In this document: one piece after another, positions 1 through 64,000 of the stretch
How positions within the stretch are numbered: the first letter of the stretch is position 1
How the letters are laid out: each line of letters opens with the position of its first letter
Assembly (NCBI GenBank): GCA_034620365.1
Contig: JAQGEQ010000305.1
Coordinates: forward strand, 372,001-436,000
DNA from: Pegea sp. RAD2-039
Taxonomy: Eukaryota > Chordata > Thaliacea > Salpida > Salpidae
Reading direction: 5' to 3'
DNA: 64,000 nucleotides
The notes under the pieces: generated by a model
The model's database searches: none
What the model saw: only the letters and a program-made list of their open reading frames with translations
Told to the model about the DNA's origin: nothing
Program-made: the position numbers and the translations under genes

Positions 1-189
1 CATCTCATATTATTAATTAATATTTTTTGTAATGATTTAAGTGTTTGATTGTCATACAAACATTCACAAAAATAAAATGCAGATTTATAGTTTCAAATCT
101 TCACAAAAGCATATTAATTTATTGAAAAACAAATTTGGTCTTTGTCGAAAACTAACGAAAATAAACTCAACACTTTTCATTTTCGTTTA

Positions 190-560
190 GTTTGTCGCAA
201 ATTACGTTTAACGTGGCAGCAAAAGATCTCAAACAAAGAAGTCTTAAGGCGCATCGGTCTGACAACAATGTACATCATGCTAATCAAATGCTTCGCTGGC
301 TCGGACAGTATCGCGTAACATCAGCCGTCTCTGCCTTTGCTTTAAACATGCTTACAAGCGCGATATGAGAACGCTTAACATCAATATCTGCACTTTGAAG
401 GATATAGCAGCGAATCGTTCCAAATTGCCCTCTTTAATCCGCAAACAAGTGGAAAATGATGAAGAAAGACCAGCTGCAAAGAAAAGAAAGAAATCCCAAA
501 ATCTTTGTTCTTTTGCATCTCACTGTGTCTTACTTTATTCTTTATGTCATCACTCAAAGC
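190..560 (+). mobile_element. Degenerate LINE ORF2 C-terminus
   Basis: Pieces of the C-terminal end of a LINE reverse-transcriptase polyprotein can be read on the + strand, but only by changing frame. One piece contains NKEVLRRIGL, another contains LRWLGQ, and a third (from about 365) contains KRDMRTLNIN followed by DIAANRSKL and a Lys/Glu-rich end. This order resembles the end of many LINE ORF2 proteins. No continuous ORF, reverse-transcriptase core or target-site duplication is visible, so it is a decayed relic. The order of motifs is seen; the family match is from memory. Confidence 0.5.
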
Positions 561-814
561 ACATCCCGCAGGGCTATTCTCGGCCGAAGAACACCCTTAT
601 TATTCAAAATGCAATTATCTTTGATACCTGGCTTAAACTTAAAAAATATTTCCGTAATTTCTAACTCTGGTTAATAAATTCAGTAAATGCAATTTTTTTC
701 AAGCCAAATGTAGCTGATTTTTTTTTCACTTTGAACAAGACACATCAAAAATAATAATCTCTGATTCAAATAGAATACTACACACAATGAAGCAGAAGCC
801 AAGTTAATCTATGA

Positions 815-1390
815 CTAATTTTCGGTGCACTTTGGTACACGTCTGGCCAAGAACTGTGGTTTTAAGAGTGCTACGGCAGCAGAAAACAGAGATGGTATGA
901 TCAGGAATTCATTTATAGGTGAATTAGCCTCATCGCGCATAAGGCAAAGGTTGTTAGAGCGTGAACCTTTAACATTGGAGGAAGTCTTTAACCAAGCTGT
1001 GACACTGAGGCGGAACAGCCAATGCTCCAGGGGTGGCAGATCGGTTGAAACTGCAGAAAAGGCAGTGAATTCAATGCAACTCAAGGAGGAGGACCTAGCG
1101 GAACGGACAGTAGCGGCCTTGAAAGGAGTTTGTGTAAAATTTGGAGGTATTAAACCTCATGATTGGGACTGATGTCGAACTATTACAAGCGTATGTAAAG
1201 AGAATTTAGTGGTACCCACTATAGATGTAACGAAGAAACAAACACGAAATTGTCCAGTCAAGTGTTGGTTTGTTGGCGGAGAGGACATTATAATCATTCA
1301 TGTGAGGTTCAAATGAGCAATTCAAGAAGAAGAGATCCTACCTCGCAGGTTGAAGAACAAACAGTGTGCTCTTTTCTAAATGATGCTCTT
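815..1390 (+). mobile_element. Ty3/gypsy-type Gag relic
   Basis: An open stretch of about 115 codons (825-1172) contains IGELASSRIRQRLLE and LTLEEVFNQA, a pattern typical of the Gag region of Ty3/gypsy retrotransposons (a short helical domain ending in RQRLLE, then a Gln/Ala helix). About 100 bases downstream, around 1260-1310, a CCHC zinc-knuckle-like string can be read only with a frame change: CWF in one frame, then GHYNHSCE in another. No protease, reverse transcriptase, integrase or LTR follows within the window. It looks like a broken, truncated insertion. Confidence 0.5.
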
Positions 1391-1933
1391 AAATGTTGTT
1401 TGTAAATCTTTTATTATATAAGATAATTTTTTAATATTCTTAGAGAGATTTCAAGATGTAAAAACTTCTTGAAATTTTCACTCGTCTAGTTGGAACTAAT
1501 TTTAAGTTCTACAAATAAAGCTGTTAGTGTCAGAACCAGCGTTTCTCGGAGTTTTTGGGAATGTTAGTGGCTATAGCAAAGAGTTGTATTACCTTCTTAG
1601 TAGTAAAACTTCAAAAGTTTATACTATGTTCCGTTTTTTATCAAAGATCCAGTATAAGTTTGCTGTCGATGTCATCAGGCCACTAACACAACTAATTTAA
1701 TAAACAACCAGCATATCTGGTTCCAATCTCACTTTAAGAATTTGTTAAAATGAATCTATAAAACATCTCGCTCTATAATTATTATAAAATATTCTATATA
1801 ATTGCTTTATGGGTAAAATCAAGTTTAAATATTATTGTGAATTGTTTCATTTATTTTTATCCTATAGAAAGCTTGCGCTTATAACTTGTTCCTTTATATT
1901 AGTAGACGACTAAATATTTTAAGAATCTACATT

Positions 1934-2227
1934 AAAAAACCCGGTAGAAAGGGCCTGTGAGTCTGCTAAAATGACAACACTTCTAGAAGATGCAAAAATC
2001 CAAATCTAAAGTCGGAGTTGGAACCCTGTAGTTAGTTTGTAATTGTACTCAGTGTTGTTCTGGGAGTTTTTGCATCAGTTCTTCTGTTCCGCTGTATAAC
2101 CTGGTTGGTGTATAAACTGGAATACTACTGCATGGACAAAAGCTGGATCTCTATAACTTCTGCCCTGGCACATATATGCTCGCTTATATATATGCATGGC
2201 CGTACTTGGCCGAAGCGGGCCAAAAAC
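1934..2227. repeat. Dispersed ~300-bp repeat, copy 1
   Basis: This stretch is similar along its length to 54772-55075 in the same orientation. Both begin with an A-run followed by CCGGTAGAA-like sequence. They share blocks such as TGACAACACTTCTAG, TGTACTCAGTGT and ACATATATGCTCGC, and end in a GGRCAAAA-like sequence. The copies differ by many substitutions and small indels, so they are old. Neither carries a long ORF. It may be a non-autonomous element or a piece of a larger transposon. Confidence 0.6.
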
Positions 2228-3488
2228 TGATTTCTTTACATGATTGAATTTTTCTGGGTGAGTTGTTTGAGACTTTAGACAACTGAATAGAGCCAGCTGT
2301 TGTTAGCCTAATAGAGATGTGGAATGATTATTTGTCACAACCATTTGTAGAAGAGCTGATGTAGCAAAAATTTAGTTTCTAAATATCGCCAAAAAATTGC
2401 TGCTTCTAACTTTTCAGTAACTACTTCATGAAGTTACCGTTTTCAAAAACTTAGACATTATTGAAAATAAAGAAACTGATGTTTGCTTAATAAAACAATA
2501 TTTGAATAATAAACATAAAGTAGAAAGTCAATTTATATTTTTTATTGCATTTATTTTTCATAAATTTTAAAGTTTTCAAATACAAGACACCTGATTCTAA
2601 AATTCAAAATAAATAAATATTAAATACTTTTGCTTTCATTACACTAACAACATAAATAAATCAAATACTGTCATATAAAACTGCTAGAAGTCGTGTTTTT
2701 TAAACAATATTTAGTTTTACTTTACTTTAATGTTACTTACTTGGACTATAATTTGGCTTCCAATTTTACTGAGCTTTTAAAAAGTTCAACTAATTTGTCA
2801 ATGTCACAGTAAAACTGCTTTGTGGTCTTTTTTAAAAACGTGGAAGCATTAAGAGATGGCTCAGATCAAATACTTCAGTAGTGAAAAAGCTTTTCATCAG
2901 CAAATTTATTTAAGGTTTTTAAAACAATTGAATTTACAATTTTTTTATTTCATCATCATTTTGCTGATTAAGAATACCACAACTTAGTTTTGTAATTGAA
3001 TTGTTACAAAAATAGAAAATCGTTCTTTGATGCTTATAGGCTTTATATCTCTTTGATGAAATAATCTTTTAATACCTCTAAAAAATTTGTATCTGTCTGA
3101 CATAGAATACAAAACTTAATTTTTATCACTAAATTAAAATATTTTTAATAAAAAGCTTTTTTTTTTAGCTTTTCAGCATTTTGAGTAGAACATTCTGAAA
3201 GTCGAATATCAAAACAAATTTCAGTATTTAGTTTCTTTATTAACTTTATTAATATTTGTCCGATTATCAAAATAATAAGGCAAAAATCTGACAAATAATT
3301 TTCTGCTTAAAGTTCATCAACTAAATCTTAATTGTAAATTTTAGAACAAAAATGAACATTTTGTTGCAACAAATCTAAAAGTAGAACAAAAATTGACATT
3401 TGAGAGGTTTCTATTAATGAGATTATGTATAAACATGAAAATAGAAAAGTTCCCACTAAAACCAGTCAACACCCATTTAATTAACTTA
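2228..3488. other. AT-rich spacer, nothing recognised
   Basis: I see no convincing ORF, splice-bounded exon or repeat here. The stretch ends at the stop codon of the minus-strand UCHL5 gene, so its right end probably includes that gene's 3' UTR. Confidence 0.5.
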
Positions 3489-5238
3489 TTATTTTGAAGA
3501 AGATTTCAGTCTGTTAGCTTGAATCTTTTTTGCTTCTTCTACCAGTCCTACTAATTCATTTCTATCAGCAAGGACTTGAATCATCTCAATGATGAAAGGA
3601 AGATAATTGTGTTTACGACGGATGTTCTCGATTTCGTAGCCACGCCTTTTATCACCTTCTAACTGTAAACGTTGATCAAGAACTGCAATCTCTGAACGTA
3701 GCATTTCAATTCGTAGAAATTTGTCTGAAAAGTTCAACTGAGTTGACTTGCTAGTAGTGATAAGTAAACAAGCAAGTCGACTTTAAGTTGCTCGAAGTAA
3801 GATAATACAAGATATAAAAAAAACTCTACAGACAAATATAAAGAGAGAAAATAGATCGAAAAAGTTCTTTGCGCTGTTTAATCAAGTTCAAATGTTGAAC
3901 ATCTACCTTGAAACTTGTTCAACTCAAATTCTGTCACTTTTTAAATAATAAATTTCGTATTACACTTACCTTGACCATTTTCATTTTGTAGTGTTTCTAT
4001 TTGTTGGTTTAAATCTTTAAGTTTTCCTTCAATAATTGTTTTTTGATCTCCAATCAAAGCAAGGAGATTGAAACTAAGCTCTCCTATTCCATATTTTGCA
4101 ATTCGTTGTTCAATCACTGTTCTGTTGATCACAAAAGCTGTTTAGTTGATGAAGTCATCTTGTAGTTTAATTACAAAATCAATTCTATTACAAGATAGCA
4201 AAAGAACGCCCCCCAAAATTAAAACCAATGACATTCACATCAATTTTTTATACTCAAACTCCATCGTATATAAATCAACCGAGAGAGTAAATTATTTGCT
4301 CAAATACAGTTTACAACATTTGTATCAACAAATTTTAATCAATTTTGATTAATAAGTTAAAAATTAAAATTAATAATGAATATAAGTTTAAAAGAATTTC
4401 AAATAAAATAGTAAATTGAAAACCATTTTCTAGAAATTCTCAAAAATCACTAAACACCATCGTTTATACAAAATGTATTATTTGTAAGCTTCTGTTGATA
4501 TTTATTAGAAGGAGAAGTTATTCAACAACTTCACATTTTGCTATTAAATCAGATTCAAGAACAAAATTTACCAAAAGTACAACAGATAAGATGAAGAAGT
4601 TATTTGATTAAAAAGTTTTTATATAAATAAACCCACCTGACAGTAGCAGACCAATTTTCTTTGTTCACTTTTCCATGGTCTATTGGTCCAGTTTTTAAGC
4701 CATCAAGTTCATATAATCGCCCATTAATTGGAACATAAGCAATGAAATGATAATTGTCGGCACTTTTCGGTCCAGTTTGATCAAATTCAAACATCTGTTG
4801 TCGTGAGAAGCTATTGTGAACTTCTTTGATAAGTTTCGAATTGCTGAGACTAACTCCTTTGAGATTGGGACTAAATGTTTTTGTAAAGTCTTTAAAATCT
4901 TGAAGTGTAGAGCCGAGATTAACAGAAGTATCATTTAAGTTTAACAATATACTGATGATTGCTTGAGTTGCACACGCATTACTAATCACTTGTTCAGCAA
5001 AAAATATGTCATTCAACCGACTGTCTTGGACTAGTTGGCCGTCTGATTCTTTTTCATCGATACATTTGAAGAGAAAGATGAAGCCATAAAGAGGATCTAA
5101 CTTTTGGAAGGATTCTTTTTCTAGACTCCACAACTCTTCTACTTGAATACCTTCAACACCAAATCCTTTGATCAATTCAGTGAAGACTCCTGGATCACTT
5201 TCAATCAGACACCACTCGCCAACTGGATTCATCATCAA
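3489..5238 (-). CDS. UCHL5: Ubiquitin C-terminal hydrolase L5 (UCH37)
   Basis: Cysteine-protease deubiquitinase. In known animals it works on the 26S proteasome (through ADRM1/RPN13) and in the INO80 complex. My model has three exons: 5238-4637, 4121-3970 and 3724-3489 (donors GTGGGT and GTAAGT, CAG acceptors). It encodes 329 residues, the same length as a human isoform. Seen: N-terminal GEWCLIESDPGVF, catalytic Cys in NACATQA, the HNSF loop, catalytic His in NYHFIAYVP and Asp in YELDGLK. The C-terminal ULD part keeps IENIRRKHNYLPFI, and the end is Lys-rich like the human tail. Three ATGs (MMM) start the frame; which is used is unknown. The end of exon 1 is fixed by homology, because ATVR must join TVIEQRI, which selects the acceptor at 4122-4123. 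Nothing in the gene is broken. Confidence 0.95.
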
Positions 5239-7787
5239 CTTATTTAATAAATCTGTACAAATCTAAAGCTTTTAGTTACTTTAAATAGTTGGAAATTTTG
5301 AAAAGAAAAAATCAAAAAAATGTTTATTTAACAAATAATGAAAGAACAAAATCAAGAGAAGAAGGAATACAGTTTGCAAAAAAAATTATAATGAAAATAG
5401 AAACATATTTTTAAAGAGAAATAATGCTAGTAATAATAGTTGATTCAATTTTACAACCTAAAGCCAATAAAAAAAGTTAACAGTTTATTAATTAGTAATA
5501 TATATTATATAATTAATAATTAAAACTAGTAGAATTTAACTAAATGTAATAACTGAATTTATTATAGTTTCATTGTATAGACTTGAAAAAGCTTTTTAAA
5601 TGATTTAAAATTTAAAAGCAAATGTCAAAGGTCTTATATAATTAAATTAGAAAGAAAAATCATCAACAAAAAAATAAAGGCCTAACTCCAACCAAGACCA
5701 TAAAAATAAGATGCACCCAAGCTTGTTGAGGAGTAAAATTAAAACCAAGATGATGACAATATAAAATTATATTTTATACAAATTTATAAAACCAACTGAT
5801 GAAAAATTCATAAAACTTCATAAATAATGTAAGAAAGAATGTTTTCAAAGAAAAGAAAATCAAAAGTTTGTGCGACAATTACTTTCAGTCTTATTGCTAT
5901 TATTACAACATCTCATGAATACCATTGATTATCAAGTAAAGAATTTGTAGGTTATTCAACTATTTAATCAACAAAATTTATAAAAAATATTCTCTGATAT
6001 TAACTAACCAATAGCAGTTATAGAATTTATAATTAGTAAGATAGTAGATAATAAAACAAATGATGCAAATAATAATAAGATAATAGTTTTGTAAACTTTA
6101 TAGAGGGTAAAAATTGTAAATATATCAATTTTAAATTAATAAATACTTTGCATAAATAAAATTCATTTTTTAGAAAATCGTCAAAAAATATAAATAAAAA
6201 ACACATAATTATATAAACAAAACATTACAATAATTAAATAAAAAGACAACAAAAGTAATTTATTTAAGAATTTAAACAATATGAAATAGTTCTAAAAATA
6301 TGTTATTAATTGTTTACAAAATAAATTCAGAATTAGAATACAAATAACATTTAGTTTCATAACACTTGATTCAAAAACTATTTTAATACAATATAATCTG
6401 AAGTATGAAAATATATTTCATAATTGAAATTTATAAATTTTATCCAAATATATACAAACGTGAAAAATACTTATCATTACTTTATTTGCCAGATTTCGTG
6501 AATACTTTGAATATAAAGCTAGACATAACAGAAGAGAAACTTTAAACATTTAAAAATGACAATCTTGGTTTGAACCGAATAGATTTTAATACAAATCCTG
6601 TATAGACAATTTGGCTAAATAGAATATTGTCTTCAATAAAAAAGTAAAAGGTTTTCTATAGCTTTATAGCCTTACATAATTTTCAAACAAAGCTTTTGAA
6701 AATTAAAAATGTATTTCCTCTAACTTTGATATTTGTTAGATGATAAACACTTTTAGAAACTTTTTTTCCAAAATAAAGCAAATTAAAATAAAAGCAAAAC
6801 CGAGATACAAAATTTAAGTAGTTAGCTTATTAAGTCTTTATAATCCTTATTGCTGCTTGCACATATTCTTTTAGGAGCCCTCATAAGGTCTTGAGGTTGA
6901 AGTATAATCAAGTTGTTTTTTTCTTCAGAGAATAAAAAAATATTGTATTAAATCTTCGAGACTAGGTAAAGTACTGTCTATCTTCTTTCTGTTTCAAACC
7001 AGTCAATGATCCATCAATAAGAATAGTCTATGAAGAAAAAACATTTTCATAAAAAAAGAATGAATACGTTCAAAATATTAGATTGAGTTAGAAGCATCAT
7101 TTTCAGAAGACCAATGTTGATGTTGGCTGCCTGAGAGGCTTCAACTATTCCTAGAAAGAAGTTTCCAAAGATAATTTCCAATCAGTTCTCAGACTTAATT
7201 TATTTAATTCTAGTCTTTTGTGAAAAGGTTCCTAGCCGGAATAGACACAGCTGAATAAAGTCCTTCTTAATAAATTTTTTATTATGTTCGTCTTACTTAA
7301 TCTTGCTGAGAACTTATAACTTTGCTGTTTGGTGATAAGCATCTTCGACCACTTGTTGTTTTTTATGATTCATTTTTCAGAAATTAGACTGCTAATGATT
7401 ATCCATTTAAAGTTAGGCCATATTCGTGAGAGATATCTAATCTTAAATGTTTTTTCTCAAATATAAAAAAAAACCTCACAGCATTAAGTAAATTTTTTGG
7501 TTAATTTCTTAGAACATCTTAGCTAAATAAGAAAAAAAAATGATTTATTACCCATGTTAGGCAGGCAAGTAGAAACTATTTAGGAATTCACCAAATTTGG
7601 AAAAAAACAGCTCAAAGGTTATTACTTCAAATCAACAACAAGATGAAAACAAGAATTTCATCACAAGGTTATAAAAATTTGGGAAAACAGAAATAATTTA
7701 TCTTCTATTTCTGTGATTTGTTATTGTATCAAAAAGCAAGAAAGACTTAAATGGCAACAATACAATATTGCTTTAAACAAATTGCTT
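5239..7787. other. AT-rich spacer
   Basis: A long A/T-rich stretch with no supported gene. Around 6930-7031 on the minus strand a short SH2-like string (SLEDLIQYF) is visible but is interrupted by a stop and a frame change. I treat it as unproven (see the rejected list). The right end borders the 3' end of the CHK1-like kinase gene. Confidence 0.5.
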
Positions 7788-8639
7788 TTAAGAGCTGTCT
7801 CGAGAATAAAAAACAGAAAAATAATTATGTCTTAAAGCTGAGCTTGCAGTTAATCTTTCTTCAGGATCTATCTGCAAAATGCCATTTAGCAAACCATTAG
7901 TCGCTTGATCCAAATTTTTCCACAAAACTTCTTTTTTTTCTCTTTTCTCAAACCATACTTTGTATTCAGCATTGTTTTCAATATCAGGCTTTTTCCAAAG
8001 TTGCTTTCCAGTTAACATGCGAAAAAAGGTGACCCCTGCGGACCACATATCAGCAGGAAATCCTTTCCTCGGCCTGTTGTCGTACACTTCAGGTGCCATG
8101 GTATTTTTTGATCCTCTGCGAGATGTATTACGCTGTTGCTCTCTTGTTTCTATGTAAGATATACCAAAGTCACAAATTTTCAGAACTCTATCTTTGACCA
8201 AAAGATTTCTCAATTTAATGTCAGAATGAATGATTGAATGAGAGTGCAAATAGTGTAATCCTTTTAATAGGTGTTTAAAATACATCTGTACATCGTATTT
8301 TTTTCCAGGGACGGCTGTCTTAAAAATCGTATGTAATTGGTGAGCAAAATCTAAAAGCATATAAAAGGTGTTAGGCGAAATAGAATCCCATAAAAGCAGT
8401 TTTATGATGTTGGGATGATCTAATTCTTCATGAATTAAAACTTCTTTTGTACTTAGCTTTGGATGCTTGCTAACTCTTTTTGCTTGAAATACTTTTAAGG
8501 CTGCTACTTTTTTGGTAATTTTACTTTCAGCGGAATACACTTTGCCAAAACTGCCGCGCCCAATCAGGGGGCCAACTGACCAGTGCTCAAATGTATTCGG
8601 AATATTCTTATTTGTACAACTGTTGCCGGAATCATTCAT
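7788..8639 (-). CDS. CHK1-like Ser/Thr protein kinase, single exon
   Basis: A 283-residue protein that is almost only a kinase domain. Seen: Gly-rich loop GRGSFGKV (27-34), the ATP Lys in VAALK (49), catalytic loop HSDIKLRN (138-145), DFG (157-159), APE (182-184) and DMWSAGV. The C-lobe string EYKVWFEKREK...LWKNLD resembles CHK1 (EYSDWKEKK...PWKKID), so CHK1 is the closest family I can name. Two differences stand out. The HRD motif is HSD (Arg lost, catalytic Asp kept). The CHK1 C-terminal SQ/KA1 regulatory part is absent. The gene has no intron, unlike its neighbours, so a retrocopy origin is possible, but the frame is intact. Whether it acts in a DNA-damage checkpoint cannot be told. Start ATG at 8639 precedes a short polar N-terminus. 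Confidence 0.85.
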   Translation of the reverse strand: MNDSGNSCTNKNIPNTFEHWSVGPLIGRGSFGKVYSAESKITKKVAALKVFQAKRVSKHPKLSTKEVLIHEELDHPNIIKLLLWDSISPNTFYMLLDFAHQLHTIFKTAVPGKKYDVQMYFKHLLKGLHYLHSHSIIHSDIKLRNLLVKDRVLKICDFGISYIETREQQRNTSRRGSKNTMAPEVYDNRPRKGFPADMWSAGVTFFRMLTGKQLWKKPDIENNAEYKVWFEKREKKEVLWKNLDQATNGLLNGILQIDPEERLTASSALRHNYFSVFYSRDSS

Positions 8640-11600
8640 CTAAAAAACAAATATTTTGATATTTAAAGCATTATTTATACACACCCAAGTTACACTGGGA
8701 CAATATTTTTGATCACAAGCTTAAAATTAATCAATATATATAAATCCTATCTGAAAATTGGAAAGGCTTCTGAATCTTCTAAAAACAAACTAATCCTTTT
8801 AAGATAAAAAAAATTTACTGCTGAATAGTTTTTAAATATAAAATTATTTAGGAAGAAAATGAAGTATATAATGAATTAACTTAGTTTATATAAATGAAAA
8901 TTAAATAACAAACTTCACTCTTTACAAAAATATATCAAAATATAAAAAGCAAAAGGTACACAACAGTCATATACTTTCACATAGACGTTTTAAAAACTGT
9001 ATATTACAAAAACTACATTTTAAATGAAGAACTGAGAAGAAACAAAATGAAATAACTTCATTGCTTTAAAAGATATGAATTAATTTCACTTATTACACGA
9101 GACCACAGTTAACATTTTAGAAATTTCTGAAACTATACAACATGTCAATAAAGTTTGGTCTTGTGACCTAAGTTATGTAAATATACTCTTCTTTTGATAA
9201 GTCATATTATAAAACAGTTGTATAAAATGATTAAATAATAGCTATCTTATATAAATAAATCCAAAACAAAGATATAATCTTTGAAAATGTTGTTATCAGA
9301 TGCTAGTAACTATATTTTTTCATTTACTATTTTTTTTATTTTGTATTCAACTTGCACAAAGTCCTTGTATATAAAAACCTTAATTAACTTTTTTTCGGGA
9401 TTGCCTTTCCTATTGAATACAGCTGTTTTTTAAATATAAAGTTGAATATATTAAGTATCATAAAAATTATAGTTTAAAATTGATATAATAAAAAAAACTT
9501 TTGATCTAACAATTTCTTTTAAACTGATTCACAAACAAATTCATATCCAAGCTTACAGCAAAGTTTTGAACAAAATATATAATAATTAAAGAACAATTGA
9601 AGAATAATTAAATCAATAATCTCTACAAGTTTAAGCTAGTTTGTAATAAATCAAAACTTATTTTATATATTAAAAGCCTTTTAAATAAAACAAAAAATAA
9701 CTCAATAAAAACATTTAATTTTAAACTAGAAGTTGTCAAGCTCATTCATATAAAATAGGATTTTAATGATAAGTTCTCTATATATTTTGTTTTATAAAAT
9801 ATTTTCATCTTTTTAAAGAAGTGAAGATAAAGTCTTATGCTATCTTTTTTATCAGACATAATTTATATTTTTTATATAATAATAACATTTATTCATAAAA
9901 TTTTCACTCGAGTTTATTATTACATATTCTTCTACTTTAATAAATCATATTTAAAAATACAAATATGAAATAGCAAATATTAAGATAAATTAAAAACAAA
10001 AATAACTTCCTATAGAATTTATTAATAATTTATAAATAATTTATAAAAATGATAAAAATTTAATAAACCCATGAGATCTTGTCAACGCCTAGACAGTATA
10101 TGAAACAAACAGGCTACTGTGTGTGGGGGGTATTCGTAAAAATTCAGTTTTGTATTCAAATATTATTCTAATTACATGTTGCAGTAAAGATAGTTCATGA
10201 CTTATTTATTCGATGTAAATTGAAATCTTCTATTTCAACGGCATTTAAATACTTTTTCAAAAAAAATATCAAAAAAACTAAGTTCCTCCTGTTCATATTA
10301 GGCTCCAAAGAAGACAGATGAAAATTTTCTAGTTTTTGAAACAAATGTGATGTTCACAATTCTTCTGAAGATCTTTTGTTGTTTCATCATTTGTGTTTCA
10401 TTTGCAAAGCAAAAAATTATATTCTTTTTTCCGATTTCTTGCTTTTAATTTCTTCTTTTCAAATATTCAAATAAATCCTTCACAATAATGTTTGATTTTT
10501 AAAACATTTTTTATCTTGGTATCAAATTTGCTTCAATTAGATTAAATAATTGAAGCAAAAGTGGTTTCAAATCTAATTATTCATTCGCTAGGTAGCTTTT
10601 GTAAGCTTTGTTTTCACGGCCTACAGAGCTACTTCCTCTGTTGCTTGCTCAGCTTCAAGTCTATCTTACAAGAGTTACTTATTACAGTTTGAAGTTTTGC
10701 TATAGCTAAATTTTGAAAAATCAAGTAAAAAGACTTTCAAGGTTTCGGCCACTTCTTAAATCAATCGTTGTGAAACTTAACTTTTTTGCTAATCAGGTAT
10801 CGTTACTAAACTTCATATTTCCCTTTGTTAATAGTCTTGAAAATATAATAAGTTTGAAAGTGAAACAAGCTTTAAAACTGTTCGTGTAAGCAGTTCATTA
10901 TTTTTGAATGTAATAAATCATAATGGAATTTTGTTTTTTCACCAAAATAATATTTACACGAAATATTAATCAAAAGTTGAAATATCTCATAGCTAACTTT
11001 TGCATTTAAAACGTTTTCAGTTTAAGTAATGAAATGGCAGCAGAAAGCTCAAATCAAGGTACAAAATGGCTTTTTTCTAAAATGGTATAGATAAATCATC
11101 TTCTATAAACTTGGCATCTTTGATTGGTTGCTAAGAATGAAAACATAGTTTTTAGGCTATAAATTATTGTCAGTAAATTTTGATCACCTTTCTGATTTAG
11201 TGATAATTATTTTAGAGTTACAAAAACTTTTCTGATTCAAAAATATTTAAGTAATTGAATAGATCTTTGTATCAGACAATTTTCTCAAAATTTTCTTTTA
11301 ATTTGTATCTTAGCTCTTTTTTGTGATCTATAAAAAAGTTTTTACAAAGTTAAAGTTGAAGATTATTTTCAATTTTTTCAATTTCTAAAAATCTTAGAAA
11401 ACTAAAAAAGTAAATGATAGAAATAGAACAGTTTTATTCAAATTAAGTTGAGATCAAAAATTCACGAAATCAATTTGTTAAGTTTCAAGGAAATAGCAAA
11501 ACTATATATTAATAAAATTATTAAAGCTGTGAATTCACTTCTAATAAAAGAAAAGAAACTAAAGAGAAAGAATCGATTACATTTTGATAAACTTGATCCT

Positions 11601-12091
11601 GTTTACTACCTGCGGGTATCTTATTCTGACAACAATAAAAGTTTTCAAATTTTCAAAGTTAAAAAAAGAGTTTTATTTTCAGAAAGTTTTTATAAAATTT
11701 GAATTTCAATTTCGTGAATGAATCAACAATCAAACACATTAAAATAAAGCAGACAAAATGATTGTCACAATTTATTTTTAATTTGTATTTAACTTATTAT
11801 TTATCGTGATGAAAAACTTAAAGATTGTATTTATCCTCTTGACGACTGTGGGAGAAAGAAGTTGATTTGAAAGTTAGCTTACATTTCGTTTTTTGATGTA
11901 AAGTCAGTTTTTAATTTCTCTGTTAAAGTTTATTATTTAGTTTTTGAAATCGAAGTCACATGTGTCAGCGAGTGCTGCTTTTTTCAGGCACCTTTCTTTG
12001 CATGTATTGTGATAAAGTAAAATGAATTTTTTGAGATGATATGATGAGTTAAATGAATTTTTTTTACTTTAGTATATAAATTTTGTAAAAC
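8640..12091. other. AT-rich spacer with weak exon candidates
   Basis: No gene is supported. Two weak signals on the + strand: a first-exon-like MAAESSNQ with a GTACAA donor at 11034-11058, and an 80-codon Lys-rich open frame ending at 11702 that lacks an ATG. Their phases do not join. Around 10080-10130 there is a locally GC-richer patch of unknown nature. The last part holds a decayed LINE-tail-like string just upstream of the receptor gene. Confidence 0.4.
11940..12035 (+). mobile_element. Possible LINE 3'-tail fragment
   Basis: The string runs through GTGTCAGCGAGTGCTGC, CAGGCACC and TGTATTGTGATAAAGTAAA. It follows the same order as the better preserved LINE tails at 19845-20025 and 39868-39960 (GTGTTAGCG..., ...ACCCTC/CACCTC, ...ATTGTAATAAATAAA). 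Similarity is patchy, so this is tentative. Confidence 0.3.
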
Positions 12092-15000
12092 ATGAACAAC
12101 TATTTGAAAGGAATTGAATCTGGGAAATTAATCAAGATAGTTTTCCTATTGATCATAATGACTGCATTAACTATTACTTCAGGTAAGTTAGTAAAAGTTT
12201 GAATAATCTACAAATCGATTTAAATCATATCAAGGTTATTTAAGTAACATGTACGTTATGAGTTTATGTAACATGTAACCAATGATTTCCGGTATTAGAC
12301 AATGAGTTCAAAATCAAATCCAAATCATAATTGTTAGACTTTTTCATAAATGTTGTAAGAAAGAAGTCTTTTTCAAACCACTAACAGTTTAAAGTGAAAA
12401 AATCTCCAGCTTGTTTGACTTTTAAAAAAATTTCAACTAAATTTAAACTAAACATTGAAATCAACTAATATTATAAAAGAAAGTTTATTTAATTATCATT
12501 ATTTAATTAATCAGCTAGTACTTAACTAAATAGTCATCATTTATTAATTTTACAATTCTACGACTCACACAATAACAGCTGATTTCAAATAAAGTAGATT
12601 TAAAGGTAAGCTAAGAATTAAAAATTCAGATTTCATGATTTCAATAAAAGAAAATAAATTTTATGAAATATTATAAAACTGAGAGTCAGTTGTTTTATCC
12701 AATTAGAATAATCAGAACAATTCTTTACAGGAAGTCTTTTGGTAAAAAAATATGTTCCCAATCAACCTTGTAGACCTGAAGATGGTTTTCATAGATGTCG
12801 GAATATTGTGGAAAACCAGTTTATGAGACGCTTGAAAATTTATGTTGGAGATGAGCTTTGTGTCCCTAGGTTGAAAGTTGAAAAATATTGCGGCGAAAAA
12901 TTGAGTTGTACAGATGATGAAGTTGATTGTAAACATGAAAATACTAATCAAAGGTTACAGTTAGATTTAATTTTTCTAGTTTGCTGTTATTAATAACTCA
13001 TATAAAGTATTTGAATATTTTAGAATCTGATTTGAAGTAAGAACAAATAATTTGGATAAATTTTAAATTTTGACCGAATAATTTTCGTCTATGCCTTTTT
13101 AGCAAATAGAATGTAAAAAAAAACTTTTTATTCAAATAGGTGTGTGAAGAGATCAGATGTGTGGAGAAAATGCGAAAATATATTTAGCTATTTACAATTT
13201 AATTGTCACCATGATGAGTTTCAATGCGAAAAAATAAAGCTCTGTATTCCAAGAAGAAATATAAAAGATGATAAAGAAAATTGTGCAATGGATTATAAGG
13301 TTTCAATGATAATAAATTGTATTTCAAAAGATCGAAAAAATATAATCTAGTTACAACATTTCTTTAAGAGATAAATTGAATTTCTTAAAGTGTTACTTTT
13401 AAAATTTCAGTTTGAACTTTTGTTCGCAGGGAAAACAATTGTATGATGATTCTGATGAATGGAATAGTCTGGAAACCTGCAAAGAAGCAACAGAGTTTCG
13501 ATGTCATCACAAACCATTTCGTTGTATTCCACGAGAAATGGTGATGGACGGAAAAGGAGATTGTCATCGTAAGAGCGATGAAAAGAAAGCTTTAGAATGT
13601 TTCAGTCAAACTGAGTTTACTTGTAGTGATAATCATCGATGTATTCCTCGCTATCGTGTTAATGATGGCTTTAGTGATTGTAGAGATAGTTCGGATGAGA
13701 ATAGAACTCAATTAACATGCTTTAGGGAATCAGAATTTAGTTGTAACGAAAAACGTTGCATACCTCGATCTTGGGTGAGAAACTCCATCAAAGATTGCAA
13801 ATCAGGAGAGGATGAGACTTACAGCTTCAGTCAATGTTTGAAACATGAGTTCGAATGCTTAGATAAAAGCAGATGCTTGCCAAGAAGGTATGTTTGTGAT
13901 GGGGTACTTAATTGTAAAGATGGAAGTGATGAAATTCAGTTTTGCAATTTATCTAATTATATACATTGTTATAAAAACAAATTCCAAATGTTTTTACCAA
14001 TCATTAAAAGAAAAGGTCTAATAAAGTTTGAAACAAAAGAAATTAAGTTTTGTTCTGACCTTGTGTTTGGTTTTAAATGTTTTGTGGAAATTAGTGATTC
14101 CAGGCATTTTCTAAGCTCTTATGAGTATGAACTAAGAACAATTCCTCAATATTATATCAACAACAATATTTCAATTTGTTCAAAACAAGAAGATCGTTGT
14201 TATGATAAACAAAACCAATTCATTTGTTCAAGATGTTTAGATAACAAAACTATAATTTCACAAGATCAAATTTGTGACAACTTTATTGATTGTCCAGATC
14301 TGTCAGATGAATGTACATGTGGAAACACTAAAATGGAACCACTTTGTGAAATAATATACCCGATTAAATCCCACCTCAAAGAAGAAGAGAACAGAAGAAA
14401 GTTGGGTCATGTGTGTAATCAAGTAAATGATTTTGAGGGTAGTATTGATGAAAAATATTGTAATTACAAAGTTCTTTTTATGCTGACACATTCAACAGGT
14501 TCACAAACTTACAAATGTTTATCATATGATCACCAACTTGTAAAGTCTGGGAAATTATGTGACTTGGTTGTTGATTGTCCATTAAAAGATGATGAATGTT
14601 CATCTAAATGTTTTGATGCTGACTTTAAACACATTGTAACTAATAAGTTTTTACATTTTGACGAAAGTTTCATAAAAAGATTTGAATTTTACTTTTCAAA
14701 ATGCTTTCCCTTCTTACGTTCCACTAGAAGTGTAAAATACCTTCTTTCAATATCTTTATGGATATTTTTTAAGTTTAATTATACTTCTCTTGATCATCTA
14801 TACTTTGTTGAAAATTTTCAAAATGATCTTTACAATTTTAAGAAACAAGAAAAATCTTTAATCAGTTTGAATGCTAAACTTATTCAATTCGTTAACACTA
14901 AAAACATGAATTATACTATGAGCATAGACGGTAGTAAAAATATCAGTTTTAACAAACTTGGAGACTTTTGTGGTTTGAAAAAATCTATCTGTCCATGGAG

Positions 15001-16441
15001 GTTTTATTGTGATTCAAACTTCATACAAAGTATTGATTTGCATAAACGTTGTGATTTACGTATAGATTGCTTTGATGGTTCAGATGAAATGAATTGCTCA
15101 CCTGAAACTCATTTCTATTGTTGGAACGGATATCCAAAGTTCATTAGTAAAAATAAACATTTAGATTACAAGAAAGATTGCTCTGATGGCTCTGATGAAT
15201 GTTTTACAGACGAGTTTTCATCTCCATTTGAAATGATCAAAAGTCAAACTTTCAAAATCTTTATTTGGTTCAGTTCTATAATCACAATTGTTAACAACCT
15301 GATAATAATAAAAAAACATTCACTAAAACTTTTTAAAATCACAAACAAGTCTTCAATTCGTTACGTGAACACATTACTTTTATTTCAACTTTCAATTTCT
15401 GATCTTATGATGGGTATCGTCTTATTAGTAGTCGGTATCAAATCAACGCAGTTTTCTGGAGAGTATTGTTATCATGATCTTGAATGGAGATCTAGCGGTG
15501 CTTGTGATATCATCGGCTCCCTTACAGTTATTTCATCACAAATATCAATGAGTATGTTACTAATTATCACAATTTTGAGACTATATGTTATGTGTCAACC
15601 TTTCAAATCTATTCAATTATCTCACAACTTCTTTCTTCTTCTTTCATTACTTACTTGGTTGATATCTGTAGCTTTTGCATTAATTCCTGTTTGGTATAAA
15701 GTTGAGCTGGCACAACAGTTCTATATTGAACCAAATGCATTTCTACCACAATCAGTTAAATATTCAAAGCTTGAACATTTTTATCAGCGATCTAACATGA
15801 TTCTTCTAATGTCTGCAAATACTTCTTATGATCTAGATAAAAATGCAACTTTTAATATCGCTGATTTAAACAATTGGTACTTTAATTCTGATGAAGGCAA
15901 ATTTCGTTTTCCTAACAGAAATATCAAAATAAAATCAGTCTTCGGTTTTTACGGATCTACATCTATCTGCTTTCCAGATCTTTATACAACCTCTTCATCA
16001 TCTCATTTTATTTTTTCGTTAATCATGATATCTTATAATTCTTTTGTACTTTTGTTTATTTTGTTCGCTTATATCTTTATTTTTTATTACACAAATCAAA
16101 GTATGAAAAAGGTTAGAAAACAATCGAGTAAAAGAAGGATGCATAAATTTAAATGTAAAGTCTTTTGTATCGTTTTATCAGATTTAATTTGTTGGTTACC
16201 AATTATAATAATGTCTTTGATAAGTTACAATGGATTTAAGCTTACAGGAGTTGTTATTCCAATATCTGCAATTTTACTATTACCAGTTAACAGTGCAATA
16301 AACCCAATAATTTATTCACGTTTTGATAAAAAAGTTGCAAAATTCTATAAACGAATAGTTTCTTTTCAAAATAAAACTCCAAGTAATATGATAGAACTAA
16401 AAGAAAAAGTTCAAATCACAGAAATCAACAAGTTTTCTTGA
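12092..16441 (+). CDS. LDLa-repeat rhodopsin-like GPCR (LGR/relaxin-receptor-like)
   Basis: Predicted cell-surface receptor of about 1161 residues in four exons: 12092-12182 (start plus a hydrophobic signal-anchor-like segment), 12731-12953, 13140-13299 and 13430-16441. Introns are 548, 186 and 130 nt and phases join exactly. The ectodomain (about residues 31-760) is built from LDL-receptor class A modules of the form CIPR...DG..DC.D.SDE, several clear and several degenerate. A seven-TM domain follows (about 765-1130). SISDLMMG in TM2, ICWLPI in TM6 and NSAINPIIY in TM7 are typical of the LGR/RXFP group. I see no leucine-rich repeats between the two parts, which the LGR and RXFP families normally have. 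The DRY/ERW position at the end of TM3 reads LRLY, so the acidic residue is missing. TM4 is followed by an unusually long second extracellular loop. The C-terminal tail is short. Ligand unknown. Confidence 0.85.
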
Positions 16442-18421
16442 ACTTTTATTTTTACTGGGAGCTGTTTAAAAGTAAGAAATATTTTGATGTGGAAAACCGT
16501 GATGTTTTATTGGAACTTATATATGGATGAAAAGTAAAAAACAAATGATTTTTTTTGTAGATTTAGTACTTCAAGTTCTTTTTCTCCATTTTCATTGATC
16601 TTTCTAATTTGAATTAACAAAACTTTTTATTTCCAATGTTTTTCGTAGTAGATATGTACAAAATTTTTCACGTTTACAATTAATTTTTTTGTAAATTATT
16701 TTTTATGGAGTTTTTTGCACACATCTTTTAATAAACCTTTTTGTATGTATAATAATTTTCTAAAATTATGAATTATTTTCTTATTTTGGTGTTATTTTTC
16801 TTGAAGTATATAATAAAATATTAATTAAGAAATTAAAGCCGTTTTTGTTCTAATCCATGAAAACAAAAGATTTTTTCAAATAGAAGGTATTCACAAATCT
16901 ATGTAACAGGCTTACGTTTGTAATGAAGTAAAAATAAATTATTGTTTAAAACAATATTTTCTTTCTTGGTATCTATTATAATTTTTGAAAATATTAAATC
17001 AACAAAACTTACTTTTTAATAAAATAAAATTATAGAATCAAATAAGAATTGATTTGATATCATTACTCAAGTCCGAGGAGTTTTAAAAGAGCTTTATAAC
17101 ATTTAAAAATTTATTATCAAAAAATTTTAATATCAATTAAGTTCAGTATTTACAAAACACACAAAAAATATTTCCAAAATGTGTTAAAGTCTTTTTATTG
17201 TTTACCGATGAGAAAAACTAAGATGCTTATATTTATTGAAGTAAAATAAAAATAACTTTGTCGTTTTTACCAATAGAATTGGTAATAAGTTTTAGCAAAG
17301 GTTATGTTTGGTCTTTATTTATTTAAAAAATTATTTTATAGGTATAATTTATATAAAGATAATTTTTATTTCTGATTCTTAGAAAGCCTTCCTAAAAAAG
17401 TTCTGATTTGTTTCTTGTCTCATCATTTTAGGTAGATAAATAGTTTTGTTCTGAAATTTAATCACTTATATCAATTTGTTAAAGTTTAAAATTCAGTTAA
17501 TGTCAAAAGCTTTGAAATAAGAAATAAAAGTTTTTAATTAAATAGTTTAGTTAGAATTTATGAAAAACACAAAGGTTTAGATATTTAAAGAACTTCTATT
17601 TATCTTTAAACTCTAAATATTTTTATCTAAACTATATTTTAGTCCTAATACAAATGATAAGCTTATGAAAGTTATCATCAATTATTAAGAGAAAGTTTTT
17701 CCTTAATTTAATCATTGGTTCAGTTAACTGATAAATTTATTTTTGGTAGTTAGTAAATCAATAAAATCTTCAAATTCTGAAGAAAAAAGAAATGATAAAT
17801 ACTGTTGCTCATTATTAAATCACTAAAATAGTTTGTTTACTTAAAAAATAAGTTTATTTGTTCAGAATGTTTAAGTAACAAAATTTGAAATCTAAAATAT
17901 TTTTATTGGCATGTCAGATAACTAATTATGTTAGTCAACAGAACAAAAACAGTTTTAAATATTTCGATACAACTTTGCACAAATGTTAAAAGTGTATTCC
18001 CCAATTTAAAATTTAATTATCAAATAGTTTATAAAAACTTTGATGAAGAACTTTTTGTGAAGTATTCTTTCATTTTAAACTTTTTTCTAAATTAAGAGCT
18101 TTGATATGAACTTTTAGATAAATAGATTATACTGTAATTGAAAAATTTAAATATTTCTACTTATATTGAATAATCAAGCATCATTCTAATTGATGCTATG
18201 TAAGTGTTTATCAAAAATAAGGAATTTGTTAAAATGAAAAAACTAAGTTCAGAAATAAAAAAGTCTAACTTATAAGTTTCACGAAAAACATAAATGAGCA
18301 CAAAATTTAATAAAAGCTTATACTATGAAAAATTTTATCTTTTTGTTTAAGAATCTTACTTAATTATTTGTCTTTCTATAATAAAAACATCTTTATTTAA
18401 TTGTTACTAAACATAAAACCA
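16442..18421. other. AT-rich intergenic spacer
   Basis: Space between the 3' ends of two convergent genes. AATAAA-like strings occur at about 16730-16736, compatible with the receptor's 3' end. I see no ORF with an ATG and coding character, and no repeat copy. Confidence 0.5.
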
Positions 18422-21067
18422 TCATGAACTTCCAAGCTTCTTTATAAGCACAAAAACTGTAACAGAACCTAATCCAAACATGAATTTAAATTTTGGTTGA
18501 TAGATAGTTTTAAAATTCAGTTTTTTGAAAAGACTCAAGGCTGCATTATGAAATTGTGTAGCAATCAACACCAAGTTGAGGCTTTTCTTTCTATTATTCG
18601 TATCTTCAAGTAATCGGTTTTCAGCTGTTTCAATTAGAAGGTTTCCAATCCCAATTCCGCGAAACTTTGAAGAGACACATAACCTCTAAGCAATAAAACT
18701 TTGGATTAAAATATTCATATGAGTGATGATTTCACACAAAACTTGAAAAGAAAATTTGATAAAACACATAAATTAGTAACAAAACAACTGGAAAAATTAT
18801 AAATTAATATTTTTTGAGTTTGATTTAAAAACTGAATAATTTGAACCTTTTTATTTAGAAAATATTAAGTTTTCAATTTAGATTATCATCTTAATTATCA
18901 TGATCACCAAAGACAAACATTTTCTGAATAAAGTTGGCTTATGCTTGCTGTTGTTGGTTAAGGAGTTTTAAAAGTCAAAGTATTAACCTAACATAATTGC
19001 TTGTTCTATATACATGACCTAAATAAACTTTTAGAATTTAGTTTTTAATCATTATTTTAATTAGCCTAGTTTAATTGAATAAAAATTGGCAGACAAATTA
19101 ACTCACGAACAAAAAGGAAATTTACTTTAACTTCAACTGCTTCATCATAAAACTGAAGATTTTCTAAGATTGTCTTTAATTGATATCCAGGAATATTTAA
19201 TCCCAAACATCCAATAATTTCTTCTTCAATTTCAACTGACCTATGAGTAGCAACAAGAAATAAACAATTTTTCCTCGACTGATAAAATTGAGAAAAACTT
19301 TCCCAATCTTTTAGTTCATCTGTGGACGCTTCCACTTGACTTCTCCACTCTTTTCGATCTGTCATCACATTTGAACAAATAAATCCAAAAATAATTTATT
19401 TGATTAATATTTTTTCTAATTTTTATAGCAATAGTGAATCGAATTTTTAATTCTTCAGTGAAATAGCAAATATTTGTTTCATAAAAACAAAGTAAAAACA
19501 TTTGTAGATAAATGAGAAAGTAACTTTTTATAACTTATTGTTGAATTTTAAATTAACTTTCATAAAAAACCTAATTTCATAAAATTGAACTCTTTTAATC
19601 TTATTCAAACTTTTAAACTAATAGACGTTTACTTTATATAAATAAGCTCAACTAAAACTTTTAATAATAAGTCATTAATACTTATATTTATTTATTTTTT
19701 GTAAGAAGTACTTATGAATAAATATAATATTAAGTCAATACTAAAGCAAGTAGAAAAGATTTATTGATCTTATTATTTTTCAACTTAATTTCTATCGGCT
19801 TTTCAAAACTAAGTAATTTCTTATTACTTTAGTACATTATCAACCTTCCATGTAATTGTTCACTGTTATATGCTTTGAGGACTACTGAAATGCCATGTGT
19901 TACATCTTTTACTTTCTATATTTTTCACTAAATAGATGTTATTCGTGAGAATGTGTGTTAGCGAGAGATACTCTCTTCAAGTACCCTCCTTCGCATTTAT
20001 TGTAATAAATAAATAAAAAACTAGAAAATTGAAACAGTCTGACAAATATTTTAAGAAATCTATTAAAGTTACTCGTAAACATTTTTTCTTAATTAAAACT
20101 TTTAACAGTTTTCTCAAAACTTGTATAAAACATTTTACTCAAAAATAAATGAAGTCTTTGTTGATTCACATATAGATACCCCGGCTAAATGGTTTCAACT
20201 CTTTTCAAAATAATTTTATTCTTTATTCAAATAAAACCTTAAAATTTATTTGTCTATTATTAGCAGCAAGTTTAACCACTACAAAAGTGAGACCATTTAC
20301 ATTTCTTAGTAAGTGAAATACAAATAATTGTGTACAAAAAAAACTGGAGCGAAAAAACAATTTATCGATTAATGTAAAGGTCATATAAGATGATTTGTCT
20401 GATCTAATAGGTTAAATAACTTCAATAGGTTAAAAATCATTTTTATTTTAACTAATAAAGTGTTGAAAAACAAAGCAACAATAAAAACTGTTTAGGCCTT
20501 AACCATTATAGCGATGGTTGCAACGTTTGTGAGGCTTTTAGTTAACTAAACAATTTACATTAAATAGTTACTTACTTTGAAACCATAAGAAGAGTATTAA
20601 AGAGCAATAGGAACAAATGAACGAAATACATCTTCGGTTAACACTAGATGAAAGTAACAGTGAGGTCATAGTGAGGAATGTCTGAACAAATGTTTGCTAT
20701 GAAACCACTTGTTTGCAATTAACTTACTTTGAAGTTTTATTAAAATTAGTCGAGCTTGTTAGCAACGAATTATAATTACTACAAGTTACGTCAAAAATCT
20801 TACCAACAAATTTACTATTAGAATGAAATTTAAAAAAATCTATAAATCAATAACTTATTAGTTTAAGATTACTTAAATTATTTTGATTTATTTTTACTGT
20901 ACTTGAAGTCTCCATGAAAACAAAATACATTTTTGGAATCCATTTTTGTGTTGCTCCATTAAAGTAGCTTTAACCAAATCTCGAATTTCTTTCAAATCAT
21001 CTTCAACAGCATCTCTCACTTCAACATAATCATCATTACAATACTTCAGCTTTTGGTAAATAAACAT
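18422..21067 (-). CDS. NAT8-like membrane GNAT acetyltransferase
   Basis: GCN5-related N-acetyltransferase of the NAT8 type. Family members use acetyl-CoA to acetylate cysteine S-conjugates or lysines at the ER membrane. My four-exon model is 21067-20898, 20643-20576, 19358-19111 and 18685-18422, giving about 249 residues (human NAT8 is 227). Exon 2 supplies one hydrophobic segment (SFICSYCSLILFLWF), where NAT8 has its membrane anchor. Exon 4 carries the acetyl-CoA loop KFRGIGIG preceded by RLCVSS, then the family-like ...AALSLFKKLNF. The exon 3/4 junction is the weak point: aligning NFLF to RLCVSS as in NAT8 (LQLF-H-LSVSS) needs the poor donor GTTCGT at 19110, while the stronger GTGAGT four bases downstream breaks the frame. 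Exon 1 also uses a modest GTAAAA donor. The domain call is firm; exact edges are not. Confidence 0.75.
19845..20025 (+). mobile_element. LINE 3'-end fragment inside a NAT8-like intron
   Basis: A string with ATGCTTTGAGGACTACTGAAAT, then GTGTGTTAGCGAGAGATACTC, then TTATTGTAATAAATAAATAAA. It is the inverted counterpart of the LINE tail at 39868-40020, in the same order, and ends in a (TAAA)n-like tail. It lies antisense in the second intron of the NAT8-like gene. Only the untranslated tail is present, as expected for a 5'-truncated insertion. Confidence 0.55.
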
Positions 21068-21440
21068 TTTAGTCAAAACTTAATTACAAAAATGTCAAAT
21101 TGAAAAGTTGATAAAACTTTTATTACTAAAACAGCTTAATCATTAATCTTAAAACTTTTTTATTTAGTTGAAAAATAATTTACCTCAAGATTTGTTGAAT
21201 AGCTCAGCTAACAAAGGTGTCTTTAAATAATGATATAATTAAAATAATCTTTTTATGCGATAGTTTGCTCTTTAAACCTTTCCTATTATCAAACATAATT
21301 ACACATGACAAGGAATTCACTATTAATTTAACATCAATTTGAACAATAGCTTTTGAAATTTAACTAAATGGGCTTTAACGCAAAAATTAAAGGATTTTAA
21401 AGAAGCAGAGCTTCTCTCAAGACTAAGAAAAAATAATGAC

Positions 21441-21794
21441 TTGACTGAAGACAATACATTTTACAAAAAAAGTAGTTCATCATTAAATCAGTTTTTATTT
21501 AATAATATTATTTTACTAGGAAAGCTTTCCTTAAATACGAAATATTCTTTCGTTATACAAAGACGGTCTCTTTCAGCTCATTTTGAATCCTTGCATTATC
21601 AACGCCTTTTCTCAGACCTTGTACTACTATTTGAAGTTGTAAATAGTTTCTGTCATCTTAACTTTAATGATTTTGAAAGGTCGCATGCAGTTTTTCATAT
21701 ATACTTAGAGGTCCATCATTCCATTAACTTACTTCACGACATTAATAGCAACCAGCGGATTAACAGATTTTTTAATAAGGTAAGCACAACCTAG
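21441..21794 (+). mobile_element. LINE ORF2 C-terminal relic
   Basis: An open stretch of 117 codons with LHYQRLFSDLVLLFEVVN followed by LNFNDF. This matches the usual LINE (CR1/jockey-like) C-terminal order 'SLxxRRLxxDLxLLYKILN ... xFxDFF', seen again at 32400-32820. The rest of a LINE is not found around it, so it is a truncated, decayed piece, not a host gene. Confidence 0.55.
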
Positions 21795-23153
21795 AATCTT
21801 TTTCTCAACCCCGTTATTACATCGAAATCTATCAACAAATTTTAATTTGTTAAAAAGATGTGGTTTAAGTATTTTCGTTAACAAGTGATTGATAACGTTA
21901 CCCGTCTTTTCATTGATTCATAGTTTATATTTTTTTCCTATTTTCTATACATCATTTATACCAAATCCTGATCCTTAAAATCTCTTCATTATCTTTCTGT
22001 TTATTTTGTTTTTTTTTTTGCTATAAGAGCTGCAGTCATGCGCTGTATTAGATAAAATTGAAAAAAGTATTTTCTAGTTTCTTATAACTAAAGTTTATCT
22101 AATTACAAGCTATTCAAAGTTTAAATACAAAATAATAATTCTATTAAACCTTTTTATCCTTAATATATTATTTATTCCTTTCTGCATTTTATTATTTTAG
22201 TTAACTTCAGTTTCGCTACTTATTTAATATTTCGTAATTAGAGTTATTCAACTACTTCTAAAATATACTTCTAATCTTATTTAGTTGTAACAGTTCTTTT
22301 CTTTCTTTCATTTTACTCCTTTTTTAAAATTTGACTTACAAACTATAAGAATAGGTTTCTACCAACTCTAGCTAAAATAAATTTAGTAAAAACAAAAATG
22401 TTTGAATGTATTTAAATGGATTCGACTATAATCTAATGAAACAAACATTTATATTAGATTCTTATAAGTGTTGACAAATTTAATTATTGAAATTTTCTTA
22501 AAACATTTGAAAAAGTCTTTTAGAATTACTTTTTTTAATATATAGGTTTCTGCACCACTTGTAAACTAGTTCCTTATACGAGAAAAACAGTCATGATCAC
22601 GTTCAAGCTTTTGCACGGTTAATTTATAGAAAACTTTCTCAATAAACCATATAAATAAACCAAAAAGGTGGTTTTTATGCTTAAAATGCAAATAAAGTAT
22701 CTCTAACATTAAATCTCACTATAAACCAATAGTTAAAATATCAAATAATAATGTTTAGTCTGAAAAGATTGGGTTATATCAAACATAATTTCTTTAATGA
22801 ATTTCAATTATTCTATTTTAAAATAAATCTTTTGTTTTGAATTTATCGTTTCTGTGAATCCCTTTTACTAGGGATACAAAACAACAAAAACTTGAATAAA
22901 ACTAATATGTAGATCGAATTTTTAATGTTTAACTAATTCAATTTGTACTATTAGTATCCAGTTAATTATTCACCAATAAACTTGTTATGCTACACTCACA
23001 AAATAATGAAATTTTTAATTAATAAAAATTAGAGCTATTTGATTAAAATTGTCTATCGTCAAAAATGATTGTTTACAAAATCTCAAAATATTTCAACTAT
23101 CACGTGAAAATCAGCTGTTTTTCACATTAAAAGAGTTCCAAGATGTCGAGCGA
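21795..23153. other. AT-rich spacer
   Basis: No exon or repeat I can support. The left part may contain decayed flanks of the LINE relic, and the right end borders the 3' end of PYROXD2. Short open frames here are AT-rich and lack coding character. Confidence 0.45.
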
Positions 23154-25940
23154 TTAGAATTTGTTTTGCTTTTTATGTTTGATTGCAGTAATAGCAGACA
23201 AGCGACCACTGGAACCCATTACCCCACCTCCTGTTGACCACAGAAGCAATTTTCAATTTTTTTCAAAAATAAGCTTACTTACCAGGGTGTGTTCCGCTTC
23301 CACAAAGATATAATCCTTTAATTGGTGTCTCATAAGAAGAATGAGATGAAGATGGTCGTGTGAAAAGTAATTGATCCAAAGACATTGCTCCATGGAAAAT
23401 ATTCTATCAAAATTTTAGCTAATTTCAAAAACTAATTTTTGTTATGTTTATTCTTAATCAAAGCCATTTTGTAAAAAAGCCATTTTTGGCTAGCTATAAG
23501 ACTTACTCCTCCAGTTAATCCAAACACTTGCTCCAGATCAACAGGAGTCAACACTTCGTAATCCACAATACTTTCAGTGAAGCCAGTCACATAATCATCA
23601 ATTGATTTGAAAACTGTCATCAAAAGCAAATCATCATCATCATCAGCAGCAAATCAATCCAGTGACTATCTCACCAGATTCAGCGTAATCTTTTCGATCC
23701 TCTGTCGTCCAGGACTTCCCTTTCAACAAATAGGGAGTGTACTGAGTGAAGAGCGAGATCACGTGGCTGCCTTTTGGGGCCAGTGACGTATCAATAGCAC
23801 TCGGAATACACATTTCAATCATGGGTCTACATCATATTCATTATCATCATTTCCGCTTTCAATTACAAACAAATTTACGTTCGGGAAGCGATTTGATGAT
23901 TTTTCGCGTCAATGTAGGCGTTGTGGAGAGTCGGGACATCTTCACAATTGATGTGGATTGTTCCTTTGTGTTGTTCACCAACTTGACCACGTGACTTGTT
24001 CGGTAGAGCTTTGAAATTTGGAAGAGTTTCCACGGCAACTATAACGCGACAAATCTTCGTAATTTAATCTCATCTCAAAGATCTAACCGTTGATCTTAGT
24101 GACTGGTGACGTATAATCGATGGACGCGATATCTTTAGCATGATCTGATTCCTGATAGAAAGATGAATTACGGAGTAATCTTGAAGATGTATGATGAGCA
24201 GTCGCGTTTGAGAAAACACAAGTTGCTTCGATCGATCGTCCATCAGATAGCTTCACTCCGCAAACTTGATCACCATCCACCGAGATTTCGTTCACTTCCT
24301 GCCGCCAACATCAGTTTAAACGTCGAATACCTTCAAGTCACGTGATCAACTTACACAATCGACAAAGATATCAGCGCCGTGACTTCGTGCTGATGACGCG
24401 ATAGCACGTGACACTGATCCCATTCCGCCCTCTGCAAATCCCCAAGATCCTTGAACGTTATCCAAGCTCCCAATCACGTGATGTAAAAGAACATAACCAG
24501 TGCCTACGTCATAAGGACTCGCCATTGACCCGATGACGCCATCGGTGGCCAAGGTCGCTTTTAATACGTCACTTTCAAACCAACGATCGAGGACCTGAAT
24601 TGATGACGTCATTGATGATGACGTCACAAGCTCGCGAAACTGACTTTACTGATAGGAGAGGTAAGGAATTCGTAACAAGAAGAAAAGTCTCTTCCTAAAG
24701 ATCGACCTGCAGATGCAAGAACTGAAGATGACGTCATGAGGTCGTGAAGTGGAACCTGTTTTGGTGATGAGAATTATTCCTTGGATCAAATCCCTGATAC
24801 TCGATTTGGAATGAGGAAGAGGATTGTCAAGGAGCAGACGAAGTGAAGATGCAATCCGATCCAGCTTCTCTTCGTACAAACGGAAGTTCTAAAAACGTTG
24901 ATGACGTCATTTATCACTAATGACGTCACAGCAGTGTACTTTGGCGTCATTGGCTGAAAATTTGGCAATTTGGGAGGCAGTGGTCGAGGGATCCGAGCTG
25001 ATCATTAAAAAGTCCGAAGAGTTTCGGATGGGAGTAAAAGCAGCAGTTGATCTTGTAAACCATCTCAAACCATGTCTCTGTGAAGTGGATTTGTAAGATC
25101 ACGATCACTTGAACATCACATGATCAGAGACCTTCAATTCTAGCTCTTCAATGATTTGTGGACGAAGAAGACTAAGAACATAAGAAGCTCGAGAAAATTT
25201 AAATCCAGGAACAATTTCTTCAGTAACAGCAGCGCCCCCTGGTGTCCATCTGCGCTCACAAACAGCTACAGAAAGACCATTTTTGGCTAAATAAGCAGCC
25301 TGAAAAAAAGTTAAAGAGTTTATAAACAATTTGATGATCAACTTATTTATTTCATTCAATGCTAGGAACAAGGAATACAGCTCTTATATCAACAAACAAA
25401 ACAATATGAGCAGAAAGATAATGAAAGGATCTTATCACGATTTAGTATGATTAATCAACGAAGAATAAGGGCACTGCAGAGGTAAAGGAAAAGATATGAA
25501 TCAAAAATTTATTAAAACAAAATAATTGAAAACATCAGCAAATGTATTATCACTTTTTAAAGAAACTAGTTAAATAAAATTTCTAAACAAAGTTTTATAA
25601 GAGGTGATAGATTTTGATGCAATGGGTAATAATTCCATAATCATCATATTTTTCAAAATTATAGTTTTTATATGAAAATAAGATTATTTATTTGAGTTAT
25701 TTATCTTATTTGCAAATAACTCACTGCTACTAGACCATTATGACCTCCACCAATGACTACCACATCATAAGATGATTTAATTTTGTCTAATGATGATGAG
25801 TAAGTCCTAGAGATGAATCTTGTGCTGCCTATATGAAAAAATAAGTTTCTAATTAAGAAAATAATCAAACAACAGAAAAGGCATTTTTTAAATCTAACAT
25901 TTTTCCCAAATAGAAAAAAATTAAGTTTTTGTAATTTCAT
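23154..25940 (-). CDS. PYROXD2: PYROXD2-like FAD-dependent oxidoreductase
   Basis: Flavoprotein of the phytoene-desaturase/amine-oxidase superfamily; the human protein is mitochondrial. My 11-exon model, all phases joining, is 25940-25725, 25299-25132, 25077-24940, 24888-24756, 24706-24645, 24594-24355, 24298-24088, 24038-23879, 23826-23675, 23613-23507, 23403-23283, plus a twelfth terminal piece 23230-23154. It totals about 594 residues (human 581). Seen: Rossmann motif [16 protein letters not shown] and [28 protein letters not shown], the SPVTKIN joint, and the C-terminal FAD motif [16 protein letters not shown]. Ten of the introns are only 49-103 nt; the first is 425 nt. The N-terminus is uncertain: an acceptor-like CATATAG near 25828 could add an upstream exon that replaces the first hydrophobic residues. 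Three short introns hold five TGACGTCA copies. Confidence 0.93.
24604..24928. other. Cluster of five TGACGTCA palindromes in short introns
   Basis: TGACGTCA lies at 24604-24611, 24619-24626, 24729-24736, 24902-24909 and 24921-24928. All five fall in the 49-51-nt introns of the PYROXD2 model (24595-24644, 24707-24755, 24889-24939). Three of them extend to ATGACGTCAT. The octamer is the consensus cAMP-response element, but its position inside tiny introns argues against ordinary promoter elements. Confidence 0.7.
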
Positions 25941-27606
25941 ATTAAAATTCAAATCAAATTATCTTATAAAATATAGAATAGATAAAAAGTTTTTTTATAA
26001 CATAATCAATTATAACTTTATATTGTTTTCAAAATCATTCTTTTTATTTATATCAATCTTTCCATTTATTTGAAAATAAGTGACCTTTGAATGACAAGCA
26101 CAATCTGCTAGCTGAAAAAAAACTTCCTAATCTTTGAGAGATGATCATACTTTCAGAATTAATGCTTAAAACTACAGATAAGGTTTAAAAAATATATAAA
26201 AAGAGATATTAGGTTAAAAAAGTCAACTTCATACAATCAACAAAACTATATTGTAATTATAAGGTTGTTAGTTTTATAAAATAAATATTTCATAAACATT
26301 TCAAACAAAAATATTTAGGATGTTCTTGTTTTTAAATTGTTTGAAATGATCTTAATATTTCTTAGATATTGATAAATATTTGTATAATAGTAAATTAACA
26401 TAGATTCTATTATTATAAATATATTTGAACTTTTGAAAACACAACTAGTTTACTACAACTGTTAGTATAATATATTCACTCACTTGAATAGCCGACAAAT
26501 ATTCAAACAAACTGATTTTGACATTTTCTTTAAGTAAACAAATTACTTCATTTGATAGAAATAAGCAGTGATGTTAAGGGGAACCCCCTTATTAAGTTCA
26601 ATTTAGTAAATCAGTTGTAGATTTTAACTAATAACATTTGAAACCTAATTTAGTAGATACATATGATGAATTAACCTAATAAAATAATTTTTGACAACAA
26701 TTTTGAATGCTATTGTTATTATTGTCTGCTTTAACTTTGTTAATCTTTTTTGAGAAACTTTAATAGAAGAGATTACCTCTTTAAGTTAATCAAACAATTA
26801 AAATCATCGTTAGATTATATAAACGAAATAAAACATACAAGTTTTTTTGGATAATTATGTTGAATATCTTTCACTGTTTATAAAATACTTTAATTTTTAC
26901 TTATTCTTATCTTCATTTTACCATTCCTAGCTACACAATTTAACGTTTATGAAATAATAACTGTTATCTTTTAATTATTTATAAAAGTTTTTTTATCAAA
27001 CAGGTATTCGATTTATAACTTTCTAAAACCATGAATGCTTTTAAGTTTTGTAAAGTATTAGATAAGCTGGAAGCTACGTTCATATTAAATCAACCATCTT
27101 TTTATCCTCATCAGTTATTCTTCTGTAATCATCTAGTTACCTATGATTTAAAGTGCTACATTTCGATCTGTGTATAAGTGACAATATTTTACTTTTGTTG
27201 TCATTATATAAAAAAAATTTTTTTTTAATAACTATCATTTGCACAGTTTAATCTTGTTTATTAAAATTATTTACACAATTTAATTTAATCCTAAATATTT
27301 ATTATCAGTTTTATCAAATTATATATTAGTTTTAGAAATCTCTTTTAATTTTAACCTAGGTTTGACAAACTTTTAAACTTTGAACTTGAAACCATTTTGT
27401 AAAGATTTATTCATAAAATACCAAATCTCGAAAACTAATTGAAAACTCAACAATTCTTTACTAAACTAAAATATTAAGATTTTTTCTGAAAGTAATTTCA
27501 TTAAGTATTTGTTTATTATTAATGTATTTCTGTTTCGTGGTTTATTAGATAGATATAAGTCTTTCAATTCAATAGAATATAGCAAATGTTAAACAAGCTC
27601 CCCCAG
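25941..27606. other. AT-rich spacer
   Basis: Contains the presumed 5' region of PYROXD2 on its left and the 3' region of the first FAXDC2-like gene on its right. I find no further coding sequence, RNA gene or repeat in it. Confidence 0.5.
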
Positions 27607-27927
27607 AATTTGCATAAACTAACAACAAACAAAACGGTTTAGTTCTCTTTAGGATTTTTGCTAGGATATTGTTGACAGATCGGTTTTAAACTGTAAAATG
27701 TCTTGTGTCGTTTGGATTGAACTGAATTTTGAAAGTTAACATCGGTTTTGTGAAAACTGTCCAACAGACCATTGGTGCCAAAACACTCAGTAAATCTGAA
27801 AACAGTTTTAGAAATCAGATTTATATGAATCAAAATATTCGAAATGATTTATTGAGACCCACTTTAGGTGATGATAATCGTGAAATTGAGGAGAAGCCAA
27901 AAATGGAAGATGATAATTGCAATGATG
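27607..27927. repeat. Near-identical block, 3' end of FAXDC2-like copy A
   Basis: These 321 bases match 30198-30518 (321 bases, same orientation) with only scattered substitutions and no length change. The block covers the 3' flank, the last exon, the last intron and the end of the penultimate exon. The sharp edges and lack of indels, next to clearly diverged middle exons, suggest gene conversion or a recent partial duplication. Confidence 0.85.
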
Positions 27928-29492
27928 AAGAACCGTTACATATTGAGCAACTGCAAACCAATACCACATGACACTGATATGCATTCCAAGACATATTGGT
28001 GGTACAATAACTGGAAAGGCATTACATATCTGATGATAAAAAATCTGTTTGTCAAGTGATAATTAAACGTTTAACAGAATTAAAATTGGTTTCTCACCAT
28101 ATGTTCAATTGGATGTGCGTATGAAGCAGCAATACTGATTGGAGCAATCCACTCATGATGCATTTTATGAATGTGTTTGTAAATTAGAGGATGATGAAAG
28201 GATCTATAAAAGATGTAGATAATTTTAATATTTGAAGGATCTTCCGAGTTAGTATTTATCTCAGTACTATTTCACTTAAAAGCTTAAGTTATCAAGCTTT
28301 TGTATATTTGAATCAAAATAGATTTGAAGTTCTTTCAGAGAAATGATTTCATTGATGTTCAGAATATTTACCAAAAATGTCTTTTACATCATAAAAATAT
28401 ATTAATGATCAAGTTAAAAAACGAATTTTTTAAATTTAGCTTATTTAAATTAGTGTAAGCATCTAAAATTAGTTAAATTAGATGCTTTGCTGAGTTTATT
28501 CGGTTTTTAATAAGTTGTTGTTTACAACGAGGGAGTTTAATCAAATAGTGAATCAGGTAAAAGATGTTATGTCCCTCTATTTTTATGAATCTTTAAATTA
28601 CAAAAAGTTGTATAAGGCTACTAATTTTCTATTCAATATTGGTTCAAATGTTCACTTACCTGTGAGAATAATAGAAAATTATTTCAGCTGCTAAACTGCA
28701 GATGTATAATTGAAGTAAACATTTCCAAATTGCTGGTAAAGGAGAACAGAAAGAAACTTTGTTGCTGACCATATAAGGGTACATGAAATAAACCATCAAA
28801 TAAGAAAGGCATTCATTGCGAAATGAAACTTTCAAACATTTCCAAAAGTGTTTTTTGTCCACCTTCAAAATTAACTTTTCAAATCAGAAATTTTACATGA
28901 AGAATGAATTGTGATAACAAGAAACTTAAAATTGAAATTTATAAAATTTTTAATTTTTTGAAAACAGGTCGTATAAGTAAAAAGTTTGTACAAATAATTT
29001 ATCCTTTTTTAACAATTTTTTCAACAAACTTTTTTAAGCAAATATACTCAGGTGGCAACAAAAATATTTTAAAACAAATAATAAACGGTAGCAAATAACA
29101 AACACTCAAATAAGTATTTCCTAAAATAAAAGTATTTCATAGTTTGTGGAATTTTAACACACAGGGATGTTTTTATCCTTTTGAACTTTATACTTGTGAA
29201 GAAAAGCAGGTTTCCCAGCATAATCGAGAATACTGAAACATAAGCATGTCCCCCAAAAAAACGTGAAAAGAACCAAACAAGTACCTGAAAAATAATTAAT
29301 CAGTCAATTTAGATAATATCAACTAGAAATATTATTTTAAGTTTTAGCTTAAATTTAAGTTGTCATCTAAAGTTAACTGATCAAATTCAAACCTCCAATG
29401 AGAATTAACTTCTGATCATAACCAAATAAGGACATCAAATAATCCCATTTTTGTTCAAGAAAATATTCAACATTAGATGCCAAATCATCCAT
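27639..29492 (-). CDS. FAXDC2: FAXDC2-like fatty-acid/sterol hydroxylase, copy A
   Basis: Membrane di-iron hydroxylase of the ERG3/ERG25 superfamily. FAXDC2 is linked in vertebrates to C4-methylsterol oxidation; the substrate here is inferred only from family. Six exons: 29492-29393, 29284-29163, 28862-28660, 28203-28098, 28029-27863 and 27795-27639. They encode 284 residues (human FAXDC2 about 333). The three His clusters that bind iron are intact: HRSFHH (joined across exons 3/4), HKMHH, and HHCNYH...HDYHH. Hydrophobic segments separate them. The donor after exon 2 is GTGTGT, weaker than the GTAAAT of copy B. The neighbour 30230-31722 has the same six exons with identical exon lengths, so the two are tandem paralogues in the same orientation. 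Confidence 0.92.
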
Positions 29493-29890
29493 TACTGCTA
29501 ATCAAATTTACTTTTTAAAGTTTAAATCGTACTAAGAAGATGTAGAAATTAAAACAAATAAGAAATCCAATTGAAAATAGTTCAACCAAAAAAAGTCTTT
29601 AAATCTTTTCTAAACTTTTAACTTTTTTCTGATAAGTTTTATGCTAAATTGCTGTAAAATGCAGTTTGTAAAGCTCTTATTTTTCTACTTGCTGATTAAT
29701 ATGGAACTAGCAGCTTAGTTACTAAGTTGTCAAACTGTCGTAAAACTTTATTCGGTAAAATTTATTCTAAAAACAGATGTTTGCTGCAAACAATTTGCAA
29801 TATTTTATTGCATAAAATTTATTGGGAAAATATTTTCAGTGAAACATCTGCTAATAATGTAGTGAAATGGTAGAAAATTTCATAAACGTC
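29164..29890. repeat. Near-identical block, 5' end of FAXDC2-like copy A
   Basis: These 727 bases match 31394-32120 (727 bases) almost base for base, including exon 2, intron 1, exon 1 and about 400 bases upstream of the ATG. Similarity stops abruptly at both ends. The shared upstream part means both paralogues probably have the same promoter. Confidence 0.85.
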
Positions 29891-30197
29891 ATACACTTCA
29901 AAGATGTACCTTGCCAAACTATGAAAAACCACCCAATATTATTTGAAATTAATTGTTTTATTAATTAGACAGGATATATTTAGAAAAAAATATTGATGAA
30001 CAGCTCAGTTATGAGGAAGAGTTAAGATTGAAATGCATATTTTCTAAGTTATATATTTATATAAAATGAAACTTTATGATTACAAACAAATATTTTTGTG
30101 GAAATTATTGAAAGATTGCTTTATTGGAACATCATACCACAAACATAACTAAATTAAAACAAACAATAATTAGCTTTTCCAAAAATAATTCACTCCA

Positions 30198-30518
30198 AAT
30201 TTGCATAAACTAACAACAAACAAAACGGTTTAGTTCTCTTTAGGATTTTTGCTAGGATATTGTTGACAGATCGGTTTTAAACTGTAAAATGTCTTGTGTC
30301 GTTTGGATTGAACTGAATTTTGAAAGTTAACATCGGTTTTGTGAAAGCTGTCCAGCAAGCCGCTTGCTCCAAAACACTCAGTAAATCTGAAAACAGTTTT
30401 AGAAATCAGATTTAAATGAATCAAAATATTTGAAATGATTTATTGAGACCCACTTTAGGTGATGATAATCGTGAAATTGAGGAGAAGCCAAAAATGGAAG
30501 ATGATAATTGCAATGATG
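30198..30518. repeat. Near-identical block, 3' end of FAXDC2-like copy B
   Basis: Partner of 27607-27927. Differences cluster in a short stretch of the last exon (around 30345-30375), where copy B reads GASG and copy A reads GTNG at the protein level. Confidence 0.85.
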
Positions 30519-31722
30519 CATAACTGTACCATACTGGACTATTGCAAGCCAATACCAGATCACACTGATGTGAGCACCGAACATAATAGGAGGGATTATC
30601 ACAGGCAAGGCGTTGCTAACCTGCAAAAGACCAAAAAAGTCTAGAAAACTTAATAAAAATTGTTGAAAGCAAAAAGTAAGTTTTAATAAACGAAATATTT
30701 TCAAAAAAAAACTAAAAGTTTTTTGAGTTAAGTAATTTGAGCTTTAGTATTAGTGATTTGTTGTCACTTAACCATATGTTCAATTGGATGTGTGTAAGAA
30801 GCAGCGATACTAATAGGAGCAATCCACTCATGATGCATTTTATGAATGTGTTTGTAAATTAGAGGATGATGAAAGGATCTATGAAAGTTGTAATCAAATT
30901 GATAAAATATTCACAAAAAACTAAAGTATCTCTAAATTATTTTTAAATTTATTCATTTGAAATGAAGAAACTAATCCTTTAATTTGAGAAAATAAATAAT
31001 CTAAAATAAATTAATGGAATATTTTCATTTTGTTAAAGTTATATCGACAAAAACTTTGAACATTCTTATATCTCTATTATCAACGAGACCTGTGCGAATA
31101 ATAGAACACAACTTCTGAAATAAGATCAAAGATTGTCAAGTGTACAAAACATTTCCAAATTGGAGGTAGAGAAGTTTGAAAAGACACTCCTCTGCTGATC
31201 ATGTAAGGATACATCAAATAAATCAATAAACATGAGGTGCATTCATTACGCAAGGTTACTTTGAAAGTTTGCCAAAATTGTTTACGATTAACCTGTAAAA
31301 ATAAAAAACTATTTTCGGATTTTTAGAAAACAAATAATTTTTTTATAAGACGTTTTCAATATAATTTAAGAAATCATATTTTGAAGATTTACCGGGATGT
31401 TTTTATCCTTTTGAACTTTATACTTGTGAAGAAAAGCAGGTTTCCCAACATAATCGAGAATACTGAAACATAAGCATGTCCCCCAAAAAACCCCAAAATT
31501 AACCAAACAAGTACCTGACAAATAATTAATCAGTCAATTTAGATAATATCAACTAGAAATATTATTTTAAGTTTTAGCTTAAATTTAAGTTGTCATCTAA
31601 AGTTAACTGATCAAATTCAAACCTCCAATGAGAATTAACTTCTGATCATAACCAAATAAGGACATCAAATAATCCCATTTTTGTTCAAGAAAATATTCAA
31701 CATTAGATGCCAAATCATCCAT
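30230..31722 (-). CDS. FAXDC2: FAXDC2-like fatty-acid/sterol hydroxylase, copy B
   Basis: Second tandem paralogue, also 284 residues in six exons: 31722-31623, 31514-31393, 31292-31090, 30878-30773, 30620-30454 and 30386-30230. The iron-binding His clusters are intact, as in copy A. The first 33 residues and most of the last 52 are the same in both copies. Exon 3 is clearly diverged (FWQTFKVTLRNEC here against FWKCLKVSFRNEC), and so is the first half of exon 5 (MFGAHISVIWYWL against CLGMHISVMWYWF). Introns 3-4 are unalike in sequence and length. Both copies look functional. The middle divergence with identical ends points to conversion of the ends after an older duplication. Confidence 0.92.
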
Positions 31723-32120
31723 TACTGCTAATCAAATTGACTTTTTAAAGTTTATATCCTACTAAGAAGATGTAGAAATTAAAACAAATAAGAAATCCAA
31801 TTGAAAATAGTTCAACCAAAAAAAGCCTTTAAATCTTTTCTAAACTTTTAACTTTTTTCTGATAAGTTTTATGCTAAATTGCTGTAAAATGCAGTTTGTA
31901 AAGCTCTTATTTTTCTATTTGCTGATTAATATGGAACTAGCAGCTTAGTTACTAAGTTGTCAAACTGTCGTAAAACTTTATTCGGTAAAATTTATTCTAA
32001 AAACAGATGTTTGCTGCAAACAATTTGCAATATTTTATTGCATAAAGTTTATTGAGAAAATATTTTTAGTGAAACATCTGCTAATAATGTAGTGAAATGG
32101 TAGAACGTTTCATAAATGTT
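31394..32120. repeat. Near-identical block, 5' end of FAXDC2-like copy B
   Basis: Partner of 29164-29890, same length with scattered substitutions. It spans exon 2, intron 1, exon 1 and the upstream region; beyond 32120 the two flanks are unrelated. Confidence 0.85.
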
Positions 32121-32399
32121 TTCAATCCAAAGTATTAGAAAATATTAATGAATATTTATTAAATTTATTTCTGGATTGAAGAATTTGGAAATATTAGTTT
32201 TATGTCTTTGGGCTGAAAATAAAATTTTTTAACTTCAATATTTACTTTTTTAGATTCATTAAAAGTTCCTATTTTGTTTTAGAAGTGCTTCAGTTACTTT
32301 ATACTAAACTCTTAGATTTTATAAAACCAGAGATATTTGGATGATGTTAAAACTTTTCATCACATACCTCTGTTACAAGATAGATTTTTTCTCACTTTA

Positions 32400-33025
32400 G
32401 AAAGAATATTCAAAAACTTGAGTTAGTTCAAAATCGTTTACTAGAAAAGGTTTCCTTGGATCTGACATACCTTCTCCACATACAAGGAACGTATTTCAAA
32501 TCTTCATATGAAACTACTATAATATCGCCTTGCTGCTTACCTCATATTGCTTTTTGAAATCATTAAGGGTTTCTCTCATCTTATTTTTAATGATTTATTT
32601 AAAGATCGTAATAATAAAGGTTCTTCTGTCCTCAGATTTTACTTGTTCAAAATCGACCTAGTTAATAATTTTGATAACTCAGTGGACTCATAGCTATAGG
32701 TTTGAATCTTCTTTCTAAATCTATTGTTGCAGCAAACTTTGTCACCTCTTTCAAAGGGATGCTAGAAGAGTATGATTTGAGTAATTTGATATATAATACT
32801 GCAAATTTTTCTATTTAATTCGTATATCTTTAATATTTTGTAAACCTTACTTTATTATACTTTTCATAAATTTGTAGTTTTTCTATTTTTCTGTTTTTTC
32901 ACTGACTTGTATTGATCTGTGTTAACTTTTATTATTTTGTATAGTTATATCATTATGTGTTTGCTATAAAGCTGTATAATTTGTTACTTGTAGCCATGCA
33001 AATGTATCGATAAATAAGAAAACAA
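32400..33025 (+). mobile_element. Decayed LINE 3' portion
   Basis: With several stops and frame changes, a LINE C-terminal pattern can be read: LAAYLILLFEIIKGFSHL followed by IFNDLFKDR. It ends near 33020 with GTAGCCATGCAAATGTATCGATAAATAAG, which resembles the tail at 40540-40560 (GGCAGCCACGCATTGAATAAATAAA). It matches the order seen at 21441-21794. It lies directly upstream of the FAXDC2-like pair. Confidence 0.5.
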
Positions 33026-33934
33026 TATTTGTCAGTACTAATTTCTCTACTAACTAACTAATACAAAATATCTTTATTGAAACAATTATCTATTTTTGAA
33101 TTTTCTTCCAGATTTTTGAAACTAATGGATACAATAAAAATTGAAATAACTTTAATTTGTTGGTTATCTATAATGATACATTAATCCGACTGATAAATTC
33201 ATTTGTTGAAGCTACTTTAATTTTTGACAAAATTAAAACAAAAATTTTGTTGAATTTGAAAAAAATTCGTTAAATAATTATTAGTTGTTTTAAAGTTTCA
33301 AAAAAAAACAATTTTTTGTCATTTAATTCGAAATCTAAAATAGTTTCACAAAATGTTCTTCTATTTATATCTAGATAAATTATAAATTTAGTAAAGTTTG
33401 CTTTCTAATACTTGTAAACTCTTTACTATATTTTGTAAAGAAAATGCTGGGATAATTATAAATCATATAATATTTATATTTCAATACAACTCAAATAGAT
33501 TCATCAAATTCTTGAAATTACTTTTTCTATTAGTTGATTGGAAATTGAAGAATATCTCATAAACCTGTTGAATCTTCAGCTTTATCGTTTTGATAAAACT
33601 TTGATGACTTAAGTAAATTTCAGAACAGTTTTAAAGACTTGTTTTCATTTTATTAGTATTCAAACTAAGAAACAATTTTATTTTTTTTCTTCAAATTAAT
33701 AAGATTTGAAAAGTTTGCAGCGGTTTACTTACAAGATTTTAGAACCATCAAGCACCTTCTTTTAAATTAAAATCGATTGATATTATCAATTGATCTCTTC
33801 AAATTGAAACAAATTGATGGAAAAATGATTTTACTTTCTTATTTTTCAAACAAATTCATAAAAATATTCAATAAATTTGAATAAAATGAAAGAAAACATG
33901 GTACGCAGGATCAAAGCGCGAACTATTTGACGGA
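33026..33934. other. AT-rich spacer
   Basis: No coding or repeat signal recognised. It precedes the poly(A)-signal-like site of the small minus-strand gene at 34.0-34.2 kb. Confidence 0.5.
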
Positions 33935-33940
33935 TTTATT
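33935..33940 (-). terminator. Poly(A) signal of the 61-aa ORF
   Basis: AATAAA on the minus strand, about 65 bases after the stop codon of the small ORF at 34003-34188. Spacing fits a short 3' UTR. Such hexamers are frequent in AT-rich DNA, so the promoter found upstream is what makes it credible. Confidence 0.4.
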
Positions 33941-34002
33941 TTCTAGTACCATACAACAAGTTTTCATTTGAAGCTTTCAAGCTTCTTCCTTCATCTTAGT
34001 TT

Positions 34003-34188
34003 TTATCCATTAATTGCTTTCTGGCGTGTAATCCGATGACGTGAAGGTCTTCCAAGATTTATTGATGTATACCGAAAGATCTTTGAGACTTGAGCTAGGA
34101 AAAATCCAATCAAAGTAAGTATAGAAAAAACCAGCAACTGGGTAAGTTGCTCTTTAACTTGTTGCTTTGCGATTCTTGTTTGTTTCAT
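34003..34188 (-). CDS. Small single-pass membrane protein, unrecognised
   Basis: A 61-codon ORF with an ATG start. The first 17 residues are polar (MKQTRIAKQQVKEQL), then one hydrophobic segment (LLVFSILTLIGFFLAQV, about residues 18-34), then a basic tail ending RITRQKAING. It has better codon variety than the surrounding AT-rich DNA. Upstream on the same strand are TATATAAA (34331-34338) and TGACGTCA (34358-34365) at promoter-like spacing, and AATAAA lies downstream, so this looks like a complete intronless mini-gene. I recognise no family. It could also be one exon of a larger gene, or a chance ORF. Confidence 0.45.
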   Translation of the reverse strand: MKQTRIAKQQVKEQLTQLLVFSILTLIGFFLAQVSKIFRYTSINLGRPSRHRITRQKAING

Positions 34189-34330
34189 AATTTCTTAAAT
34201 TATTTATCAAGTTTTTCTAGAAAAATAAAAATATTATTTTAATCTGATCATTCATCAGCCTTTTACAATAAAAAAGTGCTAACATCATTTTCAGAAAACT
34301 TTTAAACTAATGGCAATATACGTTTCAGCT

Positions 34331-34365
34331 TTTATATACATCTTTCACCAACTGCTTTGACGTCA
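34331..34365 (-). promoter_or_regulatory. TATA box plus CRE-like octamer
   Basis: On the minus strand TGACGTCA (34358-34365) lies about 20 bases upstream of TATATAAA (34331-34338). The predicted transcription start, about 30 bases further on, would be near 34300, giving a 5' UTR of about 110 bases before the ATG at 34188. CRE followed by TATA is a classic animal promoter layout. This is the only one of the window's TGACGTCA copies in such a position. Confidence 0.45.
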
Positions 34366-37300
34366 TTCATTCTTTTTTTCTTTTTATTACACGCTTGCCA
34401 AGCAACTAACAGAAATCTTTCTCAATTGCTTCTTTTCTCTAAAATCAAAAGCTATTAATAATTGCCTTGTATACTTCATATTATCACATAATTAAACATT
34501 TTGTAAACATTTTATCGAACGAATCAATCTTTTGTTTGATTTTTTTGTCAACTTAACCAGATATTTTTCAACAAAATGTATCTAAAAAATAGTCTCTTGC
34601 ATCAAATAACCACTAAAATTGGAAATAGTGCAGATATTACAAAAAAAAGATAATTAATAAAGAATAAGAAAAATTTCTTTAAAGATATCTTGATCAAATT
34701 TAATGCTGGTAAAAATAATTACCATAGAAAAACCGAAACATTAAAAGTCATCACCAAAGTTTATTAAATATTTGTTTTTTATTATTTGTTGTTTGATATT
34801 TCAACATAAGAAATATAACTTTGTTTTTCAGAATTAATAAATTGTTCTATAAGTAGACAGAAACCAGTATTCTTAAAATACTTAAAAATTATTATTTTTA
34901 AGTCAGCTGAGCTATATATATATAAAACGTTTTCTGGTTTATGAAAAAAGGTCAAGACATGAACAGCTGTAAAATTAGAGTTTTACTATAAAAAGTAACT
35001 AATTCTGATTAACTAAATTATATAACTAATATTTTTATAGAAATTTTTGCCTTGTCATATAAAAATGCTTCAAAGTTACAAGCAACTAAAATCTTGTTAC
35101 TAAAACTATTTTCTCCTAAACATAAGCCTTCCCATGTCAAACAATATCTTGAAACTCATGATAGCTTACGCACGATATAAGATAACCAACTGTACTATAG
35201 ATTTAAGTTAAAATACTGCTTTCAAACTCTCTACATCAGTAGCTCTAACTTTTAAGTCCTTGAATCTAGAAGGTTTGAACCCTTTTATGCTTTTTGAAAA
35301 CATCTTTTATATTTTGCTAACTAAATTTAGATTGTATAGATGTTCTTCTTATATAAAAGAGCTCTTACACTCATGAGGTGAGTCCTGCTAGTAACAGAGT
35401 TCATCACCAACAACAAATCTTCTTTTCAACAATAACATCTTTCTTAGGGGCACTTAAGTTCTTCTACCCTCCCTGTCTGCAGCTTTTTACCTGCTTACAC
35501 ATTTACAATTGCCTAATACTAATAAAATATAATTTGATGATACGATTTAAATAATGTTTATATTGAATTTACTGATTCAAAGCTTTCCTACAGTGTCTGA
35601 AAACATAATAGAACATTTCCAATCTAGAGGCAATTTGCTCATTTAAAAAATCAACTAGATTTAAAAACGTAGTTTCCGTTTTAATAGTTTCCTTGTTTCA
35701 TTAGTCATTTTTTAAAGTATTAATCGCTTATTTATTTTAAGTTTTTTATCAGCAACTTCTAACGTAACAAACAGTTACTCAAATTATTCGTAATTTCTTT
35801 TTCTATCTTGGAAATAATTGCTTAAGAAAATTTGTTTGTATTTCAGTCTTCTATTTTCGGATACTAATCATTTATATTCAAAAAAGGTCACCACCAAATC
35901 AAAATAGTTTTTGGTTTTTTTTAATCGATTAAATACTATAAATGTTTTTCAAATAATTACACAAAAGCTTTACAAAGGTTTAAACCTTTAAAAAATATTT
36001 AGCTCACTGCAATTTTTTCAATAAGTTTCTAAAATAAGAATATAGCGTGACATTTGTGACTTACTAGGTAATGACTTCATTTAAACAGAAATAAAATAAG
36101 AATCATAAAATAGAAAGAGAGAGAGAGAGAGTTTGTGAAAATTGTGTTCCATTAATGAGCTACTTGTTTCAAGAGTTTGTTTAAACTTACAATAATTAAG
36201 ATACAAACGTTGATCCTTGAGATGAATATATATTATTCAAGTATATATAAGTTATAATCAATTATATAAAAGAAACTAAAAATTGGAGTCTTGTTAATTA
36301 AAATAGAAGTGAAGAAAACATATGAGTCTGTTGAAAAACTAAAAAGAATTATTTGAGTATCACTTTAGTATTTAGTTCTAAATGATAAAATAGATAAGTA
36401 CCGACAATTAACGTAGTAAATGAAATTCTATTTGAATATACAAATAGGTTAAAATACAAATGGAAAAGTATAAGAATTTTGACGAATTTCTATTTGATAA
36501 AAAAGAATCAAAAAGTCTCTAGTGAGAAACTTTTAAGGATTTCAACTAAAAAAATTCTACAAACTTTTTCATCGATTGTAATTGGTCAAAAATATATTTC
36601 ATTATATGAATATAAGAACAGTAACAATGAAAACGTTTTGGTTTATGTTTATGAGCTTTAATTACATTTTCTTGAGCTCAATAATTTATAAAGTTCTGAA
36701 AATTCTTCTTCAGAATTTATTTTTTTCTAAACCTATGAAAGTCTGGAAAGTTTACTAAATAAGGTTGGATTATACAAAGAAAAATCCAATCGAATTAACT
36801 ATTAGAAAAGCTAAAAATATTTTCAGATACTCTTTAAAACTATTCTTTTCAAAATTAATTCCAATTATTAAAATCCAATCGAAGAAAATAAATAAAGAAA
36901 AAATTAACAGTTTAAAATACTTTTATTGCAACTATAATTATTATGTGGTTTTTTTGAATGTATGACACCAAGTATTGAAACATTTATTCAACAAGTAAAA
37001 ATATTTAACTAAATATTATTTTATAGACTTTTTGGAAAAACTGAGGCAAAAACAAATAAACTTTTATATTTATCTGATCCCTCCAATGTTTTAATGAAAC
37101 TTCAAGTTTTAAGATTAATTTGAAAATTAATGATTTTTGTTGTCCAAATAATTTATTTACAAAATAAACTCATTAAAATGTTATATCTTATTTCAATTTT
37201 ATTTTTTAATCATTTTAAATTTCTAGAAATTTATTAAATTTATTTATTAAAAGAATAATTTGAGATTATAGAAGATAATGAAAAGATAAACAGCTGAAAA

Positions 37301-39867
37301 ATACGAAAATTCTGATTGAATGAAATTACTAAAAACTAAAATATGTGTTTTAAACACTAATTGTCGAATTTTATTCGATTTCAAATTTATTTTGAATATT
37401 TTCAATCTAAAATTGAAATATGTACAGATGTAAATACTAAGTTTTTACTTTGTGCAAGTGAAAATTTGAAAAAGATGAATTGATCGTAATTCATTACCTG
37501 ATATGTTACGTTAAAAAACACCTTACGCAAAAAATCCACCACAGTCTTCTAATCTATCAAGCTTTCTTTTTTAGATCAAACGACGTGAACTATTCTAGAA
37601 AATGTCTTGCGAGTATTAAATCATCTTTATTTTACGTCAAACAACGTAAATTTTAGCATAAGATATCAAAACAATCCTTTATAAGTTTATTTATAAACAA
37701 CTCTCGTGTTTTTCTACGTAAAGGAACTTTCAGATATTTTTATCAAAACATTTCAAATAAATTTCTCCACGATTGCAAGTTACCAAAGAACTTGTGAAAT
37801 AAATTTAGATAATCTAATTATAGTCCAAATTTGTTTTTAAGACCTTTCTACACGGATATCAGATAGAAAAGTCGAGCTCCGTATTTTTCTCGATTTTTTT
37901 GGTTCAAGCGATTGTTTTTATGGGTTTGTTGTCTCTATCAATTTTGTAAATTAGAATTGTTGAAAAGATCTTTTCTCCTATGAAAGTTGATCTGATATTA
38001 AACAAAAATTTTCGATAATTAGTGAATCAGGAACTAATTGAATTTTGCTCATTTTGAAAATGAGAAAATAAATTTATGTTTTTGTTTTTTATTGAAAATT
38101 TCATCTTAATTGTACAATTTTGGCCATTTAGATTATTCACTATTCATTTTTATTCGGTATTGATATCAAAATTAAGGTTAAAATTCAAATTCAAAATTGT
38201 TCATTTACATATTGTATGTTTTATTCATTAACATAATTGTAAATGATGTAAACCTAATTTTTATCATTTTTAAAATTTCTCATCAAAATTTTTATGACAT
38301 ATTTCAAAATTTAATTTAATTTGAAATTATTATAAAAATTTATTCAAAAAATTAGAAAATATGATGAATTATCAAATTTAGTCTCCATCTTTATAAAGAT
38401 TAAATCTTTGGTGATATCATATCTTTAATCATTTTTCATTCACTTGTTTTCATGACTTAAATTTATCATTTATTCTTCATTTGATTTGAAATTGTTGACT
38501 GTTTGTTTTTCGATGAATTTTGAATTTCTTTTTGATATCAATCTTGTTTATTTAACGAATATTTTTCACAATTGAAAAACTAACAACATCAAGGTTTCGA
38601 CATTGACATTTTTCTATTAATAGGCTTTTAGTTATCTTTCTATATTTGAACAAATAAACTTTTAATAAAAACTTTGTAGAATCTAATTTTTCTTTAGAAC
38701 AATTAGAGTTTTCAGTTTGTTTTCTTGATTTTCAATTTATTTAATTTAATGTTTTTTGTATTTTGAAGAGTTCAAAAATTTACCTATAAGCTCAAGAATG
38801 ATTCTGATTAGATTTTACATAAAAAGTTGGAATCCAAACCAAATGATAAGTTATTTTGAAAATATCTTTTTAATTCATTCAGAAATTAGAACTTCAATTT
38901 TTCAATTATTGTCCAAATTATTGTCTCAATATGATTCATGAAAAACTATCACTTGGATGTTGAAAAACGGTTTGATTATTTTTAAATTTGCAAAGAGAAG
39001 TGACTTTAAAGAGTAAAATGACTTTTAAACTTGATTTCTTACTTTAACGAGAAACAAAAAATATTAAAAGAGCCTCCAACATGAAAACAAGACTCTTCTA
39101 AAACAAAATACTTAAAGAGAGTTATTATAAACCTATAAATAGTAAAAATGTTTCTAAATCATAATTATTAAAGACTGATATGAGAGTTTGTTGTTGGTTA
39201 CCTTCAAAATCACCCAAAAAATGACTTATAAACAACGTAATGAGCTAATCTACCAACTTGATAGAAGAACATATTCATTAGCTTGATATACTCAACTTAG
39301 ATTGATGTTTTGTCGAATGCAGCTGTTTCAAATCTACCAAAAAGTACAAGATTCATTGGTTGGTAAATATCAACTCTATATATTTATGTTCTAGCTTGGA
39401 GGTCTTGCAGCTTAAGGTACTAGTTTGATCTGATTCCAATTTAAATACTCTTTGTGTGATTTGAACTTTGGTTATTGGTATAACAAATAACAGTCCATGA
39501 TAGACTACTGAGTAGAATAACAGGTTTGAAAAGTGTCTTGAGCTCTCCTAATGCTGTTAAGAATTACATACCAAGTCACTTAAAGAACAAAATCAAATTG
39601 TAGAATAAAAAGATTAATGAAGTTGCATACTTGGTAAAAACTTAGATATTTTTAAATTCTTTTATATCAGAACAAATATTCCAAGAATATAATTTCAATT
39701 TACCTTAAAATCTATTTTGAATAAAACTTGAAGTATCATTCATGAAAAATAGAGTTAAAAAACTAACTATTGAGAAAGTTTATTTTTACAGTTTTTATTG
39801 AGAAATGAGCAAATTGCAAAATCTTTGTGAAAATATTCTCCTAACTAGTACAAGAGTGTCACCCAGC
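34366..39867. other. Gene-poor AT-rich region
   Basis: Open frames here (for example 36479-36661, 36765-36965 and 38756-38941 on the + strand) are made of AT-rich codons and lack recognisable motifs. A (GA)n microsatellite lies at 36116-36131. The patch 39180-39560 is slightly more complex and may be old transposon sequence. I can support no gene. Confidence 0.4.
36116..36131. repeat. (GA)n microsatellite
   Basis: About eight GA dinucleotides in a row in otherwise unique AT-rich DNA. Confidence 0.9.
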
Positions 39868-40237
39868 GATATTTATTTATTTATTTATTTATTTTTATAA
39901 TTGCGATAAAGGGGTCCTGAAGAGGACACCTCCCGCTAACACACATTCTCATAAGTAATATAAATTAAGTTAGAAATATAGAAAACAAAAGATGTCACTC
40001 ATGGCATTTCGGTAGTCTTTGAAGCATTTTACAGTGAATGATAGAATGTTAATAATATAAAAAAGGGGAAAAATCACAGTTTCGAAATGGAAATGTTGGC
40101 AATGTTATAACGGTTCAACCTCTGCTTGAACAACGCAAGTGATTCTGTCATGGCAATGTCTGATGGTAGCTGGTTCCAAATACTAATCGTGCGGTATGAG
40201 GAAAAATTTGCTCTGATTAATGTATTTGTAATTTACA
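39868..40237 (-). mobile_element. 5'-truncated LINE (CR1-like) 3' end
   Basis: Read on the minus strand, an uninterrupted coding end runs from about 40237 to a TGA near 40078. It has RANFSSYRTISIWNQLPSDI and then SLALFKQRLN, the classic end of LINE ORF2 ('R.NFF.YR....WN.LP......SL..FK..L'). After a short 3' UTR with GTGTTAGCGGGAGGTGTCC it ends in a (AAAT)n tail at 39868-39896. This is the best preserved LINE copy in the window and is truncated at the 5' end at about 40237. Confidence 0.75.
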
Positions 40238-40399
40238 AAATATCATATAATAATATTCAACTTGATGGAGACAAATGATAATCTTTTTCTGACTTATTAG
40301 TGACAGTTATCAAGCATTTTTGGAGTTTAGGAAAAAAACACTATCTTGTTAAAGTCGATAGCGAAAATATGTTTTATCATAAGTTGAGAGTAAGTATGT

Positions 40400-40560
40400 G
40401 ATCGCTAAACATAATTTTCATAATTTCCGTTTTACAAATGCTTCTACAGTTTTCTATTTTTCTGTAATCTTAAATTGTGATACCTAAGACCTTCCAATTA
40501 CCTCTGTACTTGTAATATTTGGTTTTTGTCACTGGCAGCCACGCATTGAATAAATAAATT
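40400..40560 (+). mobile_element. LINE tail fragment
   Basis: Ends with GTCACTGGCAGCCACGCATTG followed by AATAAATAAA, similar to the end of the relic at 32400-33025. No coding part remains that I can read. Orientation is inferred from the tail. Confidence 0.3.
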
Positions 40561-41503
40561 TACAAAAAGGTTACTTAATGTAATTTACTTTCATACCACA
40601 CCAACAACCTAAAGTAATAGTAATCTAACTACATAAATAGACAATCAACAATACAAAAATAATTTATTTTTCTTTTTTATTTCAATTTCTATAATTTTTC
40701 CGATAAAACTAGAATAAAAAAGGCAAAAGAAAAACACAAGAAGTAAGAAGCAAAAAAATTGTCACTCGAAAGATAAACAAACTTTTATTTCAAACTTTTT
40801 CAAACAGTTTTAATGACTTTAGAAAAAACAACAAATTAAACTTTTGAAAATGTTGAAACACAAGTAGATAATTGTTTTCTAATAACTTTGGTTATGTAAA
40901 GAAATTGTTGAAAGATTTTCTAAAACCTAATTCACTAAAATTCGTCTTCCAGAAAACGCGAACTTCATTAGAAAGATTTTATTGTCTGTTATAATCTGTT
41001 GAAAGAAGTTTTTGAAGAAAATTTGTAAAAATTGAATATTGATTCTAAAATTTTTTAAAACTTTATTTTAATACAGTATTATAATAAAAACAAAAAAAAG
41101 TAAAATCAATAATTTTTTACTAAATTTTTTTTAAATTTATTTTTTACTGTAGTCACTCAGGGTAAGGTTATCAGACTTTATCGTAAATTATCTATAAGAT
41201 CCAATCTCTATGAGTTTTTGTTGGATTTGAATTCTGGCTTTTAGAAAGTAAATCAGATATATTAACAAACCTCAAACCAAGAATATTTTTATCACTACAT
41301 TACTACTAAATGTTATTATCTTGATAATTTAACAAAAACCTTAAAAATCTTTAAAAATCAATTAATTACTTACATTGAATTATTTTGATGAAAATGATGA
41401 AGATAAATTTGAAACTTTTTGATTAATTTCATTTTTTCTTTTTAGAAAATTTCTGTAATTTGAATAAAATGAAAATCAACTGAAAATAAGTTGTGAAAAT
41501 CGG
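40561..41503. other. AT-rich spacer
   Basis: Nothing recognised; it precedes the 3' end of the minus-strand PKI-like gene. Confidence 0.5.
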
Positions 41504-42354
41504 TCACTTTGTTTTGGGACTGTCATTATTCATTGAACTGAATTTCTCCTTGTGCAAAGTTTCTATGTGGATTTTATTGAGCTTCAGCAGAAGCTGGTGA
41601 ATCTTCTGAAATCAAAAATTGAATTTAAGTATTTTACATGAAGTAAAACGGTAATCGAAAATTTTCATCAAAAAATATCAGTTTGTAATAATTGAGTTTG
41701 GATAAAGAATGAATTATTTTAAATTCTAAATTCTAAAAAAAACTGTGATTAGTTTAAAGATTAAACTTCATTTCTTGCTCTTGACAAGATAAGAGTTTTT
41801 CTTCTCTTGTTTTTATATCTGAAATTTTAGTTGATGATAAAATGATTTTTACTCTTCCAAATTTATCAAATAAATCTGAATATGAAAGATTTTATTAAAA
41901 GATTAAGAGAAAATTTAAAGTTATTGAATTTAGTTTTTAAGTTTAACTTAATTTTTGATAATCAAACAGCAAAAAATTTAATTTCAAAATTTAAACGATA
42001 GCAAATATTCAAATTGAATAAAAATGTTAATTTGCTTTAAAATTCTCTGCTCTAAACACTTTGTGTTGTTTTCAGTCAAATTAATTCGTTATTCAGAAAT
42101 ATTTTCTCTAATTAACAATAAAATTATACTTGATCATTTTTTTATATTGTTCTAAACCAAAATTGTACAATTTAAGCTGTAAGATATGTTTTGTTTCATT
42201 CTATTCAGATAAATGTTTAACAAGATACAACATAACAAAATATTATTTAAACTAAAATTACATTTTCTGCTTCATCAGAAGGTATCAAAGCATTTCTTCT
42301 ACCTCGACGAAGAGCACACAACTGAAAGATTTCATCTTGGGTGATTTTAATCAT
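41504..42354 (-). CDS. cAMP-dependent protein kinase inhibitor-like (PKI) micro-gene
   Basis: A two-exon gene of 64 codons: 42354-42262 (31 codons) and 41605-41504 (33 codons plus TGA), with donor AAT|GTAATT and acceptor TTTCAG in phase 0. Seen: an acidic start with Phe, then the pseudosubstrate-like LRRGRRNAL. PKI proteins have F..SGRTGRRNAI here, which blocks the PKA catalytic subunit. About 15 residues later is HQLLLKLNKIHI, at the place of the PKI nuclear-export signal (LALKLAGLDI) that carries PKA out of the nucleus. Human PKIA is 76 residues with the same order. The first Arg pair differs (RRG against GRTG), and the Thr is lost. A 5' non-coding exon is likely, because CAG occurs a few bases upstream of the ATG. 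PKI is conserved mainly in these two motifs, so the call rests on both motifs in the right order. Confidence 0.7.
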
Positions 42355-43777
42355 TGAAAAAATCTGATTGATTTAGATGATAAAACAATTTCTCAAAAAA
42401 ATTATTCAAATTCACCAAGCTGACGAATAAAGAGAAAAAGTTATGAGAAATGTTTTTTGAATCGCGTAAAATTATCTCAAGTATTCTTATCAACTTTCTG
42501 ATCAATTATTTGAAATAAATTTCTATCAACTACATGAGAATATAGAACAATATTTTAGATTAATACTTTGAATAAATCAAATAAAAACTAACAAAAATGT
42601 ATTTATTAATAAAAGAAATATTCTTAGATTTTCTTTAACCTAATAATATTTAGATAAAAAATAAACTTAAGTTAGAATAAAAACTATTTATGTATATACC
42701 AATAATAACATTTATTTAAATCTTACAATCAAAATTAATTAGTAATAACTATATAAAGTTTACAACAATTTAGAAAAAATCGAAAAATAATTTATTAAAG
42801 TGGTTTTAATTAAAGTTTTCATGTATTTACACAACTTAAAAAAATATATTGGCAACACTTAGTTTAAAAGTGATAAATAATTTGAAATAAACCTTAAAAT
42901 TAGTTTAATAAAGTTTTATTTAATCTTATAGAAGTAAAAGAAAATTATAAATAAAAAAAACTTCTGTTAAAAACTGCAAATACTGATTCATATTTTCTGC
43001 TCTCCTCTCTTCTGCGATTTCTTAAAATGAAACTGCAAACTCAAATTTGAAAAAACTCAACATACTGATAAGAATCTTTTTCACGATAAAAAGAATTTTG
43101 ACAAAATCTATTTCAGGTCTTCAACTTTTTCATTCTAGTAATCTTTTACTTGAAAATCAATATTACAATTTTTCCATACATAAGTTTTAATCTAATAGTC
43201 AAAAATATTAACTCAAATGAAAAATCTGAATTCTATATGATTTTAAAATCTTATACTATCTGATTATTCTAACTTCTGAAAGTACATTTTGAATCAATTC
43301 TAATAGTACTTGATTTAAACATTTGTAATCAGTGTTTCTAGAATTAACTTCATAAAATTAAAAGATACAGTCGTTACTGGACTAATAGATGAAAATGCTT
43401 TGAAAACGGTGTAAGTTAGTTTAGAAGAATCTGTTTTACAAAAATAAATTTATGTAGATAATCCAGCTTAGCTTTCAGTTTCAAAGTCTAACTATTATTA
43501 TAGTTTTAAAAATATTTGAAACTTGATATTTTTACGAAACTATTTCTTTAACTTAAAACTGTTATCAAGAAATTTATTTCAAAATACGAATCAAAAATTT
43601 AAATTGCAAAAAAATAAAAATTCTAGTTGATAATGAAATAGCACACAGCAATATATAAGTTGAAAATTTCCAATTGACTACATCAGGTAAATTGATCAGT
43701 CTGAAGACATAAAATATAAAACAACAAAAAGTTATTGAAAAAAACAAAATGATTGAAAAAAAGATTGCACATGAAGA
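42355..43777. other. AT-rich spacer
   Basis: Between the 5' end of the PKI-like gene and the 3' end of SNX25. No coding exon or repeat recognised. Confidence 0.5.
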
Positions 43778-46700
43778 TCAAACGCGGATTTGAGGGAAGA
43801 GGCTCTCAATCGTGTCAGCAAACAAATTCTGAAGAAAAAAAGTCATTAGTAAATAAAAATTGAAAACAAAAACTGACAAAAATCAGGTGTTTGTTGAGAC
43901 GTTTATCCTGAAGGGAGAAGAAGATCTTAAGGAAGCCTCTTCGGGTGTTTTCGTGTCCCAGCATCGTACTTATGACCTCAGGGATGCTGTCTAGGATCTT
44001 CATCTTCAACTCATCTCTAGTTTTCTCTTTCTCCTTTATTCAAAATCTGTTTTTTTCAATTGGAAATACTTTTTTTCAACTCACTTCTGGTGTTCTGTGA
44101 TATTCATCAGCTTGTGACAACTTTCCATCTGGCCAAAAAGATTGAAGAAATGACGTCATATAGAAGCAGATCATCTTCTGTGACGTCATCCATTGACACA
44201 TCTCGCGTAGCTGTCTGTACAAATCAGGTAAATGTAAAAATTGGTCACCAATTACAACAACCAACCGATCGATGCTTCTCCCGAACGCGATTCGAACGAA
44301 CATGACGATCGAGTGTCGAATGAAACGAAAGAATCCGGTTAACTCAAAGATCTCACTAATCAGTAAATAAGCTTGCGATGCAACCGAGTCTTTGGAACTG
44401 AAAAGAAGATGAATCAGTAAAGAAAAGATGAAGAGATGAAAAACGAACAACTCTTCATCATCGCTGCTGTCGGAGTTTAATGTCTTTTCCGCTGAGATCC
44501 ATTTGAAAAGATCATTTTGATGAGATTCTAAAGATTTTAGATTTGTTAAATCATCAGGAGATAAAAAATTGAAGATAATTTCACTAGATCTTAAATCTTC
44601 ATCCTACAAAAGATCAAAATTCAAAGATCAACATCCAAAGATCAACATCCGGACACCTTCATCACTTTCAAAAGGAAAACATCCAGTTCTTGTCTTGAGT
44701 TGCTCAAAAATTTTTGATTAAAACCCAAAAATCGGAAAATCGGAATCTTAGGAAGACTCCATTGTTTCACCCAATCACTACACTGAAAATCGAAGATAAA
44801 GACGCGAGAAACGATGACGTCATCACACCTCTTTCAGTTGCTCGTGAAGTTCGTAAAAATCTTTCAAACTGCGTTCAACTGACCACCCAGTGACGTCATC
44901 GCCGCCTTTTAGCGACTCATCCGTTACATGAATCGTGACGCAATAATGAAGATTAGAGGCAGCTCCGGAGGATGCTGTGATGACAAAAGTGATGCGCGCT
45001 GATGACGTCATATCGAGTTTACCTGAAGTTGGCGATGTAAAGCTGTTTGTGATGAGGACTTTCCATTTTGAGATATTTTTCCACCAGATGTTGCAACGCT
45101 CGACACAAAGTTGAAGTCGACACTTGCGGCGCTGTAGCAATCCGATCTCATCGATCAGCTGATTAGTCATCTGTGAAAATCATTCAAGCATGACGAGCAA
45201 ATTATTATTTGAAATAATTTGAAAAGAAAATCACTTTTGGAACTGAATTGTTAATACTCGATAACGCTTGAGCTTTATATTCTAATTTTTCATCAATTTC
45301 TTTGATCTCTTTCAACAACTCATCCGAAGAAGTTTGATTTGTTATCACTAGAGGGCGATGTTGAGCTGTATCTTCTTCATCTTCAATATGACTTCCAATG
45401 ATTTCGAATAATTCTAGCATCAATTCATTCGTGTAAATATCACTGACGACGAATGAAGGGTAGTGATCGGTTTTCAACAAGTCGTACACCTACAGGATTG
45501 TAAATAACAAATTGAAATCAATAAATTGCTGGAACCTGCTTCTGGATGTAGAAGAAGTCACTTGGAGGTTTATTACCGACAAGACACTCTTGCATCCCAC
45601 TCAAAGTGGATTTGTCGACAGAAATTGAGATGAATTCTGTTGAGGTACTGATGATGTAGGCCTGGTATGAATGAGCAATAATCTTTGCAAGATCTTTCCC
45701 CGCCGGTTTGTTCAATTTGATAAACTCCATCTAAAAGATCTGATAAAGATGAAGATCAAAAGATTTTATTAACAACCTGCTCCCAAAATTTTAATAATTG
45801 AGACTTGTTAATCTTGCGAAGATATTTGAGCAAATAACTCCTTGCGATTGCTGAATTCATGATCTCTTCAAAAGAGAGAAGCTGCAAGATCTCAGATTTC
45901 ATAAAATAGAAAAATTATTTCCAAAAATTTCACTTTTTGATCTTTAGAAACTTCGGAGTTTGAATCTTCACATGAAAAAATTGATCCATAATCTTTACCT
46001 CCCAGCTCCCTGAGGTTCGCTCAGATTTAATCAAATTAGAAACTAACCAATCACGAGCTACCTGATTTTCTTCTCGCATTGTTGCTTAGCAACCTGACAT
46101 TGATTGATGTACCTCTTCAAATTACGAGTGATCAATAATTCACCCTTTAAAGATTTCAATCTTCAGATGAAGATCATTAAAGATTTTTCTGACCTTATCA
46201 TGACTACGAGGAGTCTTCCCACTTTTATTTCCATCTTTTTTTAAACTATTAATCGTTGTAGCTTGAAGCACTTCAGAGCAGATCCTCATTCTGAAAGAGA
46301 TTCCTTCAATTAGTTGAGAGAGTTTGTGGAAATCCGAGTAAATGCCTGATTTCAATCAACTCTTCCAAATTTTCACATTTATTGATAATTTTTATGAAAT
46401 CTTCATAAGTAGCTGCGTATGAATATGTCCGAACAAGATCTTCTTCACTCAGATCTCTTTGTTTGAAATAATTTAATAAAATTTGATTGATGTAATCTGG
46501 CTCACAAAGCAAGTCAACCAACTTCATCAAAACTGAAATTAATCAAATTATCTAAAAAAAATTTTCAAATTTATTTGACCCACCTAATTTTGACAAGATT
46601 TCTCTTAAGATGTATCTCATACTGCTCATTTGAACATCTTCATCTGAAAGAACAAGGGTGATGAAGTAATCACTGATTAATCCGAGATACTCTTCCTCTG

Positions 46701-47798
46701 ATCGTTGGTTCTTCAGAGCTGGATGAAGAACAAAACTAGTTTTTTTGTCATTGCAACCTGGCCTAGAAAATATCAAAAATGTCAACAAGGACTTAACCAC
46801 GTGACTCATATCGAAAATTGAAGTGATATCAAAACTGATTAAGTTGTTTAAAAGATAATTTTTATGTCAATTTAAAGTGAAATTTATAAAAGAAATTGAA
46901 ATTATTCTTTTTCTAATTTCTATTTCAACTATAGTATCACAAATAAACATTTAAAAATGTTGCTCACATTTTAGCAGATATTCTTAAATTTTCAAAATAC
47001 TGAGTGACAGTTTTTGCATAACGAGTCATTATCAAATCGAGCATATCAACATTTTGTAAATATTCAGAAATATTCAAAATAATCTTCCAATAATCATAAA
47101 AAAGCATTTTATGGAAATTCCCTTGATCAAAACTAACCTCAGCATACCTGAAAAAAAGAAACTTAAATTTATTGATCAGAATGAATTAATAATTGAAATA
47201 AATTTGATACAAATTCAATATTAATGCCATGTTGTTTAAAAATCTTTTTTTTTAACTTTCATCTTCATTTGATTCAAATTTTGAACAAAATTAAAACTTA
47301 CCAAACTTCAATGAAATCTCTATATGAATATTCAAATAATTGATTGAATAAATCTGTTAAATTTTTTGACATTCCAATTTTCTTGCTAAACTTATTTCCC
47401 TCAGAAAAATGTTTTAATTGCTTCGACTGTTCAAAACCAAGCTTGTGAATAATTTCATAGATATCATGATGAGTGTAATTTGATTTTGATTTCTCTAGCA
47501 CCTTCATCATTTTTGAATTTATTAATTGATACTTCAACCGATAAGAAAATCTTTTTAATAAGTTTTGAATTTTTTCAAAACAGTTTTTCTTGTTTTGATT
47601 TTCATCATAATTTTGTATAAATAAGTTGTCAGAAGAATTTAATAAAGAAATGATTAACCAGCTGCTACACATAAATCCACTGATGATCATCAATAATGTC
47701 AAAATTATGTTTAACAGATTCCAAGCAAAAATGCTTTGAAATATTAATAAAAAGACATAAGAACAAATAGGACAAATCCATAATATCTTCAATTTCAT
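43778..47798 (-). CDS. SNX25: Sorting nexin 25 (PXA-RGS-PX-nexin C)
   Basis: Endosomal/ER sorting nexin. The model has 18 exons and about 954 residues, with all phases joining: 47798-47302, 47147-46968, 46762-46584, 46532-46346, 46290-46194, 46114-46062, 46009-45934, 45881-45777, 45730-45536, 45489-45235, 45170-45023, 44974-44829, 44782-44657, 44603-44452, 44397-44266, 44214-44085, 44033-43878, 43828-43778. Domains: N-terminal hydrophobic hairpin (3-52); PXA (about 100-290, FVLHPAL, MRYILREIL); the EPDYINQILL helix; RGS (about 423-545, QECLVGNKPPSDFFYIQ); coiled coil; PX (about 650-760, GWSVERSLKDFYELHEQL); and nexin C (about 805-940, SEIFELTGFFRFIRHS, SFWPDGKL). Eleven or more introns are 46-55 nt. 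The intron 46345-46291 begins GC, not GT. Exons 11-16 are GC-richer than exons 1-10. Five TGACGTCA copies fall in this gene, three in exons and two in introns. Confidence 0.93.
44151..45010. other. Cluster of TGACGTCA palindromes in SNX25
   Basis: Copies at 44151-44158, 44181-44188, 44815-44822, 44891-44898 and 45003-45010. The first two lie in exon 16, where ATGACGTCA is read as Met-Thr-Ser twice on the coding strand. That at 44891 lies in exon 12 (read Asp-Asp-Val-Thr). Those at 44815 and 45003 lie in introns of 46 and 48 nt. The octamer thus occurs in different reading frames and in both exons and introns of one gene. Confidence 0.7.
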
Positions 47799-48392
47799 CT
47801 TTAAAGGTTAATCAATTCATTTTAGTTATACAGAATTATGAAAATAACCAAATTTTTTAAATTATTCACTCTATAAAACCAACTTAAAAAGAAAAAATAA
47901 TTTAATTTTTGATTATATTTACAATTTGACCAACTAAATTAGCTAACTTTTATTTCAGTCAATTTTATTGTATTTAAAAATCAAATAATTTTAAAAATCA
48001 AAAAGTAATAAATACAAAATTAATCTAATAAATTACTTAAAACCAAAAATGTTTTCAAATAAGCATAATTAAATAGAAACTAAATTTACATAAGCTAACA
48101 CTAAATCATTATTTCTAATAATTTAATCAACTAAATTTTTTAATTAAATTTACAAATAAACTTTTTTTAAATAACAATTTTAAAGGAAAATTTCAACAAA
48201 CAATTTTCAAATCAATTCTGCAAATAAGTTTTTCAAAATCTGTTATTGAGAACTAAAAGTAAAAAGTTCAAAATTTTTATTAAACTTTAAACTTCTTTTA
48301 AGCAAGTTTAAAAGTTCTATAAGAAAACACATGTTATTAAAAACAAACAAGTTATAATTTTCAAACTTAGCCTAATATTAGCCATTTTTATA
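47799..48392. other. AT-rich spacer
   Basis: 5' region of SNX25 (minus) and possible 5' region of a speculative + strand gene. No clear promoter element apart from general AT-richness. Confidence 0.4.
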
Positions 48393-49960
48393 ATGGATGT
48401 GAATAAACCTAATTACAAAAGTAAGTTTTCATTTTTATGTAATATGTATAAATTAAATTTTGAAATTAAAAGAAAATTTGAAAATTAATTGCACCCAAAA
48501 ACTACAATGCAACAATTTGTAGAATTATATATTATAATTGAATAATAATATTTATTAATATTTAAAAAATATTGGTTGTTTATATAATATTACAATATAT
48601 AATATTACAGATGAGAAAGGTAAGAAGTAATTATTAAATAAATAAGATCAGAACAACTTGATAAAATAAAATAATAATTGTGTAATTAAAACTTTAATGA
48701 AAATGTTTGCTAAACCATTACAGAAGTTGTACTGAGCTATCATAAAAAAATGTAGTTTACAAAAGAAAAGAACATACCAAAATTTAATAAATTTATAAAC
48801 AACAAAATTATTAAGTAGCAAACTTACATTGGGTATTCCCCTGTGTAAGTTATTTTTTAAATTTCTAAGTCAATTTGAAAGCAAGTTTTTTTTTAATCTG
48901 TAAAGATTAAAACAGTCGATTAAAAGTAAGTGATACTTCAAAATTTCTGAAAATATACCCTTATTCAGAAAAACTTATATTTTATTTATTTTCAAAAAAT
49001 TTCAATTTTGTTATTTGTGAAAAACTAGATATATTTATTTTAAATGTAGTCAGAATTACAGGCTAACTAATATTCTAAACTCAAAAATATTTTCTAAAAG
49101 AGTAGTACTAAAAAACTTTTTTATGAAGCTGGTAAAATTGTTAAACATATTTTATTATCATTCATTCAGTCGTCGAGCTCTATGTTTTTATTCTCAAAAG
49201 TGAAATCTATAGAGTTTCGTAATAAATTAATTAGGACAATAAGTTTGCTTGATATCTTTTTGTTTAAACTTTTCGGTGTAAATATGTAGGTTTAAGAACT
49301 TAATTTAATTGATTTTAGTTTAATAGTTTAATTAAAACTTGTTAAATTTTTCAAAGTAAAACTTTTAAGCAGTACAGCTTTAAGCTCACTTTAAGCGAGA
49401 TAGTTTTGTAATGTTTTAATGAAAAAAATCTTGTTTTTGGAAGCAAAAAACATTGATCAGTAATTAATTTCTACTCAGAAAATTTGAACCATAAAGTTTT
49501 TTTCTCACATTTTATTTTATTTAATCAATTTTATGCCTGGTAGCAATTTTTGTTGGAAGTATAAACCTTAAGTGTAAATAGCTGAGGCTTCATATTTTTT
49601 AAAAATAAACGTTTTTTGAAAAATGTAATTTGTTCACTATTCTTCAAATTAATCTTCAATTTTAAGCAAGCAAGCTTTAATTAAGTCTTTTTTCATAATA
49701 ATTGATTCAAATAGTTAAGCTTATAGAGAAATATTCCTTGGGGTAAGTCACCAAAGTGTTAAAATACTTTTCATGAAATATATTTTGGTAGTTAACTGAA
49801 CTTGGCATAACAACTCAAATTTCATTTGCAGCTTGTTAAACTTTTTTAACCTTTGAAATACGAATATTTTGAATAAATTTTCTGATTGCTGTATGTTTCA
49901 TACGCTATTTAGAACTACAGTGCCAAGAGCTATGTACATGTCTACAACCTCGTAACTGCG
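48393..49960 (+). CDS. Speculative gene with micro-exons (partial)
   Basis: Four pieces join in frame: 48393-48420 (28 nt, ATG, reads MDVNKPNY...), 48611-48619 (9 nt), 49727-49742 (16 nt) and 49921-49960 (40 nt, GC-rich, reads SYVHVYNLVTA). Three donors are GTAAGT and one GTAAGA, and each piece is preceded by a CAG or TAG acceptor. The last piece is clearly GC-richer than its surroundings, which supports it as an exon. No stop occurs in 31 codons. The continuation is not settled; a candidate at 50352 after TTCAACAG joins in phase 0 and stops after about 23 codons. YVHVYN faintly recalls the start of 3-hydroxyacyl-CoA dehydratases, but the expected Gly-Trp is not found. GTAAG strings are common in AT-rich DNA, so this may be chance. 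Confidence 0.25.
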
Positions 49961-51239
49961 GTAAGTTGTGTGGAATAATTAGTTCAAGCTAACACCGATA
50001 AAAAATCATACGTGTCTCCACTCCTCGAGTCTATTAATAGACTATTTTTATTTTTTGAAGTTTTTCCATTTTTGTCACTAAATTTTTTTAAAGCTTTTTT
50101 ACAAAAAGAGGATTCAAAACCAGCTGTGACTTTCAGATGAAATTATCTTTTGTTTGATTCTAAATAGAAGTTTTCAGGTCATTTAGAACTTTTAGGTTTT
50201 TTTGATTGTTCTTCTAAAAAATCTCTTTTTAGATATTTGCAAAAAGGTCTTAAAACAGAGCTTCTTTTAATTTTCTTTTTAAATATTATCAACTCATCTA
50301 AAACTTTTAATTTTAGTTTTAGTAATTAAGTTTTTGATTTTTAATTTCAACAGTCTCGTAGCCATGACGTCACTTTAATGACTTACATTACATCAATAGC
50401 TGATCGGTTTTATCCAAATCTTTAAAATTCGTTTTGTTTAAACATCTTCACTTGTTTGTGAAAATTTTTGAAAAGTTTGAAAATAAAAGTTTTGATCAAA
50501 AAAAACATCAATTGATATTTTCCACATACAATCTTCAAATCATTTATTTATCGATTGTATATTTCAAATATATCTCTTTTTTGTGTATCTGCAAAATAAC
50601 ATCTTCTCTTTTTCTATTTTGATATATTTTTTGTTGATTTTCTTAAACTACTTGATAAATATTGAAATGAATTTGTTGTTTGATTTCAAAAGTTTACAAT
50701 CCACTAGTTAGGATCAGAACATGGTAGTAGATGTAAGATTAACGATATTATCTCGAAATTATAAGTAAACTTCATCAAAACTTAGAGTTGAACTCAACAA
50801 ATTTCAAACTTTTTATTTCAACTTTCTAATCTCGAAGCCACAAAAACAACTTTTTAATTTTTTTTTTTCATTTAGTCTCCCATTTACACACAATTAACGT
50901 TTTTTCTACAAAGCGATCAAACGTAAATGTTAAAAAGCTTGAAAATAATAAACTTTCATTTACTCATGTTCAAGCTGGTTCCAGGAAGTGCAAATTTACC
51001 TGATGACGTCATCACTAAGCTTTCCATAAACTCATCCGCTGGGAAAAAAGAACTTTTTAATATCAAATCAATGATCAAATTATTTTTCAAAACAATTTTA
51101 ACCTCAAATTTTTTCTAAGTAATATTTGTTTTAAAATAAATTTTTACAAATAACCTTTAGCTAATAGAATAAATCAGCGATTAATATTTGATAATGAATA
51201 CAAAAATGGATTTTTACAGGAATTTAATTACAACGTATT
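49961..51239. other. Spacer with unassigned exon-like fragments
   Basis: Contains a perfect 16-bp palindrome followed by T-runs at about 50030-50055 (AGTCTATTAATAGACT). On the minus strand, a piece with a strong polypyrimidine acceptor and a GTAAAT donor spans about 51043-51005. On the + strand the same place reads PGSANLPDDVITKLSINSS. TGACGTCA occurs at 50365-50372 and 51004-51011. These signals suggest an exon or two of an unknown gene, but I cannot join them. Confidence 0.3.
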
Positions 51240-51833
51240 CTAAATTGAAATTTGATTATTTGACTTTCTTTTTTTAAACTTTCTATAGATGAAAATCACC
51301 AAAAATAAAACCATAAAAAATACAGGTATTAAACTCAAAAAAGCCAAACTAGGTTTTTCTTCAACTTTAGGTTTAATACTCTTCAAAACTAAAGGTTTCC
51401 AGCAAATAAAACTATCAATATTAAAACATTCAGTTGCAAATAGAAACTTGTCATCTGTCTTCGATATTAGCAAAATGATTTTATTACATTTTTTTGAAGG
51501 GTGGATTTTCCATCTAGGGTCAAAAAGTTCATCATCTTCTTTTGCGTCGTAAATTTTTCCATTACTCCAAAAGCCTTTTGAGTAATTCATATGAAGTCCA
51601 ACACCCCATGTATTCCGGCGTTGCCTTATTGTAATCAAATCTCCGAATCTCCCATCTTCACAATTTTCAAGATAAGGTTTGACAAAGTTAAATCTTTCAA
51701 CTGAGTTGATTGGAGCAAGAACAGAAGAATACTTTTTACAATAATTCACTGATTCCTCATAATTTAATCGCTGATCAACAAATATCAACTGACCAAAGCT
51801 GCCTGTTACAGAATCTTTACAAGTTCCATCCAT
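51240..51833 (-). CDS. C-type lectin-like membrane protein
   Basis: About 197 residues from the ATG at 51833; the frame stays open about seven codons further upstream. A C-type-lectin-like domain fills residues 1-145: GQLIFVDQRLNYEESVNYC (helix 1), the WGVGL core motif, FWSNG, and the closing Cys pair ATEC...SFICW. A 22-residue hydrophobic segment (SLAFLSLIPVFFMVLFLVIFIY) and a short Lys/Arg-rich tail follow. This is the layout of a type I surface lectin, but no signal peptide is present, so a first exon is probably missing upstream. No EPN or QPD calcium/sugar triplet is obvious, so sugar binding is doubtful. Within this piece there is no intron. Confidence 0.75.
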   Translation of the reverse strand: MDGTCKDSVTGSFGQLIFVDQRLNYEESVNYCKKYSSVLAPINSVERFNFVKPYLENCEDGRFGDLITIRQRRNTWGVGLHMNYSKGFWSNGKIYDAKEDDELFDPRWKIHPSKKCNKIILLISKTDDKFLFATECFNIDSFICWKPLVLKSIKPKVEEKPSLAFLSLIPVFFMVLFLVIFIYRKFKKRKSNNQISI

Positions 51834-53233
51834 TTTAATTTTGTGAAACTCCAAATTGAAGGCAATTCACTGTTTACTTCCATCATATTACTTCCTGTAC
51901 TTCCAAAATGCTTGTTTTCAAGTTTGGCTTTTGTTTACTTATTTTGGGTTTTAAAATTTATTTTTGTTTCAAAAATCTTTAATATTACAAATATTTGATG
52001 CAATTTTTATATCTATTTGGCAAGCAATTCGATAAAAACTTTGAAATTAATGTCCTGGTTTAAACCTCACATAGGATACAAACAGTTAATAAACTACTGG
52101 TTGGGTCGATTTAGTGTCTGGAGAAGAGAAACAGAACTAGTCTGAAAATTATTTTGCAAATGAATTGTATTTAGAGGTGCCAAGCACTTGTCTACTTTAT
52201 TGTCTATTTCGGATGAGGTTACTTAAGAGACACGCAAACACAAACACGATTTACCCTCTTTGTAGTTTGTATTCCCACAAAAATTCATTTTCTTTAATTT
52301 TTTTATTGAATGTTTAAAAATTGTGTTTTGAGGTCAATTTAATTTGAAAGAAACGTAAAGAACTTTTTAATAAGTTTTTATTCTTAATCAAAAAGCTATT
52401 TTTTGGCTAATAAGCTAAGGTTACCTTAGCTCTAAAATTATTTTAATTTTCAAAATTTTGAATATTTAAATTATTTGAAATTTTAAAATCTTCCTTAATA
52501 GTTATAAAAAAACGTTTTTAGTATTAAACACTTAAAAACTTGCTTATTTAGTTTCATAAATTAAAATTTGATTGAAAATAATTTTAAAAGTTTTTTAATT
52601 GACTAATGATCATTTATTGAAATTGATAAAAATTTCAAAATTGTTTTTTTATTTAAACGTTTTACAAAATTTCTTTAAACGAATTTGAGGTTATTATAAC
52701 ATCTTAGTCATGTGAGAACAGAAATGAAAAGGTTCAGTAGTAAAATGATTTAAATTGATAAAAAACCAGCAAACCATTGTCAAATATAATTGTAAAATTA
52801 GGTGAAATTTCAAATGCTTGAAGAACAAATGAAACTTTAATAAGAGTTACTATTTCAATTTGTCACAAATTTATATAAAAAAGATCGTTTTTTGTGATCA
52901 CCTCTTTTTTTCCTTCATCGCAAGTTATAAAAACGATTCTTTCAACAAAAAAATTCATTTTTTGACTGAAACCATATATTTGATGAAGCAATTTGAAAAA
53001 GCATTAAATATTTTTGAAAATAGTACTTGTATGCCTCGGGGCTTAAAATAGTTTTTCAAATAAAGCTCTAATGTTTACTTAAAAATATTTCATTCATAGC
53101 TCCCATTTTATTTTGAGCATTAGGAATAATCCAACTATGATTTTTCTTAACTTTTTGAATTTATTAAAAATATAAAAAGTTTTCATTTTTATTTATTTTT
53201 TTCAGAATTTGATTTAGCATCTTTAGACACACA
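51834..53233. other. Spacer between divergent genes
   Basis: Separates the minus-strand lectin-like gene from the + strand secreted-protein gene, so it should hold two promoters and possibly the missing signal-peptide exon of the lectin. A more complex patch at about 52060-52260 may be transposon-derived. I cannot place the exon. Confidence 0.4.
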
Positions 53234-56200
53234 ATGTCTCAGATGATTTATCTTCTTTTGTTTTCTCTTTCAATCATTCAAGTCATTCTATGTGCTCCTA
53301 CATCTTCAAGATCTAATCAATTTCTTCAATTAGCTTCTTTCGAAGACGACTTTGAATTTAGAAAGAAGATATTTGAAAATAAATCCGCAAAAATTAGAGG
53401 GCAAACATCAAATTTACCAAAAGGAAAACGTAAGAAAAGTTCTAATTGAAATTTAATTTCTTAATTTTCTTTAACAATTTTAAATAAATTTTTTGATATA
53501 TTTTTCTGAAATAATTTTTAATTTCAACTAGAAAACTTTAACTTGTAAATCTTATGTTTTTATTTAAACATTCCCTTTTTTTACCAAGCATATTTTCAAA
53601 ACAGTTTTAAGTCTTTTGTGGGTCATAAATTTACCTCAAATTTGTATTTTACTTTAAAATCTGAGAAAGAAATGTTGAAGTTCATTTTAGTAAGTTATTC
53701 AGTAATTTAAACATCAAAAACAAGATATTTAATAAAATAGTAAAAATGAAAAGCTATTGTTTACTACAACCCAATGTAAGAAATTATTTGCTAGTTATCA
53801 TCTGAGAGAAACCTATGAGGTAGTAATACTTTAAAATGAAGATGTAACAGGAATTTTTAGGGTAAAACCACAAGTACCAGGTAGTGAATAGAAACCTAGT
53901 TCATTTAATTGTCGATTAAATCAATTATTCTTTGAAAACAACTTTTGGTATTAAAATGATTAAATGTACATTTTGAAAACTGACGTATTATGCTATAGCA
54001 AATTATTTTTCAAACCTAATTCTGAAAGTTCGTTCTTGGTAATTTGTCCAAAATTCATAATAAATGCTTTTATCTTTTACAAAAGTTGAATAAAACCTTT
54101 TTTTGATAAGCTTTTTTATCTTAAAAGTACTTTGCTTTTAATTAAAAGTTAAAGTAATCATTTTTTAATAACAGCTTTTAGACAAACATTTTGGTTGTAA
54201 ACAATCACCAAGTTTTTAACTTATTCCTTTTTCAACATTTAAGAACGAAATTATGATTATATTGACTTTTTTATTACATCAAATAGAATTATTTTTGTAA
54301 AATATTAATTCAGTTTTTATTATTTGTAATTATTTTACTAATTGATTTTTCATATCCTTTTTTAGCAATGTTTTCAACTGCGTATAGTTCAACATCGATT
54401 TTGAACAAATAGAATTTTAACAATTTCTAATTTTTTTAAACCAAAAGTGCTCAGGAGTTGTTTTGAAGTCAACGTCTATTAGGACTAATAAAAATCTCAT
54501 CAATTAAGTTGACAATACAAATAAATAAGAAAGTTTAATAATTTCAAAATTTGTAAAACTTCTGGAAAAACTAGTTTTGACTAAAAAGAGATTAGAGAAG
54601 CTACGAATAGAAATTTTGAAATTTAAACTTTTTTGAAAAACCAACATCATTATTCGCTCTCTGGAAGATCTATGAAAGGTGATCGATATTTAAAGCAAAC
54701 TTCATCTTCTAACACCAAATTAACACACAATGTTATATCAAAGATTTTTAGTGACAATAAAAAGTCCATATAAAAAAACCGGGTAGAAGGGCCTTGTTAG
54801 TCTGGTCAGTGACAACACTTCTAGGTGACGCAAAACTCCGAATTAAAGCCAGAGTTGGAGCCTTGTAGACAGTTTCTAACTGTACTCAGTGTCGTTCTGA
54901 CAGCTTCTGTGACACTTGCTCGGTGCAGCTGCATCATTCTGTCTATTCCACTGTATACCTTGTAGGCATGGAAAGTGAAATCTTGCTGTATGGGCAACAA
55001 CTTGATAGCCATGACTTCTGCCCTGACACATATATGCTCGCATGAATGACCGTTTGCAGCTGAAATGGGACAAAATAAAATATTAACGATTTAAATTTTT
55101 AACAGCTTGCATCGATGACTCAGACTGTCCTAACTACTTCATCTGCGTTGACATGTTGGAAACAACTAGAAAGTATTTGACATCAACAAAAAAACTGAAG
55201 CAGCTGAAGAAAGTGACCAAAAAATTGAATATTTCTGGCAAAGAGTGTTGGAATAATCCTAACAATTTAATAAAAGATATCACAAAAGATCAAATCTCAA
55301 ATAAAGTTGAACAAGTTCGAAAGAAGTTAGTGGATGTTTACAGAAGTTTGCAAGAAAACCAGATCTGGTTGGAGATGCCATCCGTATTGAAGCATGACGT
55401 CATCAACATCACTATGCAAACTGAATTTCAATCAGGTGATTTGATTGGTTGATCGGTTTGATTGTAAATTTAAAATTGTCAATTTCAGAACTAATACAAG
55501 AATTTGTATCAAATACATTTATACTTTCTACGAGAGGAAACACTGAAAGAATTTTCGATTTGGAAACACTTTTTCCATTCCTCATTCTCGGTTCTGCAGC
55601 TGTCAGCAGCGAAACTTCTGGAAATTCAACTGGTTTCCTTGACAACCCGTTTCTTTTCTATGTGCTTAGCAACAGCAATCGAAGCGAGAATTTGGACAAC
55701 CTGATCTTGATGAGCATTCTCTCTTCCACATCTCAACTCACAAACTCTTCCAAGGATCACTTCCTTACTCTTCCTCTTAACTTGAAGTTATTTCCTGATA
55801 TTGACAAAGTGGGGCGAAATGATCTGATCCCTTTCTTCTTCTCACCTGATCTTCGTCATCACTTCAATATGACGTCATCAACATCAGCAGTGAGTCTGAT
55901 GTTAGATGATGAAGATGAGGATGTTGAGATTGAAGATCTGCTCCCAGTTTTGCTCACATCGAGTCTCGGAGGAGCAGGGATCAACATCCAACAATCACTT
56001 CCTCTTCTTTTGATGTCTGATCGAATTTTGAACAAATCAATTTCAAATAATTTCCTTTTATCACTTCTCGGAGGAAAATCTTCTAAACTGATGAACTTCC
56101 TACATCAATCTGATCTTAACACTCTCCGACATGATCCCAGCATCCTCTCACTACTCAACATATCAAAGGGCGAAGATGAAGTTTCAAACTTTCTTAAAAT

Positions 56201-56675
56201 CTCTGACGAAAAGAATATCCGAAAAATTTTGATCTTCATCTTCATCTCAGATCTTTTTCATCAAGACCCCACCTCTCTATTTCCTCTTCTTCTTTCAGAA
56301 GATGCATCTTTGGTGAAAATTGAAGATTTGCTGATGTTAATGATTATCGGAGGAGACCAGATCAAAAGTTTGAATGTCTTTCTCCCACTTCTTCTTCGCG
56401 ATTCTCATCAGGTGGATCACAACATGTTGATGATGATCGGGATCTTATCGCGATTCGAACACTTCGACATCGATCAAGACGGTTTGAAGGTTCCATTCAA
56501 GTCACGTGAGTGTTCTAAGGTCAAAAGGTCAACTTGTATTCTCATTTGCATATTCGCAGCTCTCAACTTGCTCTTGCCTTTGATGATGCTCCACAAATCT
56601 GCTGAGAGCGACATCTCGGACCTTCTGCTCCTCATCTACGTCACAACACCGCAGGAAGCGAGCTTCAATTTTTGA
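53234..56675 (+). CDS. Novel secreted Leu-rich repeat-block protein
   Basis: Four exons: 53234-53429, 55106-55435, 55489-56505 and 56560-56675 (introns 1676, 53 and 54 nt), giving 552 residues. A clear signal peptide opens it (IYLLLFSLSIIQVILCA). A short Cys motif follows (CIDDSDCPNYFICVD), then a basic helical stretch. The last ~370 residues repeat a loose unit: a polar/acidic linker, then a hydrophobic block such as DLLPVLLTSS, SLPLLLMSD, SLFPLLLSEDA, VFLPLLLRDS or LLLPLMMLHKS, alternating with LL.L.IIGG-like blocks. I recognise no family. The units are too irregular for classical LRRs. Asn-Xaa-Ser/Thr sites are frequent, fitting secretion. Intron 3 (56506-56559) is a multiple of three without a stop, so retention would keep the frame. 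A transposon-like repeat sits in intron 1. The gene converges on the PHF7-like gene, with stop codons about 165 bases apart. Confidence 0.75.
54772..55075. repeat. Dispersed ~300-bp repeat, copy 2
   Basis: Partner of 1934-2227. It lies in intron 1 of the secreted-protein gene and stops about 30 bases before the exon 2 acceptor, so it may carry part of the branch-point region. On the minus strand it has an open frame of about 60 codons, not conserved as an ORF in the other copy. Confidence 0.6.
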
Positions 56676-56840
56676 CATTTTTTTGTGAATTAATAAAATG
56701 TTTGAAAATTGATAAAAAATCATTTGAGAGTGATTTCGGTTTATTTGAAATTGAAACACACAAAAAACTAATTGAAGATATCAAAGATGAGACATACAAA
56801 GATCTGGAGAGTTTAAAACGTTTTCACGAAATTGTTTACT

Positions 56841-59800
56841 TCATTTTAGTTGTAATTTTGCTATTAAGAATTTTGTCGAGTATGTGGTTAGACTAGTTTT
56901 AAGAAACGGCCGTTTCGAAAAATGACCCGATCGTAAACTTTTGTCAATTTTATTTTGGACATTTTCTAAACTTCCTTTACTCCCATTTTGGACTTTTTCC
57001 AAACTTCCTTTTCTCTTACTTTGGACTTTTTTTAAATTTCTTTTTCTTCTATTTTGGACTTTTTCTAAACTTCCTTTATTTCCATTTTGGACTTTTTCTA
57101 AATTTCTTTTTCTTCTACTTTGGACTTTTTCTAAACTTCTTTTTCTCCCATTTTGGACTTTTTCTAAACTTCCTTTATTTCCATTTTGGACTTTTTCTGA
57201 ACTTCCTTTATTTCCATTTTGGACTTTTTCTAAACTTCTTTTTCTTCTATTTTGGACTTTTTCTAAACTTCTTTTTCGCTTATTTTGGACTTTTTCTAAA
57301 CCTCCTTTATTTCCATTTTGGACTTTTTCTAAACTTCCTTTTTTTCCATTTTGGACTTTTTCTAAACTTCCTTTATTTCCATTTTGGACTTTTTCTAAAT
57401 TTCTTTTTCTTCTACTTTGGACTTTTTCTAAACTTCTTTTTCTCCCATTTTGGACTTTTTCTAAACTTCCTTTATTTCCATTTTGGACTTTTTCTAAACT
57501 TCTTTTTCTTCTACTTTGGACTTTTTCTAAATTTCTTTTTCTTCCATTTTGGACTTTTTCTAAACTTCCTTTATTTCCATTTTGGACTTTTTGTAAACTT
57601 CCTTTATTTCCAATTTGGACTTTTTCTAAACTTCCTTCATTTCCATTTTGGACTTTTTCTAAACTTCCTTTATTTCCATTTTGGACTTTTTCTAAATTTC
57701 CTTTATTTCCATTTTGGTCTTTTTCTAAACTTCCTTCATTTCCATTTTGGACTTTTTCTAAACTTCCTTTATTTCCATTTTGGACTTTTTCTAAATTTCC
57801 TTTATTTCCATTTTGGTCTTTTTCTAAACTTCCTTCATTTCCATTTTGGACTTTTTCTAAATCTCCTTTATTTCCATTTTGGACTTTTTCTAAACCTCCT
57901 TTATTTCCAATTTGGACTTTTTCTAAATTTCCTTTATTTCCATTTTGGACTTTTTCTAAATCTCCTTTGTTTCTATTTTGGACTTTTTCTAAACTTCCTT
58001 TATTTCCAATTTGGACTTTTTCTAAACTTCCTTTATTTCCAATTTGGCCTTTTTCTAAACTTCCTTTATTTCCATTTTGGACTTTTTCTAGACTTCTTTT
58101 TCTTCTATTTTGGACTTTTTCTAAACCTCCTTTGTTTCTATTTTGGACTTTTTCTAAACCTCCTTTATTTCCATTTTGGACTTTTTGTAAACTTCCTTTA
58201 TTTCCAATTTGGACTATTTCTAAACTTCCTTTATTTCCAATTTGGACTTTTTCTAAACCTCCTTCATTTCCATTTTGGTCTTTTTCTAAACCTCCTTTAT
58301 TTCCAATTTGGACTTTTTCTAAATTTCTTTTTCGCTTATTTTGTACATTTTCTAAACTTCCTTTATTTCCATTTTGGACTTTTTCTAGACTTCTTTTTCT
58401 TCTATTTTGGACTTTTTCTAAACTTCCTTTATTTCCATTTTGGACTTTTTCTAAATCTCCTTTGTTTCCATTTTGGACTTTTTCTAAATCTCCTTTTTTT
58501 CCATTTTGGTCTTTTTTTAAACTTCCTTCATTTCCATTTTGGTCTTTTTCTAAACCTCCTTTATTTCCAATTTGGACTTTTTCTAAACCTCCTTTATTTC
58601 CAATTTGGACTTTTTCTAAACTTCTTTTTCTTCCATTTTGGACTTTTTCTAAATCTCCTTTTTTTCCATTTTGGACTTTTTCTAAACTTCCTTTATTTCC
58701 AATTTGGCCTTTTTTTAAACTTCCTTTATTTCCATTTTGGACTTTTTCTAAACTTCTTTTTCGCTTATTTTGGACTTTTTCTAAACTTCTTTTTCTTCTA
58801 TTTTGGACTTTTTCTAAACTTCCTTTATTTCCATTTTGGACTTTTTCTAAATCTCCTTTGTTTCTATTTTGGACTTTTTCTAAACTTCCTTTATTTCCAA
58901 TTTGGCCTTTTTCTAAATTTCCTTTATTTCCATTTTGGACTTTTTCTAAACTTCCTTTGTTTCCATTTTGGACTTTTTCTAAACCTCCTTTATTTCCAAT
59001 TTGGACTTTTTCTAAACTTCTTTTTCTTTTATTTTGGACTTTTTCTAAATCTCCTTTTTTTCCATTTTGGTCTTTTTCTAAACTTCCTTCATTTCCATTT
59101 TGGTCTTTTTCTAAATCTCCTTTGTTTCCATTTTGGACTTTTTCTAAACTTCCTTCATTTCCATTTTGGTCTTTTTCTAAACTTCCTTCATTTCCATTTT
59201 GGACTTTTTCTAAACTTCTTTTTCTCCCATTTTGGACTTTTTCTAAACTTCTTTTTCGCTTATTTTGGACTTTTTCTAAACTTCTTTTTCTTCTATTTTG
59301 GATTTTTTCTAAATTTCCTTTATTTCCATTTTGGACTTTTTCTAGACTTCTTTTTCTTCTATTTTGGACTTTTTCTAAATCTCCTTTTTTTTCATTTTGG
59401 TCTTTTTCTAAACTTCCTTCATTTCCATTTTGGTCTTTTTCTAAACTTCCTTCATTTCCATTTTGGTCTTTTTCTAAACTTCCTTCATTTCCATTTTGGT
59501 CTTTTTCTAAACTTCCTTCATTTCCATTTTGGTCTTTTTCTAAACTTCCTTTATTTCCATTTTGGTATTTTTCTGAGTTATGATCAAACGAAACTGGTTG
59601 AACTATATTTTTGATAACTTTTTTCTTTGTACTTTTCGAATTTTCCTCAGTCATTTTTTCGTAATCCTGATTTTCATTTTCACTCTGATCTTCATATTCT
59701 TTTTGATCTTCACTCTGATTCTGATCTTCTTTCTGATCTTCATTTTTGCTCAGATCTTCATCTCTACTCAGATCTTTATCTTCATTATGATCTTCATCTT

Positions 59801-61881
59801 CCTTCATCTTTAACTTCTTCTTTAACTCCCTTTTTTTTGAAACTTTATCAGCTTTTCTCTTTGAAGCACTCTTACGAGACTTATGCTGCACAAAAGCTGT
59901 ATCACCATTCCTTTGGCTCCGAAGTCTTGTGGCTATCGGCTGGTTCTCATTAATTTGTTCGAATTCTATAACTGCACAATCTGTACAAGTAAAAGTGGAA
60001 TTCTCATTAACAATATCCGGGTGACAATGTATGTGGGTTCCTTTAGCAGCACAATATCCACACAGAATGACTTCCCATTCAGAGCTTGGCATTGAGTAAC
60101 TGAAAAGGAAAAGAAGTTGAAACCTTGGAAGAGATGAGGAACAAGTGATTAAAGAGTTTGAATATCAGTACAATTAGAAAGCATAAGACTCAAAACAATC
60201 CCAAATATGGAAATGATGACGTCATGACTTACTCTCGACCATGAGGACAGAGGCAATCTGTTTGATCACAATTTGAATGTCTTACAGTGAGATCTGAAAA
60301 TGCTCCAGCCTCTGTTTCCCAGGCAGCATCTCTGTCGGGAACATGTAGTCCCATTTGCAGCATATGTTTCTCAAATTGAACTTTATCATTACAAACTGGA
60401 CATCTAAAGAAGTGGAGTCCGAAAGATGTTGCCTAGAGATGCAAGTAGTTGAGAGGATCAATGATCACAATGTGATCTTTAAACTCACACATCTTTGAAG
60501 ACACAACTTATGTGAATAGATGTTGTTGCAGCAAGGTGAGAGAAGGACTTCTGAAACATCAAAAGGTGGTTTCAAGAGTTCAAAGCAAGCAAAACACGTG
60601 TAGCTCTGAAAATTTGATTAGTTGAGTCTTAGTGAAGTTCTGACACAAATACGAACCTCTTTTGGGTAAGTTTGAGTTTTGACAGATTTCATATCCTTGA
60701 TATCTGCAAACAAGACTTTTAAGCTAAATGAAAATGATGATGGTGATGGAATGATTACATAAAGGCGAGTTTTTGTATACATCAGGCAACGGCCGATGGT
60801 TGACGCACCATGTCTGATAGTAGTTTGTAAACTGACTTAGTGAGCGGGCTGGCACCGAACAAGGGTAGTGCATCTTCTTCTATAAGCGTAAAAGTAGATT
60901 TAAATAAGTAACAATTTGGTTAAAATAATTTTATTGTGAAATTAAGCTGAGTAAGAAGTTTAGTAAATTTTTAAAAGATTTATTTGAAAATATATTTGTT
61001 AAAGAAATTCTTTAGACGTGTTTCAAGGCAAATCGAATTTGACTGACAGCTTCTTTGCCTCAAAAACTCCTCGACCAACGACATCAATCTTACCTTATAG
61101 AAAAATATTGTGCAAAATAGTACTTTAGAGACGCTTGTAATACAAGCGCCTAAACTTCTACAAATAATTATTAAAACTAACATTACAACTTGCAACAGCG
61201 CATCCAATTGAAGCACCTTTCTTCTTACAATAATTACATTTCAGTAAAGCAGCTCTTTTGATTTCTGCAAACAAACAATTTGAAAAGGGAATAGAAAATA
61301 AACAACTAACCAGCAACAATATCAACAATTTTGAAGCCATATATGTGATTTGATCTATTTGTTGTATCACACGACCGTCCTTTAACTTTCTGGACCAGGC
61401 CACTTGCAAGGACCAGGCAGAAGTAATGAACTTCCAAACCTATAAAAAAGTCATTTCACAAAAATTTTTTTTAAACTATTTTCTTAATTAAATAAAAATA
61501 TAAGACTGAAATAAAGTGGAGTATATGAAAAACTACTTCATAAAAATATATCAGCAAAAAAACTGAAAACATTCTTAAATGTAACCCACAGAGTTTATCA
61601 TTAACCTTTCTACCTTTTTTTTATTTAGTTTTCAACTTATTTCCACACTTTATTTGTTAGTTGTGACCCAAAATTCATGAAATTAATAATGATTGGTGAT
61701 AGTTTAACTAGATATTTTTATTAATTGATTTATAGTTAATATATTGTAATTATAAGATGCTTTTTGAAATCATTTTCTAACCTGACGGACTATGCTTGAT
61801 ATATTCACCAAACTTATTCTCATCATCTACAGATAAGCCACAATAGATACAACCTTTTTGAGTCTTCAGCTTTCTCAACAT
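56841..61881 (-). CDS. PHF7/G2E3-like PHD-RING protein with giant repeat tail
   Basis: Eight exons: 61881-61782, 61439-61311, 61264-61182, 60879-60759, 60703-60657, 60605-60489, 60432-60233 and 60099-56841, about 1351 residues. Seen: extended PHD (11-130; CIYCG...LEVHYFCLVLASGL...CKKKGASIGC...HYPC...WCVNH); a RING-like module (163-215; CFAC...CC.N..H..C...FFRCPVCND); GLHVPDRDAAWE; and a second PHD-like module (250-310; WEVILCGYC..KGTHIHC). This order is that of PHF7 and G2E3, E3 ubiquitin ligases (PHF7 acts on histone H2A in male germ cells). Known relatives are about 380-700 residues. Here a Lys/Glu/Asp-rich linker (about 330-440) leads to about 80 units of 11 residues, type NGNKGSLEKVQ, to about residue 1320. 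Role of the tail unknown; target inferred from family only. Confidence 0.88.
56946..59579. repeat. Coding minisatellite, about 80 x 33 bp
   Basis: A head-to-tail array of 33-bp units within exon 8 of the PHF7-like gene. On the + strand a typical unit reads TTTCCATTTTGGACTTTTTC plus TAAACTTCCTTTA. All units keep the 33-bp length, so the frame never breaks. Translated unit classes are NGNKGSLEK, NGNEGSLEK, NRRKRSLEK, NKRKRSLEK and NGKKGDLEK, joined by VQ or DQ. The five units nearest 59579 are almost uniform (NGNEGSLEKDQ), the others are mixed. The antisense strand is also open for about 880 codons, a by-product of the unit composition. Confidence 0.95.
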
Positions 61882-62323
61882 TTCTTAACATTTAAATTTG
61901 AAACTTACATCAAAAGTGATTAGAAAGTTCTTAAAATGAAAAACACAATTAAACAAGAAATAAATTACTAACATAAAACATTATAAAAAACAAAATTTGA
62001 AATAATTTAAGATAGACTTGTATCATGCATATTTTGTTAATTAAAAGTTTAATCTAATCAGCAATAACACAACACTACTACGTGCTAATTATCTAATAAA
62101 TCCAAAATGTTTATTAAAATTTACTAAAAAATTTTCATATTTTAAATCTGACAAAAAATATTCTGAAAAATTATTCTTTTGAAGCCAAACTGTTGCTGGT
62201 TAGAAGAGCATTATGCATAGATGAATTACCTGATATAAAGAACTGAAGAACAAGAAGCAAAGAAAACAATAACAAAAATTGCACGAAAAAGAACTTTCAG
62301 AAAACGAAATCTTGAGAAATTTC
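61882..62323. other. Spacer between PEX19 and the PHF7-like gene
   Basis: About 440 bases separate the PEX19 stop from the PHF7-like ATG on the same strand. No exon recognised. It must hold the PEX19 3' end and the promoter of the PHF7-like gene. Confidence 0.45.
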
Positions 62324-63157
62324 TTATGAAATGATACATTGATCAGAAGATAGATGATTTAAAGATGGTAACTGTCCCATCAAATCACTTTTCTCAACTA
62401 ACTCCTCAGGAGGATCTCCATAACCATGCATCTCATCAACAATAGCAATAATCCGTCTTGACCTCTCAGACTTAATGACTTCACTGTCTTCATCTTTTTC
62501 AGCTTCAAATTCCTCACAAATTTTCTCCAAACATTTCAACTGATTTTTATAAGAAATTAATTCTTCTTCAGAAATTTTATTTTCATTTTTATCTAACCAA
62601 GTTGGAAACTTCAAACACAAATCTTTAAGAGGATCATACATCATACTTTTAGATAACATAGTTGCCATTAAACCTTCCATCATATCAACCTCTTTCTTCA
62701 AAAACTCATCATCTCCTAAATTCATACCAGCAAAAGATTCCCCTAAGCCATCCCCACTACTGCCACTTAGTTTTTTATTTTTCATATCTTTAGTCATCGC
62801 ATCAAAAGTGGATTTTAAGGAGTCCTTCAAACTTTCATCTTTAGCCTCACCTATAGTTGTTGGGACTGAACCATTAATCTGAGATTGGATGTTCGCCATC
62901 AGTTCAGGATCTTCATTTTTCAGCTCATCCAAAGCATTGTCCCATTCAGATTGAAGATTTTTGGTTGTTTCTTCATCAAAGAACTGAGAAAATAGAGCAG
63001 TTGGATTAATGCCATTTGAATTGCCAGGAAAAGAGTTATAATTGATTTGATCTCGTTTACCAATTGGTGTTGTATTTGGGGGTTTTGGAGTCTTATCAAA
63101 ATCTAAAAGAGCATCATCTAATAAATCATCCAAATCACTATCAGTAACATTTGTCAT
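62324..63157 (-). CDS. PEX19: Peroxisomal biogenesis factor 19
   Basis: Cytosolic chaperone and import receptor for peroxisomal membrane proteins, docking on PEX3. Single coding exon of 277 residues (human 299). Seen: the acidic N-terminus DLDDLLDDALLDFDK (PEX3-binding type), FSQFFDEETTKNLQSEWDNAL in the middle, MYDPLKDLCLKFPTWL at the start of the C-terminal helical domain, and the CaaX box CIIS at the very end for farnesylation. The frame extends nine codons upstream to MIFCRKYSK, but family length favours the ATG at 63157. A TTTTTTGTAG acceptor just upstream suggests a 5' non-coding exon. Nothing is broken. Confidence 0.95.
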   Translation of the reverse strand: MTNVTDSDLDDLLDDALLDFDKTPKPPNTTPIGKRDQINYNSFPGNSNGINPTALFSQFFDEETTKNLQSEWDNALDELKNEDPELMANIQSQINGSVPTTIGEAKDESLKDSLKSTFDAMTKDMKNKKLSGSSGDGLGESFAGMNLGDDEFLKKEVDMMEGLMATMLSKSMMYDPLKDLCLKFPTWLDKNENKISEEELISYKNQLKCLEKICEEFEAEKDEDSEVIKSERSRRIIAIVDEMHGYGDPPEELVEKSDLMGQLPSLNHLSSDQCIIS

Positions 63158-64000
63158 TTTTGAATATTTTCTACAAAAAATCAACTTTAAAAAATATAAT
63201 TTTAGATTAGTATGATGATAACAATAAAATGAATTTCATAATTTTTTATCTTTAAATAAAAAATAAAACAAAATTTTAAGGATTCTATTTTTTTTTTAAT
63301 TTACAGCTTATAATATTTTTACGAAGTCATAAATATATCTAAATCTAATAAAGCTAAGCAAAAACTAATAATTTAAACTTCATTAAAATAAAACAATTTT
63401 TTAATACTAGTTGCAACAAAAAATATAACTATAGAAGCTACAAATAATTTTGTTTTTAATTTATAACAGATAAAAATTTAGAAACTTTTTTTAATGTTTC
63501 TACAAATGAAAGAAAAAAATTATACAAAAAATCACAATAATAAGATAATTTAAAAATATAAAAATCAAATCATAGCAATAAAAAGTATTTCAATAAATCT
63601 AAACAAGTTTTTCAAGATTAACGGATTTCAACATAAACAGATTTATGTTAGGTATATCAAACTGGAGGGAAAACTTGTATTATTACGGCAAAGTTTGTTT
63701 TTGAAATTATAAATATCAACATATTTGATTAATTTTCAATGGTTCCAGTTCTTTCATCAAATAACTGGTTTAAACTTAGTTTTATAATTTTGAAACATAA
63801 AAAAAAACATTTTGAGAAAATATTAGTGTAGGAGATAAATTTGAAATTGTATCGCTCGCTATATTTGGCTAAACTTTTTTAAATAACTTGAATTGTAATA
63901 GATTTAATTTTAAATTTTATAAATTCTAAAGGTAATATTACATATTCATAAAGCACGAAATGTATGTGAAGCAAACCATTTAAACTAGTTTAACCAACTT
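63158..64000. other. AT-rich upstream region of PEX19
   Basis: Very AT-rich with poly-T/poly-A runs. No ORF or repeat recognised. A 5' UTR exon and promoter of PEX19 are expected here but cannot be placed. Confidence 0.4.

What the first reader, a model, noticed from the sequence alone, without database searches (positions are those of the whole stretch)
24604..60224. Strong excess of the palindrome TGACGTCA in gene cores
I count 16 copies: 24604, 24619, 24729, 24902, 24921, 34358, 44151, 44181, 44815, 44891, 45003, 50365, 51004, 55395, 55870 and 60217. Ten extend to ATGACGTCAT, often followed by C. With a G+C content near 28-30% (my rough estimate), well under one copy is expected in 64 kb by chance. 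By my gene models about eight lie in introns, five in exons (in different codon frames), one in a promoter-like site and two are unassigned. This is not protein-driven and not simply promoter CREs. It behaves like a genome-level signal such as a protein-binding, recombination or chromatin motif, concentrated in GC-richer gene segments.
Basis: partly seen in the sequence, partly recalled or inferred. Interest (0 to 1): 0.8.

Follow-up and report, generated by a model that had tools for sequence, protein, structure and literature searches.

The report
Genome-wide CRE palindrome in gene cores
An AT-rich animal genome carries tens of thousands of copies of one eight-letter DNA word, the classic CREB/ATF protein-binding site, often clustered inside genes (in coding and non-coding parts alike) within small GC-rich islands, which suggests a DNA-level protein signal on an unusual scale.

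Summary
Genome-wide there are 27,792 copies in 105.7 Mb against 969 for the reversed word. In 244 kb (window plus 18 stretches) it and its overlapping octamers head the list, 49x over an order-2 model; its 24 one-mismatch neighbours average about 1,550 copies. Copies cluster (5,280 pairs with gaps of 0-30 bp), seem to favour a 20-bp spacing, show CREB/ATF-like flanks and lie near TCACGTGA E-boxes. GC rises locally at neutral positions: GC3 0.42 vs 0.26, introns 0.35 vs 0.26. Best reading: a CREB/ATF-type bZIP site used in homotypic clusters as open-chromatin islands in gene cores. Boldest reading not excluded: it marks meiotic recombination hotspots like yeast M26 (ATGACGTCAT), with GC-biased conversion making the islands. 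Binding and recombination are inferred. The species is unidentified and no related eukaryote was searchable.

The parts
24604..24626 (.). Two TGACGTCA copies (24604, 24619) in one ~55 bp intron of the PYROXD2-like gene (gene on - strand)
24729..24736 (.). TGACGTCA in a ~34 bp intron of the PYROXD2-like gene
24902..24928 (.). Two TGACGTCA copies (24902, 24921) in one ~51 bp intron of the PYROXD2-like gene
23751..25250 (.). GC/CpG island (250-bp bins GC 0.40-0.48; 6-17 CpG per bin) in the core of the PYROXD2-like gene; holds 5 TGACGTCA, and TCACGTGA at 24338 and 24474
23169..25751 (-). PYROXD2-like gene, from first to last matched stretch; multi-exon
   Evidence: partly confirmed by the gene finder
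34358..34365 (.). TGACGTCA, AT-rich context, not assigned to a gene
44151..44188 (.). Two TGACGTCA copies (44151, 44181) in the sorting-nexin Nexin_C exon, both read as MTS
44815..45010 (.). Three TGACGTCA copies (44815, 44891, 45003) in the sorting-nexin gene; by eye in ~46-49 bp introns, called exon by the gene finder
   Evidence: reading of the sequence
43751..46000 (.). GC/CpG-rich segment (250-bp bins GC mostly 0.35-0.46, two bins 0.29-0.30) in the sorting-nexin gene with 5 TGACGTCA
50365..50372 (.). TGACGTCA, unassigned
51004..51011 (.). TGACGTCA near the C-type-lectin-like open frame (51243-51866, -); exon by the gene finder, splice boundary possible
55395..55402 (.). TGACGTCA within an open frame 55087-55449 (+); unassigned by the gene finder
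55870..55877 (.). TGACGTCA within the 411-codon open frame 55440-56672 (+), read as MTS; unassigned by the gene finder
60217..60224 (.). TGACGTCA in a predicted long intron (- strand) beside the repeat-bearing open frame 56844-60164

Best explanation
TGACGTCA is here a double-stranded DNA signal: the full palindromic binding site of a CREB/ATF-family bZIP dimer, present at about 27,800 places in this animal genome and often in homotypic clusters in the cores of genes. A cluster, with occasional TCACGTGA (bHLH-ZIP type) sites, would hold a short stretch of chromatin open in the germ line, as an intragenic enhancer or chromatin-opening island, and DNA-level selection would maintain the exact word in introns and, where the reading frame allows, in exons. 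The GC- and CpG-rich halo of some 300-500 bp would be a by-product of that open state (GC-biased conversion and/or lower AT-ward mutation). Shown: the word, its sharpness, its clustering, a 20-bp spacing preference, flanks, gene context and the local GC rise. Inferred: the bZIP identity, in vivo binding, open chromatin and selection.
For: 27,792 exact copies vs 969 for the control; 37,125 copies over the 24 one-mismatch words, about 1,550 each. 50 of 53 GACGTC in 244 kb are TGACGTCA. 49 copies against 1.47 expected from local composition in 764 non-repeat 300-bp windows. Flanks of 131 sites (262 half-sites): +1 T 0.61/C 0.29, +2 C 0.47, +3 A 0.49, i.e. RTGACGTCAY, a bZIP preference (recalled). 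5,280 pairs with gap 0-30 against about 226 if evenly spread (my arithmetic). Spacing 20 bp: 466 pairs, against 160 per spacing for 14-16 and 227 for 24-26. With chained pairs counted once on C1 and on C3 to 800 kb: 29 against 8.3 (24-26) and 11.0 (14-16) per spacing, p = 6e-6; leaving out the part of C1 that suggested the idea: 19 against 6.3 and 9.3, p = 0.0017. No pair closer than 11 bp among 75 pairs of 38 bp or less. TCACGTGA 4,614 vs 237 control, 17 of 27 in held loci within 300 bp of a TGACGTCA (12.9% of bases).
Against: No binding, accessibility or expression data, and bZIP genes were not searched for. Of 74 copies, 26 were called exon, 13 short intron, 5 longer intron and 30 unassigned, with no position relative to a transcription start known. 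The spacing test compares one spacing with six others and was suggested by the first C1 listing; tandem arrays inflate the raw counts; of 75 close pairs the 19 found only in my own loci include none at exactly 20. 79 of the 131 sites come from five loci taken because they were dense. Several conserved open frames (PEX19-, kinase-, ubiquitin-hydrolase-, DNMT1-like) hold no copy. One apparent partner motif (AGGAAGTG) was an artefact of a minisatellite.
Confidence: 0.55

Rival explanations
1. M26-like recombination signal: ATF/CREB-type binding at TGACGTCA directs meiotic double-strand breaks to gene cores; repair with GC-biased gene conversion raises GC at neutral positions within a few hundred bases and breeds minisatellites nearby. 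The motif itself would still need selection or drive, because breaks tend to erase the hotter allele.
For: GC3 0.42 within 200 bp vs 0.26 beyond 1.5 kb, intron GC 0.35 vs 0.26, GC2 only 0.40 vs 0.37: a regional effect, strongest at neutral positions, fading over about 500 bp. ATGACGTCAT is the M26/CRE hotspot motif, active in both S. pombe and S. cerevisiae (PMC3534124, passages). Uneven large-scale distribution: 0.064/kb over the first 1.56 Mb of C1, 23 copies in 10 kb near its end. In window plus L001-L018, 5 of 8 long tandem arrays lie within 1 kb of a copy (counted by hand).
Against: No recombination map or polymorphism. A break-inducing motif should be depleted by conversion, not enriched (27,792 vs 969). 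Not all fission-yeast CREs are hotspots (PMC9775316, one passage). A lower AT-ward mutation rate in open, unmethylated DNA would also raise GC; CpG observed/expected is 0.87 near and 0.64 far from copies, and DNMT1-like genes exist. GC1 also rises (0.49 vs 0.44). The arrays were not tested against a null.
Confidence: 0.25
2. A highly-iterated-palindrome effect like HIP1 of cyanobacteria: a self-maintaining or methylation/repair-linked word with no local regulatory role.
For: One exact octameric palindrome, in coding and non-coding DNA, with a CpG in the centre and DNMT1-like genes in the genome. HIP1-type words were tied to methyltransferases with matching targets (PMC4390886, passages).
Against: Copies cluster strongly, show a 20-bp spacing preference, are densest in GC-rich windows and co-occur with another factor-type palindrome. 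DNMT1 is not known (general knowledge) to recognise an octamer.
Confidence: 0.1
3. Intron- or splicing-linked element (introner ends, branch-point context): TGAC fits the branch-point pattern and many copies sit in ~50 bp introns.
For: All 5 PYROXD2 copies are in three 34-55 bp introns; density in predicted introns of 120 bp or less is 13 per 6.8 kb, against 26 per 51.0 kb in exons.
Against: The palindrome is strand-neutral, and TCACGTGA is in excess too. Some exon calls are wrong (44815, 44891, 45003 by eye), so the exon share is overstated.
Confidence: 0.06
4. Composition, protein coding or one repeat family produces the excess.
For: Copies favour GC-rich windows, and some tandem arrays contain the word.
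Against: 49 observed against 1.47 expected from window composition; both frames used; flank composition near background beyond about 4 bases; in the listed part (C1, and C3 to 800 kb) collapsing arrays lowers 32, 44 and 35 pairs to 29, 25 and 33.
Confidence: 0.03

Closest known systems
cAMP response element (CRE), CREB/ATF-family bZIP site
   Same: Identical palindrome TGACGTCA; flanking preference RTGACGTCAY (the bZIP preference is recalled); CpG-rich surroundings, as for 298 of 373 human-mouse conserved CREs in CpG islands (PMC1796609, passages).
   Different: In mammals CREs are most frequent within 150 bp upstream of start sites, a bias seen in the vertebrates examined and not in sea squirt, fly or worm (PMC1796609). 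Here many copies sit inside genes, in short introns and exons, with about one copy per 3.8 kb genome-wide.
M26/CRE meiotic recombination hotspot of S. pombe (Atf1-Pcr1)
   Same: Motif ATGACGTCAT (PMC3534124, passages); 10 of 16 window copies have that form, with a GC halo that would fit conversion.
   Different: No recombination data here; tens of thousands of natural sites in an animal.
HIP1 highly iterated palindromes of cyanobacteria
   Same: One exact 8-bp palindrome hugely over-represented genome-wide (PMC4390886, passages).
   Different: Eukaryote; strongly clustered, densest in GC-rich windows, a spacing preference, and a known TF-type sequence. The passages seen do not describe such features for HIP1.
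Homotypic TF-site clusters / CpG-island regulatory elements
   Same: Several equal sites within a few hundred bases, with E-box partner sites and high CpG (general knowledge of the kind).
   Different: Inside gene cores, also in exon sequence; genome-wide scale in one dominant word.

Membership tests
CREB/ATF bZIP binding site (CRE) | Core TGACGTCA with RTGACGTCAY flanks | tested here: met
   (+1 T 0.61 or C 0.29 over 262 half-sites; 79 of 131 sites from loci chosen as dense); the flank rule is recalled
CREB/ATF bZIP binding site (CRE) | Bound in vivo by a bZIP dimer | not testable with these tools
   no chromatin data; bZIP genes were not searched for
CREB/ATF bZIP binding site (CRE) | Arrangement that implies protein binding (clustering, helical spacing, minimum distance) | tested here: inconclusive
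   clustering clear; spacing 20 preferred (p = 0.0017 on data not used to form the idea) but 0 of 19 pairs in own loci; no pair under 11 bp of 75
Vertebrate-type promoter CRE | Position within about 150 bp upstream of the transcription start | tested here: inconclusive
   no start sites known; PYROXD2 copies lie about 0.8-1.15 kb inside the first matched exon, sorting-nexin copies at or near the C-terminal domain exon
M26-type recombination hotspot | Raised meiotic break or crossover rate at the motif | not testable with these tools
   no map or polymorphism; no second copy of 43700-46000 in the assembly apart from a minisatellite
M26-type recombination hotspot | Footprint of biased conversion: local GC rise at neutral sites | tested here: met
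   (GC3 and intron GC; L015 left out); not specific to conversion
HIP1-type iterated palindrome | Extreme excess of one palindromic octamer genome-wide | tested here: met
HIP1-type iterated palindrome | Cognate methyltransferase recognising the word or its core | tested here: inconclusive
   11 DNA_methylase matches, three strong DNMT1-like; specificity unknown
Introner / mobile element | Shared flanking sequence or terminal repeats beyond the word | tested here: not met
   flank composition near background beyond about 4 bases; no element-wide alignment was made

The most novel reading that the evidence does not exclude
An animal genome in which the CRE/M26 palindrome is the genome-wide determinant of intragenic recombination-prone open chromatin: tens of thousands of ATF/CREB-type sites, many in gene cores, set local GC by biased conversion and are kept even in coding exons, an animal counterpart of the fission-yeast M26 system and a eukaryotic 'iterated palindrome'.
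Probability: 0.22. Interest if true: 0.87.

Novelty: new variant of a known kind. Interest (0 to 1): 0.66.

Why it matters
A single transcription-factor palindrome that shapes exon, intron and GC content across a whole animal genome would be a rare case of a DNA-level signal acting inside coding sequence. It offers a direct test of whether factor-bound sites, rather than PRDM9 or promoters, place recombination in an animal, and of how a break-directing motif could persist despite the hotspot paradox. Even if it is purely regulatory, the density inside genes is unusual. I found no report of such an excess in the listings of the searches made (open-licence PubMed Central only, so subscription papers are not covered).

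Tried and rejected
Species identification failed: Rfam 18S searches gave no answer, COX1 gave no match, 12 contig ends of 400 bases showed no telomere repeat by eye, and a strict paper search for the assembly size (4 of 6 terms) gave nothing. I take it for an animal by gene content (LDLR-A plus 7tm_1, C-type lectin-like, sorting nexin, PEX19), with a gene close to PDB DNMT1 entries (673.9 bits; species not printed). No tRNA and no Rfam family was found in the window.

A first gene finder with self-training drifted to calling almost everything genic and was dropped; fixed parameters were used, and three calls (44815, 44891, 45003) still look wrong by eye.

The idea that the motif is simply an element of short introns was suggested by PYROXD2 and set back by exonic copies in two frames. 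The idea that the GC islands are merely exon-dense segments was set back because intron GC and GC3 rise together near copies. An apparent ETS motif (AGGAAGTG) in the islands was an artefact: 24 of 33 copies in the held loci come from one 17-bp array in L039. A search for a second copy of 43700-46000 found only a 14-bp minisatellite family. The inverted arms of L017 are 99.4% identical, too similar to show motif turnover.
Full report
1. Observation. The window holds exactly 16 TGACGTCA, all at the stated coordinates; 100 dinucleotide-preserving shuffles gave a mean of 0.36 and at most 2. Ten of 16 extend to ATGACGTCAT (read). G+C is 27.5%. The window is C12:372001-436000 of a 105,744,746-base genome in 387 contigs.

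2. Genome scale. The word occurs 27,792 times in the genome against 969 for the reversed control word. Allowing one mismatch gives 64,917 against 28,668, so the 24 one-mismatch words together have 37,125 copies, about 1,550 each (control: 27,699, about 1,150 each). Only the exact palindrome is strongly favoured. A second palindrome, TCACGTGA, has 4,614 copies against 237 for its control. The window (which was given because of the finding) and 18 stretches taken at a fixed position in contigs C1-C20 (L001-L018; two of 20 requested did not exist) make 244 kb with 50 copies: 16 and 34. Of the 18 stretches 7 have none and two (L015, L017) have 11 each. In these 244 kb the word and octamers overlapping it head the list of octamers: counting both strands, 100 observed against 2.02 (order-2 Markov) or 5.24 (order 3). 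An order-6 model cannot show the excess, because 50 of 53 GACGTC are already TGACGTCA (window alone 16 of 16, with an order-6 expectation of 16.0). Matched to the composition of 764 non-repeat 300-bp windows, 1.47 copies are expected and 49 seen.

3. Distribution. 5,280 pairs have a gap of 0-30 bp, against about 226 if evenly spread (my arithmetic). The first 1.56 Mb of contig C1 has only 100 copies (0.064/kb), the genome average being 0.26/kb; a 10-kb stretch near the end of C1, chosen because listed as dense, has 23. Of 41 TCACGTGA in that first part of C1, 10 lie within 200 bp of a TGACGTCA, against 0.79 for random positions.

4. Spacing. Start-to-start spacing of 20 bp occurs 466 times, against 682 for 24-26 together, 481 for 14-16 together and a mean of 170 over spacings 8-38. 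Tandem arrays inflate these numbers (24-bp unit at C3:391171-391682, 20-bp unit at C8 from 368056; listings are capped). Counting chained pairs once on C1 and on C3 to 800 kb gives 29 for spacing 20, against 8.3 per spacing for 24-26 and 11.0 for 14-16 (p = 6e-6 among these seven spacings). The idea came from the first 2.9 Mb of C1; without that part it is 19 against 6.3 and 9.3 (p = 0.0017). Against it, the 19 close pairs found only in my own loci include none at exactly 20. Among 75 pairs of 38 bp or less none is closer than 11 bp. Two helical turns, and no overlap, is what cooperating protein dimers would give (inference).

5. Flanks. Over 131 sites (262 half-sites; 79 of the sites come from five loci chosen because dense: L019, L020, L039-L041) position +1 is T 0.61 or C 0.29, +2 is C 0.47, +3 is A 0.49, and composition comes near background beyond about +4. 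This is the RTGACGTCAY preference of CREB/ATF proteins (recalled) and argues against a mobile element.

6. Gene context. With a recalled human PYROXD2 sequence as query, a PYROXD2-like gene was modelled at 25751-23169 (-); all five copies 24604-24928 fall in three introns of 34-55 bp. A simple gene finder over 27 loci (291.7 kb) put 74 copies as: exon 26 in 51.0 kb, intron of 120 bp or less 13 in 6.8 kb, longer intron 5 in 18.0 kb, unassigned 30 in 216 kb. Some exon calls (44815, 44891, 45003) look by eye like short introns, so the exon share is overstated. Of 26 exon-called copies 14 use the frame xTG-ACG-TCA and 12 the frame xxT-GAC-GTC-Axx; the third frame would put a stop (TGA). Exonic examples lie in recognisable proteins: the sorting-nexin Nexin_C exon and, by my reading of the translations, a sulfotransferase-like and an EXOSC5-like open frame. 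Amino acids do not explain the word.

7. GC islands. Many copies sit in GC- and CpG-rich stretches: 23751-25250 and 43751-46000 in the window, and alike in L015, L017, L019, L020. Not all do: 7 of 35 copy-holding windows have GC below 0.30. Mean GC falls from 0.39 beside a copy to 0.31 at 400-500 bp, 0.29-0.31 to 2 kb and 0.26-0.27 beyond; CpG falls from 37 per kb to 16 and then 9-13. Of 38 windows with GC of at least 0.40, 19 lie within 500 bp of a copy, against 88 of 764 overall. With the word masked, and L015 left out because of its minisatellites, GC3 is 0.42 within 200 bp, 0.35 at 200-500, 0.27 at 500-1500 and 0.26 beyond; intron GC is 0.35, 0.28, 0.29, 0.26; GC2 is 0.40, 0.37, 0.35, 0.37; GC1 is 0.49, 0.49, 0.49, 0.44 (lenient gene model; the stricter one agrees). 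The sample includes dense loci L019 and L020. The rise is largest at neutral positions and regional, which codon or protein selection does not predict. CpG observed/expected is 0.87 near and 0.64 far. The genome has DNMT1-like genes, so methylation is possible.

8. Mechanism. Steps inferred: a CREB/ATF-type dimer binds; bound clusters keep chromatin open in the germ line; selection maintains the word; the open state changes base composition. ATGACGTCAT is the M26 hotspot motif, which works in both S. pombe and S. cerevisiae (PMC3534124, passages). GC-biased conversion at such sites would account for the halo, but not by itself for the abundance of a motif that breaks should erase, and not all fission-yeast CREs are hotspots (PMC9775316, one passage). 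Lower AT-ward mutation in open DNA is an equal candidate for the halo.

9. Comparison. In mammals CREs concentrate just upstream of start sites, a bias seen in the vertebrates examined and absent in sea squirt, fly and worm (PMC1796609, passages). HIP1 of cyanobacteria is the nearest iterated palindrome (PMC4390886, passages); those passages do not speak of islands or spacing. Paper searches listed nothing that describes this excess in an animal; apart from the four papers named, I saw only search listings.

10. Limits. About 0.3% of the genome was read base by base; five dense loci were chosen for being dense; the species is unknown; no relative, transcriptome, map or polymorphism was available; the gene models are crude.

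Noticed in passing
window 56952-59574: A 33-bp tandem array (79.5 copies, 87% matches) inside an open frame of 1107 codons on the - strand (56844-60164), which begins with a zinc-finger/PHD-like stretch (my reading).
   Followed up: no
G000:C3:391171-391682, C8 from 368056, C3:813967-814166: Tandem arrays whose 20- or 24-bp unit contains TGACGTCA itself.
   Followed up: partly
window 44609-44650; C17:105548-106614, C247:467301-468504, C3:595222-595661, C23:215415-215988, C1:2127244-2127369: A 14-bp minisatellite family shared between loci; at least three of the places (window, C17 = L015, C1) lie within a few hundred bases of TGACGTCA.
   Followed up: partly
L037, L038 (C57:819728-826344) and C249:1740707-1742050; C32, C52: Three DNMT1-like open frames of about 860 codons without stops, two of them inverted neighbours, plus four more divergent DNA_methylase open frames on C32 and C52.
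   Followed up: partly
L017:1-1703 and its inverted copy at L017:5609-7306: Inverted duplication, 99.4% identical over 1.7 kb, at a sulfotransferase-like gene (my reading), with two TGACGTCA copies in each arm.
   Followed up: partly
window 62327-63235 (PEX19), L007:5266-7998 (Nup84/Nup100), L008:772-1740 (PIG-X), window 13403-16438 (LDLR-A + 7tm_1): Several conserved genes appear as single long open frames, while the motif-rich PYROXD2-like gene has many ~50 bp introns; possible retrogene turnover.
   Followed up: no
L015:5543-6616 and 7549-9671; L007:1308-4555; L039:8662-9156; L040:5539-6077; L041:485-1293: Long minisatellites, each within 400 bp of a TGACGTCA copy (L039-L041 were chosen because dense).
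   Followed up: partly
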